This document shows positions 1 through 64,000 of a stretch of DNA of 64,000 nt, piece after piece; position 1 is the first letter of the stretch, and each line of letters starts with the position of its first letter. Under the pieces are notes generated by a model. The model was given only the letters and a program-made list of their open reading frames with translations. It ran no database searches and was not told the DNA's origin. The DNA is taken from contig JAULBX010002445.1 of assembly GCA_032358255.1 (NCBI GenBank), positions 1 to 64,000 on the forward strand. The letters are read 5' to 3'. The translations under genes were made by a program, and so were the position numbers. The stretch is from Heterotrichella gracilis. Lineage: Eukaryota; Sar; Xanthophyceae; Tribonematales; Xanthonemataceae.

Positions 1-658
1 CTAGTGAACTTCACCCGGCCTGGGAAGTTGTTTTCAAGTGCACTATATAAACTCTCTCTCGACTCTTAGTTTGCCCCTCATTCCGCGCTTTCTTGGCCCA
101 CCGTGGCAATATGCCTCCCCCTTATGCGGCATACGCCGTCTGTAACAACTAATGATTCCCAACGGTACCAGTCATGTGCTGGAAGTGATTAAAATGTCTC
201 TGACATGTGGGGCCCAAACCTCTCCTAAGCTGGTTACACTTATGCATTGAAGTGGATTGCATTGCACCGCATACACGCACATATATAGCACTCGCGCAAT
301 TTTTGTGTGTGCTACGCACTGTCCATTCGGACGTGTTAGGATGTCACAGCACGGCTGAGCGCTCAGCGCGCGCTGATGCGAAGCCAGCTCTTGAGCTGCT
401 GTAAGAGGAATTGCGTTGAGTTGATGACACATTGCGTTGAGTTGATGACACATTGTGCAAGTGTTACAGTTTGGCTTGTTTATATAGCATAGGCGACACC
501 ACAAAATGCACAAGACGTGCTTTCACTCGACCGGTCGATGGTGATAGAATATCAGATATCCTGGGCTTCAAGCCCTTGAAAGGCTCACAATCCCCCACAT
601 CACAGTGACAACATGGGACACTGATTCTGATAGGCTGAGACATCAACAATCAGTCGTC

Positions 659-714
659 ACTGCTGCGTGCCTGTGATAGGAAGAAATGTTGTTCTTTCAC
701 AGGCACGCAGCAGT
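659..714. repeat. Perfect 18-bp inverted repeat (hairpin)
   Basis: The arms at 659-676 and 697-714 are exactly complementary around a 20-nt loop. No flanking gene is recognisable. It could be a small-RNA precursor, a transposon remnant or a transcript 3'-end structure; the sequence alone does not decide. Confidence 0.75.
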
Positions 715-1821
715 TTTGATGTCTGTGTCTATTCTCCAGCAGCATATCGGCAGTTGCCTCTTACCGTGATGGGAAAAACCTCTCAAACTGGAGTGCTCGA
801 GAGTGTAATATGTAGCCTTGTGTAAATTACATCCTGAGAGAAGTGGTGGGATCCCCATGCATGCTGGGATTTTATCTGCGGCAATAGATAGCTTAAAAGA
901 AAGAAAGGAAATGGGAGTAGCGGCATGCAGGCCAGAGGGAGGTGCGGGAGCTGCTGTGAGGTACAGTGGAGCGACAGCCACCAAGGGGCAGGCAGGCAGG
1001 GCGCAGCGGGGCTGCAGGGGTTTTGCCGCACTTGAATAACAGAGGAGAGCTCATCACCCAAGTTTGCGGTTTGTGTACATGGCAGGCGCTGCCATGTGTG
1101 GGAGGGCAGGCCCTGGGTGTGTGGTGGTGGGTGACAGCAGCGTTGTTGTGGTGGAACCCCAGCACTTGATCTTATTTTGGTGTATGTGACGCATCTTTGG
1201 GGGTCAATGAGTGGTCCAAACAGTGCCTAAAAGAGCTGCGTGGCCCCGCATGTGCAAGACTGACTGCTAATGTGGCTGTACTGCTGGAATGCATGTAAGT
1301 AACTAAATGGGTTTTTTCTTTGGGGGCATTTAAGGGGGGCTTTGCGCACATGGCAAGTTGTGATTTATCGTGATTGTGGGGGACGGCACTGCTTGAGGCA
1401 TAGGGTGCAGGCCTAGCCGAGCCATGTGCGCAAAGCCAAGGCTTGGCGCTGGTGCGCATGTGGGTGGCGGTGGGGGGTGCACCCTGCAGGGGCCCTGTGT
1501 GGGTGGGTGGGGCTAAATTTCTTTTTGGGTGGTTCACATGTGAGTGGTTCACATTGAGCGGTGGTGGGTGATGCAGTCCTTTTGTGAGTGGTTGTGGCTG
1601 CTGTGCATGTGGGTGGTGTGGGCGCTGCGCGGGTGCATGGGTGGGTGGTGGTGGGTGGCGATGGGGTGATCCCTGAACGCCACCCGATGGGCCCCCAAGA
1701 CTTGAAGTGTCAGCCTGCAGCAAGTGGGAGGGTTTGTGTGAGTGCGGATGCTAGCCTTTTTTGTGGCAGGTTTCTAGGGTTTCTGGGCCCTGCTGGGGTT
1801 GTCCGCATGCTGACTTACGAG

Positions 1822-1885
1822 CATTGGTATTGACACCTCGGATTTGGCGTGGCCATTGCCATTGATACCTCAGATTTGGCGTGGC
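1822..1885. repeat. 32-bp tandem duplication
   Basis: Two adjacent 32-bp copies (1822-1853 and 1854-1885) differ at only a few positions. They lie in gene-poor DNA and no function is suggested. Confidence 0.7.
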
Positions 1886-2978
1886 CATGCTCTTGAAGCA
1901 GGTCTTGTGATTAATTGAAATTTATGTGTTAAATAATACTTTTATGTATCATGCAGTGCAAGTATTGGAGTTGTTCTGCTGCCACATGGGGGTGGCGGCC
2001 AACGCCACCGGCAACGTTATGTATGCATGAAGAACCTGGGGATCATGCAGTGGACATAGGGAGTTCGTACTATGGGAATTTCCACTGCTCCAAATTGGGG
2101 GTGGGGTTTGAGAAAACAGGGCATGCTTGGCCCAGAGAGGTGGTGGTGGGCTAAAAATGCTGTTTTAGGGTTTTAGGGTTTTGTTGCTCCCTTGCATCGC
2201 CACCGCCCGCCATCGGTGCCTCCGGCGGACGGCGGCGTCTGCGCTGCGCTGGCCTTATCCGAGACGTGGGCGCCCACTGCACACACAGGCCAGACCAGAT
2301 AATGTGCCACGATGCCCCACTTGTAGTGCAAAACCCGTGCCCCAGGGTTCGTTCCGTTTGATCCCGTGGCTAGCAGACGGTTCAAGCTTTAACCGGAGGC
2401 ACATGCAGCCCTAGCATCCGAGGTAGCATCCGTTGGGCAAAGTCAAGCTGGTGTGGAAACAGCGACTGGAGCCAGTCACTGGCATAGATAACGCTTTACA
2501 CGCCTGTGCGACGCCGTTTAAATACACCACTCTTCGTATCCTGTACCTTCTGTGAGTTGTTTACAGCGGCCTGGGTTACCACACTGTGTTTCTCGGTTGT
2601 ACCTGGTGCCTACCTTAGAAAGTACAACCTCCCTTATCCCTACCTTGTCGCTTTACCAAAGTCTCTGACAAGTTGTTTTTACTTTACACGCACACCACAA
2701 CTCGATAGTTCTGGGGGTTGTGGTGGCTGGCCCAACCACCACCAGCCAGCTAGGGGAGGGAAACCCACCAGCACCCCACCACCCCTCAGCTCCTTCAAAC
2801 ACCCGCTTGCTAGCAGTAAGCTGCTCTTCCACCACCAGCCTTGTTCCAGTGGTCAGTCATCCAGCCTGCACACCCAAGTGCAGCTCCCAGCAACACCCTA
2901 GCTCAGGGTCAAAGCAGGACCAGCAGGGTATGAGAACCATGGTGACGCCGCAGTTGTAGCAAGGGGTTTGGAGCCAGG

Positions 2979-5900
2979 ATGGTGGTGGTGACCTCCCCAC
3001 CCGGGCGCTTGACTTCCAACCCCTTGGCTAGCCACAGCGGATGCGCCATGCCATCACGCGCCACGCCATGCAATATGCGCCAGCCAGGAACCAGCCGCCT
3101 CGTCACCCGGCCGCGGTTGGGGCAGGTAATGCACGGTCAGAGAAGAACCCTACGAGGGTTTGGAAGGTCACAGCGCCTGGCTGTTTGTGGCGACTCTACC
3201 CCGCTCCCCCTGGCAGTGGCGCCCAGGCCTAAGCCCAGCAAACCCTCCAAAACCCTAACCGCCCCCAATCAGAGCGGCCTGCTTCCCAAACCCTTGGACG
3301 CGGTGCCAAGAGCTCTGGGCGAGGGTGCAGCCCTGGGAGAAACCCTAGAAGGGTTCCCCATGCCGTGGGGCGATGCACAGTTGACCTATGCTCGCCTCCT
3401 GGAGGAGTCAAGGGGGGTATTGCGCAGTGGTGGCGGTGGGGATGGCGTGCACGACAAAACCCACCAGCTGGTCCCCAAGGGGGTGGGGGTGGCGACGCTG
3501 GTCCCCACCGCTGCCACAGGGGCAGCCACAGCCGCACTCCCCACCACCACAGCCACAGCCACCCTCGACTGGCGGCAGCTCATCGGCTCGCTGGACAGCT
3601 CCCCAGCCAGGGACAGCACGCAATGCGAGGAGGAGTGCGCGGGAGGGTTCTGGGAGGAGTATGTTGAACGCCTCCCGGGGCCCCTCCCAGTCGCCACATC
3701 CACATCAGCATCCACATCATCAGCGCCGGAATCGCGGTCCTCCGGCGGGCAGCGGCCGCCGGGCGCGGCGGCGGTGGAGACACATGGCGGCGGGGGGCGG
3801 GATGCGCATGCCGCGGCGGCGGCGCTCGGCGGCGGGGGTCCCGATGCGGCGCACGGGGGCGGCGGCGTTGCGCGGGAGGCGCACATTGGGGAGCGGCGCA
3901 TCTCGCACTACGGCACCAGCACCTCTGAAGCCCTGGCTGCCAACGCCGCCATGCCGCCGTCGGCCAAGGTGGGTGGTGGAAATAGAAACGGTGGAGACCA
4001 CCTGGCATGATGCACCTTGCTTCAGTGTGATTATGAAAACATGTGGGAATGAATGCGCGCTAAATGCATGTGGCATTTCGCTAGCTGGCTGCATAAACCT
4101 ACCTACCCATGACCTTGGTGGGGTTTAGGTGTGCGCCCAACCCCTACTGCCCCTGTCAAGGGTTCTCTTCAGGGAGCGTTCTAGTCCCGAACCCTTGTGC
4201 TCGGATGTCCCCCATCAAGATCAACCCTCCATTATCTTTGTGCAGGTTTTGCCGGTATATACTACCACCACCCGAGAGGCGCTGCTGGCGCACGCCATTG
4301 GCCAGCTGCCGACGGGTGTGCCAGCTGGCAGCCTGCTAGAGGGCTGCACCTTCTCGCCCAAGGGGATCACACGGTGAGGGTTTGCTAGGGTTTTGTGGTA
4401 GGGCTTTTCACTAGGGTGTGTGCGCCCTCACGCCCAAGGGGATCATACGGTGAGGGTTTGCTAGGGTTTTGTGGTGGGGTTTTAAGCGAGGGTGTGTGCG
4501 CCTTCACACCCAAGGGGATCACATGGGGAGGGTTGGGGGGGAACGTAGCTAGGGTTTGTGCGGTAGGGTGGTGGAGGGGTGCAAGTCATACATTGAGGGG
4601 TTGAGAGGTGGAATGCATGTAACGTGTTGTGACTGTTGTATGGCTGTGACAATGGTGTTGTCACTGGTTATGCAATAAATTGACCACCTGCATTTAAACT
4701 CATTAAATTTAAAATCAACGAGTGACTACAGCTGCCTGCGCAAAGATCCTAAGCCTCTCCCCTACCCTTCCACCCAGCCTGCTCTCCCTCCTCGCACACG
4801 AGCGCGCGCTCGAGCGAGCCATCGAGGCATTCTACTGGCTCAGATCCCAGGGGCCTGATTGCGCGCTGCGCTCCGACTGCGTGCCCTACACCCGCCTCAT
4901 GTCCATGCTGGCAAAGAGCAAGCGCCACAGGGGGGTCGCCGCCCAGGTGTGGGATGCCATGAAAGAAGACGGGGTGGAAGGGGACGCGGTGTGCTACAAC
5001 ACAGCCATCTACGCAACAGGTGAGGGATGGGTCTGCTCCCCAAAGGTTTGAGGGCTGGGCTAGCCGTTCTTATATTGAGTGTGCATCACTACAACTAGTA
5101 TAATCACTACAATTGCACAGTGATATAATCACTACAAGTAAAGTGGTGATGTAAATGTTCAAACAATCAAAGGCATTGCGCATGTTTCCTCATGACCCCT
5201 TTGACAAATTCCAAGCATGACTCGTTGTGTGCAGGCCGGGCCGGGATGTGGGATCGCACCCAGGCCATCCATGCAGAAATGCGCTCCCGCGGCTTCCCCT
5301 CCGATGTCTTCACCTTTTCCTCGCTCATCACCGCATGCCAGGCCTGTGGCAGGTGGAGGGAGGCGCTGGAGGTGCTGGGGGACATGGAGGCGCAAGGTGG
5401 GGTGGTGTGGGGGGGGGGGAGGAAGGGGGTGTGAGGTTCAAGGTAGGGGTGGAGGGAGGCGCTGGGGTGCTTGGGGATATAGAGGCTCAAGGTGAGGTGG
5501 GGGTGGGGGTGGGGGGGAGAGGTGCTGGAGGTGCTTTGGGGATATGGAGGCGCAGGATGTGTGTGTCTAGGGGAGAGGGATTGGGGCACAGGGTGGTGGT
5601 GTGGGATGGGTTGAGGGGGAGGTGGAGGGAGGCGCTGGAGGTGCTGGAGACCCTTGGGGACATGGGTTCAAAGGGTATAGGGTTGGGGGTGTGCTAAGGG
5701 GGGTGGGCCGAGGGAGAGCGCATAGGTAACACTGCAGCAGTTGAGGCAGTCACCACATTGGATTGAATGCTGTACAACTGCACCACGGGGGCATAATCTC
5801 ATCAAGGGATGCAACGCCCAGATCCGCACCCAGATGCACAGGCGCGCGCACCAGCAAAACTCTAACCCAGGGTTTTCACCCCCTCCCGCAGGCGTCACCC

Positions 5901-8257
5901 CTAATGTGGTTGTCTACACTTCGCTCATCACGGTGTGTGGGCGGGCGGGGGAGTGGCAGCGCGCACTGGGTGTGCTCCAACTCATGGAGGGTGCGGGGCT
6001 GAAAGCGGATTGCGTGGCCTACAATGCAGCCATCAGTGCGTGCGGCAAGGGGGGCAACTGGGAGAAGGCGTGGGCGGTGTTCCAAGGTGGGTGCGTGGAT
6101 GGGGTGGGTGCAGGGGAGGGACGAGGTGTGGGTGGTGGTGCTGGGTGGGGTGTGTGTGGGGGGGGTACATGCGCAGTTTGCATTGACTGTCGTATGGGCT
6201 TTTGGGGATTGTGCGTATACTTGCACCTGGGGGCGTGTGCGGCAAGGGGATCGACTGGGAGAAGGCGTGTGGTGTTCCAAGGTGGGTGGTGAGGTGGGTG
6301 AAGGGGATGAGGGAGATGGTGGAGGTGTTGGCGGTGTTCCTAACCAGTGTCCTCTTTCCCCACAGCCATGCGGCGCGCCGGCATCCAGCCAAGCACCGTG
6401 TCCTACAACGCCCTCATATCGGCATGCGAGCGCTGCGGGCAGTGGCAGCGGGCACTGGAGGCGTTCTCAATGATGCAGCGGGACGCGGGGAGGGCGTGGG
6501 GCTTTGCAAAGCCAAATGCCGTGACATACAACACGCTCATTTCGGCGTGCGGCAAGGCTGGCAGGTGCGTGTGGGTGGGTGGGGGGTGGAGAGGGGGGCA
6601 GTGGATGGGTGAGGCGGCTCAGCGCCTAGGGGCCTATTTCAACCGCACAGATTACAGCCCCGCCAAAACGCGGCTCAAAGCAGGGGCCCATCCAGGGATT
6701 CCTGAAACCCTCCCAAAACCCTCTCCACAGGTATGAGGAGGCCACCGAGATGTACTCCGAGATGCAGCAGGGGGGCATCATAGGCGACGTCATCACATTG
6801 AGCGCCCTCATCACCGCGTGTGACAAGGCGGGCCAGTGGCGGGAGGCCCTCAGCCTGTTTGATCAGTTCCAGGATGCGGGCGTGAGGGCCAACACCATTG
6901 TGTACAACACCCTCATCAACGCCCTAGGGTCCTGGGGCCAGTGCGACGAGGTGAGGGTTCAGCTAGGGTTTTAAGCAGGGTACAGGCAAGATTCTAGGCA
7001 GGATTAAGGGTGTGCATGGCATCGCTATCATTTACAACACCCTGATCAACGCCCTAGGGTCCTGGGGCCAGTGCGACGAGGTGAGGGCGTAGGCAGGGTT
7101 TAGCTAGGGTTTAGGGTGTGCAGGCTAACACGGTTGTGTACAACATTCTGATCACCACGCTAGGGTCTTGGGGTCAGTGTGACGAGGTGAGGGTTTAGCA
7201 TCTGGCCGTCTGAATCAGACGGTCTGATCATGGCAAATCGTATTCATGTGCCGAAATGCCCACCCTTGCCCAATGCATCCCCACCTCACAATCCCGCCCC
7301 CAAAATTCACCCCACCCCCTAACCATCGCAGGCACTCGCTGTCTTCCACGGCATGCCTCCCGGCTCGCCCCGCGACGTCATCACATACGCTTGCGCCATC
7401 AGCGCCTGCGAGCGGGCGGGGCGCTGGGAGGAGGCGCTTGCATTGTTGGACCACATGCGCGCGGCAGGGGTAGCTGGCAATGGATATACCTATGCTGCTG
7501 TGTTGGGGGCGTGTGAGAAGGGCGGGCAGTGGGAGCGGGCCATCCAGGTGTTCAAGTCCATGGAGGTGGGTGGGGGTGGGGGAGGGTGGAGGCTTGTCCA
7601 TGTGTTCAGGTGCATGCAGTTAGTGGTGAGGTGGGTGGTACAGTGGGGTTTTGGAGTGGCTGGCAAGTGGTGCGCTTGCGCTGTGGTGCTGGGGTGTGGG
7701 AGGCTTGTGAGAGCACCATCCAGGCTTTCAGGTCCATGGAGGTGGTGGGGGAGAGGTTGTACAGATGTATGCGATACTAGAAATGTTATGGACTCATTGA
7801 CAATGGTGTTGGATATCTAACACTGAGACCTGCCAGCCCCTGCATCCTGGGGGCCCACGTCCTAAACCCTAGAACCCCACAGGAGCTTGACGGCTTTGAA
7901 ATGGATGGGCTCATGCTTGCTGTGTGTAGTGTAACCTAGACCCTAAACCCTAAACTCACCCTTGCCGGAGATTGACAGCGTCCAGATGGATGGGGTGATG
8001 CTTGCTATGTTTTAGGGTAACCCTCAACCCTAAGTTATAAACCCGAACTCTTCACTCCGCCCCCGCAGGAGCTTGACAGCGTGCAGATGGATGGCCTCAT
8101 GCTGGCTGTGCGGCGCCTCATGTACATTTCTCCCGGCCTCATCAACGTCATGCCGCGCCCCCTGCTGCAAGCGGCGCGCGTGGCGGTGGATTCGGGGCGG
8201 GCCGCGCGCCGCTGGATCGACCGATCAAAGGCCGAGGGCGGGGGCGAGGAGGGGTGA
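2979..8257 (+). CDS. P-class pentatricopeptide repeat protein, probably organellar
   Basis: Proposed exons are 2979-3968, 4246-4373, 4778-5019, 5235-5396, 5892-6086, 6366-6564, 6731-6950, 7332-7565 and 8069-8257, all GT-AG and in phase, giving about 852 residues. The first ~330 residues are basic and then low-complexity, consistent with a transit peptide and linker; an ATG opens this exon at 2979. From exon 3 onward about eleven 35-residue PPR motifs run almost without gaps, with typical cores such as VTYNTLISACGKAG and VYTSLITVCGRAG. P-class PPR proteins bind organellar RNA and control its stability, processing or translation. The RNA target cannot be read here. No E, DYW or SMR tail is visible after the repeats. 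Six of its eight introns contain decayed copies of the adjoining exon edge. Confidence 0.88.
4344..4534 (+). repeat. Exon-edge echo array, PPR intron 2
   Basis: The last ~30 bases of exon 2 plus its donor (4344-4384) recur at 4421-4460 and 4497-4534, a regular 76-bp period. The first echo keeps the GTGAGGGTTT donor context; the third is weaker. CTAGGG/TTTTG heptamer-like sequence separates the units. Confidence 0.85.
5353..5680 (+). repeat. Exon-edge echo array, PPR intron 4
   Basis: The end of exon 4 (5353-5403) is followed by three imperfect copies at about 5448-5500, 5521-5556 and 5620-5680. Each keeps a GGCGCTGGAGGTGCT-like core; the first echo also keeps the CAAGGTG donor junction. Confidence 0.75.
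6893..7194 (+). repeat. Exon-edge echo array, PPR intron 7
   Basis: The end of exon 7 with its donor (6893-6957) is copied at 7026-7087 and 7129-7194, offsets of 130 and 106 bp. About 50 bases of the first echo are almost identical to the exon, including the GACGAG/GTGAGG junction. TTTAGGG-like sequence lies between units. Confidence 0.88.
7879..8112 (+). repeat. Exon-edge echo array, PPR intron 8 acceptor side
   Basis: The beginning of the last exon (8067-8112) is preceded by two decayed copies at 7879-7925 and 7967-8010, periods of about 88 and 100 bp. They are separated by CCCTAAACCCTAAAC runs. The first copy keeps a CCACAG acceptor; in the second the CAG is lost. Confidence 0.85.
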
Positions 8258-9342
8258 GGAAAGGGGAGGGCGTGTGGGGGGTTGGGGGGTGGGCGAGCGA
8301 ACCGCATGGCTCACTGGGTGGTGGAGGTTACACTCTTTTTTTTTGTTGGAGAGGGCGGCTTGCTGCTGCGCACTGCACCTCATGATGGGCGGCACTGATC
8401 ATTAATCACATTTGCCCTGAGTGGTCATCGGGGTCAAATCCTGAATGTGGTATCAAGGTTGGGGTTGAGGATTCAGCGCATGGTGCCCACCTAGCGTGTG
8501 CTGAGTGTGGTGGAGTTGTCACATGCATGGTCCTCCCACTATTCAGCCTGTGGGGCTGGCGTCAATTTCAACCCTTTGCCCCTTCTGTGTCGAAATGCAG
8601 ACTCAGGACGAGCCGTGAGGCAATCATTGAACTGTAGAATTTTGTGAACATTTTTGTGTGGATAGGCAAACGAATTATGGTTCAACCATAGTAAAAACTT
8701 GCCACTATATATAGTATTGTGAGCTTCGGGGCAGCGCTGCCTGTCACAGCCAATTGGCTAATGTAGCGTAGTTACTGTACCATTGTAACTTGCTGTATCG
8801 GGATTCTCTGATAATATTTTTTGAGTCGGGTGTGGTACCATAGAATAGTATAGGACTTGCCGCAATGATGACATGTTGAATGTGCATGATCGGAAATTTC
8901 AAATCCAGCAAATCACAGTGAAATGGTGTTGATGACATTGTCCACGATTGGGCCTGTAACCTCTTAGGCTGCCAACCCATTGGCGTCTGCTAGTTTATTC
9001 AAGTCGGTTGACAATGCCGCAAAGAAAGGGGTATCTGTAATGGTACCGTACCATTACAAAAAAGACAGCTACAATATGTGTGGGGGCACACCACAACCAG
9101 AAAACACAGACAGGCCGGGAAGTGGAACATGGCGTGGGTAACAAGGGCATAGCACCTAAGCATGTATGCCATCCGCGTTACACATAGTGCAGTACCGCGT
9201 TACTTACAATGCATGTGATCACCTTGTTTCCTGAAGTGTCAAGAGACATATGGTACTACCTCTGATGTGAGTCACTGACCCCATGGGCCCAATGAAATTT
9301 GAAACATCCAAAAAAATCGTCTATCATATTGGTCATGCTTTT
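8258..9342. other. Intergenic between convergent genes
   Basis: The PPR 3' flank and the 3' flank of the minus-strand F-box gene meet here. A TGTAA motif for the PPR transcript occurs at 8784-8788. I see no gene or repeat in the rest. Confidence 0.5.
9204..9208 (-). terminator. TGTAA polyadenylation-type motif
   Basis: This lies on the minus strand about 135 nt beyond the F-box/LRR stop. TGTAA is the usual poly(A) signal of chlorophycean algae. Confidence 0.45.
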
Positions 9343-10819
9343 TCATTTTGGTTTGTAGTACGCCTGCTTCAGCAACCAGGCCTTGGCGCAGGCATACTCC
9401 TCAGCCTGTGCTGCGACATCGGCTGGGCCTGGCAGCTGCTCGCCCTCCACCACAAACACCTGGCCGATTGAAACTGAAACAGGATCGTCGTTCAATTGTT
9501 GCAAAATGTACCTGCCATGGATGCCCTGCAAGGTTACTTGCGGGCCAGGACCCACTGGTAGAATGAGGCCCCTGAAAGGCTTACTGATATGGCTTTGGAA
9601 GTGACCCCAGCAGTGGCAGCGCAGGTATGGGTGCATGTGGTGGGGCATGGGGAGCGCAATCCTAGGTGGCGGTCTGCTGTCCTGATGCCCCGTCAGCACA
9701 AGCTGCGTGAGGTTGGGCATGGGTGGAACCCTGAAGGCACCATTGTGGTCCCATTGGCAGTGTGTGACCCCAAGCTCCTCCAGGTGTGTGAGACTTGATA
9801 CCACTTCGGCCATGTCGCTGAGGGGGACGCACAGCACCAGCAGCTTGCGCAGGTTGCGCACTTGGGCGAGGGCTGGCAAGAGCGCTGGGTGGGGCTCCTC
9901 CTCGTCTTCATTCTGGAAGCCATCTTCAACACCATCAACTCTGCACAGCTGGAGGTGCACCAGCGAGGAGGGGAAACAGTCGCCTGGGAACTGCACAGGG
10001 GCGCTGGTCCCTATGGTGAGGCTTGTGAGGGAGGTCAGCTGGGACAGGCTGGCTGGGACTGAGCAGCGCCTGAAGCCGGAAAACTCCACCTGACAGCGCT
10101 CCAAGTTGGGCAGGCTGCGCACGGTTTCATCGCTTGGCACGAAGCCAGCAGCCAGGAAAGTGACGCTGGGCAGGTAGGGGAGGGGCAGCACGACCACTTC
10201 ATGGTTGTGGTACGCGTTGATACCCAGCACTTTCAGCTGTGTCAGGGTGGACAGCTGGGTGAAGAAGCTCACCGCCTCCACGCCGTGCGAATGCGTGTAG
10301 AGCTCCAGGCAAGTGAGGCGAGTAATGGCGCTGAGCAGCTGGAAGCGTTGTGACTGGAGGGCTGGAGTCGCCAGGAACAGCTCGAGCTTTTCCAGAGACT
10401 GCAGAACATCTGGGTTCACGGCAGCCAGCAGCCGTTGGTGTGGGGCGCCACGCAGGGAGACCTTTCCCACATCCAGGCTGATGGTGCCACTCAGCCTGTT
10501 CTCCAGCCAACGGAAGAACGGTTCCTGGGCTGTAACGAACTGTTTTCTGAAGTCTGATGACTTCCCACACTGCGCTGGGGCCCTGCAGCAGGTCCCGCCA
10601 CTTGAAACACACCAGGGCCAGCCGGGCTGTAGTGGCAGCGGTGGCCCCTGTGGACTGGTTGAACTTGACAAAGACGTTGGTGAGGCAGCCGTCTGGCAGG
10701 TCGAGGATGTGCAGGGTGCTTCTGACCGTCAAGTCAAATGGCTTCTTTGCTATGTGTACACTGCAAGCCGTCAGATGCGCAGTCAGTGTGCGATGGTGGA
10801 CTGCACCCTTCTCAGGCAA
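9343..10819 (-). pseudogene. F-box/leucine-rich repeat gene interrupted by one frameshift
   Basis: A single-exon gene read from about 10819 down to the stop at 9343. The first ~85 residues contain an F-box-like helix pair (LPDGCLTNVF, then ARLALVCFKWRDLL and VWEVI). The LRR domain, more than 350 residues with repeated LTSLTSLTIG-like units, continues in a different frame. The switch lies near 10553-10558, and one extra base there explains it: both halves are long, open and recognisably one family. F-box/LRR proteins recruit substrates to SCF ubiquitin ligases. The paralogue at 27211-28397 has the same layout. Either this is a recent pseudogene or the base is an assembly error; a programmed shift is unlikely. 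Confidence 0.7.
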
Positions 10820-12205
10820 GCCCGAACAGGGCTCACCATGAGTGCACCAAGGAGAGAAACGCTGATGGGATGTAGAGCCTGCTCGGGCACGCTTGGACAG
10901 CGCTTGATGTATATAGCAAGAGAGTTTGTTTCTTGACTATACCCTTGACTGAAGTAAGTTCACCATGCAGAGTATGGTACTCGTATGGTACTTTCTGGAA
11001 ACATGGCTCCACACCCACCTTGCTTGTACTATGGTAGAGGTTGAGTCACTCCTGGTTCTTAGAAGTCGATTGAGGTCGCCTTCGGGAGCGCCCACCAAGG
11101 AATTCCCTGCAATGAAGGGGACGGGGGACGTGATGGGCATGCCTTGTCAGGTCAGGTGCAATTAGTTGTGGGGTACATCTACTTTGCACATGGAGACGCA
11201 GGGCTTTGCTGATGAACACTCGACTCGCGTGTGGCCTTCTTAGAGGTCATTTGGTTCTCGAATTTTCTGGTTTGCGTTATTTAATAAGCTAGCTACTAGG
11301 CCAGCGTCAGCCCCATTGCAACCGGAATGTCCCTTCACACGGCGGTTTCATTGTGCATTACTATTGTGAGCGGTGTCAGCCACAGTTGGCTGTAAATCCA
11401 GAACAAAACAACAGTATCCCTGTGGTGAACAACCCAGTTATCTCCCTTCAAGGAACCCCCTCGTGACAATGCATGCATGCATCTTGAATATAGGCATTCG
11501 TACTACCTTTGCCTGCACGATGCGATGCAGCCAGCCAACCCAAACTGTAAGGCAGCAGCTGGGTGGGATGGCACCCCAAACAAATATGAGGCAAAACACA
11601 AGCCTAACAACCCTTGGGTTTCAGCATCCCGGTACTACCGGCTGTAGCCTAAGATCCTCTACACAACGATTGAAGTCCGTGCACCAGGGGGACGTTCATA
11701 CATCACATCGTACAGTCTCCTGATGGCACCCTTGCCTGCCATGCAAAAAACTTATACTTTATTAAAAACATCAACTATTTCATAATAACGTTAACGTTAA
11801 TTATAATAAATTAACGTGCACAGGAGACACCATTACAATACAAGGCTGTCACCTGCTGTCACGCACAATGTTTTGTAATAATCATTGCACCATGATGACA
11901 CAGGAAACTGAAACAACCATGTGCCACTGATATCGATCGATGCAACGGATCATGCAGCCAATCCACAATGTGACGTCAAGCGCCATGCTTGCCAGGAGAT
12001 TGCTGGGGATATCCCAACAGCCTACATACAGTATGCTTTGACAGCCCGACCCAGACATTGTCCCTAATCGACTCGAGTCCTTGTTCCAGGTCTCAAACAT
12101 TAGATTCAACCATTGAAAATACCCTCACTTTCAAAAGCATTTGAAAGCCATTGGCCTACTGGCATATTGCACTGTTGCGGTAGAACGTGTACTCTTAAGC
12201 TGCAG
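10820..12205. other. Intergenic, nothing recognised
   Basis: AT-richer DNA with no supportable coding region. It contains short TTAACGTTAA-type AT-rich stretches near 11780-11815. The right part merges into the decayed third hevein copy. Confidence 0.4.
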
Positions 12206-12805
12206 CCTCAGTGTCGGGTGCCATACCGTGTAATCTGGCATCCCGAGCCGCAGTGCGCATCAATCATCCCGCAAATGTTGCTGCTTGAGCAGCACTCAGC
12301 CAGTCTGGCCAGAAGGGCAATTGGTGATAACAGCCCCATATGCCCCACCTGCAAATGAATTTTATTGGACATGACAACTGTAAACAGGGCATCATCAGGA
12401 CTTTATTCAACAGCATGCTGCAGATTTTGCAAAGAGGATTTAACGGGCACTTATGCAAGCTTACAGGAAGCAGGGAACTTCATCCAGTCCTGTCAATCAT
12501 TCTAGAAGAGATGCGCAGTGTGAAGCATCCATGTCATGCCTTGCATGCATGCATGCCCAGTGCATGTGAACACAAGCGCTAGCACATACCTCCAGCGGGA
12601 CCTGCTGCAGCAGGGAGGCTACCACCACCACTGCTGCCACTATTTGAAAAGCTGCCAAAATTGCTTGGTGGGGGGTTCAGCCTGAGTGCGTTGCCATCGC
12701 AGTCCTTGATTGGGGCAGAGCAGTTTTCTCCAGGACCTGCTGCCAGAGCTTGAACATCAACAAAGGGCAGTCCCAAGAGGGTCTCCACCAGGGTTGTGCA
12801 GTCAC
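12206..12805 (-). pseudogene. Hevein-type gene copy C, decayed
   Basis: The linker exon (12590-12805) is open and matches the other copies around APIKDCDGN and a Ser/Gly-rich tail. The hevein exon (12206-12348) is broken: the first conserved Cys segment is lost, and about ten extra bases after the NCPSGQ motif bring an immediate stop. The Cys-rich leader exon found in copies A and B could not be found upstream, up to about 13.5 kb. This is the most degraded member of the tandem cluster. Confidence 0.65.
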
Positions 12806-13539
12806 CTGACACGCAGGGTTGAAATACAGCTTCTGTGTTTCAAATCAGAGCTTAGCCGCGCAGAACCAATATGTAAGCAGGGTTTAATACTCGTCGGTGT
12901 TATATTCAAAACCTCTTGACGTGATACGCATACTATGCAGGATTTTGCCTAGCAATTAATGCACAATGTAATATGTCTCAGGCTACGTCAATGATTATGA
13001 TGTGCACTGATGTGACATACTACAGGCAACTCATGCCACGATATTCAATACTATGACCGTGGTTGACAGAGGTAATTTGGACGCTTGTGTCACAGTGACG
13101 TGACGATTAGGACATCCATTTCCCTCACACTTTCACAAACCCGGAAGACCCTAGGCAGTGCAGCGATTTTCTAGATGGCGTGGGCACTGCCCTGTGACAG
13201 GGTGTCAGCACACCACTGACATGTTACCCTTGTCAAGCATGAAGCAGTGCAGTTCAGGACCACCAGCTGCTTTATGGTATGAGCAGTAACTTCATGGTCC
13301 TTGGCCCGCTGGCCTGCAGCTGTCCCAATTGGCCAGGGGTCCCTGCTAGCTGCAGTGACAGCAGCCATCTCACACTGTGCATGATGCACTACATGCAATG
13401 CAGTCTCACCACAACAGCCAGGTTGCTCATGCATGTGTGCTCCTGAAAATGCTTCATCTGTGCACCTGGAGCAGTAAAGTTGCTTCACATGACAATGCCA
13501 TTGTGACACGGTTTGGGGCTTCAAGCTGACTGACAGTCA

Positions 13540-16500
13540 ATGCAGAACAATGCATCACGACATGCAGCCAAACTTTATATGGCAACAATGACATTGTAAC
13601 GCGAATGCGTCATGTGTCAGTAGACAGGCAAAAAGCTAGGGTCACCCCAGTGAAAATTTTGCTGCCGGACAATATTGTCATTTAAGAAAAAACATAATTT
13701 TCACAATTATAACATTAATTTTAAAACGTTGGATTCAAACCGTCCAGGTAGCGCAGTCGCATCCTGAATAGTGGCATGCTGGTCACATTGTACTCAGCAT
13801 GTACTCTCAAGACACTTTTGAAAACCTGTGGCATGATGGAATAACTGCCACAGTACTGCCGCAGCCTCAGTGGCATGGGCCGTAGGTACTCTGGCATCCC
13901 AAGCCGCAGTGCGCATCAGCCACTCCGCAGTAGTTGCTTGCTTGAGCAGCACTGGCCAGAAGGGCGGTTAGCAGCACCGGCGCCACATGAACCACCTGCA
14001 GAATTCAATTAGTGCATAGATTTCAGTACAAGCTGGATGCGTTTGATAACTTGCCAAGATTGCAACAGTCTGTAGTACATAGGGGGCACCAAGTGGTTGT
14101 AAATGAAGGGGAAATGACCTGTGCTGCAACGGCCTGTGCTGCAACAGCCTGTTGCCGCGGCAAATTGTGCTAAAGTCACATATAGCACCAATCTCCTGCC
14201 CACTACGCCCCTGTGGTACATGCCAGCGCATCAGGCAACGGTCCAGTCTAAAACCAAAAAGGCTTACATGGCACAAGGGTCCAGTCCAACCCCGAGATGG
14301 GGTACTGCCGACAGCAGCAAGGTACGTCACCAGTCCTGCCATACTGTATGCAACATTATTTCATGCCATGCCAGTGCATGCAGTGGACACAAGCGCTGAC
14401 ATGTACCTTGTGCTGCAGTGGGAAGGCTGCTACCACCTCCACCACCGCTGCCACGGTATGCCAAGCAGCCAGAGGCACTTGGAGGTGGGTTGATTGGGTT
14501 GCCATCGCAGTCCTTGGTGGGTGCAGGGCACTCTGGGTCTGTGGAAGTACCAAAAACCCCGCCAATATCGGTGAACACCGCCATGCTGGTGGCGCTGTTG
14601 CAGTCATCTGCAGCAACAGAGAACAAAGTCACCAGCATGAGAGATATGTGCAAATGTAAGGCATTTCAAATGTAGTAGTGAGATTGCGCAGCCTTGCAAT
14701 GATTGCACAGTGTGTAACAGGCTATACTTGTGGTGAATGTGTTCTTGCCCCATGCAATTCATACGTCACAATGTGTTTATAGTGTGCAGAATATTGATAA
14801 ATTCAACGGTTACCATTACTTAGTCACTGACAATGGCGATGGCAATAAAGGGACTAGGCACATCACGCGCAGTTGCAGCCAAATGGTATTGACCCATGAG
14901 CCATGCTGCACATTGTCATCCAACATGGAAACCCTTCAGGTCACACTGCACTGGCTGCATGGCCCTATGCCACTGGTATGATACAAGTTGCGCCTTGCCA
15001 GCAGCTGCCTTGAAGATACAGCTAGCAGCACTACTGCCATGGCAGGTCCTCTCGCAGTGCAGAACAATTCCCTCGCTAGTGCAGGGAAATTGAAAGCACT
15101 ACTTGTTATGTGCCTTGGAGGTTAGGTACATAAACCTAACATGGCATGGCAAAACCTGGGTTACACTGTTGATAAGACCCTTGTACGTAGGCTGTTACCT
15201 TGGCTGTCTCCGCAGTAGGCCAGACAGTTCAGCTTGTCCATGGCTTTGCAGCACTGCCAGCAGCTGCCTGAATCCGAGTAAAAGCCTGTTGGGCAGTTAT
15301 TGTTGGACAGCTGTCTCGACTCGCAATAATAGACACCTGTGATTGGCCCTGCAATTCTGATCTAGTGTGGTATTGTGAACAAAGTAAACCTTGAAGGGTA
15401 GTTAACACAGTAAACCCTGAAGGGTAATAACAACACAGAATATATCCTTCACATGCAAAGAACTCTGTATATATGCACATGGTTACCCATATGCAACGTT
15501 TGCCAAGCCTCAGTGAGTTGTCACATGCCACACAGGCGCAAGTCTACGTTGCACCCTTTCATAATTGTATTATGCACAGCGCATATGCACACAATCAAAC
15601 CAATTTAATTACACATGGTGAGCACAGACATCAACACACATACATGCAGAGGTGAGGCGCTATCGCGTGTTCTTGAAAATACTTGTCCAAGACTGCAGTT
15701 ACGCCATAGGGAGCACAGCACTCCCTGCTAGGTTTAACTTGCACGAGCATATATTTTAATCCAAATAAGTGATTATCCCTCCGAGGGTCACTTCCTCAAA
15801 CTACGCTGTTGCACATACCATTGGGTTGTTGTTTACTAAGCGCTTAGTGCGCACGTTTACCGCATGGCTGAAGAGATGCTTCTAAAATATGATCAACAAC
15901 GAATTTCCTGCATGCGTTTGCTGTGTTAGCTAAGCTGCTGCAGCTTAGAAACACGGTGGCACAGCGGCCAATTGCCACAAAAGAACCATGTACCATCAAC
16001 ATTTACCCACCACAATGCAGCATGATCATGCATCCAAACTTGATATTGCAACAATGACATTGTGACGTGAAAGCGTCATGTCCAGGTAGGCAGGCAAAAG
16101 CTGGGGATACCCCAGTGAAAAACCTGCTGCCAGACAATATTTCTTATTTCAAACAGAAAAAAAAATCATAATCAAAACAACACATCCAAGACAATGAAAT
16201 CAAACCGTTCAGATAGCGCAGTCGCATTCTGAATAATGGCAAGCTGTCCACACTGTGACAGCACTCAGCATGTACCCTCAAGTGGCCTGGTGGAATAAAC
16301 GCCACAGCACTGCGGCACTAGCACTGTGAACATCAGTGGCCAATATTGCCACAGTACTGCCGCACTAGCAATCTTTCCATGCCGCGGCCTCAGTGGCATG
16401 TGCCATATGTACTCTGGCATCCCGAGCCGCAGTGCGCATCTGTGGTCCCGCAGTAGTTGCTGCTTGAGCAGCACTGGCCAGAGGGGCAGTTGGCAACACC

Positions 16501-17890
16501 AGCACCACATGACCCACCTGCAGCAACCGATACACATACATGCATTATCAGTACATTCTGAAAAGCTTCAATAACTTGCCAGATTGCAACATTCTTTGTG
16601 TACAGAGTATCAAACAAGATGGGGATTAAAAGGAAACCTGTGCTGCAACTGCGGATGTGTTCATTAATAATTAATTTGCCCTCCCCACTATGGTACGTGA
16701 CAGTGAGTCAAGGCAAGGGTCCAGTTTGAACCCTTAAGGGTTACTTGGCACAAGGGTTCAGTATCAACTCTCAAGGGGTACTGCCGGCAGCACCAAGCGT
16801 GCGCCAATAGTCCTGCCATTATGGGCCTGCCATAATGTATGATACAGAAGTATGTAGCATCCATACCACGCCTTGCCATGCAGTGCAGTAAAGACAAGTG
16901 CTGGCACATACCTCCCGCTGCAGTAGGAAGACTGCTACCACCACCACTGCCACTGTTTGAAGAGCTGCCAGATGTCGGTGGTGGGTTGAGTGAGTTGCCA
17001 TCGCAGTCCTTGGTGGGCGCAGGGCATTCTCCTGTTGCCAGAGTAGAAACACCAACAGTGAACACCGCAAAGGTGGTGGCGCTGGCACAGTCCCCTGAAG
17101 CAACATAACAACAACTAGCATAACATATTTTATGCAAAAGTAAGGAATGTTGTTTTTATAGATATTGCGCGGCCTTGCAACGATTTGCACGTTGGCTATA
17201 CTGGCAATTGTGATGTGCTCTTGCCTCATTCAAACAGTAAGTCACTTACTTATTGCATATCCATATGCCATGGCAAGAGAACATCACCACCGCTAGCCTA
17301 TGTGCAACCAGGCTGTGCAAGGGGACTGCAATTCGTAAGTCAAATATGTTATTTTTTCCTGGAACCTTGACTCAAGGCTTGAGAGGCCTTCAACCGTTAC
17401 CATCTGTGAGAATGGCAATACAAGGGCTAGACACATCATGCACAGTTGCATGAAAAGGCCTCTGGGCCACGTCTTGCTGCAGCAGTGTTACCCAACATGG
17501 AGCGGTTCAGGGCTGCCCAATGCCCACCGGGACTGTAATACCTACTGATGACTACGGTAGTTGTTGTAATGATTCGAGTTAAGCTTGCAGACACTGCTAG
17601 CAGCACTAATGCCATGGCAGCGTCTCTCACAGTGCAGCGCAGTCAATAAGAAGCCTATTGACGATGTTCAACAGCAGTGCCATTTTGACTTCATGAGTTC
17701 GATGGAATCCGGGCTCAGCACATGGCAAAAACGGTGTTGTCAGACACTTGCTCATACTTTCAGGGTGTCACCTGGGGATTCTCCGCAGTAGGCCGCACAG
17801 TCCTGCTTGTCGATGGTTTTGCAGCACTGCCAGCAGCTGTCTTGTCCCACCTGGTAGAAGCCTGCTGGGCAGTCATTGGTGAACAGCCTC
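13540..17890 (-). repeat. Direct segmental duplication behind hevein copies A and B
   Basis: About 13540-15340 and 16010-17890 align as direct repeats in exons and introns. Anchors are the paired stretches 13562-13680/16025-16140 downstream of the genes and 14900-15060/17470-17640 within introns. Unit length is about 1.8-1.9 kb. Copy C at 12.2-12.8 kb is an older, shorter relative. Confidence 0.75.
13878..15345 (-). pseudogene. Hevein-type gene copy B, frameshifted
   Basis: Exons in order of transcription are a seven-Cys exon (about 15345-15199), a linker exon (14607-14407) with PAPTKDCDGN, and a hevein exon (13995-13878). The first two are open and in phase. In the hevein exon one extra base near 13933-13938 (compare 16441-16480 of copy A) shifts the frame and leads to a stop a few codons later, and the second hevein Cys is replaced by Arg. 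I found no signal-peptide exon. Intron sequence is also homologous to copy A, so the whole unit was duplicated. Confidence 0.68.
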
Positions 17891-17991
17891 GACTGCTTCC
17901 TGCAGTATGCGTGGCTGGACACCACACAGGCCAGCAGCACAGTGAGGCTTACTGCAAGGAGCAGCGAGCCGCGACGCATGGTGAACGACAT
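16390..17991 (-). CDS. Secreted protein with seven-Cys module and hevein (chitin-binding type 1) domain
   Basis: Exons 17991-17772, 17094-16912 and 16517-16390 join in phase to about 176 residues; an in-frame upstream ATG at 18027 is possible. The N-terminus (MRRGSLLLAVSLTVLLACVV, ending near SSHA) is a clear signal peptide. A compact module with seven cysteines including SCWQCC follows, then a Ser/Gly/Pro-rich linker carrying PAPTKDCDGN, and a C-terminal domain with the eight-Cys hevein pattern (NCPSGQCCSSSNYCGT). Hevein domains (CBM18) bind N-acetylglucosamine polymers, so a cell-wall or defence role outside the cell is plausible. The seven-Cys module is not one I recognise. Two broken copies lie downstream. 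Confidence 0.8.
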
Positions 17992-18027
17992 GGTTGAACA
18001 AGGAAACAGCGAGAACAGAGCTCTCAA

Positions 18028-20367
18028 GAGTGTTTACTGAAGGCAACTGCTGGTCGCAGCCGCTGGTGAGCGACAGTGGGCAAGTGAGCGATCGTTTGCA
18101 ATTGCTGAGTACTCGCAAGCCTGGGCTAGAGTGCGTGCAGGGTGAAAGTATTGCATTTGTTCAACACTTGGCTTGGGTTTAAGTAGGACAAGCTTCACTC
18201 TTCTACTCCCCCGATCCTCCAAAAAGGGCCGGATTGTTGCAGGTCAAGGGCCAGGGTGCTAACCCGATTGACAAATTTGAGAGGTGCATATGCATGGACC
18301 AGCCTGGTCGAATTACTCTGCCTACAACTCGGCAGCTGCTCACAAGCACCGGTGCCACCAAATGTCGATGTTGCTCTGAACCTGGCAATGCATGTTCCGT
18401 ATCTGCAGTACCTGAAAGTTTCTCTGCTGTACCTATCCTCCGAGCCTTGTGTACATCTCAGATTGGGAAAATCAGGCACTGTGATTCGGCTGTGCCATCA
18501 TGCGGCTGCAGCGCTCATTTTGTCACTTCCTACTGAAGCTCAGAGCCCCTGGGGAGCGCTGCACATGCAGCACATAAAGCGCTGCACACACGAATCAGCA
18601 CTCCAGCACACCACCCATGTGGTTTAGGGTCGTTCAGGGTTCTATGGGGAGGGTTCAGAACATCGTGGTGAACCCTACACAAACCCTCCACCTGGATGGG
18701 CATATTGCACATGGCGCTGACCCCCCACAGTGCACAACATGGTGTACACCCCCCAGATAAATAAATAAATAGATAGCTACGCAGCCTGTCCTTGAACAAG
18801 CGCGTTGGTTAAGCAAGTGGAATTAGCAGAGAGAAGGGCAATGCTCTCCTGTCTACTATGTCCTCTACCATTAATGTACACCCCCAACCAACCACCACCA
18901 CCCGGCCCCATCTGCAGCTGTTAACACCCCATTCTCCCTTTGTGCGCCCATGAAATCCTCACTGACATGCACTCGTAGACTTGAAAAGATCCAACACTTG
19001 AAACACAAACCCTTGGTCCGCACCCTCTAAGCAAGTGGTGCAGGACACCTTGAATCCTAGCCCTTGACCTGCTACACCCTGAATACGTGTTAAACCCTGA
19101 CCCCTAATCCTAATTGTTTCCCCTAGGACTCAAGCAATTAACACCCTAAACCCTGGATCCTGTGCGCATTGAACCCTAATCCCTTGATTGTGCCCCCGCA
19201 GCCGCTGGCGAACCTTGGCTTGACCTAGTATCCTGCATCCCTAAACCTCAATTCCCTGGTGTGCTAAACCCTAAACCATTGATTTTCCCCCTGGAGCCGC
19301 TGGAGAGCTCTGGCTTGACATGGGCACCCAGCTGCTGGCACTGGCTTCACGATGCGCGCGGCATTGAAGGGCAGATGTGGAGGGGGCGCAGGCGGGTGCC
19401 GCCCATGTTGGGTGGTGGTGGGGTTGCTTGGGGTCATGCAGGAATCCATGAGGGAACAGCATATCATAGAGTCCCCATATGCTTGCAAGGATGCCTCGTC
19501 ATTCCTCGCATGACCATGCGCTCTGCATGCTAGGGTTTACAAATCCAATGCCTGAAGCCCTACAACCCCCAGTCAGATTTTGCCACTATTCAAGCTATGC
19601 TGCATTGTGCATCATCAGCCATGCATGTACCGCGCCACATTCAAGGCGTGGACCCACATCCCACACCCACCCCTGCAGGGTGAACGGCAGCCACGGCCCT
19701 AGAGGGAGGGGTCAACGGCAACGAGGTAACCAATGGCATCCTGGGGGCATCATCTGCTTTCGACCTGCTGTCAACCTGTTCACTTCCACACCACCCACAC
19801 CACCACCTCGGCCTTGTCCCTCAGCGGTGGGGGGTTGAATGTGGGTGTGGATGCGGATTGGGTGTGGGGCAGAGCCTCGCCCTGGCGCCACATGCGGGAG
19901 GAGGTGGCGGTGGTGGGGCGGGTGGGGAGGGAAGGTGGATGGGGCGCTTGTGTGTGGGTTCAGCAGGGTTTGAGATGGAAAGTCAAGGACCAGCATTTGG
20001 AAAACCCTAAGATCCCTGAACCCTGCAAAAAGGTCAAGGCGTCACGATATGCCATGCCATTCTGTAAAAGGGCGTGAAGGGTCAAGCAAAATTCGAGTAC
20101 AGATTTACACCTAGAGCGAGTGTTGGGCAGTGGTTTCAGGTGGCCAAAAATTGCACAATAAAAATGATATTAAGCAAAAATGGAGCGCAATTTTCGGTTG
20201 TATGTGGCATCTGTTTCTTTATGTTTGTTCCACTGTCTATCCTTAAGAAGCACAAGCGCAGGACACTTTTGCTCGGCCAAGCATGCGAAAGCTTCCTGTT
20301 TGTGCACCCCGTCATTGCCATCAACCCTCCAGCCCCAAGTGAGGCTAGCCCTAGGGTGTGCACGGGT
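18028..20367. other. Intergenic with possible gene remnants
   Basis: The plus-strand frame at 18256-18627 begins with an LRR-like stretch (LTRLTNLRG) and may be a fragment of an F-box/LRR gene. At 19186-19320 two similar segments, each after a CCCTAAAC-rich tract, look like an exon edge and its echo (start of a possible exon at about 19287), but no convincing reading frame continues. No other gene is supported. Confidence 0.35.
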
Positions 20368-23300
20368 ATGGCGGGTCAACCGCCGGAACCGTCCGATGCC
20401 ACCGTTTCTGCCGTGCTTCACGGCGACATCTTCCAGTCTGAGATAGCTCCTCGTCTGCCGTACAGGGAGCTCGCAAGGGTGGGGTGCTGCAGCCATGCCA
20501 TATGCATGCATGCATGCATGCATGCACATGTGTAGCACTTATATAAGCCAGGGGCCCTGCCTCACCGTTGCTGCAACGCACAGATCTGGCAATACGTACA
20601 CATCAAGTTGTGTGCTTTATCTGCCACGCACTTCGGGCGCAGCATTCGTTGGCTCCTTCCCCCACACATGCATGGCATTGCAATGTCTGGCTCCTGTACG
20701 TGTAGTTGACGCCATGCTGCACTTGATGCTCTGGGCACTTCCTGTAGCAAACATGAAACACCGCTATATCCCGTGCAAGCCCCACCGCTGGCAGTCTCCA
20801 ACCACAGCTTAGGGTTTTTAGCCGCAAAAGGCGCCTACCCTTTAGGGTATTCAAATCCCCAATTCCCACCCCAGGTTGCGTCCACCTGCCGCTCTCTGCA
20901 CACTATCGCTTCCACACTGCTGGTGGACAGAGAACGCCTGATGCTGGTGTGTTCGGGAAGCAACATGCTGCTGGCGATACACCCCACGACGGGTGAGCTA
21001 TCAAACCCTGGAACCCTAAATCACAAATTATTTGAACCCTACAACAGGTGTGCTAATCTCACAACCCTCACAAAGCCAAGAACCCTGAAACCTCACATGG
21101 CCAAGCAGTGCATACCTTGTATGCGCTGATGTGATATGCAGCCAACATGGCAGTGCTAGTGCAAAACCCTAGGGGGGTAAGCGTGATTGCAACGGGGTAT
21201 TTCAGATGGCGTCCATGCCTTCCAACTGGCATCCATGCCAGAATACATCATGTCCTTCAATCTGAAACTAAACATCAACAATGGGTTAACAGTATGCCTC
21301 TGTGCATGTGCTTCCACTTGCCAAGGGGTGTGAAGGTCGCCACCCCCCTGTGCAGGGGAGGTCACAGGCAGCGCCCCCATGGAGGACAAAAAATACAGAT
21401 ATTAAATTTACGAAATGTAAACCTAATTTCTGCAGAGTAAACCAGGCTTGCTGTGAGCTGCGTATCTGTATCTGTGGGCAAGTGCATGTCCATGCTTGCT
21501 TGTACATGTGCCTTGTCAAGGGGTGTGAAGCTCGCCACCCCCTGTGCAGGGGAGGTCACAGGCAGTGCCTTCATTGAGGACGCTGCTACGGGGGTCGGAG
21601 GGGAGGTGGAGGCGGAGGAAAGGGGTGTGTGGGCCACGGGGGTGGCGGTATCCCCCGTGGACGAGCGGGTGTATGTGTGCCAACATCAGGTGAGGGGTGC
21701 GAGGTAGTGCTACAGTGGTAGCTGAGGATGAGGTAGGCCTCGCCCATGTGACACATGCATGCATGTGACCACCCCCCATACTTGCCCAGGTAAATGGCGT
21801 CATTTCTTTTGACCCAGAAAACCTGTCCCCAGCCGGCGGCCGACTTGTGGTCCCCGGGTCTGCCATGGGTGGGGATGAGGATCACAGCCCCGAGGGTTTG
21901 GCTTTTGACGAGGCGCGGGGCGGAATGCATGTTTGGTGCGTTGGGGTATTGTATTGTAAAATGAACCCTGTACCTTGAGACAAGCACACTGGGAAAGCTC
22001 CACAAATTGTTGCAGTTGAGGTGCATGCAGAACCTTACAAGCATTACAACAAGATGCAGATACACGCCCTCAATCAATTGACCTAAAAACACATGGATAA
22101 AAACTCCCGACTTGCAGCTACTAAGACTCTTAGTAAGAGCAGGTGCAGCAACATAATGAAGATGTAATGTTTTTTCGTATTACTTCAATCTACGTTCTTC
22201 TCTCTCCCTGCTTGCAGCTACGAGGAGCAGGTGCGTCATTACCTCCCCTCTTCCACGAAAACCACCCCCCTTGGCAGTCACGCCATTGGGTGGGGAATGG
22301 TGACGGGGCCGGATGGGGCACTCTACTTGGCACTGGACAAGGGCTATGAGGTAAATTGCAACACACTCCAACCACTTTTCAGTTACCGTACACATTCTCA
22401 ATTGGAAGGGCACTGGTGACGGGCCAGGTAAGGCGCTCTACCGGGCGCTGGACATGGGCTATGAGGTAAAGCTCATATGCCAGGAACTCGAATCAATTGG
22501 TGATCACCATTCAATCACATTACAATCTAAATTTCAAGCCGCATATTTCATTCGGGGAGCACATTGGTAATGGGGCCAAATGGCGCACACTGTTCTGGCA
22601 CCTGGCATGGCCTATGGGGTAATTTGCATTTGCCTGAACACTCTGATTTCAAATTTACCAGCTAGTTTATTGTTTGTATGGTGGGTCCCATACATCTACT
22701 TATATAAACTATAAAATGTGTGCAGTGGCGCGCGCAACCAACATCCTAAGCCCTTGGCACCCTGCACGCAGTCGGACAATTACAACCAGCTCCCCCCCGG
22801 GCCCCCCTACACGGGCACGGTGCTGCGAATAGGGCTGGACCGGGCAGGTCATGCCAAGCGCCGTGGCACATTTTTCACATCAAACGGGGTTAACGCGCAC
22901 CCAGTGGCCCTTGAGAGCAGCAACCCCAGGCGGTGGCGTGCGGACGGGCGCCTGGCTCGGCCCAGCGGGGTGTGCTTCGATGACCAGGGGGGCCTGTATG
23001 TCACCAGCCTCACCAATGAGGTGCGCGGGAGTGTGAGCAATCCTATCTTTTTCTATCTAACCTGCATGCTGCATTTCTAGTGGGATCGATGCCTGCCGGA
23101 AACCTATGGCAGATTGACCCCTTATGCTCAATGACGACATCAAACAAGGCAACGCAACTCAACCACTGCACTGATGAAGCACTCCTACCCATCCTCCCCA
23201 CCATTTTTCACAGGTCCTTCATTATCGCGGCCCCCTGCAGCCCAACCCTGGTACCTATGTGCGCACCTTCCTCACCGCCGCCACCCATGCATTCATACAC

Positions 23301-24031
23301 CCCTGGGATATCCGCTGGCACAGGGGTTTATTCTACCTCTCCACACACAGGTAGGCTCGGGGGTTGGGGCAAAGCATGCAGCCCCCATGTCGACTTGCCC
23401 AAAGACCCTGTTGGAACTTGCTGGTAGGTAGGGACGTGGTGGAAGGAGGATTGGGGGTTATGCTTTTTTTGTTGCACATGCCACTTAGCGTCTATGTTGG
23501 TATGAACCTTGTGCACCTTGCCACCCTGCGTGATTTGCTTCTGCTATAATTAACATTTATCTGCAAACGAGGTCGCGCCAACAATGAACTACAAATATGT
23601 AGAACTTTTGAATTGAGTTATACTTATATCTTTTCTATTCGCCCACCCACAGCGTCATCGAGGGACATCCTGATAGGGTCTGACGGTGGCCAATTTGGAA
23701 TGAATGAGATGCATTTGTCATGTTTACGTGGTATACATAGTATCCTATGGCAGTGATTAAACCTGTCATGACCTGTGCACACTTATTTCCTTCTTTTTCC
23801 ATCCACAGCGCCAGCGAGGACATCCTAACAGAGTCTGAGGGGTCTGGCGTGAATGTGTACGACGGGGAGGGGACCCTGCTGCGCCGTATCACCCATCCTG
23901 CCATGTCCCACCCTAACATGATGTGCTTCTGGCCGCACGTGCGGGCCACGAGGGGCGAGGCGGGAGAAGGGCAAGGCAGCGCAAGAAGGAGGAAAGACAG
24001 AAACAAACTTCCGCTTGCTGTCGATGGTTGA
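20368..24031 (+). CDS. F-box protein with probable NHL/SMP-30-like beta-propeller
   Basis: Exons 20368-20478, 20875-20992, 21550-21689, 21790-21935, 22218-22350, 22772-23020, 23214-23350 and 23809-24031 join in phase to about 418 residues. The N-terminus, split over exons 1 and 2, has an F-box-like pattern (LPYRELARVASTCRSLHTIA). The rest has blade-like units with small hydrophobic strands, such as GVWATGVAVSPVDERVYVCQ, GWGMVTGPDGALYLAL and RPSGVCFDDQGGLYVTSL, typical of NHL/SMP-30-type propellers. The likely role is an SCF substrate adaptor, with the propeller as binding face. The final ~40 residues are basic and low-complexity. The propeller assignment rests on pattern only, and an additional upstream exon is possible. 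Several introns carry exon-edge echoes. Confidence 0.7.
21311..21590 (+). repeat. Exon-edge echo, F-box/propeller exon 3 acceptor
   Basis: The acceptor and start of exon 3 (21516-21590) are duplicated upstream at 21311-21390. Both contain CCAAGGGGTGTGAAG-like sequence and a CCCTGTGCAGGGGAGGTC core. Only the downstream copy continues as open coding sequence. Confidence 0.85.
22293..22627 (+). repeat. Exon-edge echo array, F-box/propeller intron 5
   Basis: The last ~57 bases of exon 5 plus donor (22293-22358) recur at 22405-22474 and 22556-22627. The first echo keeps GGCTATGAGGTAAA; the second has drifted to CCTATGGGGTAAT. Confidence 0.85.
23645..23848 (+). repeat. Exon-edge echo, F-box/propeller last exon
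   Basis: The acceptor and start of the final exon (23801-23848) have a decayed copy at 23645-23692 with the same CCACAGCG acceptor and a GAGGACATCC-like core. Confidence 0.8.
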
Positions 24032-24257
24032 TAGCCGCGCGTGGAAGCTTCCCACCATAGCCTCCATCACACCGGCATTCCGTCCTATAGCTGCCCTATA
24101 GCATAGATGCTGGCATTGCTGGATCATGCAGGCTTAACGGGTGGGGGGTGCGAGGAGTGCCGGGGGGTTCGGAGGAGGTGAAAGGACTCTGAACTGATGT
24201 GAACACAGCTAAGCTTTCCAGATGACACAGGAGGAATCCGCTGCCCCTCTTGTGTCT

Positions 24258-24262
24258 TGTAA
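24258..24262 (+). terminator. TGTAA polyadenylation-type motif
   Basis: This lies about 230 nt beyond the F-box/propeller stop codon and is the likely cleavage signal for that transcript. Confidence 0.4.
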
Positions 24263-24725
24263 AAGCCCCCGCAGCAGAAAATGAGGTGGCATGCTTAAGT
24301 TTAGCCTTGGTCGCCTTAGTAAGTGTCACAGTGTTTTCTTTTCTTTCTTTGAAGATCTGCAATTGGGTGCAATTTCTGTAATGACACGAGCAGGCCACTG
24401 CACACAGGCAACACAGAAACCTGCTTACAAACGTTGTGGGTGACCACAACCAAAGATTCTGACTACCAGCTGCATATTGCACTGCCTGCACCTGCCTGTC
24501 TTCTTGGCAGGCGTCACTTTCCTGGCAAGTTGTTGAACAGCCATGCAGAACTTGGCTACATTGTGATTGAAGCTGGGGAGAAAGTTGCTGGAGCCGTGAG
24601 GGAGGTTGCTGCCAGCTCACAGTGGTCTGGCTAGAAGCTTCAAATGTCAGTTTTGAGCCGCAGGGCTCTTCTAACGCCCTAACAATCAGTCCAAAAGCCC
24701 AGCAGGCAGTGCTACGCAAACAGCA

Positions 24726-24963
24726 CAAAGGGAAATAGCAAAAAAACTCAGACCAGGGCATATGTAGTTCCGTAGCTCTGCTCTGCAGCTTCATCCCACT
24801 AGCCTAGTGGGATGAAGCTTAGAGCAGAGCAAGGCACTAGCCTAGGATGAAGCCGCAGAGAGCTACTAGCCTGGGAATGAAGCTGCAGAGCAGAGCTAAG
24901 GCACTACACATGCCCTGGTCTGAGGTTTGTGCTACACTATTCCCTTCTTGCTATTTCCCTTTG
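24726..24963. repeat. Long foldback (inverted repeat) element
   Basis: The left arm (about 24726-24800) and right arm (about 24865-24963) are complementary for most of their length: CAAAGGGAAATAGCA, CTCAGACCAGGGCAT and AGCTCTGCTCTGCAGCTTCA all reappear in reverse complement. The right arm has a short insertion. The centre holds further partial inverted copies of the same GATGAAGC/CTAGCCTAG motif. The RNA of either strand would fold into a long hairpin. It resembles a MITE or a long-hairpin small-RNA precursor, with no protein-coding content. Confidence 0.75.
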
Positions 24964-25294
24964 ATTACGGTTGCGTGGGAATGAACGCTGCCTCACCACG
25001 CACACCATCCTTCACTCCTGTAACCTCTCTTGAGCCCAGCACCAGCCCCAGTGACCCCAGCCCAGCCCAGCCCCTCCTCACCGGCGCGCTGAGTGTGGCC
25101 ACCTCACTTCTCAATCACCGCCTCGGTCTCAGTCTCCTCTGTGCCCCAGGGGAGTCACTAGGCCCAGTGGGACCTAGTTCAAAAGAGTGCACAGTGCAGC
25201 GGTGGTATTGCAGTGCAATGCAAGTTAACCTCGTATGGGTTGATCAGCTGAGAGACAAACTATCATCGGTGATACAATGCAGCAACGCACCCAT

Positions 25295-25690
25295 CTAGAC
25301 ACAAGAGCAACAACAGTTGCAAGCGCTCTTTAATGGTCCTTGCACCTGGAGTCGCGTACCTTCTGCAGCGAGGGACTCGATCTGCGTTGACAGCCGCTGG
25401 AGCAGCAGCGTTTGAAGCTGCAAATGATCCTGGAGTTGATCCTGGATCTGGTTGGACAGGTTGGACAACTGGTTTCCGATGCTCATTTCAAACTGGTTCA
25501 CTGCCGTCTGAAAGCTGTTGACGGACCAGAAGGTTGCTCCAACCCCTCCTACTATGCCCACGCCCACGCCTGCTTTGAGCCACTGCAAGTCTTTCGAGAT
25601 GCCCTCCACCCCAACGCGCATCTTTTGTATCTCGGTGAGGAGTTCCTTTGTTTGCGTCAGTGACCGGTGAGTGAGTGAGGAGAAGAGACG
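25295..25690 (-). CDS. Small coiled-coil protein with hydrophobic segment, unknown function
   Basis: An open frame from an internal ATG at 25621 to the stop at 25295 gives 108 residues, and the frame extends upstream to a possible acceptor near 25690 (adding about LTHRSLTQTKELLTEIQK). Near the start is a Gly/Val-rich hydrophobic stretch (VGVGIVGGVGATFWSV) that could be a membrane segment. A heptad-patterned, Gln/Leu-rich region follows (LSNLSNQIQDQLQDHLQLQ), likely a coiled coil. The end is Cys-rich. Upstream exons were not identified and I do not recognise a family. It may be the 3' exon of a longer gene. Confidence 0.45.
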   Translation of the reverse strand, partial: RLFSSLTHRSLTQTKELLTEIQKMRVGVEGISKDLQWLKAGVGVGIVGGVGATFWSVNSFQTAVNQFEMSIGNQLSNLSNQIQDQLQDHLQLQTLLLQRLSTQIESLAAEGTRLQVQGPLKSACNCCCSCV

Positions 25691-25709
25691 CCTGGGCCAC
25701 GTGTTTCAC

Positions 25710-27210
25710 TGAGGAAATCTGGAGACTTGGAGGTTGGAGCTTTGGAGGTTGAGGGTTGGCTGCAGTGGCTGCACAGTGGCGCTACCGTGGTCTCAAGAAG
25801 ATGTCGGCTGCAGGTACACACGTTGTGCCGTCTGCAGATACTCACCATCACTAATAGTTGATAGCCCAAAATGGATGGCACCAAATCAGACAAGCAGAGT
25901 AGTGATGAAAGCCCGCAGCAACGCTTACGCGCCAGTGTCTATGGCAGCCGTTGCTGGAGCGTTAATGCAGAGACCTATGGCATCGTGTAGCATTGTCAGC
26001 AAAACTCCAGAACCCCAACTTACAACCCACGTTAGTGCCATGAATGTAACCCACCAAGGGACCTCTCATGTCTGCTGTGAAAGCCTGACCTTGCTGCGCT
26101 GTATCCGTTGTGTCAGCCAGATGCCCTGACCCTGGGTATCGGCTGAGGACGCTGTACCGCAGCCTCTGTGCATGCCCGTGACCAAGGTGGCAAGAAGCTG
26201 TGGGTGTTTAAAACAACAACAAGCCGGACGCTGCTACGTGTTAGTTGCTATTACCGGTTTTCAGAGTTCATAGAGCCCTGGTGCTTGTAGCCCGTTGGTC
26301 AGCTTGGGTATTTTTGAGGAAATGCATGCATGCATTCTTGCTCGACTCAGGAGTCTGCTCGCGAGTTTGGCAACTACTGGCTGGTGCACAAACTGTACCA
26401 ACTTTCCGTTGCATAAGAGTTGTGCTTTGCAAAGCACCCAGTGTCACAGTGACCACAGTGTAAAGGCGTGATACCATATGAGTTCAGGACCCACGAAAGA
26501 ACATTCACTTTGAGGAACTTCCAAGCTTGTCCGATTGACAAAGGACCGACTGAGTCGGTACGACTCCTTTTACGCTATCCTGGACCTACGTACGCAAGAG
26601 CCCGGCCTGTAGTTTTACTATATGGGATCCCGTTTACGGTCGCTTTCGTGTTCTAACGTTGACCCAGATGTGTGCAAGGTGACCTTGGAAGGGTCAGAAC
26701 TTGAGCTGCGAGTTGTGCAAGACCTTCTCCACGACTGGGAAGCAGTCTTATCCCAGCAGGAATTTTTGCACTTGGGTACCCTTGTGGAAGTTGGTGGGGG
26801 GGGGACCAGCAGATTCAGGTCGGTGACATATGCATGCAAACGCCAAATGCATGCACGTAGCCCGACACCCGTCCCTTAGGTACTAGCCTGATAATGTTTT
26901 TTTTCTGTCAGTAGCATGCGGGACAGTCGAGCAAACCCGGCTTTCCATTGATCAATTTCAGTTTTCCTTCAGCTCTTGTAGGGTTTAGGGTTTCATATCA
27001 CGTTGCACTGCGCAAAGGATGCCTCCCTCCTCTAGCAAGTGAAGTGCACAGCTGTATGGAGGGGTTCCTCCTTTGGAATTCAGCAGGGCAGTGAACAGCC
27101 AGTGGTTGGAAACACTGGTTTTGACATGATTGGCTTTCCTGGACGTGACACCCACCAGCTGAGTGGGTCCAGCACCCAATAGCCATGGCCAGCCCAGCAG
27201 AGCAATGTGA
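25710..27210. other. Intergenic with one short unassigned open frame
   Basis: No gene is firmly supported. The plus-strand frame at 26622-26879 contains a stretch (VTLEGSELELRVVQDLLHDW) of protein-like amphipathic composition and might be an isolated exon. Its ends are not defined by clear splice sites and no family is recognised. Confidence 0.35.
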
Positions 27211-28397
27211 GTGGTGCCCCATCCACTCCCTTCCCGCGACCTGCTACAGCGCATCTTTGGGGCTTTGCCAATGCAACACTACAAAGATACCAACCACAAA
27301 GCGCGGCTGCAGCTGGTGTGCAGGCGCTGGCGCCAGGCCCTGGTGGGCCCAACTGCGGCGTGGGAAGACGTCTACTCGCCATACCTAAACAAGCACAACA
27401 CTCTCGACTGGCTGTGCCCCAGGCTGGGAGCCACCAGGTCCTTTACCGGTCTGTTTGGCCAGCAGAAGCTCGTGCTGCAGCTGCTCAACAGCCTCAACCC
27501 TGCTCGGCTTACAAGCCTGCGCTTGAAATCAGCTATGTACAGTGGGCCCAGTGCCAGGCAGCTGCTCAACGCCACCTTCCGCCTCACCTCCTTGACTACC
27601 TTGGACCTGTTCCTGTACTGCACACCGGGGCAGGTGGCGCCCTGCATGCCTACCATGTCAGCCCTCGTCAACCTGGAGAAGCTCAGCGTCAGTGCCTGGA
27701 ACAGTCTTCGCAAAAATCAGGAATGGTGGCCAGAGCTTCCATGCCTTCCCAAGCTGGAAGCAGCAGATGTTATTATGAACGGGGCAGATTTCGTCCCAAT
27801 GCTAGCCCATCAGACTGCACTCACCAGCCTAGATCTAGTGGGAGCAACAGTGGGCACCTCCTTGCGCCAGCTCACCCAGCTTAGGAGACTGGCGTGAAGG
27901 GGTCGCGCCTGGACATAATGCCTGGCAGCTTCCCCTCGTCATTGAATGCCGTGGCGCTCATCCCAGCCCTTGTCCACATGACTTCACTCAGCCTGTCTCA
28001 TCCGCGCATGCGCCGCTTAACCCCTGCCCTGGCCAGCCTCACCGCCCTCCAACAGGTGACGGTTGAAGGCCTGTTGGAGCCTCTGGTGCTGCCTGCAATG
28101 CCCAAGCTAACCACGCTGGATCTGCACTCTGGGCGTGGCCTGCAGCTGGAGGTGCCAATCAACCCCAACCTGCGCATAGCTCCCAAGGACGGATGGCATG
28201 CAGCGACACATGGTGAGGGGATGAGCATTAAGGGGGAACACGGGGAGTACAGCATGGTGATGGATGCGGGTGGCGGGGTGGTGGTGCAGGTGGTGCCCCT
28301 GGGGACTGTTCCCAATCTTGACGGGGGTCATGATGCGAGGGAAGAGCTGGAGTGGTGGCATGCGTGGCTGGTCTCAGCCGCAGCATGGCGATCTTAG
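27211..28397 (+). pseudogene. Second F-box/LRR gene, interrupted by one missing base
   Basis: The first open frame (27211-27897) has an F-box-like start (LPSRDLLQRIFGAL, LQLVCRRWRQALVG, AWEDVY) followed by LRR units (LTSLRLKSA, LTSLTTLDLF). It ends in a stop at 27895-27897, directly after QLTQLRRLA. The next frame (27894-28397) continues without a gap as LRR sequence (DIMPGSFPSSLNAVALIP) to a natural stop. A single lost G near 27893 explains the break, and a repaired junction would match the spacing of the paralogue at 9343-10819. Recent pseudogene or assembly indel are both possible. Confidence 0.7.
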
Positions 28398-28478
28398 CAC
28401 CATGCAGCATTGCACTGTCGCCATTGACAAATTTTGTCTGTGAAAATGACATTTTGAAGTCAAATTTATGATTGCCAT

Positions 28479-28483
28479 TGTAA
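28479..28483 (+). terminator. TGTAA polyadenylation-type motif
   Basis: This lies 82 nt after the F-box/LRR stop at 28397, well placed to end that transcript. Confidence 0.5.
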
Positions 28484-28668
28484 ATTACAAGCTGGTACCA
28501 TGTGCAGCAATTAAGGCTACGCTGTATGGTCCAAGGCTTGCCTCTGCAGTGTCTGGTCCAACGTGTGCTGCCAATTTCCCCTTCTTTGTAACTTCATGCG
28601 CAGCCGTACGTGAACCTCAAAACTCCGCAGCTGCAACTCTACTTTTCTTTCTTGACAATAACATATAA

Positions 28669-28765
28669 ATGCCATTATGGCATTATGGCGTGAGATGCCA
28701 TACCCATGACGAAAGAAAAAAAAGCAAGAAAGGGAACGCACAGACGCATGATGCCATTATGGCAT
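28669..28765. mobile_element. Short retroelement-like insertion with 15-bp flanking duplication
   Basis: Identical 15-mers at 28669-28683 and about 28751-28765 flank a segment containing GAAAGGGAACGCACAGACGC. This resembles the dispersed repeat at 44212-44290 and 59487-59560. The direct repeats look like a target-site duplication, which suggests a truncated non-LTR or SINE-type insertion. Confidence 0.5.
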
Positions 28766-29450
28766 CAGATGCATGCCCATTGGGCTTGCTGCAATGCAGC
28801 ATGAAATGGGCCCGTGGCAGGCAGAGTCTGACTCAAATTGGCAGGGCGCTGGCCAGTGGCCCCAGGCCTTACATGCCGCTTGAAAATATTCACTGAGATC
28901 GAATTGATGTTAAAAGTATTATACGTACAATCCTCAGATCCTGACCATTCCCTTGGGTTGCCATTCAGGTGACCCTTGCAGCATCATGCGCAGCCTGAGG
29001 CTAGATGATGCCAGTGTACTTTTACTAAAAATGATTTGATCACGGTGCACACAGTTTGTGGCAAACTGCTGCCTGCGGCTGTTGGCGTGGTGCAATGCTA
29101 CGATCAGTGCACTGACCTGGTTCAGCCATGGCGGTGTAGATACCCATGCAGTACAATCTTGCAGCATGTTTGCGCGAACCTCCACACAACTCCATCCCTG
29201 TATAAAGTACTCTGGCTGGCTCCGACGGCTTTGCTCCAAGTGGCGACAAATGACAATTGCCAGCTCCCTTCAACAATTGCCTTGGCCTCATAGTGCCCGA
29301 GTCCCCCCACTATGCAGCCTTGCGCACAGGTGGCAAGCTCAGTTGCTATCCTCGGCTCTCACGCTGACCAGAGCGCCACTTTTCACACTGGCTCCGCACG
29401 CTCAATGACTGTGATTGTGTTGTGAGGTAAACTGAGCGCAGGTGGCATGC

Positions 29451-31790
29451 TCAGTAGCTGTCGTTGAGTCTCGAGGTGACCGAACGCAGCTTTGAGTAGA
29501 CTTTGCCAGGTGGTGCACCCAAAATGAGGCTGCAGATGGCGTCCCTGGGGAGGAAAACACAGGCAGAATGTGAGAGGAGTGCAAGGGGGAGGGCAGCGGT
29601 GATAGCATGGGGCGACGTGGAACAAGTCATTGGGCCCCAGATTTGGAGGAGAAATCGAAAGGCCAGGAAAAACGATCCCAGGGAACAAAGAAATGCTAGA
29701 AAATCCAGTGATTTCAATGACACCAATCCACCGCTGTGCATACAAGCTGGGGAGGAGGCAAGCATTGCTTCACTACTCCCTACTACTGAGGCGCCATACG
29801 TTTGCAGGCCAGGCGTGCATAAATGTATGTGCACATGGCGGCCTCAAGTAGCACTGGGCGCAGCCACATGCGCACGCCGTCATATGCATCCCTGAGTTCT
29901 CATCTTACTATGCCAGCTGGGGTGCTAACATAACCCCAGTGTAAAGTTCAGGGTTTGTGGTTTGAGGTGTAGGGGTTACTTGCAACCTCCATGCTGCCCC
30001 ATCACAGTGCCACCTCCAAGCCCTTGAACAATAATGGTATAGAGATCAGGGCTAAGGATTTTGGGTTATAAGGTTGTGCCTCACCGTGCCACCTTGATGT
30101 TCTGGAATGACCCCAGTATATGGATCTTGGTGTCTGCCAGCACCACGCGCGTGCGGGTTGCGTTCTCTATCGTGAACTTGGTCTTGCCAGACTGGAGGGG
30201 AAGAGAGGGTCAGTAAGGCACCAACACGGGTCTTAAGACAGTAGTATACGTTTAGAGTCGAAAAATCATGTCTGAAATTGAATAAATTAAGATTGAACAA
30301 CTATTTGAATTGTATCCTCGTTTATTGCTTCGGGACAGATATGTACAGGAAACGGCATTCCCAGCTGACCTGGGTAATTGCGCAGGTAATACCCATGTGA
30401 AGTCATGACCCTTGACACCGTTTGAGGCTGTTGCTATGACCTACCCCATGTGACCTAGTGGCTGGTCAGAAAAAGGTACAAAACGAATCACGGCCGTGGC
30501 TCATGAGGAAGGCAACAGTTTGTTTCTTGTCTCATCACACCAGCCACCGGTCACATGGGTCAAATGTGTCTACCAAGATCACTGCATCCTATAAAGCGAG
30601 TCGGTACCCCTGTATACGCTTTACAGCATTTCTTTGTCGGATGCATGCCCCTTTATATGGACCTGAATCCATTTCTCCAATCCCAACAAACTCCTCCTCG
30701 CCTCCGTCTCCACCCACCCACCACCACCACCGCCACCGCACCGCCACCACCACCGCCACCCACCTTGCCCGCCAGCCGCCCGATGGCACGTGACATGTGC
30801 TCACCCCGTAGGGTTTTCACGTCCTTCACCTCAAAGCACTCCACATACAGGTCGTCCAACCGCAGCAGCGCAATCGCATCCGGGACCTCGAATCCCAGCA
30901 GGAAGGCGTGCACAAAATCGGCGGATTTCTGCAAATGTCCCATGTCGGGTGTGTGCTCAGTGGTCTTCAGCTCAACCTGTGGGTAGGGGTGCGTTTGGGT
31001 TGGTGGGTGTGAGGGGCTGGTTCGTGTGGAGAGTGCGGTCATGTGCTGGCTGGGTTTGACGTGGCACAACTTGGCAGCAGTGCGTGCACATGATTGATGG
31101 GGATCTAAAGGTGGTTCATGACGGGGGAAGCGTGTGTTGAGTGCATGGATGTTCATGGTATCTGTGACTGGCAGGTGCGGCGCCCCAACCTCCTAAACCC
31201 TAAAGTAGTGTTGGCCCTCCCATCCGCCAACGCACCTTTTTGGTCTTTAGGTTCATGCGCATGTCTATCTTCATTGTGTCTGTGACTGGCTGGTACAGCG
31301 CCATCCAGTGCTCCTTCAGGGGGGTCATTCGGTGCTGGGGCACGGGGACCTGGAACGGAAAATTTAGGGTTTAGGGTTTCCAAGGTGGGCACCTTGGTTG
31401 GATCAAAGCCCGGGCGGGAATTGAACCTGTGCGCAGACGCAGGCAGATATGCCACGCAGCTGGAAGGGTGTGTTCATGCGTTGGGCACCGTTGCCGTGGC
31501 AGACGCACCTGGTGCAGCGCAGGCCCATATGTATGTATGCATAGTGCAAATATACATTTTCGTTGGTTGGGAGAGGCGAGAGTACGTACCCGCCTGAACT
31601 CCACCTTCTTGCCGTTCTGTTCGTAGGCGGACATGGGCGCGAACTTGGGTTTCGAGGGGAGGGTGGCGCCCCCGTCAGCGGCGGTCCCACTGGTCCCAGC
31701 CACCTCTGGCTCGTTGTCCTGGAGGGTGTCCATGTCCACTGGCACGGATGTGAGGGCGTCATTCTTGCTTTTGGTGGTTACTTTCGGCAT
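29451..31790 (-). CDS. PNO1/Dim2 KH-domain ribosome assembly factor
   Basis: Exons 31790-31590, 31349-31236, 30976-30764, 30191-30085 and 29544-29451 join in phase to about 242 residues, close to the usual PNO1 length. The N-terminal ~65 residues are variable. The conserved part includes the VPVPQHRMTPLKEHW segment, the RLDDLYVECFEVKDVKTL region, and the KH core split between exons 3 and 4 (GRLAGKSGKTKFTIENATRT, ADTKIHILGSF), ending in SLILGAPPGKVYSKLRSV. PNO1 binds pre-18S rRNA in the nucleolus and pre-40S particle and guides the 3' cleavage by Nob1. It is divergent from the NT-C2/DIL gene, with 779 bp between the starts. Confidence 0.93.
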
Positions 31791-32569
31791 CTTGTTGCGT
31801 GTGTGGGGTGGCTGGTTGTAGGAGGGAGGCTGCTAGTGGTGGCGGGTGGAAGTTGGGGGTGGAGTTTGGCGTGGAGTTGGCAGCGTTGAAGGCAGGCTGC
31901 GGTTTGTAGGTGTTGTGGCAGCTGCCGAGGTTTCTTGTGTGGTATTCACGGCACGGTTGGGTTGTAGAGGCTCGAGTGGAGTCGAACAGTTGTTGACAGT
32001 TTGACGTGCTGTATGGCAGAAGGGGTAGCACGCGCAAGCTGTGTTGCACAGTGGGTTGCACAGTGAACAGAGCAAGTGTATGAGGTGTAGAGGCGACGGC
32101 AAGTGCTACAGGCGGTGAGAGGAGAGTTATGCGTTGTTGGCGTGCAACCCTTTGGCTTAAGACTATGCGTTCAGTAGGCCGCCGTCGGCCAAGCCTGGGA
32201 TAAGTTGCATTCTCGCAATCCCAAGACTCGGAGTCCTAGCCCCAAGGGGGTGGCATTACCAAAGGCAGAAACACAATTTCTGCCCAACTGCCGTAAACAA
32301 GCTTTTCTGTTTAAGCCAATTGCAACACGGCTGCAGCAAAGATCAAGGGGCAGATCCGTGACCTTGTAACCGTAACACCTTTCAGAACCAGACACGGACC
32401 AACCCAAGTGGCCCGCGAGCCCTCTGGGTCCGTTCTTTGCACTGTACACACCAGAGATCTTTTGAAATAGTTTGGACGAGAAGAACCGCCTTGACTTCGC
32501 CTCGGTCCACCTGTGTGCTATGTGCATACCTGCCCAACCCCGTTTCCGTTACCTGCCACGCTTTTGACA
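31791..32569. promoter_or_regulatory. Shared upstream region of PNO1 and NT-C2/DIL gene
   Basis: The two genes start divergently from this 779-bp interval, so it must hold both promoters and 5' untranslated regions. I see no TATA-like or other clear core element that could be assigned with confidence. Confidence 0.45.
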
Positions 32570-35500
32570 ATGGGCATCTTTGGCAAGAAATCTGCGAGGG
32601 AGGTGAGCTTCAACTACTACATCCACATCCACTCCCTCTCCCCGTGGCCCAAGCAGCACAAATATGTGGCCATCGAGTGGCAGCGAGGGTCCAAAAGGAG
32701 GGGCAGGACCAAGGTTGGGGAACCAGAGCAAACCCCCTCGAACCAGCAGTGGACCAGCTACGTGTTTGAAGACACATTGGAGGTCCCCTGCACCCTCACC
32801 ATGGTAAGGGTGGCCAACAAACCCTATACCTTGACCCCCCTTTGCAGCCACGCCACATCCTCATTCTCTCCCATTAGGTTCATCTCCAGCAGAGAATGTG
32901 GGGCTCACAAACCATGCACAATCATGGCACACAAGGCCCTAGCACTGGGTTCCAGGGTTGAACTCTAGTTTTCATGGCAGGCAATGCACAGATCCAGTCA
33001 GCAGGCACATTGGAGATATAGCGTCAACCCATCCCAAACCCTTCTCTATCCCCACAGGAAGCAAAGGCAAAGCCCAGGCCTGGCATGTTGGGACCCTTCG
33101 AAAAGAAGGGCCTGGTGATGGACGTGGTTGAGACCGACAGCAAGGGGCGCAACCTAAAAAAGGCGCCTCTGGGGACGGTGGTGATCAACCTGGCTGACTT
33201 TGCCACGCCAGAAGAGCAGCACCACCTGTCCTTTACAGTCTCAGCTGAGCGGCGCCTAACCGCCACCTATGGGGAGGTGGAGATGGTCATCAGCCTAGGG
33301 TGCGCTCGTGGTCACAACCCTAGGACCCCCACCCTGATAACGTCCGGCCTAGGATCGTACCCCAGCGTTCACAGGCCCAGCTATAACATCCAACATCCAT
33401 ACGTCTAGAACCCAGCTCTCCTCCCTAGCCTCCTGTGCTGGCTCCCTCAGCCTTATCTCCACAGGGTACTGCCTGGCACCACTGACCCAAACTACTGCCG
33501 TTGGAAACTGCGTGAAACATGCGACCGACTCACCTGCTCATCAACATACACATGCACAGTCCCAACAACGTGGTGTCCCATCAGCTTGATTGGTTTGGTG
33601 CAGGTGTGCCTTGGCTCAGGAGGAGCAGTCCCGCCTGGAGCTCCCTATGGGCGGGTCCCAGGCAGGCAGCCAGTACAGCGCCTCAGGTACGCCAGGACTC
33701 TGCTTTCTCTCGCCCTTCATGCGCACCCCAGCTTTAGAGCCAGGCCAGGAGTCTGTTGCCTTCTCATACGCACCTTCCAATGCATCTATTCTGCTAGTGT
33801 GTGCGACGTGTTGAGATTGGATCTCAGTATGGTTGTATTACCGTTGCCTATGCTGCACGCCTGTGTTAGGTACTGCCACCCGCAAAGCAAGCATACCATT
33901 TTGAACCCTCCACATTTCTGCATGTCACTCCTCAATTGCCCTCTACCCTCATAGCGCAACCCCAGGTATCACACTCGCGTTCCAGTGTAGCCGGCATAGC
34001 AGCGCTGCACGGCCTGCCTATCCTTGCATAACCCAACAACCCCTGACGCTGCTGCAGCGCCTGACAGAACCCAAGCTAAAACCCTAGACTATAAACCCTG
34101 CTGCCGAGCTAGACAGGTCTCAAGTCAACCCTTAAACACCGAAACCTTCAACTCCTAAACCTTAAACCTGCCCCCGCTGCACAGCCAGACAGGATTCAAA
34201 TCCAAACCCTAAACCCTATGTCCTAATCCTGCCCATGCCCCTGCTGCAGAGCCAGACAGGACCCTAGCCTCTGCAGACGCCCTCCACCAGCGCGCAGGCG
34301 AGGGCGCCGTCTCCTCCACCCCTTTCGCCGCCACGCCCTTCTCCGACGCCAGCGACATTGCGGGGTTCCCCGACTCGAGCGCGTTCGGCGGCGGGTTCGG
34401 TTCCCGACGCGGCGGCGCCGGCATCGGCGCCTTCGACAACGAGGGCTTCCTGCAAGATGATGATGACGAGTGGAACCCCTCCAGAGCAAGGGTGCACCAA
34501 GGGGAGGTGGATGAGTTCAGGACGCGGGTGGACCCCTTTGGGAGGGTGGTGACCCGCCCGCTGTCCTACAAGAGCAACAACTCGCAGGGCAGCGCCGCAG
34601 CCGACGGCGGCGGCGGCGACGTGGGCGACTCCTCGGGGCTGCGGGCCTCGGAGGCGTTCATGCGGCCCGGGGCCCTGGCGGACATGGCGCGCGCGGCGCA
34701 GCGGGAGGCGGCGATCCAACAGACTTTGGATATTGAGGAGGGGGAGGGGGAGGTAGGGGGTGGAGCGCACAGCGAGGAGGAAGGGGAGGGGGAGTCGGAG
34801 GCGCCCACGCCAGCTGCGCCGGACTCAGATGTGGATTCCGAGGACGCGGCGCTCAACGCCGCGCTGGCCAATGCCGACGCCATTGCAGGGCCGCCGGCGG
34901 GCGGCGGCGGTGGCGGCGCAATGGCTGCGGCAGCAGCCGGTGGGGTTGCAGCAGGCGCGGTAGCCGCCGCCGCGCTTTCCCGGGGCTCGTACAATGAGAC
35001 AGCGGGGAGTGAGTCAGATGACGCCAGCCCCTTGCACCGGGATGCGCTGGATGTGGCCACCGGCGCCTTCACAGGGGGGGAAACCGGCGAGGAGGACGAG
35101 GAGGGGGAGGAGGACGACGCCCTGTCAGCCATCAGCAGCCTCAGCAGTGCAGGCGGGGGCGCCCCCGCTGCGGGGTACATCGGCGGGCCCCGCACCCGGC
35201 CCCCCGAGTTTGACGACTCGGAGGATGAGGGGTCGGTGCGTGTGCGCGGGGATGCCCCCGAGGACGCTGCGCAGACGAGCCCTGGGAGCAGCGCAGCAGG
35301 TAAACCAGTTAGTATTTTGAATCAGTGATTATATTTTGCAGTAATTATATTTGAAACCAGTACTGAATTTTGTGTTTTTGCATTACATTGCCGTTTACAC
35401 CTACATTTACTTCTACTTTGAAAGCATTTTTAGGCATAGCCATGGACGCATGCTAGGTGTGCTGACCTGGCTCCAAAGCTCGCTGCACCCCCCCTTCCCC

Positions 35501-38500
35501 CACTTGACACAGCCAAGCAGGCAACATGGAAACGCAGCATGCACACCAAACTCATCACCGTTCCAAATCAATGCAACAGGCGCGGAAGACGATGACGATG
35601 CCTATGGCGCGGCGGCGGCCTACGGCAGCCAGCTGGCACACGTGCGCCCCGGGGACGGCGCCATCTCCGATGCCTCCAACGACGAGAACCCCTCCCCTGT
35701 CAAGGGCCTAGTCAGCAGCAGGGATGAGCGGGAGGCGGCCGCGTTTGGAGCCGCGGCCACCGCTGCGGTTGCCAGCAGTGAGGTGCCTGTGTTTGACCCG
35801 CGAGGGGGGCAGTCGTACGTGTACAGCCAGAGGGGAGGGGTGGCCACGCCGCCGGAGTCGCCGCTGACCGGAGGTGGGTGCTGACCCTGAACCCTAAACC
35901 CTAAACCTTAAAACACTAACCCTAATCGAGGCGCCGCAATGCCACCCTGCCTAAAACCCTAATAGTTGCATAAAACCCTCTTGCAGGCTGCCCTTAGATG
36001 GGCAGCACCTCCCAGACCTCAAAACCACATTACCTTACAGGCAGCACCACCCTACAACCCTGCGACCCCATGAACATAAACCCTTACCCTGCCCAAGCCG
36101 TACCCCGGGTAACCCTCAACCTGATCCTTGACCCTACACCCTGCACCCCACCCCCTTGCAGGCAGCACGTGCTCACAGCCTAAAACCCTGACACCCTACC
36201 CCTTCCCACCCTTGCCCAAAACCCTGAACCCTACTTCCCCCCTGCAGGCAGCACCGGCGGGCAGATGGGCAGCGTGGCCCCCCAGCCGCCCCCCAGCACC
36301 GGCGCAGCCTTCGGGGTGGGCCTGGCCGCGGGTGCGGTGGGGGCTGGGGGGGTGGCTGCGGCTGTGGCGCTCAGCCGGGATGAAGATACACCCAGTCCCA
36401 GGGATCCGGACCCCGAGGCCTATGCGCGAAATTTGGATGAGGCGTTTGAGACGGCGGGGTCGGATGATTACCCCGTGCCGCGCGCGTACAGGTCACCGGA
36501 TCTGGATGAGCTGTGAGTGGGTGGGGTGGGGTGGGGGTAGGGGGGCGTGAAGGGGGAGGGGGGTGAGCACCTGCCTTGCTGGCGTGTGGGAGGTGGTGGT
36601 AATGGTGGGGGGTTGATGGGTGGGTGGTGTTGTTGATGGCGGTGGTTGAGAAAAGGGATGTCCTGGCGTGCAGATTGCTGGATTGGTTGAGCTGTGAGTG
36701 AGTGGGGATGGGGATGTGGGGGGCTGGCGGCGGTGGTGGTGGTGGCTGGGAAGGGGGTTCTCAGGTTCTTTGACGAACCCTGGCAGTGGTGGGGAAGAGG
36801 GATTGTAGCCGACGACCCCAACCACAGCCCCACACCACCTCGCAATCCCTATAACGACCCTCTGAGGGCGCGCAAACCCTAAACCCCAACGCTAAACCAC
36901 AGAGCTGACCCTAAAACCCACGCTTACAGGTCCTTCGACAACGACCACTCTGAGGGCGCCGCCGACCGCAAGTTCGGCAAGGCCCTGCGCACTCCCTTCA
37001 ACGCCGCAGCCGCCCCGCCAAACCTCCTGCCCACCGATGCCAATGTCGATGCCGAGGGCAACGGCAACGGCGATCTGGGGACCACACCGGGGGGCATGTC
37101 TTCCATGAATGGGAGTCAATCTGAGGCGCTGACAGGTCCTGCTAATGACTACTCGTTCAAGGCGTCCCGGCCCAGCATGGCGGACAAGGTGGGGGTAATG
37201 GGAGTGTTTCATTTATAAGAATATATTTGGCAGGTTTTTGGGTATGATTTTGGCCCTGCAGGCCAAGTTTGGCTGACAAAGTTGGTGTGTGGAGTGGGGT
37301 GGGCGGTCATTTGTCAAGCAAAAGTGTGAAAAAATCTTCTCACCATTGTGCATGCGCCCCCAGCCACCACCCTTCCATCCCTCCCCCCTCCCACCCACCA
37401 CCGCCTGACACATCTCTCACTCACCACTCCCCACTCCCTCAGGCCACCTCCGCCTCCATCCTGGCCAGCCTGGACGCGCTTCGAGGGGCGGGGGCCGCAT
37501 CGGGCGCCTCCATGGATGATGTGGATGACAAGCTGGAAGTGGATCCCGGGCTGATTGATGCACTCATCAGGGAGCTGCGCACCGCGGCGGCTCTGGAGGT
37601 GGGTGGTGTGGTGGCGGTATTGCTGGTGGTCCTGATGGCGGGAGGGGGTGTGGGGTGAGGGGTGGGTATGTGGATCGCATCCATGTGTGATGTTGATGAC
37701 AAGCTGGAGGTGGATTTGGGGCTGATTGATGCACACATCAGGGAGCTGCGAATTGCGGCAGTGCTGGAGGTGGGTAGCGATGGTGGTTTTGGAAGTGGTG
37801 GGGTGGGTGGTGAGTGTTGAGTGGGCAGTGTAAGGTGGCTGCAGCTCCAAGGCATGCGACGAGCTGGTTGTGGTTTTGCAGCTCGTGCCACACCACCACC
37901 GCCACCGCCGCATCCATCTCAGAGTCATGGGTGGAAGCTTACTTTTCCGTTGTTGGAAGCCACAATAACAGTTCCAAAACTTCATGCTCCAGCGCGTGAA
38001 AAACAGAAAGCCAAAATACCTCACTAACTTTCATCCCCTCGTTCCCCGCAGTCCGCCGTCTACCTCGGCCGCGCCGCCAAGGGCCGCAGCGGTGTTGAGT
38101 TCCAGGCCAACGCCCGCCGCACGCACACGCCTGCGCGCCGCATTGCGCGCACTACTATCTGCATGGGGCCGGAGGAGGGCGCGCAGTTTGGGCTGAGGGC
38201 GGTGCGAGCGCTGCAGGCGGCGGCGGACGGGTGGGTGACGGGATGGTGGTGGCGGGGGGGTGGGGGGCGAGATGGTGGTGTAGGGCTGTATTTTTGCACA
38301 TGGCTGACACTCCAGCTTGCTACCTTTAGGTTGAAGGGTGTCGGTGTATGGTTCCCGCACATGCCCTACCCTTGCGCATCTATTCAGGCAGTGTGGGCTG
38401 AGGGCAGTGCGCTCGCTACAGGCGGCGGCGGACGGGTGGGGGCTGGGGTTGGGTGGTGGCTGAGGGGTGGTGTGTGTGTGGGGGGGGGGCGGTCTGGCTG

Positions 38501-41319
38501 CATGTCCGCACATGGCCTGGCGATCCAGCATGATACCCTTGGGCACTCGTTCACGCCACTTTCCACCATGTGTCCCACCCGCTCAAACTCATCCAACGCA
38601 TGGCCTCCTGGTGGCTCTAGAATGCAGTATGAGAAGCCAAGTAAGCATTTTAAAGTAAGAATCTCTTGCCACCCCCCTCTTAGTACCACCCACCAACTCA
38701 CCACCCCACCTCACCCCCACAGGTGCGCCAAGCACGTGCAGGGCATGGCCTTCTGGTGGTCCAATAGCATGCAGCTGAGGTGGATGCTGTGGGCAATGTC
38801 GCGCGCGGGTTCAATGGTCAGCGCACTACCTGACACCCCAGACACTGCAACCACAGAGGCCTCGGGCTTTGATGAGTTCGACTGGGCGGTGCAGGTGCGG
38901 TGTTGGGGGTGTTGGGGGTGGTGTTGGTGGTGGAGGTGGAGATATATGCAGCCTGCGTGGCGGCGAGATGCGTGTTTAAACCTGCATGTTCAAACAGTTC
39001 TTCTATCTGATAGTATTGGCTGTGCTGCTACGCAAGTATTGCGCAATGTGGGAATGGATGCACACAAACGTCATCCCAGCGCTGTCCACCCCATGCACCT
39101 CCCCACAACCCCAACCCCAACCTACTTGTCTGCAGGCGCTGGTCCCCGGCCTGCGGGGCGGCGAGTCCTACATCTTTGACCGCATGTTCAAGTTCCTGTG
39201 GTTTGAGGTGCTGCTGCGCACAGTGACCAGCAGGGAGCTGTCGATACCCTCATCACCGGGGAGGTCCATGGTGGCGCCGGTAAGGGGTGGCTGATGTGTA
39301 GCCGTTTTCATATCGAACGCCGGTGCCCAGCAAGAGGATTTTTAATATTCAGGGATTATAAAGTTTGAGATATATGTGAAATCAAAGTTTAAAGTATTTC
39401 TTTCATATTTTCTGGCAGGGCTTCGCTGTGCCCAGCAGGAGGAGGCAGTGCTGCCCAGCTTTATTGGTAACTGATTAATAGTAATTAAATCGGTTATGAG
39501 TATATTATCATTTATTCTCTCGCAGGGCTCCGCCAGCGCCCAGCAGGAGGAGGCAGTGCTGCGCTGGCTGGCTGGCTTGAGGGCGGTGCACCAGGAGCTG
39601 GGGGGGGGAGCATCCACCCCCTCCATACCCCTGCAGCACGCCAAGTTCCTCACGCTCCAAATGCTGACAGCCATCGTGCGCAAGGTGGATGCGGTGCTGT
39701 TTGAGAGGCTGCTGGCGGGTGAGTGGTGGTGGTGGTGGTTGGTGGGTTTAAAAGGTGTTGGTGGTGGTTTTTTTTGGGGGGCCATCCACACCCTCAGGGC
39801 CCCTGTAGCGTCATTGTGCGCAAGGTGGATGCGGTGGTGTTTGAGAGGCTGCTGGCGGGTGAGTGGTGGTGGCGGTGGTGATGGGTGGTGGGGGGTGAAT
39901 GGCGGGGGAGGGGTGGTGTAATGATGGCGCAGGCGCGGCCAGCACCCCCCATATCACAACCATCCACACACCCACTGCCCATACCCGTCCGTGCAAGTTA
40001 ACACCCCCCCCTCATCCCCCACCCGCAGTCAGCGACGGCTCCCACAACCCGCACAACTTCTTCTCATCCCGCCCGTGGTCGGGGTCGCCCTATGGGGGCG
40101 GGGGCGCCGCCAGCAACCCCTACAACACCGCGGTCAGCGGGGCGGCCATCGACACCGCGGTTCTCCCCTTTGCCACCGGGCCCCTGACTTTTGGCACGGG
40201 GATTCAGCTGAAGATGGCGCTGACCAAGTGGACCAACTGGGCTGCGGACGCGGGGCTGACGGAGGAGAGCGCGGCCAAGACGGGGTGCGTGGTGGTGGTG
40301 GTGGTGGTGTTAAAAAGCGCAGCATATGCAGCAGCATCGTACATCAACACTCAGGATGGCGCCAGACAAAATCCCGCATGCAGCCTTCTTCATACACCAT
40401 TTCCTTTCACCCACCTACCTGCGGCGACGCCCTGCACCCCCCACCACCCACTCCTCCACCACGCTTATTCCACGCCTCATCCCACACCCTCATCCCACTC
40501 CCTGTTCCTAGACCTGGTCATGATGCCCAAGGAGGCCCAAGGGGGAAAAAAACCTTTATAAAACCCCGAGCGCGGTTTCCTTTCCTGCTGAACCCCGCAC
40601 CCCCCTCCTGCAGGTACTCCCTGTTCCCCAAGCTGCGCGCCTCCTCCGACCTGCTCATGATGCCAAAGGAGGTCCTCACAGACCCCACCATCCGCGCCGA
40701 TGTGGTACCCGGCCTGTCAGTCAACCGCATCTGCCACATTCTGGAGCGGTTCCAGCCTGACGAGTACGCGCCGGCCAAGATACCCACAGGTGGGTGGTGG
40801 TGTGGGGGTGGGGTTGCGACTGTGCTGCATGATGGCATGGTTGTGCAGTCAAAGTCATCCACAGGTGGTATGTGGGGTGTTAGAGGTTCTGAGCCTGTCA
40901 GGTCAATTGCTCTGCCCCTGGTCCTGGTCCACCTGACTGCGCACCTGTTGAACCCTGAGGATAGTGCAACTCCAACCACCACCTCTCCCCTTACGAGACG
41001 TGATTGCGCACCTCCCAAACTCCACCCACCCACCCTCCATCAATTCCCTGCCCCCCTATTTGCAGACCTGCTGCGCATCCTGCGCCAGGCCGCCTCTGAG
41101 AGCGGCGAGCCCCCCTCGGACGACTACGACGAGAAATACACCGCGGTCAGCGAGGGGCACCTGCTGTCCCGGGGACTCATCGAGCCGGTCAGCCTGGAAA
41201 TGGATGAGGAGAGTGATGAAGAGCTGGAAGGCCTGGCTGAGATGTATAATACTGACCCTGCAAGGGATGGAGCGTACAGGTTTCTGCTGCTCAAAGAGCT
41301 GTGGGCCAGCGCTCGGTGA
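32570..41319 (+). CDS. Large protein with N-terminal NT-C2 and C-terminal DIL-like domain
   Basis: Fifteen exons (32570-32803, 33058-33299, 33604-33686, 34250-35299, 35580-35873, 36248-36512, 36930-37188, 37443-37598, 38052-38230, 38723-38894, 39136-39279, 39526-39718, 40029-40284, 40614-40789, 41066-41319) are all in phase, giving about 1318 residues. Residues 1-160 match the EEIG1/EHBP1-type NT-C2 fold (FNYYIHIHSL, LGTVVINLADFA, GEVEMVISLG). A long acidic, Ala/Gly-rich disordered region follows. The C-terminal ~450 residues resemble a DIL domain (FWWSNSMQLRWMLW, YIFDRMFKFLWFEVLL, LSVNRICHILERFQPDEYAP). NT-C2 and DIL domains occur in membrane-cytoskeleton and myosin-linked trafficking proteins; the role here is inferred. 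Its introns are rich in exon-edge echoes. Confidence 0.85.
34050..34280 (+). repeat. Exon-edge echo array, NT-C2/DIL exon 4 acceptor
   Basis: The acceptor and first bases of exon 4 (GCTGCAG then AGCCAGACAGGA, at 34240-34265) are preceded by three decayed copies near 34051, 34099 and 34175. They are separated by CCTAAACC-type tracts, with spacing of about 50-75 bp. Confidence 0.78.
35975..36275 (+). repeat. Exon-edge echo array, NT-C2/DIL exon 6 acceptor
   Basis: The TGCAGGCAGCACC acceptor start of exon 6 (36243 onward) recurs upstream near 35983, 36036 and 36157, each within CCCTAAAACCCT-like DNA. Confidence 0.8.
37505..37783 (+). repeat. Exon-edge echo, NT-C2/DIL intron 8
   Basis: The last ~94 bases of exon 8 plus donor (37505-37610) are copied at 37677-37783. 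The copy keeps GATGACAAGCTGGAGGTGGA and the GAGGTGGGT donor junction but has several substitutions, and it remains an open frame over most of its length. Confidence 0.88.
39414..39885 (+). repeat. Exon-edge echoes on both sides of NT-C2/DIL exon 12
   Basis: The start of exon 12 (39519-39565) has an upstream copy at 39414-39460 sharing CCCAGCAGGAGGAGGCAGTG. The end of exon 12 (39672-39735) has a downstream copy at 39805-39885 sharing GCGCAAGGTGGATGCGGTG and the GCGGGTGAGT donor. One exon is thus flanked by echoes of both its edges. Confidence 0.87.
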
Positions 41320-42300
41320 GAAGGGGGGGTGGGGGTGAAGGAGGGATCGCGAGGTCCTATGTGTGGCTGTGAAGGGGTGGGTGCATGGGCCAGCGCGGGG
41401 TGGGTGGTGGGGGGCGGCGCAGTTGGGTGTGCATGCGTGGGTGGGCAATGTGTCGCTGGCGTGTCCACGTGTCAGTGTGAATGGTGATGGGGTCTTGGGA
41501 GGACGGATGACCCGCATGGGGCCCCGCCTCATCTGGGGGTGTTGGTAGGTGGGTACTGTGCGTGTGTGTGTGAGCGTGTGAGTACGAGCAGGGTTGACGA
41601 TGTGGCGGTGTGAAGGGTTTTGTTGGCTCTGTGGCTGCGTGCATGGGCTGAGGCCCTGCCGTGGTAAATGTGGTGGTGGTGTGCCAGCATATTATGTGGG
41701 GCGTTACAGTTTGCATTGTGTGTCAAGTCTTGACAATGTTGCTGCACCACCTGAAGTGGTGTCTTGCTTGTAGCTGTCCGTTGTTGTGTAGTTTTTGCCC
41801 ACTAGTCTATTGTAATTTGCGCACACAACCAGGGAATCAACTGTTTCTGGTGATACTGGCCTCAGATTGGGGCTGGCCCAGACTGTGGCATGCATGCATG
41901 CGAGCTGTAGCCCAACGCTTACTGGACAGCGTGAGCACAGGGACTGTCCAGTAAGCGACTTCACAGTGACAGGGGTGTGAAGTGTATCCGGATGTCGTTG
42001 TGGACGGCAAGCCCAATTGCTTGTGTCATATGCATGCAGTGTGCATGTCAGGCCACGTGTCAGTAAGGCATCGGAGACCTCAGAAAGTTCCTGCATGCCG
42101 AAGATACGTCGCCACGCAACACCCTTACGCATACATGATGCGATCTTTGCATCTGTTGCAGCAAAAACAACCCTTTTTATCTTGTTCTCTCCACGTTTGT
42201 CACCAGACACATCGCTAGCTTGTCCTCAAGTCGACCTAGCTTGTCCTCAAGTCCCGTCCTCACTAGTGACTCACCGTTTCCGACACAAAAAGCTGACGCG
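41320..42300. other. Intergenic between NT-C2/DIL gene and plastid protein gene
   Basis: GT-rich DNA after the stop, a TGTAA motif at 41811-41815, and a perfect 14-bp hairpin at 41916-41957 (arms 41916-41929 and 41944-41957). The last ~200 bases should contain the promoter of the downstream gene; no core element was identified. Confidence 0.5.
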
Positions 42301-43750
42301 ATGCTGCTCTCTTGCCACCTCAACAAGGCAGCTTTGCCCAGAAACGCCGTGCAGCTGCGTACTGGTCGCCCATCGAGCAGGCTATCGGCCAGCTACTCCC
42401 GTCCAGTTGCGGGTCGCGGCTCGGTCCGGGTGCATGCTTCAGCCGTTTCGGAGGTGCGTAATTTCACTGGCTGTACTTCCAAGGTCACTGATAGCAACGG
42501 GATTTACCGGTGCCTGAAGTGTGGATTTAACCACTTGTGCTGTGGCTGTACGCTGGGAGGGCTGTTGTGTGCTTTAGCTATTGTGGGGCCGCGCAAGAGT
42601 GATGACTGATTGCCCACCTAATGAAGCATCCATATGCATATGGTAAAACAGATACAGGACAAGGTATGCCCTTTCCCCGCAGGTTGGCAAGTACCTAGCT
42701 GAAGCAGCCTCCCAGATATTCAGCGACACCAAGTCCGACGTGCCCTGGGAGGCCACCACCACGCCCTTCACGGGACCAGTCACCCACCACGAGGACTTGG
42801 CTCGCCTTCAGGAGCTCTACAGCATCGTGCAAACCACAAAGGTGGGGGTAGTTCAAAGCCCAAAACTGCCACCGTTTGCCTCTAAACCACTGGCAAACGA
42901 AAGCTTATGCTTTTAGAACTTCGTTGCTTTTTTCCTTTGTATAAACGGTGCAAGGTCCTGCATGTTATGCCTTGGAGGTGGGTTTCTGACGCTGGTTTTG
43001 TCACAGGCCCGCCTGGGCTGCACAGACCCGGAGGCAGTCAACTATGATGCCAATGCGGTCGCTGACGATGGCTCCTGTGAGTTCATGCCTGATGAGGCGG
43101 TGCTGCGGAAGGAGGGCATCGCTGGGTATTTGACTGGGGCGGTGCAGAAGGTGTTTGGCAGCAACTTCAAGAACGCTGACGCTGGCAAGGGCGAGGAGGT
43201 GCAGTGGCCGGCCAGCAACTTTGACGGGGATATTTTGAGGAACCAGAGGGAGATCGTGCGCCTGGTGAGTGCCCCACATGCGCTAACACCTCCTGTATAG
43301 CTAGTCACCACTGCCCAGCTTGCTTATCAACCCTCCTTCTGTACTACAACCCTATGCCGTACATTCCAACCTGCTTGTGGTGGGCTCACTTTTCTACCTA
43401 GCCTGCTATTTCCCCTGGTCAAGCTATGCCTCTTGTGTGTGATATGCACCCTCACGTGTACTCTTGTATCAGCAGCGCACTGTGTGACCCTCAGCTCTGA
43501 CATCGTGTGATGCTGATACAATTTACAAGTGCGAGTGCCATAAATACACACAACAGGCCTTGCTTGGCCACGAGAAGAGCAGGCTAGGTAGGTAGCGACG
43601 TGAGCCCTAAACCCTAAACCCTAAACCCACCATTCCAGCTCCAAATTCCCAGCTTTGAAAGCTTGCTGTCAACCCAACGTGCTTTAATTCCTGCTGCAGC
43701 TCCACTTTGAGAGGGTGGTAAAGCAGACGATTGACCAGGCTAAGAAGTGA
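42301..43750 (+). CDS. Plastid-targeted protein of unknown function with a GCTDPEAVNYD motif
   Basis: Exons 42301-42453, 42683-42841, 43007-43264 and 43700-43750 join in phase to about 206 residues. The first ~50 residues are rich in Ser, Arg and Ala with almost no acids, ending near VRVHASAV, a typical algal chloroplast transit peptide. The mature part contains YLAEAASQIFSDTKSD, then GCTDPEAVNYDANAV followed by DDGSCEF, then QWPASNFDGDILRNQREIVR. The GCTDxxAxNYxxxAxxDDGSC pattern is familiar from many bacterial and algal extracellular proteins but its function is not clear. No enzyme family is recognised. Intron 3 includes a run of three CCCTAAA heptamers near 43608. Confidence 0.75.
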
Positions 43751-45258
43751 GGGAGGCAAGACCAGGAGTGCGTTCAAACACAGTAGGAGCAAAGGCGGCC
43801 CCGGGGGAGCGCGCAACCACAAGATGGGATCTGGGATAATGGAGCAAATCTGAGGTGGGCTGCTGGAGCGCGCTAGCGAGTACACAGTGTTGAGAGGATA
43901 AGAAGAGAACTCGCACAGAGTATAAAATATGGTCAGCAGTAGGTGGTGCAGTATGGAAGTGTGATAGGTACCAGGCTTACAACTGCCTTGGGGGATGGGC
44001 GACCTAACAGCTATGTTGGGTGCAAGACAAATGTTGAAACGCATGCCTGTGGGTTGTCAAATTGTGCAATAAGTAGCTTGAGTGTTGCAAAAAGGCGGCA
44101 AGTAGGCTTGACTGTACGTGCATTCAATCATACAGCTTTTGGTGGCAAGGATTACTGTCAACTAGGGGCCAATGCACACAACTGAACGAGTTTTGATCAG
44201 CTGCGTTCCAGAAAGAAAGAAAGAAAGGGGACGCACAGAGGCGTACTACTAGTTAAGGGGCCACTGGCTCGCGCCAGGGCACCAAGAGAGTAATGCTGCA
44301 GCAGCTGGGCCAGACGAGAGAGAACATGCCTGTGATTGTTGGGTAATAACAATCACGCTCAGCGTAGACAACGGGATTGACAACAACTTTGAGACCCCTG
44401 GCCTGCTGCTGTTTGTTGCTCAGGGTTGGCCTGGTTTTTCAAGTTTTCCAATTTTGGTAACCCAGTGACCCTGGCCCCAGTACGTAAGCTTGGGCCGCCA
44501 GTGGCTTGGAACATCCCTGTAATTAATGCCTGTTAAACCATACTAATATTGTCACACAGAATCACCATCAAAGCCCATGGCAGGATTTTGCATGGCATGT
44601 TTGCTCCAATTGGCGCCAACCGTGACGGTTGCCAAACACTGTGACAGCGACAGGCAGACGACAGACACCCAGACGACATCGCCAACCGTTGCTATGGCTG
44701 CAGACTGGATTTGAATGCATTTGTTAGAGACTGGTCACCATTGGAACACTTCCCACACTATGATACCCATGCCCCATCAATGCAAGCCATCTCAATTTCA
44801 GTTACACATTATTCAGTGCTGTGAATCACCTCTAAGTTAGCGCCACTGCCTTCACACCAATTTTAAACACATCGCACCGCATCCTTTCCAGCTCACCGCC
44901 TACGCTAGCCTAGCACTTCCAATGTTCCAATACCCCAAGAAAACCTAGCCGGACTGCCAAACACTCCGGCGGCTTCTCCCACCATCCCATGCCAAGGCAA
45001 ACCCAACAGCTTTGTTGCTTCAAAAGCATGTATTTCCCACAACCATGCGGGTCCAATCACCAGCGGAAAACCTTCCCAGCAGATCTGGAGGCGCTGGAAT
45101 CCCCTCTCCCCCACCCCTCCCATACACCACCACCACCCCCGCGCACCCTCATCCAAATCCCCATCCGCCAGCCCTACCCTACATCATGGGACCTACAACA
45201 TTTGTCCTATCATGATCCCCCTGCCTAACCTCCCCTCTCCCTCTCCTTGCACATTACC
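43751..45258. other. Intergenic between convergent genes, with a dispersed repeat
   Basis: This holds the 3' flanks of the plastid protein gene and of the reductase gene. It also holds the dispersed repeat at 44212-44290 and a perfect 9-bp hairpin at 44332-44356. A minus-strand TGTAA motif at 44802-44806 could serve the reductase transcript. No gene is seen. Confidence 0.5.
44212..44290. mobile_element. Dispersed repeat copy 2
   Basis: A GAAAGAAAGAAAG stretch, then GGACGCACAGAGGCG, then GGGGCCACTGGCTCGCGCCA. The same order appears at 59487-59560 and, truncated, at 28669-28765. On the minus strand the family ends in a CCCTTTCTTTC-like tail, as retroelement 3' ends often do. Confidence 0.55.
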
Positions 45259-48200
45259 CTAGCTCCCCACCGCCTCGGCCCGCGCGCCCCCCTGGGGGTA
45301 CATGTCCGCCAAGGCCTCTGCCAGCGACCGGGGTTCAAACCCCAGGTCAGCCCTCAACCTGCTGATATCCATCGAGATATCTGGCGGGCTGGCGTAGGAG
45401 CGCTGCACCGAGGAGCCGGGTACTGACAGGATGTTGGACTCATCGCAGTGCAGCGCTTGGGCCACGATTTGCGCCATGTCCACCCTGCTGAGCCGCTGCG
45501 GGCCGCCCATGTTGAGCACCCTGCGAGGGGCAGGAAGAAGTGTCAAGGCAGGATCAGTGTCTGGCCATCCATTCTTCATTTCATTTATTCCCAACATCTA
45601 CCAAGCTGGGTACGAACAGGATATTGAAATGGTCGCAGTGCAGTGCCTGAGCCACAATTGAGCCATGTCCACCCTGCTGAGCCGCTGCGGGCCACCCATG
45701 TTCGGCACCCTGCGGGGGTACAAGGGTGCATAAGCCAGGATTTCGCCCTTTCTTCCTTTCCATTTGACTATTTTCTTGTGCCTTCCTGAAACATTACAAT
45801 GAATAATACCAGACGCAGCTTGTTCTCCCCTCCCACATGTCCCTCACGTAGATTGGGTATCAAAACTCTTTTTAAAACCAGGCTACTTTCAATCATTTAC
45901 AGTGTAAATTTTGCACATTATAATTCATTTTCTTAGAAGATACTTCCCGTCACCCCACCTGGGCGGCACCTCGCTCCCTGCAGCCTCAATGATGCGCTCA
46001 ATGATCAACAGGATGTCCTTCACGTAGATGGGGCACCATCCCTCACTGTTAACTCAGGGCTAATTTAACTTCTTTGTACATTTTCTATGTTTTCACTCCA
46101 TTTTTGTTAGATGAAAATCCCTCCCCATCTCCCCACCTGTGCAGCACCTCGCTCCCCGCAGCCTCAATGATGCGCTCAATGATCAGCAGGATGTCCTTCA
46201 CATAGATGGAGCACCAGAAACCATGAAATCAGCTACTTCAATTTATTTGTTACAATCATTTCCAACATTTTCCTGATAATTTCCCCGTCTCCTCACCTGT
46301 GCGGCACCTCGCTCCCCGCAGCCTCAATGATGCGCTCAATGATCAGCAGGATGTCCTTCACATAGATGGGGCACCGGAACTCGTCGTTGAAGAAGGTGGT
46401 TGGCTTCTTGGCCGCCAGCGAGTTTTCGATGAACTGCAGGAAAAGAGGGCGCGACACCGGCACGTAGGACTGCGGCCCGTAGATGATGGAGGAGCGCAGG
46501 ATGATGTGGTTGGGCCACCGCTCCTGCAAGGGGTTTCAGGGTTGGGGTTGGGGTTTGGGATTAGGGTCAGTATTTGACATTTAGGGTTTGGTGGTGCTGA
46601 TGATGTGGGGCCACCGCTCCTCCCGGGAAGGTAGCATTTGGGGTTCAGGTTTGTGCGGAACGTGCAGCATTGCTGATGTGATTGGGCCAGCGCTGCTGCG
46701 GAGTGTGGGGGTAGGTCTTGGTGTGGGACTTGGGGTGTAGGGTTTGTGTCCTGCCTGCCAAACAAGCTGGTGTATGCAAGCTCTCCTGTGGTGTGCATAG
46801 GGTGGCAAGCTTGGTACTAGACAGTATAAACAGTGGTAATTAGCCATTGCGCAGATCGTAATCATGGTGTCCTTTGCGATCGATGGTGGGTTACCAATCG
46901 TATGAATGCATGACCCGCAAGCTTGTCATGTAGCTGATGATTGGCACTGATGTGCACATGCATCAGTCATCAGCCACGGTGTGCTACGGAAGCATTTTGC
47001 CCCCGGCCCTATGCTGCAAGTCACCATGAGCCCTAGACGCATGACCCTAAACCCTAACCTGGATCCCCACCTCCGCCTCATACTTGGTTTGGCCTCTAAA
47101 CTGCACGGAACCCTATACCCTATACCCTAAATCCTAAACCCTTACCTGGATCTCCACCTCCGCCTCATACTTGGTTTGACCATACGCATTGACCGGCTCG
47201 ATGGGGTCATCCTCGCGCCAGTTGGCCTTGCTGCCGTCGTACACCTGCATACAAATGATTTGCTGAGATGCATTGCATGCACTCCAACAGAATGCATCAG
47301 TTCAAGCAGAACAGATGGATGCGCTTTCAGCTTGCAAAAGACGCGCCAACCAGCTCTATCTACACATTGCATTGCATGCGCCGTTGTCGATCTTGCTGGG
47401 TCAAGATCCAGACCCTTTTTTGTCCAGGCAGCGACGTAGTCGGTGTTAGGGTCAATATATGGGGTTAGGGCTTAGACTGTACAACCCGCGCGTACGTGGT
47501 CCGTTGACAGCTGCCCCAGCAGCGGCTCCTGGGTGGTGTTCAGGGTCTGAATTTAGGGTTTGCATCTTAGGGTTAAGGGTCGGCAGTACAACCCGTTCAT
47601 ACCTGGTCTGTTGACAACTGCACCAGCAGCGGCTCCTGCCTGGTAATTTAGGGTTTGCGAAGTAGGGTTTAGGGTCAGCAATACAACCCGTGCGTACCTG
47701 GTCCGTCGACAGCTGCACCAGTAGCGGCTCCTGGTTGGTGTTCCGGGTCTGGATTTAGGGTTTGCATCTTAGGGTTTAGGGTCGGCAGTACAACCTGTTC
47801 ATACCTGGTCTGTTGACAGCTGCACCAACCGCGGCTCCTGCCTGGTAATTTAGGGTTTGCGAATTAGGGTTTAGGGTCGGCAGAAGAACCCGCGCCCACC
47901 TGGTCCGTCGACAGCTGCACCAGCAGCGGCTCCTGGTTGGTGGCAGCCTGGTGCGTCTCCAGGGCGTTGATCAGCATGCTGGGGACGTTCAGTTTCCTGG
48001 GGATAGGAAGCGGCAGCATGTCAGTCCCAGGAAAAGCTCAAGGGCAAGGTGTCCATGGTAAGTGACCACCAGGGGGACAAATGCATCTGAGTGTCGGGTG
48101 GAGGCAATCTTCGACCATGCAAGCACGGGTACGCGAAACCTCCTGCGCTGGGAAGGCGCTGCCGCGGCCGTGCTTTGATGGTGTGGGTAAGGAGCGGGCA

Positions 48201-49008
48201 CACCCCCTTGCCCCGTGCAGGCTGGCGCATCGCACACACTGTGCCCGGCCTCGCAACCGGCCCCCTGAGGGGTATTGTGCATGCGATGCGTGACCCCACA
48301 CTGCCCCTCCCCACGCCTCACTGGCTCACAAGCCTGCTGCCACCCACCTGGCATACGCGACATCCCGCTCGCATGCCGCGGGCGCTGAGATGGCGGCGCA
48401 GTTGACCACCACGTCCACCTCGCCCAGGGCCTCAAAGCAGTCGTGCAGGCCCTCACCCGACGCAAAGTCCACCTGGGTAAAAGGTGAAACCACTCTATGA
48501 GGACCTCGAAGCCTCGCAACTTTTAGTGTGATGGAATGCATGCCCACTGGGTGGCAAAGAACCACACGCTCAAGGGACAGTTGAAGAACTTCGGCCAACT
48601 GTCTTTGCCCGTGAAAGAGTGACTTTCTGGGTACAAGCAGAAGACGGGACGTGTCTAGGCCTGAAAGCAAAAGCAAGCGCAGGAGGTGCACCACACACGG
48701 GCCTGAGCAGGACAGTGCACGTACCCAAAACTCCTTCACCCCTGGGAAGCCTGGCGGCGAGGTGCTGTAGTGTGTGTAGCCAACCTGCGGTGGCAGAGGG
48801 TGATGGTTACCAACCCATGGTGCAAAGATTGCAGCTGCTGCTGCTGTCAGTACGGTACCATACGCGCAAACAAGAGTGCATTGGTAGGGGCATGGGCTGC
48901 TGTTGGGTGGTGCACGATGGGTCAGCTCACCGTGTACTTGTGCCGTAGAGACTCCACCAGGAACTGCCCCAGGTACCCCGTCCCCCCCGTGATCAAAATG
49001 GTCTTCAT
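45259..49008 (-). CDS. MAT2B/RmlD-like NAD(P)-dependent reductase (extended SDR)
   Basis: Exons 49008-48931, 48784-48725, 48472-48348, 47996-47900, 47244-47146, 46523-46297 and 45520-45259 join in phase to about 315 residues. The Rossmann start is ILITGGTGYLGQFLVESL (TGxxGxxG nucleotide loop). DVVVNCAA, LLVQLSTDQVYDGSKANWRE and the catalytic pair in YGQTKYEAE follow in the usual order, then ILRSSIIYGP and a C-terminal substrate region (RVLNMGGPQRLSRVDMAQ). The family includes dTDP-4-dehydrorhamnose reductase and the regulatory beta subunit of methionine adenosyltransferase. With both the cofactor loop and YxxxK retained, it is probably an active reductase, but the substrate is unknown. Its introns hold the strongest exon-edge echo arrays of the window. 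Confidence 0.87.
45431..45718 (-). repeat. Exon-edge echo, reductase last exon acceptor
   Basis: The start of exon 7 with its acceptor (45431-45529) is repeated in the preceding intron at 45620-45718. They share GCCATGTCCACCCTGCTGAG and CGCTGCGGGCC. The copy carries a stop in the exon frame and small indels. Confidence 0.87.
45956..46375 (-). repeat. Three near-identical exon-end copies, reductase intron 6
   Basis: The last ~75 bases of exon 6 plus donor (46297-46375) recur at 46135-46213 and 45956-46034 with only a few mismatches per copy. All retain GCCTCAATGATGCGCTCAAT and a CACCTG donor complement. This is the best-preserved echo array, so it is recent or maintained by gene conversion. 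Confidence 0.93.
47486..47960 (-). repeat. Five-unit exon-end array, reductase intron 4
   Basis: The end of exon 4 with its donor (about 47893-47945) is followed on the minus strand by four copies near 47801, 47691, 47598 and 47493, a period of 93-107 bp. Each holds ACAGCTGCACCAG or a close variant, then GCGGCTCCTG. TTTAGGGT heptamers sit between units. Confidence 0.93.
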
Positions 49009-50044
49009 GACTTGCCCAGGGTTTCACCAGACGCTATGCTCCCATTCAGCCCTGCACGCCCAACCCAGAGCGCTTAACACGCAGATGGCTCACATTTCAC
49101 GCTGTTGAAAGCTAAATTGCCGTATGCGACGTCCCAGTTTATTTGCACACAAGAAGTACCACTGGGCAACCTGCCAGCTTTACCATGCCCCCATATGCAT
49201 GCATGTGTTTTTCAACTGTAGCGTGGCCATAATGAGTTGACTGACGTAAGCAGAAACGAACGATACCCAACAGCCACTGTTTTGCACCTGTTCGGGAGGT
49301 CGAGCTGCGCTCAAAGCCCTATAGGGTGGGGTGGTGGACAGCTGCCGTCACATGGCGTAAGGATGCTCCTAAACCGCCGCTGGGTTGCTGCAGCTGCTGC
49401 CACATTGTGGGTGGCAGCTTGGAGCAGGACTCCCCTCCGGCAGTGTAGTCTAGGGAGTGAAGGGAGCGTGCCCAGTACGATACCTCCGCAGATCACTTTG
49501 GTACACTCCCGGATGTCAATGTACTTTGTACTTTTTGAGGAGGAGAGGGACCCGTAAAACACAGTCGTGCCAACACTGATTAAATCGAGTAGCTTTGGTC
49601 GTACGCGGTGTCGCATATAACTCCCAAGTTTAACGCATGACCAGCTGAAGTGCAGCTGGACCAAAACAGAGTGACGTGAACCCCAAAATATTTTCCAATA
49701 AATATTTTATTTTATCGTCCAACGCATGCATAGACAAAGGCGCACGTCACAATGCGCGGTGCCTAGTCAGAACACTTTGCCACAGCCACCAAAAAACAGA
49801 CATGACGCCAGTGAGGCGGCGCCCGTAGGAAATTGTCCTTTGAGGAAATTCAGAACGCATGCTTGCATGGCACTGCGTTCAGTGTCGGCCTAGTGTTGCG
49901 GCGTTCTTGTACGACGGAGAAATGGGGTAGAAAATTATCCAGCTCGGTACGCGTGTGCTAATGTTTGCACGCCCATCCCCTTCCTCACGGCATGTTTTGG
50001 GCTGACCTGGGTTCAGAGCTAGAGATCCCAGTGTGGTGGCAACG
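49009..50044. promoter_or_regulatory. Divergent upstream region of reductase and FANCL genes
   Basis: The reductase gene (-) and FANCL (+) start outward from this interval. It has no supported coding region and includes AT-rich DNA near 49680-49720. Promoters must lie here, but none could be pinpointed. Confidence 0.4.
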
Positions 50045-53000
50045 ATGCAGGTGAGCTCCCCGGTTTATTGCAAAGTGGGTGCCATCCCACATGGTTGAGT
50101 GTGTATAAAGGGACTTTCGACCGTTGTTGGGCTACCTGCATGCACTGCAAGTACCAATGATTTCTAAAGTACGCATAAACCAGGCTCAGGCTGAACCAAG
50201 TGCGTTGTGTGCACGTCTAGGTTAGCCCCTTCCTGCCGGTGGATGCTGCCTGCACCTGCTTTGAAGGCTTCATAGAGTCCCAGGTAAGGTGCCTGGTCCA
50301 CCACAACCTTGTTGGGCAGCGCCGAGTACCCTGCAACATCTCCCTAAACCACCGTGTTGCCATCTTGTTCTATGATACTCGGCACTCCTGCCCACCTCAC
50401 CAGCCATCGCCACAAAGTGCCCGCCAGCAAGTCCTACAACCCAACAACCTGCAGCGGGGGCACTGCAGGTGCCGTCCAGCAAGTCCTACAACCCTAAACC
50501 CTGAATCCTGAACTCTAAACCCTTGCGCCCGTTGCAGGTGCCTGCCAGCAAGTCCTACAACCTGTGGGTGCAGGTCTCCAACGTGTCCAACCACAAGCAC
50601 CCGCTGCGCAGCGCACAACTTGCCTTCAGCCCGCAGCTTGCTGAGCTGGTCAAGGTACGCGGTGCACTTGTTAAAATACTTGCTTGTATGGGGTCAGGGC
50701 ACTACTTGTATGGGGTCAGGGCACTACTTGTATGGGGTCAGGGCACTAAAATGGTCAGTGCTGAACCCCATCGTGTCGCTCGGCAATACAAGTGGTCTTG
50801 TAGGCCGCGTCTCTTAGTCACGAGAGGTCACCCAATGCAGTATTAGAATAGAGAAAAGGAAACGAACTCTTAGATTGGGTTTCAAAGTCCACTTATGTCC
50901 CCCCTTGCCCAGGGCCAGGAGGGGTTCCTCCTACTCTGCTGCAGCGAGAGCGCCTCCCTTGATGCCTTCCACCAGGAGCTGCAGAACCTGGTGGATGGAC
51001 TGCTCATGGCAAAAGGGTACGCCTCAAAACCCTAGGGTATAGGCATAGCCACGCCTACCACAACACACTCCATCCTACCTCCGTGTGTAAGCCATCCAGA
51101 TTAATAGCAGAACAACACCCCCACCACCACCTCTGTGTGTAAGCCATCAGGCGGAATAGTAGAAGATTTTATGTTTGTATTGCTTGCACACGGCCATCAA
51201 GAGATATTGCCTTACAGAATCCCCAATGCATTCCGGATCCTGCAACGGCCAAAACAACTCATTGACAAGGGGGGAGCGTAGCATAGGGGAGATATCAATA
51301 CCGTAGTTTCCATCAGAGATTGTCGTACTTCTGTTCAAAATCCTGCGCAGGGGCGACAGCGGTGCCAGCAGCAGCGGATTGTATGAGGAGCTGGTGCATC
51401 AGCTGGATGGCGTGGGGTGGGGGGCGGTGACCTGGATCCAACCCGACCTGCGCCACATGACAATCAGCATACAGGACTCGCATGGTGCGGCCAAACCCTA
51501 AACCCTAAACCCCATGCCCATGTGATCTAGCCGCAACCATGCTTTTCCTCGTCTCCGTCACCCCTCGAGGGACTTGCAGCGTGTGACGATACAAGGGGTT
51601 GGGGCAGGGGTGCACTGATGTAATAACATTAGTGCATTAGTATACCCCTAGTTGGGGTGCCATGCTTTCCATGTGCACCCACATGGCTTCACCCAGGCAC
51701 CCATTTTAAGTTACCGCGCCTCCCCTGTGTGCCAGGTGTGAGCCACGAGGTGCATGTGCGCCTGCCACCTGGCTACCCCTCCAGGCCCCCAGCCGTCACC
51801 GCAGACCTGCCTTCTGAGCTGCACCTGCGCGGAGCATCGCACACCTCCTTGGCGGAAACCCTGCAGCACTGCAGGTACCAACAACCCATACATGTGATCC
51901 ATTGCATGCAATAAGAACGTATTTCCAGCCCCTTTGATGCCAGATTGGCATGCCTGGGTATGCCTCACCCCAATCCCATTGCATGCTATGCACAACATAA
52001 ACCATGCTCTACATAACATGAACCCTTTGTAATGCCTACCCTGCAGGGACGCCATCGAGCAGTTCCAGGACTACTGGCGCTGCATGCAGCAGCTGTACTC
52101 CTGCGCCTGGGTGGTTGACCCCCCCTCCTTCACCCGCGCAGCCACGTCGCTCACCCTGCTGGTCCAGGGGAGCGTGAAGGCCATGCTGGTGTTTGACCCG
52201 CACAAGCCATACGCCGTACCGCAGGTGTGAACCCTACACCCAAACCCTACACCCAAACCCTACCTTAGGTGCTGAACCCGAATCCTAACATGAAGACCCT
52301 GCCCCAGATAATCCCCCTAGACACAAACCCTGCACCCTGCCCCAGGCTGACCAGGAGTGATCAAGAACATCTCCACGGTTTACAGTAGCAACACCCATGG
52401 GTGCACCATAACCCTAAATCCTACCCTGATGTCGGATCCTGAATGTTAGACCCTGCATGCAATGTCAAGTTCCCATGCACTGCCAGCTCCCCAATACCAA
52501 GATCACCCACGTTTTTCTTCATTGTGATTTGTCCCATCACTTTTTGTATCATTGTTCTTATATATTCTTTTCAGGTCACGCTGTTTGGTCCCGAGCAGCA
52601 GGCGGCAGAGCTGCAACAAGTGCTGCAGCGCAACCTCAGGCAGTGGAGTGAGGACAGGTGGGTATGTGGGGGTGGCGGCATGCGCAGTGCGTGCGGGGGG
52701 GGGTTAAAATGACACGGTTGATGCTCTTCTTGGTAACGATGCTGGCGATCCTTCTTCCTCAGATGACGGTGCTGATGATCCTCCTTCCCTGATGCGGATT
52801 AGTGACACCCCTCCTCCCCCGCCCCCCTGCCCAGATCCCAGCTTGTCAACCTGGAAGCGATGCCAATCACTGACTTTCCTCCTCCCTCTGATGCTGATTA
52901 CTTACAATCTTCTTCCCACGGTGCTTAGATCCCCGCTAGACAACCTCGAGGCACTGTTTGGCCTGGCCCTGCCAGCCCGCCCTGCACTGGATGACCTAGC

Positions 53001-53915
53001 TGGATGTGAGGCGGACTGCGCGATCTGCTACGCATACCACCTGCAACCGGAAGGGGGTGGTCCAGGTGCGGGAGGTGGTCACAGTATTTCAGTGCTTGTA
53101 GTTTCGGCAATCCTTGTTGCCTTCATGGCTGCTTTCCATCCCCTTTCAACCGGGAAATTCATATCTTCCCGTTCCTGCGGCCAAGGTTCAGAGGGATACT
53201 ATGGCAATTTGGAGAATTGCGGTTTTCTCTCCCACCTCTCCAGTTGGCACATCCCCACTTTCACTTTCCTCAATTCTCTTACCCACTGCCACGCCCCCCG
53301 AGAAGCACTGCCCTAATCCCCATTACTGACCCGCCATATGAATGACTCCCATCCCCTCTTGAAATAAGAATGGTAATCTTAATCCCCGTGTTTTGCAGCC
53401 GAGGCGCCCGAGGAGCACTGCGCCAACCCCCGCTGCGGCGCCCCCTACCACCGCACATGCCTAGCCACATGGCTGCGATCAATACCCTCCAACCGACAGG
53501 TGTGGCACACATGGCTGGTCATTGGTGCTCTTGCAAGGAGTCAGGCATGGTACCCGCTGTTCATGGTGCGCACCGCCATCGCAACATGCAAATATCCTGG
53601 TGCACTTGCAAGGCGTGCCCAATCGTTCCAACAAATGACAACAAAGGCCTCCATGCAGAGCATCCGATTATGCCACATTCTGGCTATATGCGCATTGGAG
53701 GCCATATCATGGTCACATGTGCATGTAAGCCCTCGGTTGTGGCACACCATGAATACTGTGGCCAATCCTGCTAATTGTGTCAGTGGATAAACCCTAACCC
53801 TAAACCTAAACCCTTTGTGCCTGTACCGCGCCTGCAGGCCTTCCACACCCTGTTTGGCGAGTGCGTAAACTGCGAGCAGGCAATCAGCGTGCGCCTGCCC
53901 GCGGGGGCACAGTGA
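50045..53915 (+). CDS. FANCL, Fanconi anaemia E3 ubiquitin ligase
   Basis: Supported exons are 50226-50283, 50538-50654, 50913-51016, 51351-51484, 51736-51874, 52047-52224, 52575-52657, 52929-53065, 53399-53499 and 53838-53915, in phase from the second onward. The first exon is uncertain: the ATG at 50045 gives only two codons and does not join in phase with 50226. The N-terminus (PVDAACTCFEGFIESQ) fits the ELF domain, the middle (YEELVHQLDGVGW, VHVRLPPGYPSRPPA, AIEQFQDYW) fits the double-RWD domain, and the end is the RING (CEADCAICYAYHL, CANPRCGAPYHRTCLATWL, FGECVNCEQAI). FANCL monoubiquitinates FANCD2/FANCI in nuclear crosslink repair. All RING metal ligands appear present. Confidence 0.9.
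50400..50575 (+). repeat. Exon-edge echoes, FANCL exon 3 acceptor
   Basis: The CCAGCAAGTCCTACAACC core of the exon 3 start (50531-50562) is preceded by copies at 50419-50440 and 50463-50493; the second also keeps GCAGGTGCC. CCCTAAACCCT sequence separates them. Confidence 0.88.
50683..50748 (+). repeat. 22-bp tandem repeat, three copies, FANCL intron 3
   Basis: Three exact consecutive copies (50683-50704, 50705-50726, 50727-50748) lie just after the donor of exon 3. This is a plain minisatellite, likely length-variable. Confidence 0.9.
52828..52970 (+). repeat. Exon-edge echo, FANCL RING exon acceptor
   Basis: The AGATCCCCGCTAGACAACCT start of the exon at 52929 has a decayed copy at 52832-52862 (AGATCCCAGCTTGTCAACCT). 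Similarly the start of the next exon (53392-53430) is echoed at 53279-53318. Confidence 0.8.
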
Positions 53916-54035
53916 CCATACGGGTGGGGGCAATGCCAATAAGCTGCGACACCCTCCCTTAGGGTTTTTCACAACGACAATGCATGGAGAGACCTTGCAT
54001 CCGCGGGGGCGCAGGGACCATACGGGCCATTTATG
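53886..54035 (+). repeat. Echo of the FANCL stop-codon region
   Basis: The last coding bases and stop of FANCL (53886-53930, with GCGGGGGCACAGTGACCATA) are duplicated downstream at about 53990-54035 with the stop lost. This is the only echo found at a gene end rather than at a splice junction. Confidence 0.72.
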
Positions 54036-55487
54036 GGCCATGCGGGTTGGCGCAATGGCACTGTGGAATGGTGCAATGGTCCTGCGTGAACTCGATGACC
54101 GGGTGGGGGGCGGCTGTTGGGATGGCGCAGGTGCTGGGGATGAGAGGGGGGATGGGGCAGGTACTGTGGATGGCAATGGTGATGGCGGATATATCTGTAG
54201 GGCTGGCACCATCGGTACTGGATCCATGCCATCCAAGGCAAGGGAAAAACAAACTTGATGCCCCAGGGGGATTGTGGGTGATGAGACGTGTCACGAGACT
54301 AGTGTCTCATGCCATGGGCCTGGCAGACCTGCTGCCAGGTGTCTGTCCTTATTCAGTTTGGAACTGGCAAGCCATCTGGGCACAGTGTCTGGGGCCAGCT
54401 GCGTGTTTCTCTTGGGGTGTTGCGAGAGCACCCAGTGACGCAGGTGGCAAATTGCCGTGTAAGGTAAGTCCCTGATTATTATAGGGACAAGCTCTGAGCA
54501 CGCAGGAATGATACTGGTGCGCGTTGCTTTGGTTTACACACTGGCCTGGCTTTACTGGCGATTCAGCACCTTACAATCCTGCAAACTAGTGCGTAGCCAT
54601 ATATTTTCATACGCTAGAGTGACCCCGCTATTATCTGCAGTCACCGACTGCACTTTGGGAAAGTGGTGGCAGTTTTCCCCATCTGTACTGTTTTTGAAGG
54701 TCATCTCCTCACTTTGGATCTTTGTTTGCTGTCCAACCTTGTTTATGAGCTTGTGCTTATGTGTTGGGCAATTTTCCTTCTTCTGTACAAGGATATTCCT
54801 ATCTGTAAATCTGTGCCGCACTGGCTTTTGCAAGACCAAGCAGCTTGGATACCATCAAAGATATTTTAGGTACTGATATTTGCAAGCCTCAATGGAAGGT
54901 TTGTTGCTCCTCAAATGAGGGCCATTGCCCTGTGCGTTCCACCCCCAGCAGCGATGCAACTTGATCTCTGCCTCATTGCCTTCCAAGGCCCTGTGAATAG
55001 TTGCTGGTGAAATGCACCCGTGCAGTGGCTAACAAGCCACATTACTACCTTGCAAGGTAGTGAAAGATAAAGGGCGCCCGCTGGTGCAGGTGTATTGATG
55101 AAGTACAGCATGCCACCACCATCCATGCCACCCCAATGCACGCAGCATCACCAGACCACAACGTGCAGAAGGGTGCTGGGAAGTATGGAGTCTCAAGGCT
55201 TCAGCGTTACAGACGGAATGTGGGTAAGCCTGCAGATGGTTGGCAACAGCCAATGCCCATACCACTGAGTCAATCCAAGTGCAGCTCCCAATGCTACAGT
55301 ACAGTCTGCTCAACCCATGAAGCCTTGAAGATCAAACAGGAAGACGGGATACAGCTTGCCAGAATAACAAATCTCTACAACAAATAGTACACCCCAGTGC
55401 CCAAGCACCTCCCCAGCACTTGAAGCCCACCGAGCTGCATCATAACTAACACCAAAAATGGAGATCGGTCCGAACCAGACCAGGCGT
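53916..55487. other. Intergenic between convergent FANCL and psbX
   Basis: This holds the FANCL 3' flank with the echoed stop region, a TGTAA motif at 54459-54463, and AT-richer unassigned DNA. The frame at 54508-54876 is Cys/Phe-rich and has no family resemblance, so it is not called. Confidence 0.5.
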
Positions 55488-56049
55488 CTACTTCCTGTCC
55501 AGGGGATCGAAGCTGGACACGGCTGTCACAGCTGCGAAGATGCCGATCAATACGACACCGCCAGCCACGACGGAGCTGAGCAAGTTCTTCAGGGATGGGG
55601 TGACTGCGGCCTGGGCGTACAGGGGGCTGGCAAGCATGGCACCCATGGCCACGCTCACGCTGGCAGCCAGTTGCTGCTGCTGGTTGGAGCTGCGGGCAGG
55701 AAAGGGGTTGTCAATCGCAGCCCGGAGATAGCAATGAGGGCCAAGGCGAAACCTTGATGGGTCAGGATACAGTAAAGGCTCGACGACATGCGTTTCACTG
55801 CACCCACCTTGCCACAACCTTCCTGCTCACACGGCACACTACCCGCCTGCTGGAGACCTGTGCCACTGCGAGAATAACACACAGGGTTCAGTAACCTGTC
55901 CTCCCCATTCCTGTACGGCTGGAAGCAGCATCAGGAGAGCCATCTGAAGACATGGCGTTACCTGGGGCGCCCGAGAACGCCTTGCGGGCCACCACGGCCT
56001 GGCGTGGGGCAGCGACTGCTGAGGCGGTGGAGAAAGCGACGGCAGCCAT
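55488..56049 (-). CDS. Photosystem II subunit PsbX, nucleus-encoded
   Basis: Exons 56049-55962, 55865-55808 and 55689-55488 join in phase to 115 residues. The acceptor at 55865 (CTCGCAG) rather than the later CACAG keeps the frame. The start MAAVAFSTASAVAAPRQAVV is a chloroplast transit peptide. A second, hydrophobic Ala-rich part (SVAMGAMLASPLYAQA) is a thylakoid-transfer signal ending in an AxA-type site. The mature part of about 42 residues begins AVTPSLKNLLSSVVAGG, has one membrane helix and ends SSFDPLDRK, matching plant and algal PsbX. PsbX is a small helix near cytochrome b559 that supports quinone exchange in photosystem II. It is divergent from the seryl-tRNA synthetase gene. Confidence 0.92.
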
Positions 56050-56628
56050 TGCGAACGGGTTTGGGCAGAGGGTGGCAAGGGTGTGGCGTTGGCGTGTGTG
56101 ATGCTGCCCTCGATGCGCTGCAGTTATCAGGCGGAGTGGCGTTGGTGCCTGCTGTGTGTTTTTCAATCGTGAACGATTCTGTGCCTGGTCAGGTGTGCCA
56201 CGCTGGCACTTTTGCTAAATCCAGATTGGCTTGGGGTGATTCCCTGCGAGACCCGAATTTCGTCCACTGGCCGCTTTTTTGCGGTCCCATGAGCCAATCC
56301 TCGGGAGCTTCATGAATCCCAGACGAGCCCCTGAATCTCCCATGCCTGCTGGAACTGGTGCAGCCAGAGCATAGCCAGACAAACTTTCTTGCCTTGCAGA
56401 CGGCAATGCCGTGCGTAATTTTGCAGCAAAGGAGTGCCCAACACCGGTATCCTTGCTTTCGTACTGCTGAGTGGGTGCGTGCTGCTTGTGGGCGATAGTT
56501 GCGAGGGCTGTGCACCCGCTCACCATGACCCCACCACGGTGCCTTCGCCACTTGCACTAAAAGCAGCCACCAACCCAGCCAAAGCCGCTTCCACCCCACT
56601 TAGCCCGTGAACTAGCTACACAATTGCA
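56050..56628. promoter_or_regulatory. Bidirectional upstream region, psbX and seryl-tRNA synthetase
   Basis: These 579 bp separate the two start codons. Both promoters must be here, and both products act in organelles, at least one of them in the chloroplast. No specific light-response or TATA motif could be assigned. Confidence 0.45.
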
Positions 56629-60724
<4,096 letters not shown>

Positions 60725-61808
60725 AGGAGTGGGATGGGGTGGGATGGGGATGTGGAGTCTAGGCGTAATGGGGCATAGCGATCGCCTCGAGGCAGTTTTG
60801 AGCCGAAGGGAATATTGGAGACGACTGATGTGAGGAAGCATGCATCCCCAACCCCGCCATGTGACAGTATTGATCCCACTGTGTCTGATTTAGCCCCATT
60901 GATGGCGACCAAGCAGCTCTGCATGTGCGCACGGTGCACCTTCACTCAGAGGACACAGTGCGACTTGCCAGTAGAAAGTCTTAGATGTAGGTCTTAGATG
61001 TAAATCTTGTACCACAAGCTCGTGTACAAGCCTTGGGCCAACTCTGTTTTGTGGGGCCAGTGAGCTAGTGCGCACTGGGTGACCCTTAGGGTAGGCGCGG
61101 CCAGGGGGTGATTTTTTACTGACATTTTGTGGTTTTTGTAACCTTCTCCACTGCACATGCAAGCGCTGAGCGTGTATGGATGCCATACCAGGCTCAGCAG
61201 GTTTGAGTCTAGAGTGGGCACGCGCATGCACTTTTTTGAGAGCCCCGTCAATCGTTGCCACGTGTAGATGCGTCATTGGCAGATGCGTTCGACTTGCATG
61301 CACCATGGCTAAATTTACAGCGTCACATTGATGGGGTAGCGCTGGGTAGCCTGTGCCATCTGGCCAACTTGGGATATTGGCAGATCATGTTATTTTTAAA
61401 CTGTAATAGTTGATTACGTGTGCAAGAACCCCAACTTTGAAGGGTCACGCTGTGTCGCAGTGACCTGTCAATGACAAACTGGATGCCATTAATGCCAATA
61501 GTGGCCTACTTCAAAATTTGCCATTTAATGACCACCGGCCGCTGGGTTCCCTACTTGCACCATCATGCGGGCATTTCGAAATGTAAAGGGTTTCATTCAA
61601 AAATAAAAGGTGTTATTTGCGTTTTCGGAACCTGTTTCCAAAGAGCGCTGCTCTGCATGATAGTATACACAAAAAATTCCAACAATACACTGTCCCGCCT
61701 CCTGCTTGGAGGACCTTTCCTGCGGCAGTGCCAGTAGGAGATCCCCACTTATCAGCCCATTCTGGCCCCAAGATGTCTAGCCCCCAATCCCCAATCCGCA
61801 ATGCCCTC
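60725..61808. other. Intergenic between convergent SerRS and CDT1
   Basis: This holds a TGTAA motif for SerRS at 60999-61003 and a minus-strand one for CDT1 at 61315-61319. Nothing else was recognised. Confidence 0.5.
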
Positions 61809-64000
61809 CTATGCGCCCATTCTAGCCATCTCCACCAGTTTCTGCCGCAAGCCCTGCACCACGTGCCCCCGGGTGATGCGCACCAGATTGGCGGGTTTCC
61901 CGTCCACCGCCCCCTCCAGCCGCAGCCACTGGGGCGCACACTCGGCCAGCATCTCCAGTGCTGCGCGCCCCTCCTCAAAGCTGATGCTCTGCTGCAGGCT
62001 GTGCTGCAGGTGGGAGATGACCTGCGGAGGTAATGAATATATTTGTTAGTGTTTTTATACATATTTCATCAGTATTAGATTCTAAATCAATTTTGTGTGC
62101 ACCTCCTAGGGGCTGATGCTCTGCTGCAGAGGGAAGATGACGTGCAAGTATATGGGGATTACAGCATGAATATGTAATATTAATTGGCCGAATTTATCTA
62201 CAAATTGGGAGAGCATGGCATTAGATATCAGTCCAACAATCGATGCAGGCTGTGCTGCGGGTGAGCGGCGAGAAAGAGCTCCAGCAGGCACAATGGACAC
62301 TGTGGGATGGAGCAGATCGCACTATACGGTTCAAACCCTCTCAGAAACCTAGCCAGAGGGGCGACCGCGTTGCATTGCATTAGGGTAACCTTGAGAACCC
62401 TAGCCACCCAGGACCTTACCGTGCCGATGGGCTTGACCACAGGCCCGCTGGTTCCAAAGGTGGAGCGCACTATGTCAAAGTAGCGGGGGAGCTGGGCCCT
62501 GGCGTGGCTTCTTGTGCGCTTCTCCTTGGCTTCCTGGCTGTGCATGTCGTGGTGGAGCACCTGGGGGAAAACATAAAAAGGATTAAAACTGTAGTCGTTT
62601 TGGATTATATGAATGGTGCGCCGCTCCTTCTGGGTGTGTATGTCCTTGGGTGCATTGAATGCAAGCCGGCGCTTGGCCTGATTCAAGCAGATGCAGAGGC
62701 GCCAGCATTGCAGGATTCAAGGGTGAGCTATAGGACAGGAACACCCAGTAGGATATGGACCGTTCCACCTGGGAGTTCCCAATGTTTACTCCACCCTTTG
62801 GTGGGCTTTTTCCGTCACTTATTGTGATGATTGAAGTACCTGGTTGCGTTGGAGGAAAGCCAGCGATTGGCCGGAGCCAAGGAGGTCTAGCAGCTGACTG
62901 GATGGGTGGGAGGCAGGCAAGGGAGTCTGGCTCGTGCTTGGCTGGCTGGTGGTGGTGGCTGTTGCTCCTGCTGCTGCTGCTGGTGCTGGTGCTGGTGCTG
63001 GTGGTAATGGGAGGGTGTTGAGGCAAAGGGGTGCGAGGGTGGTTTGGCGGCGGTGGGGGGCGGGTGGGGCGGGGAGGGGCGCTTGCGGGATGGGTGGGAG
63101 GGCGGCGAGGGAGAATCCCGGGTGGAGTTGTAGGGGTAGCGAAGAGGGGGAGTTCCCTTGGCACTCGGGTGGGGATGGCAGGCTGTTGTCGATCAGATAC
63201 TGCCTGTGCAAAGAGGCAAATGTATAACAAATTAACAAATAAATTGGAGTGTAACTTTGTACATTTATCACTCTCCCTGTATTGTATATGACCACTGGGT
63301 CACTGTTCACTGGCAGGATTGGCAGGCTGCTGTCGACCAGGAATTGCATGCGCCAGGGGGAAACATCATAGGCTGAGGTCTCTCAGGAGGGAGGTGTTTC
63401 CGGACATGGCGCAGACGCACATGGGAGTTGAGGGTTAGGGGTCAGGGTTTCAAGTTGCATGGTGCAGGTCCCTAGAGCCCGCCATTCTTGTATCATGCCA
63501 TGACACAATTAACCTAAGGGAGAGCAACCCCTAGCAAAACCCTACCTGTAGTGTGTGGCCACCTGCACTTCCAGCGCCTCCCGCAATTTCTGCTCCAGCC
63601 CACCCCCCGTGGCCTCCTGGCCTCCCTCAAGGGAGTGAACACACACGATCAACTGGGGAGGGCAGGATGACGCCTCGCACGTCACCCCCGGCCTCCCTGC
63701 TTTCTTTAATTGTGCACCCCCTGGGGTGAGCTCCACTGACAGCACGCCTGGCAGCAGGTGTAGTAGCTGCGCCAGTTGGCTTTTCTGCAGACAAATGGAG
63801 GGTGGCGTTAGTGGCTTTGAATAATGGGTACCCGCCGCGGCTAGATGGGGCATTTGAGCCGGGGCTAGGGTGGGTGCGATAGGGCGGCTGCATGGTATAG
63901 ATGGTGCAGTGATGCGACGGTGTCAATGGTATAATGATGAAGTGGCAATGGGATGGCGCAGATTCTGGTTTTGTGTGGTGCCGATGCTATTTCACCTGGA
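61809..64000 (-). CDS. CDT1 replication licensing factor, C-terminal part (5' end outside window)
   Basis: Visible exons, in order, are a 5-base edge at 64000-63996, then 63784-63546, 63203-62840, 62560-62420 and 62021-61809; all complete junctions are in phase. The first large exon contains a winged-helix segment (KSQLAQLLHLLPGVLSVELT, EQKLREALEVQVATHYR). The second is Pro/Ala-rich linker, the third has LPRYFDIVRSTFGTSGP, and the last has a C-terminal MCM-binding winged helix (AALEMLAECAPQWLRLEG, LVRITRGHVVQGLRQKL). CDT1 loads MCM2-7 onto origins with ORC and CDC6 in G1. The geminin/PIP-degron region would lie beyond the right edge. The assignment rests on domain order, as sequence conservation is modest. 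Confidence 0.78.
63160..63352 (-). repeat. Exon-edge echo, CDT1 linker exon acceptor
   Basis: The start of the exon at 63203 (encoding QYLIDNSLPSPP) has a copy at 63299-63351 that would read QFLVDSSLPILP. The copy lies in the preceding intron and lacks a clear acceptor. Confidence 0.82.

What the first reader, a model, noticed from the sequence alone, without database searches (positions are those of the whole stretch)
2979..64000. Window-wide exon-edge echoes: introns contain tandem, decaying copies of the adjoining exon boundary
Seen directly: in at least seven unrelated genes (PPR, F-box/propeller, NT-C2/DIL, reductase, FANCL, SerRS, CDT1) introns carry one to four direct copies of 20-95 bases of the neighbouring exon edge plus its splice site, spaced about 65-180 bp. 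Donor-side echoes lie downstream of the real exon end, and acceptor-side echoes lie upstream of the real exon start. Divergence ranges from near-identical to barely recognisable, implying continuing birth and decay. Inference: tandem duplication across exon-intron junctions is a main route of intron growth in this genome and supplies a stock of decoy or alternative splice sites. I know of no description of such a pervasive pattern in algae.
Basis: partly seen in the sequence, partly recalled or inferred. Interest (0 to 1): 0.88.

Follow-up and report, generated by a model that had tools for sequence, protein, structure and literature searches.

The report
Exon-edge copies with telomere-like filler
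In this green alga about one in five to six of the introns examined carries decaying direct copies of the neighbouring exon edge, and the DNA between the copies is rich in the cell's own telomere repeat, which suggests that scars of DNA break repair lengthen its introns.

Summary
With a gene finder trained on 314 kb of this 68.5 Mb genome, 61 of 324 introns (18 of 65 in the window, 43 of 259 elsewhere) hold a significant direct copy of their own exon edge; reverse-complement and reversed controls give 1-3 of 324 per side. The copies are direct tandem duplications, mostly 60-220 bp apart, some in arrays.

Tandem units also cover about 2% of intergenic and intron-interior positions, against 3.5-5.7% of splice junctions; since selection holds the exon copy, special targeting of junctions is not shown. 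Detectable duplications add up to about 8% of intron DNA, so 'main route' is unproven. Echo donor sites decay as if neutral; echo acceptors lose AG faster than expected. They look like debris, not a kept stock of sites.

The new element is a telomere link. The telomere heptamer (TTTAGGG/CCCTAAA) tops the enriched 7-mers in the outer thirds of introns, clusters within about 40 nt of splice sites, and occurs in 19 of 33 spacers between exon edge and echo (matched expectation 4.7). Best explanation: break-repair tandem duplication with telomere-repeat filler, then decay.

The parts
4345..4572 (+). PPR gene: exon edge ending 4373 with donor, and two donor echoes (76-nt unit, three copies), spacers with TAGGGTTT-like sequence
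5378..5580 (+). PPR gene: donor edge at 5396 with echoes, first about 95 nt downstream
6878..7207 (+). PPR gene: three 94-nt copies of exon edge plus donor (6878, 7008, 7114); the gene finder reads the first and part of the third as exon
7875..8110 (+). PPR gene: acceptor-edge copies at 7875, 7960 and 8061; predicted exon starts 8069; CCCTAAA repeats between copies
34096..34267 (+). NT-C2/DIL gene: acceptor echo upstream of exon start 34250, spacer with CCCTAAA-type repeats
37505..37775 (+). NT-C2/DIL gene: two 100-nt copies, 85% identical, both with a donor; which copy is used is not settled
39672..39879 (+). NT-C2/DIL gene: two 68-nt donor-edge copies, 96% identical, 140 nt apart; which is used is not settled
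40511..40675 (+). NT-C2/DIL gene: acceptor-side copy, shift 137, 89% identical
45944..46379 (-). RmlD-type reductase gene: three 98-nt copies (88-95% identical to the reference copy)
47443..47941 (-). RmlD-type reductase gene: five 95-nt copies of a donor edge (at least three read as NQEPLLVQLSTDQ-like), separated by telomere-like repeats
50417..50572 (+). FANCL gene: acceptor-edge copies at 50417 and 50469 upstream of exon start 50538, CCCTAAA-type spacer
52828..52952 (+). FANCL gene: acceptor echo, shift 94, exon start 52929
58044..58162 (+). SerRS gene: acceptor echo, shift 83, exon start 58150
58226..58322 (+). SerRS gene: donor edge (exon end 58242) and donor echo 64 nt downstream
58465..58673 (+). 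SerRS gene: acceptor-edge copies, an older one near 58465-58500, one at 58533-58594 and the real edge (exon start 58639); the echo at 58557-58595 is weakly hit by SerRS homologues
43605..43625 (.). interstitial telomere tract CCCTAAA x3

Best explanation
The echoes are scars of small direct tandem duplications, mostly 60-220 bp apart, that arise throughout the non-coding part of this genome, most likely when a break with staggered ends is filled in on both sides and re-joined. Telomere-repeat DNA ends up between the two copies, added by telomerase or another telomere-linked activity at the free 3' ends before joining. When the unit spans a splice junction the gene survives, because the copy joined to the exon is still spliced; the other copy becomes intron and the intron grows. 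The exon copy is held by selection, so the pair stays recognisable longer than duplicates lying wholly in introns or intergenic DNA. The intronic copy decays, donor sites neutrally and acceptor sites with selection against a decoy AG upstream of the real one. Shown here: direct orientation, unit size, junction-centred profile, telomere motifs in the spacers, decay pattern. Inferred: the break, the fill-in and the source of the telomere repeats.
For: Direct only: 98 non-redundant local direct pairs, none in mononucleotide-shuffled sequence; 37 of them link exon or junction to intron (20 junction-intron, 14 exon-intron, 3 junction-junction). Inverted pairs: 10, none touching an exon. The similarity profile peaks from -20 to +10 of the junction and fades over about 60 nt into the exon and 20-30 nt into the intron, at both intron ends. 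Filler: 19 of 33 spacers (29 introns) hold a telomere heptamer, against 4.7 +- 2.0 in matched junction-adjacent segments of echo-free introns (p=0.0005, the least possible with 2000 draws); 14 of 23 outside the window. Spacer versus outer flank of up to the same length: 19 versus 9 of 33, discordant 12 to 2, p=0.013. Echo introns carry the motif more often: 35 observed, 29.1 +- 3.0 under within-gene permutation (p=0.037), 23.6 +- 3.3 within length classes (p=0.0004). TTTAGGG is this genome's telomere repeat (runs at the starts of contigs C70 and C140). GGGTTTAGGG occurs 17,790 times genome-wide, reversed control 465. Donor-like sites followed within 20 nt by GGGTTTAGGG give 239 matches and by CCCTAAACCC 174, reversed controls 0; about 48 each would be expected by independence (hand calculation). 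Published precedents, seen as passages: duplications with insertions from break repair in rice (PMC7407515), CST-Pol alpha fill-in of 3' overhangs making small tandem duplications (PMC8355091), telomerase proposed to add single motifs at free 3' ends (PMC3022908).
Against: Telomere orientation does not follow the simple two-ended model (G-type next to the left copy, C-type next to the right): by hand count, 9 of 14 donor spacers have G-type and 2 C-type, 7 of 19 acceptor spacers C-type and 3 G-type, without a left-right trend; selection on splice signals could produce this. In 14 of 28 echoes the intron part beside the splice site is also similar, as plain tandem duplication without filler would give. 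Echo-free introns too have telomere motifs near splice sites, so the motif may come first. In unassigned DNA only 4 of 21 spacers hold the motif. A loose acceptor pattern shows no strand bias genome-wide: CCCTAAACCC before YNCAGG 2,368 matches, GGGTTTAGGG before YNCAGG 2,182, though many of the latter are degenerate repeats ending TTCAGG. The synonymous excess (116 synonymous, 126 non-synonymous; 2 of 35 with a stop) is somewhat more than expected for a neutral echo plus a constrained exon. No break, nick or telomerase activity was observed.
Confidence: 0.58

Rival explanations
1. Replication slippage or unequal exchange: telomere-like G-rich tracts near splice sites are unstable, and the duplications form there during replication without a repaired break; telomere repeats are the cause, not filler.
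For: Telomere heptamers lie near splice sites even in echo-free introns; arrays of three to five copies exist, e.g. 47443-47941; intron flanks are similar in 14 of 28.
Against: Spacers hold the motif more often than outer flanks (12:2 discordant), whereas a duplicated pre-existing tract should appear on both; the exon side of the unit, where the other crossover would lie, has little telomere motif (0.2-0.5 heptamers per kb of exon).
Confidence: 0.25
2. Echoes are kept by selection as alternative or decoy splice sites or alternative exons.
For: Non-synonymous share 126 of 242 differences against 0.74 by site counts, and only 2 of 35 echoes with a stop.
Against: Donor GT retained in 14 of 20 (15.6 expected), acceptor AG in only 10 of 21 (16.0 expected); 20 of 68 shifts are multiples of three (hand count; 22.7 expected); a constrained exon copy alone lowers the non-synonymous share.
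Confidence: 0.07
3. Echoes mark introns born by Rogers-type tandem duplication of an AGGT-containing exon segment.
For: Three of 324 introns with donor/acceptor similarity score >=14 against 0.45 expected, one at >=16 against 0.05.
Against: None of 324 reaches 18; echoes copy one exon edge into an existing intron.
Confidence: 0.04
4. Introner-like mobile introns.
For: None found.
Against: Only 12 of 324 introns share any short stretch with introns of other genes, no hit over 70% of the shorter intron; 4 of 61 echo introns are among them.
Confidence: 0.02
5. Chance, low complexity or assembly artefact.
For: Part of the G-rich repeats in the window is low complexity.
Against: Controls near zero; copies span about 70-100% identity, which assembly errors would not give.
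Confidence: 0.02

Closest known systems
Tandem duplications from patch-mediated double-strand break repair in plants (Vaughn and Bennetzen 2014, seen only as summarised in PMC7407515; Schiml 2016 seen only as a reference in PMC8355091)
   Same: Short direct duplications, tandem or partly tandem, with insertions from within about 200 bp
   Different: Here seen most clearly at splice junctions, with the telomere repeat as filler
CST-guided Pol alpha-primase tandem duplications at 3' overhangs (PMC8355091, passages)
   Same: Small direct duplications from staggered breaks; uses a telomere complex
   Different: Shown in mouse and human cells at induced breaks; no telomere filler is described in the passages read
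[quoted passage not shown]
   Same: Same repeat; proposed origin by telomerase at free 3' ends
   Different: In Arabidopsis and rice introns 150.7 and 72 per Mb, not above the genome average; here 1115 per Mb in 324 introns, concentrated next to splice sites
[quoted passage not shown] PMC4974935, passages)
   Same: Tandem duplication interacting with splice sites
   Different: Here existing introns grow; no new intron is shown and the donor/acceptor similarity signature is nearly absent

Membership tests
Break-repair tandem duplication (patch-mediated or fill-in type) | Copies in direct orientation, close together | tested here: met
   98 direct versus 10 inverted pairs; 37 versus 0 involving exon and intron
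Break-repair tandem duplication (patch-mediated or fill-in type) | Extra DNA (filler) can lie between the copies | tested here: inconclusive
   Telomere heptamers in 19 of 33 spacers and 9 of 33 outer flanks; other filler cannot be told from old intron
Break-repair tandem duplication (patch-mediated or fill-in type) | Staggered break or paired nicks at the site | not testable with these tools
   needs experiments or mutation-accumulation lines
Interstitial telomere motifs | Motif identical to the organism's telomere repeat | tested here: met
   TTTAGGG runs at the starts of contigs C70 and C140; its rotations top the 7-mer lists in the outer thirds of introns
Interstitial telomere motifs | Made by telomerase at free 3' ends | not testable with these tools
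   proposal taken from PMC3022908
Rogers-type intron gain by tandem duplication | Sequence around the donor resembles sequence around the acceptor of the same intron | tested here: not met
   3 of 324 at score >=14 (0.45 expected), 1 at >=16, 0 at >=18
Rogers-type intron gain by tandem duplication | Intron absent from orthologues | not tested
   no close relative found (best SerRS hit 69%)
Introner elements | Families of similar introns in unrelated genes | tested here: not met
   12 of 324 introns with any cross-gene hit, none over 70% of the shorter intron; sample only

The most novel reading that the evidence does not exclude
Telomere machinery acting away from chromosome ends (telomerase, or CST with Pol alpha) is a standing motor of intron growth in this alga: breaks around splice junctions are repaired into exon-edge duplications with telomere-repeat filler, so that introns carry telomere tracts near their ends (G-type favoured in donor spacers, C-type near acceptors) and a series of exon-edge fossils of different ages.
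Probability: 0.27. Interest if true: 0.82.

Novelty: new variant of a known kind. Interest (0 to 1): 0.6.

Why it matters
How introns lengthen is often put down to transposons (general knowledge). Here another route leaves a readable record: exon edges supply a conserved reference copy against which decaying duplicates can be aged, and the telomere-repeat spacers point to the repair machinery. It makes the role of break repair in intron growth testable in one genome, and warns that gene finders will read some echoes as exons in such genomes (one search shows this for the reductase and PPR genes).

Tried and rejected
Targeting of junctions: 37 exon-to-intron pairs at 648 junctions (0.057; 0.035 if the 14 pairs that do not include the splice site are left out) against 0.023 (unassigned) and 0.024 (intron) per position (one search gives 0.059, 0.021, 0.022). 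After allowing roughly 1.7-2 times longer survival for a pair with one constrained copy (hand estimate) little excess is left, so I do not claim it. At least five of the 28 unassigned pairs lie in the unmodelled reductase gene, so the unassigned rate is an overestimate; one search repeats the counts with other models.

Two-ended telomerase model (G left, C right in each spacer): not seen. Templated insertion with snap-back: disfavoured for lack of inverted copies. Introners: disfavoured. Whole-intron tandem duplication (order A-B'-A'-B): not the order in L015 138-652, where it is A-A'-B'-B.

Short spacing: 0 of 37 junction pairs have shift under 60 against 20 of 52 elsewhere. Longer units span a junction more often; allowing for that by hand the p-value is about 0.007, so it is only a hint of selection against nearby decoys, with another method, does list shifts of 33 and 38.

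Full report
WHAT WAS TESTED. The window is C27:1-64000 of an unnamed 68.5 Mb, 903-contig genome. It appears to be a green alga without a close relative in the protein collection: the best hits to the window's SerRS are Micractinium and Chlorella at 67-69% identity, with many other chlorophytes at 60-68% (best 120 listed). I fetched 25 further stretches of 10 kb: one next to the window, the others placed around protein-kinase matches, so the sample is not random. Together with the window this is 314 kb, 0.46% of the genome.

GENE MODELS. No annotation exists, so I wrote a self-training gene finder, seeded with 31 kinase-domain exons placed and one window reading frame. It converged on clean splice signals ((C/A)AG|GT(G/A)AG and YYYGCAG|G) and 365 introns, median 287 nt. 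Products in the window agree with Pfam families SerRS, NT-C2, DIL, PPR, RmlD/epimerase, PNO1/KRR1-type KH and FANCL (some proteins were hand-trimmed of doubtful exons first). SerRS exons agree with tblastn of 11 homologues. Models remain ab initio; some genes are fused, and the reductase gene was missed in the first set. A second set with other settings gave the same main results.

THE ECHOES ARE REAL. For 324 introns of 80-1000 nt, 40-nt windows over the donor or acceptor edge were aligned to their own intron and compared with edges of other genes against the same intron. At p<=0.01, 30 donor edges and 38 acceptor edges match. Reverse-complement targets give 1 and 3, reversed targets 2 and 3, mid-exon windows 4 of 212, donor edge of the preceding exon 4 of 287. 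Either side: 61 of 324; window 18 of 65, others 43 of 259 in 15 of 25 loci. With exon-only queries at p<=0.005, 43 of 324 introns qualify. With the second gene models, 57 of 313, reverse-complement controls 1 and 3. Echo introns are longer (median 336 against 268 nt). Pattern searches over the whole genome also show like donors repeated 86-224 bp apart on other contigs: by hand count 16 of the 96 distinct donors among the 100 places listed of 174 (for example on C75, C125, C197, C211, C234), though only 2 of 99 in the list.

ANATOMY. Similarity peaks between -20 and +10 of the junction, fades over about 60 nt into the exon and 20-30 nt into the intron, and looks alike at donors and acceptors. 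In 14 of 28 echoes examined the intron flank is also similar beyond the splice consensus (p<=0.05); in others it is not, although the exon part is 90-91% identical (L015 138-652, L001 6497-7183). Local pairs are direct: 98 direct against 10 inverted; 37 of the direct and none of the inverted link exon or junction to intron. Donor-acceptor similarity within an intron, the mark of Rogers-type intron birth, is almost absent. Introns are hardly related across genes (12 of 324), so these are not introners.

HOW THEY DECAY. In 35 echoes the exon part differs by 116 synonymous and 126 non-synonymous changes; site counts alone would give 74% non-synonymous, and two have a stop. A neutral echo facing a constrained exon should give roughly 60% (my estimate, assuming an exon rate ratio near 0.1); the observed 52% is a little lower and unexplained. 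Echo donor sites keep GT in 14 of 20, as expected (15.6); echo acceptors keep AG in only 10 of 21 (16.0 expected, p=0.008). That fits decay, with selection against AGs upstream of the real acceptor, and speaks against a maintained stock of sites. Numbers are small.

NOT SHOWN TO BE SPECIFIC TO JUNCTIONS. Forty-nt windows with a local direct match (score >=20) are 7.6% at junctions, 4.0% inside introns, 2.5% inside exons, 2.4% in unassigned DNA and 1.6% in introns over 1 kb. Tandem units cover 2.3% of positions in unassigned plus long-intron DNA and 2.4% in short introns; junctions carry 37 pairs per 648 (5.7%), or 23 (3.5%) if only pairs that include the splice site are counted. One constrained copy prolongs recognisability by somewhat under a factor of two (my estimate), so a junction-directed mechanism is not needed. 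The summed shifts of junction and intron pairs, 5,658 and 2,405 bp, are about 8% of 99,449 bp of intron: a lower limit, since old duplications are invisible, but not proof of a main route.

THE TELOMERE LINK. Among 7-mers in the first and last thirds of introns, rotations of the telomere repeat are the most enriched (11-20 fold over shuffles for the commonest). They cluster by splice sites: 121 G-type and 99 C-type overlapping heptamer hits in the first 40 nt after donors, 179 C-type and 23 G-type in the last 40 nt before acceptors; bins of 20 nt further in hold 2-38 (from donors) or 1-46 (from acceptors) of either type. By intron, of 248 introns of at least 200 nt, 27 (G) and 19 (C) have one at donor +6 to +56, 6 and 9 in the middle 50 nt, 2 and 25 at acceptor -54 to -4 (similar). 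TTTAGGG runs open contigs C70 and C140, so this is very probably the cell's own telomere repeat. The octamer AAACCCTA on either strand reaches 1115 per Mb of intron, 428 per Mb of unassigned DNA and 153 per Mb of exon; a published survey gives 150.7 and 72 per Mb in Arabidopsis and rice introns (PMC3022908, passages read). Whole-genome counts agree for donors: 239 matches of a donor followed within 20 nt by GGGTTTAGGG and 174 by CCCTAAACCC, reversed controls 0 (a donor can match twice). A loose acceptor pattern gave 2,368 C-type and 2,182 G-type matches: this does not show the strand bias seen at predicted acceptors, but it also catches degenerate repeats ending TTCAGG.

THE LINK BETWEEN THE TWO. 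Spacers between exon edge and echo hold a telomere heptamer in 19 of 33 cases (29 introns), against 4.7 +- 2.0 for matched junction-adjacent segments of echo-free introns; outside the window 14 of 23. The outer flank of the echo, of up to the same length, holds one in 9 of 33, with 12 against 2 discordant pairs. The association of echo and motif persists within genes (35 against 29.1, p=0.037) and within length classes (p=0.0004). Pairs in unassigned DNA have 8.2 heptamers per kb in spacers against a background of 3.2, with only 4 of 21 spacers positive, so the link is not established there.

MECHANISM. Direct duplications of about 100 bp with other DNA between the copies are what staggered-break repair leaves. 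A review (PMC7407515, passages) summarises rice insertions as tandem or partly tandem duplications and insertions from within 200 bp of a break. PMC8355091 (passages) reports that telomere-linked CST with Pol alpha-primase fills 3' overhangs and makes small tandem duplications. PMC3022908 proposes that telomerase adds single motifs to free 3' ends. The same free 3' end would serve telomerase and CST, and this is the inference I commit to at 0.58. The side rule (9 of 14 donor spacers with G-type, 2 with C-type; 7 of 19 acceptor spacers with C-type, 3 with G-type; hand count) is not predicted by end-addition alone and may reflect splice-signal selection.

LITERATURE. Ten paper searches listed no paper whose title or abstract start names exon-edge copies in algal introns or telomere repeats at splice junctions. 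Several lists were cut (for example 10 of 936 papers). Passages were read in five papers. Most subscription papers are not held, so absence is weak evidence. Gao and Lynch 2009 and Hellsten 2011 were seen only as cited in PMC4974935; introners are recalled.

VERDICT. Tandem duplication across junctions is supported; 'main route', 'special pattern' and 'stock of sites' are not. The telomere-repeat spacers make it a new variant of a known kind.

Noticed in passing
G000 contig C1 (at least 886 kb): No GGGTTTAGGG in C1: the first 100 places listed all lie in C2, although the list goes by contig number and the donor pattern is listed in C1. C1 may be another organism, such as a bacterium in the culture.
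   Followed up: no
L001:6498-7183 (intron): The intron contains a tRNA-like stretch with a GATTCGAACC-type box, possibly a short interspersed element (by eye, sequence).
   Followed up: no
unassigned DNA of all loci: TGCATGC, CATGCAT and ATGCATG 7-mers are about 3-3.5 fold over shuffles.
   Followed up: no
window 47443-47941, minus strand: The gene finder strings echo copies together as in-frame micro-exons, so automatic annotation of such genomes may contain false repeats.
   Followed up: partly
L015:5040-5486 (coordinates on the reverse complement): The intron holds a further fragment resembling an inner part of the upstream exon, away from the junction copies (by eye).
   Followed up: no
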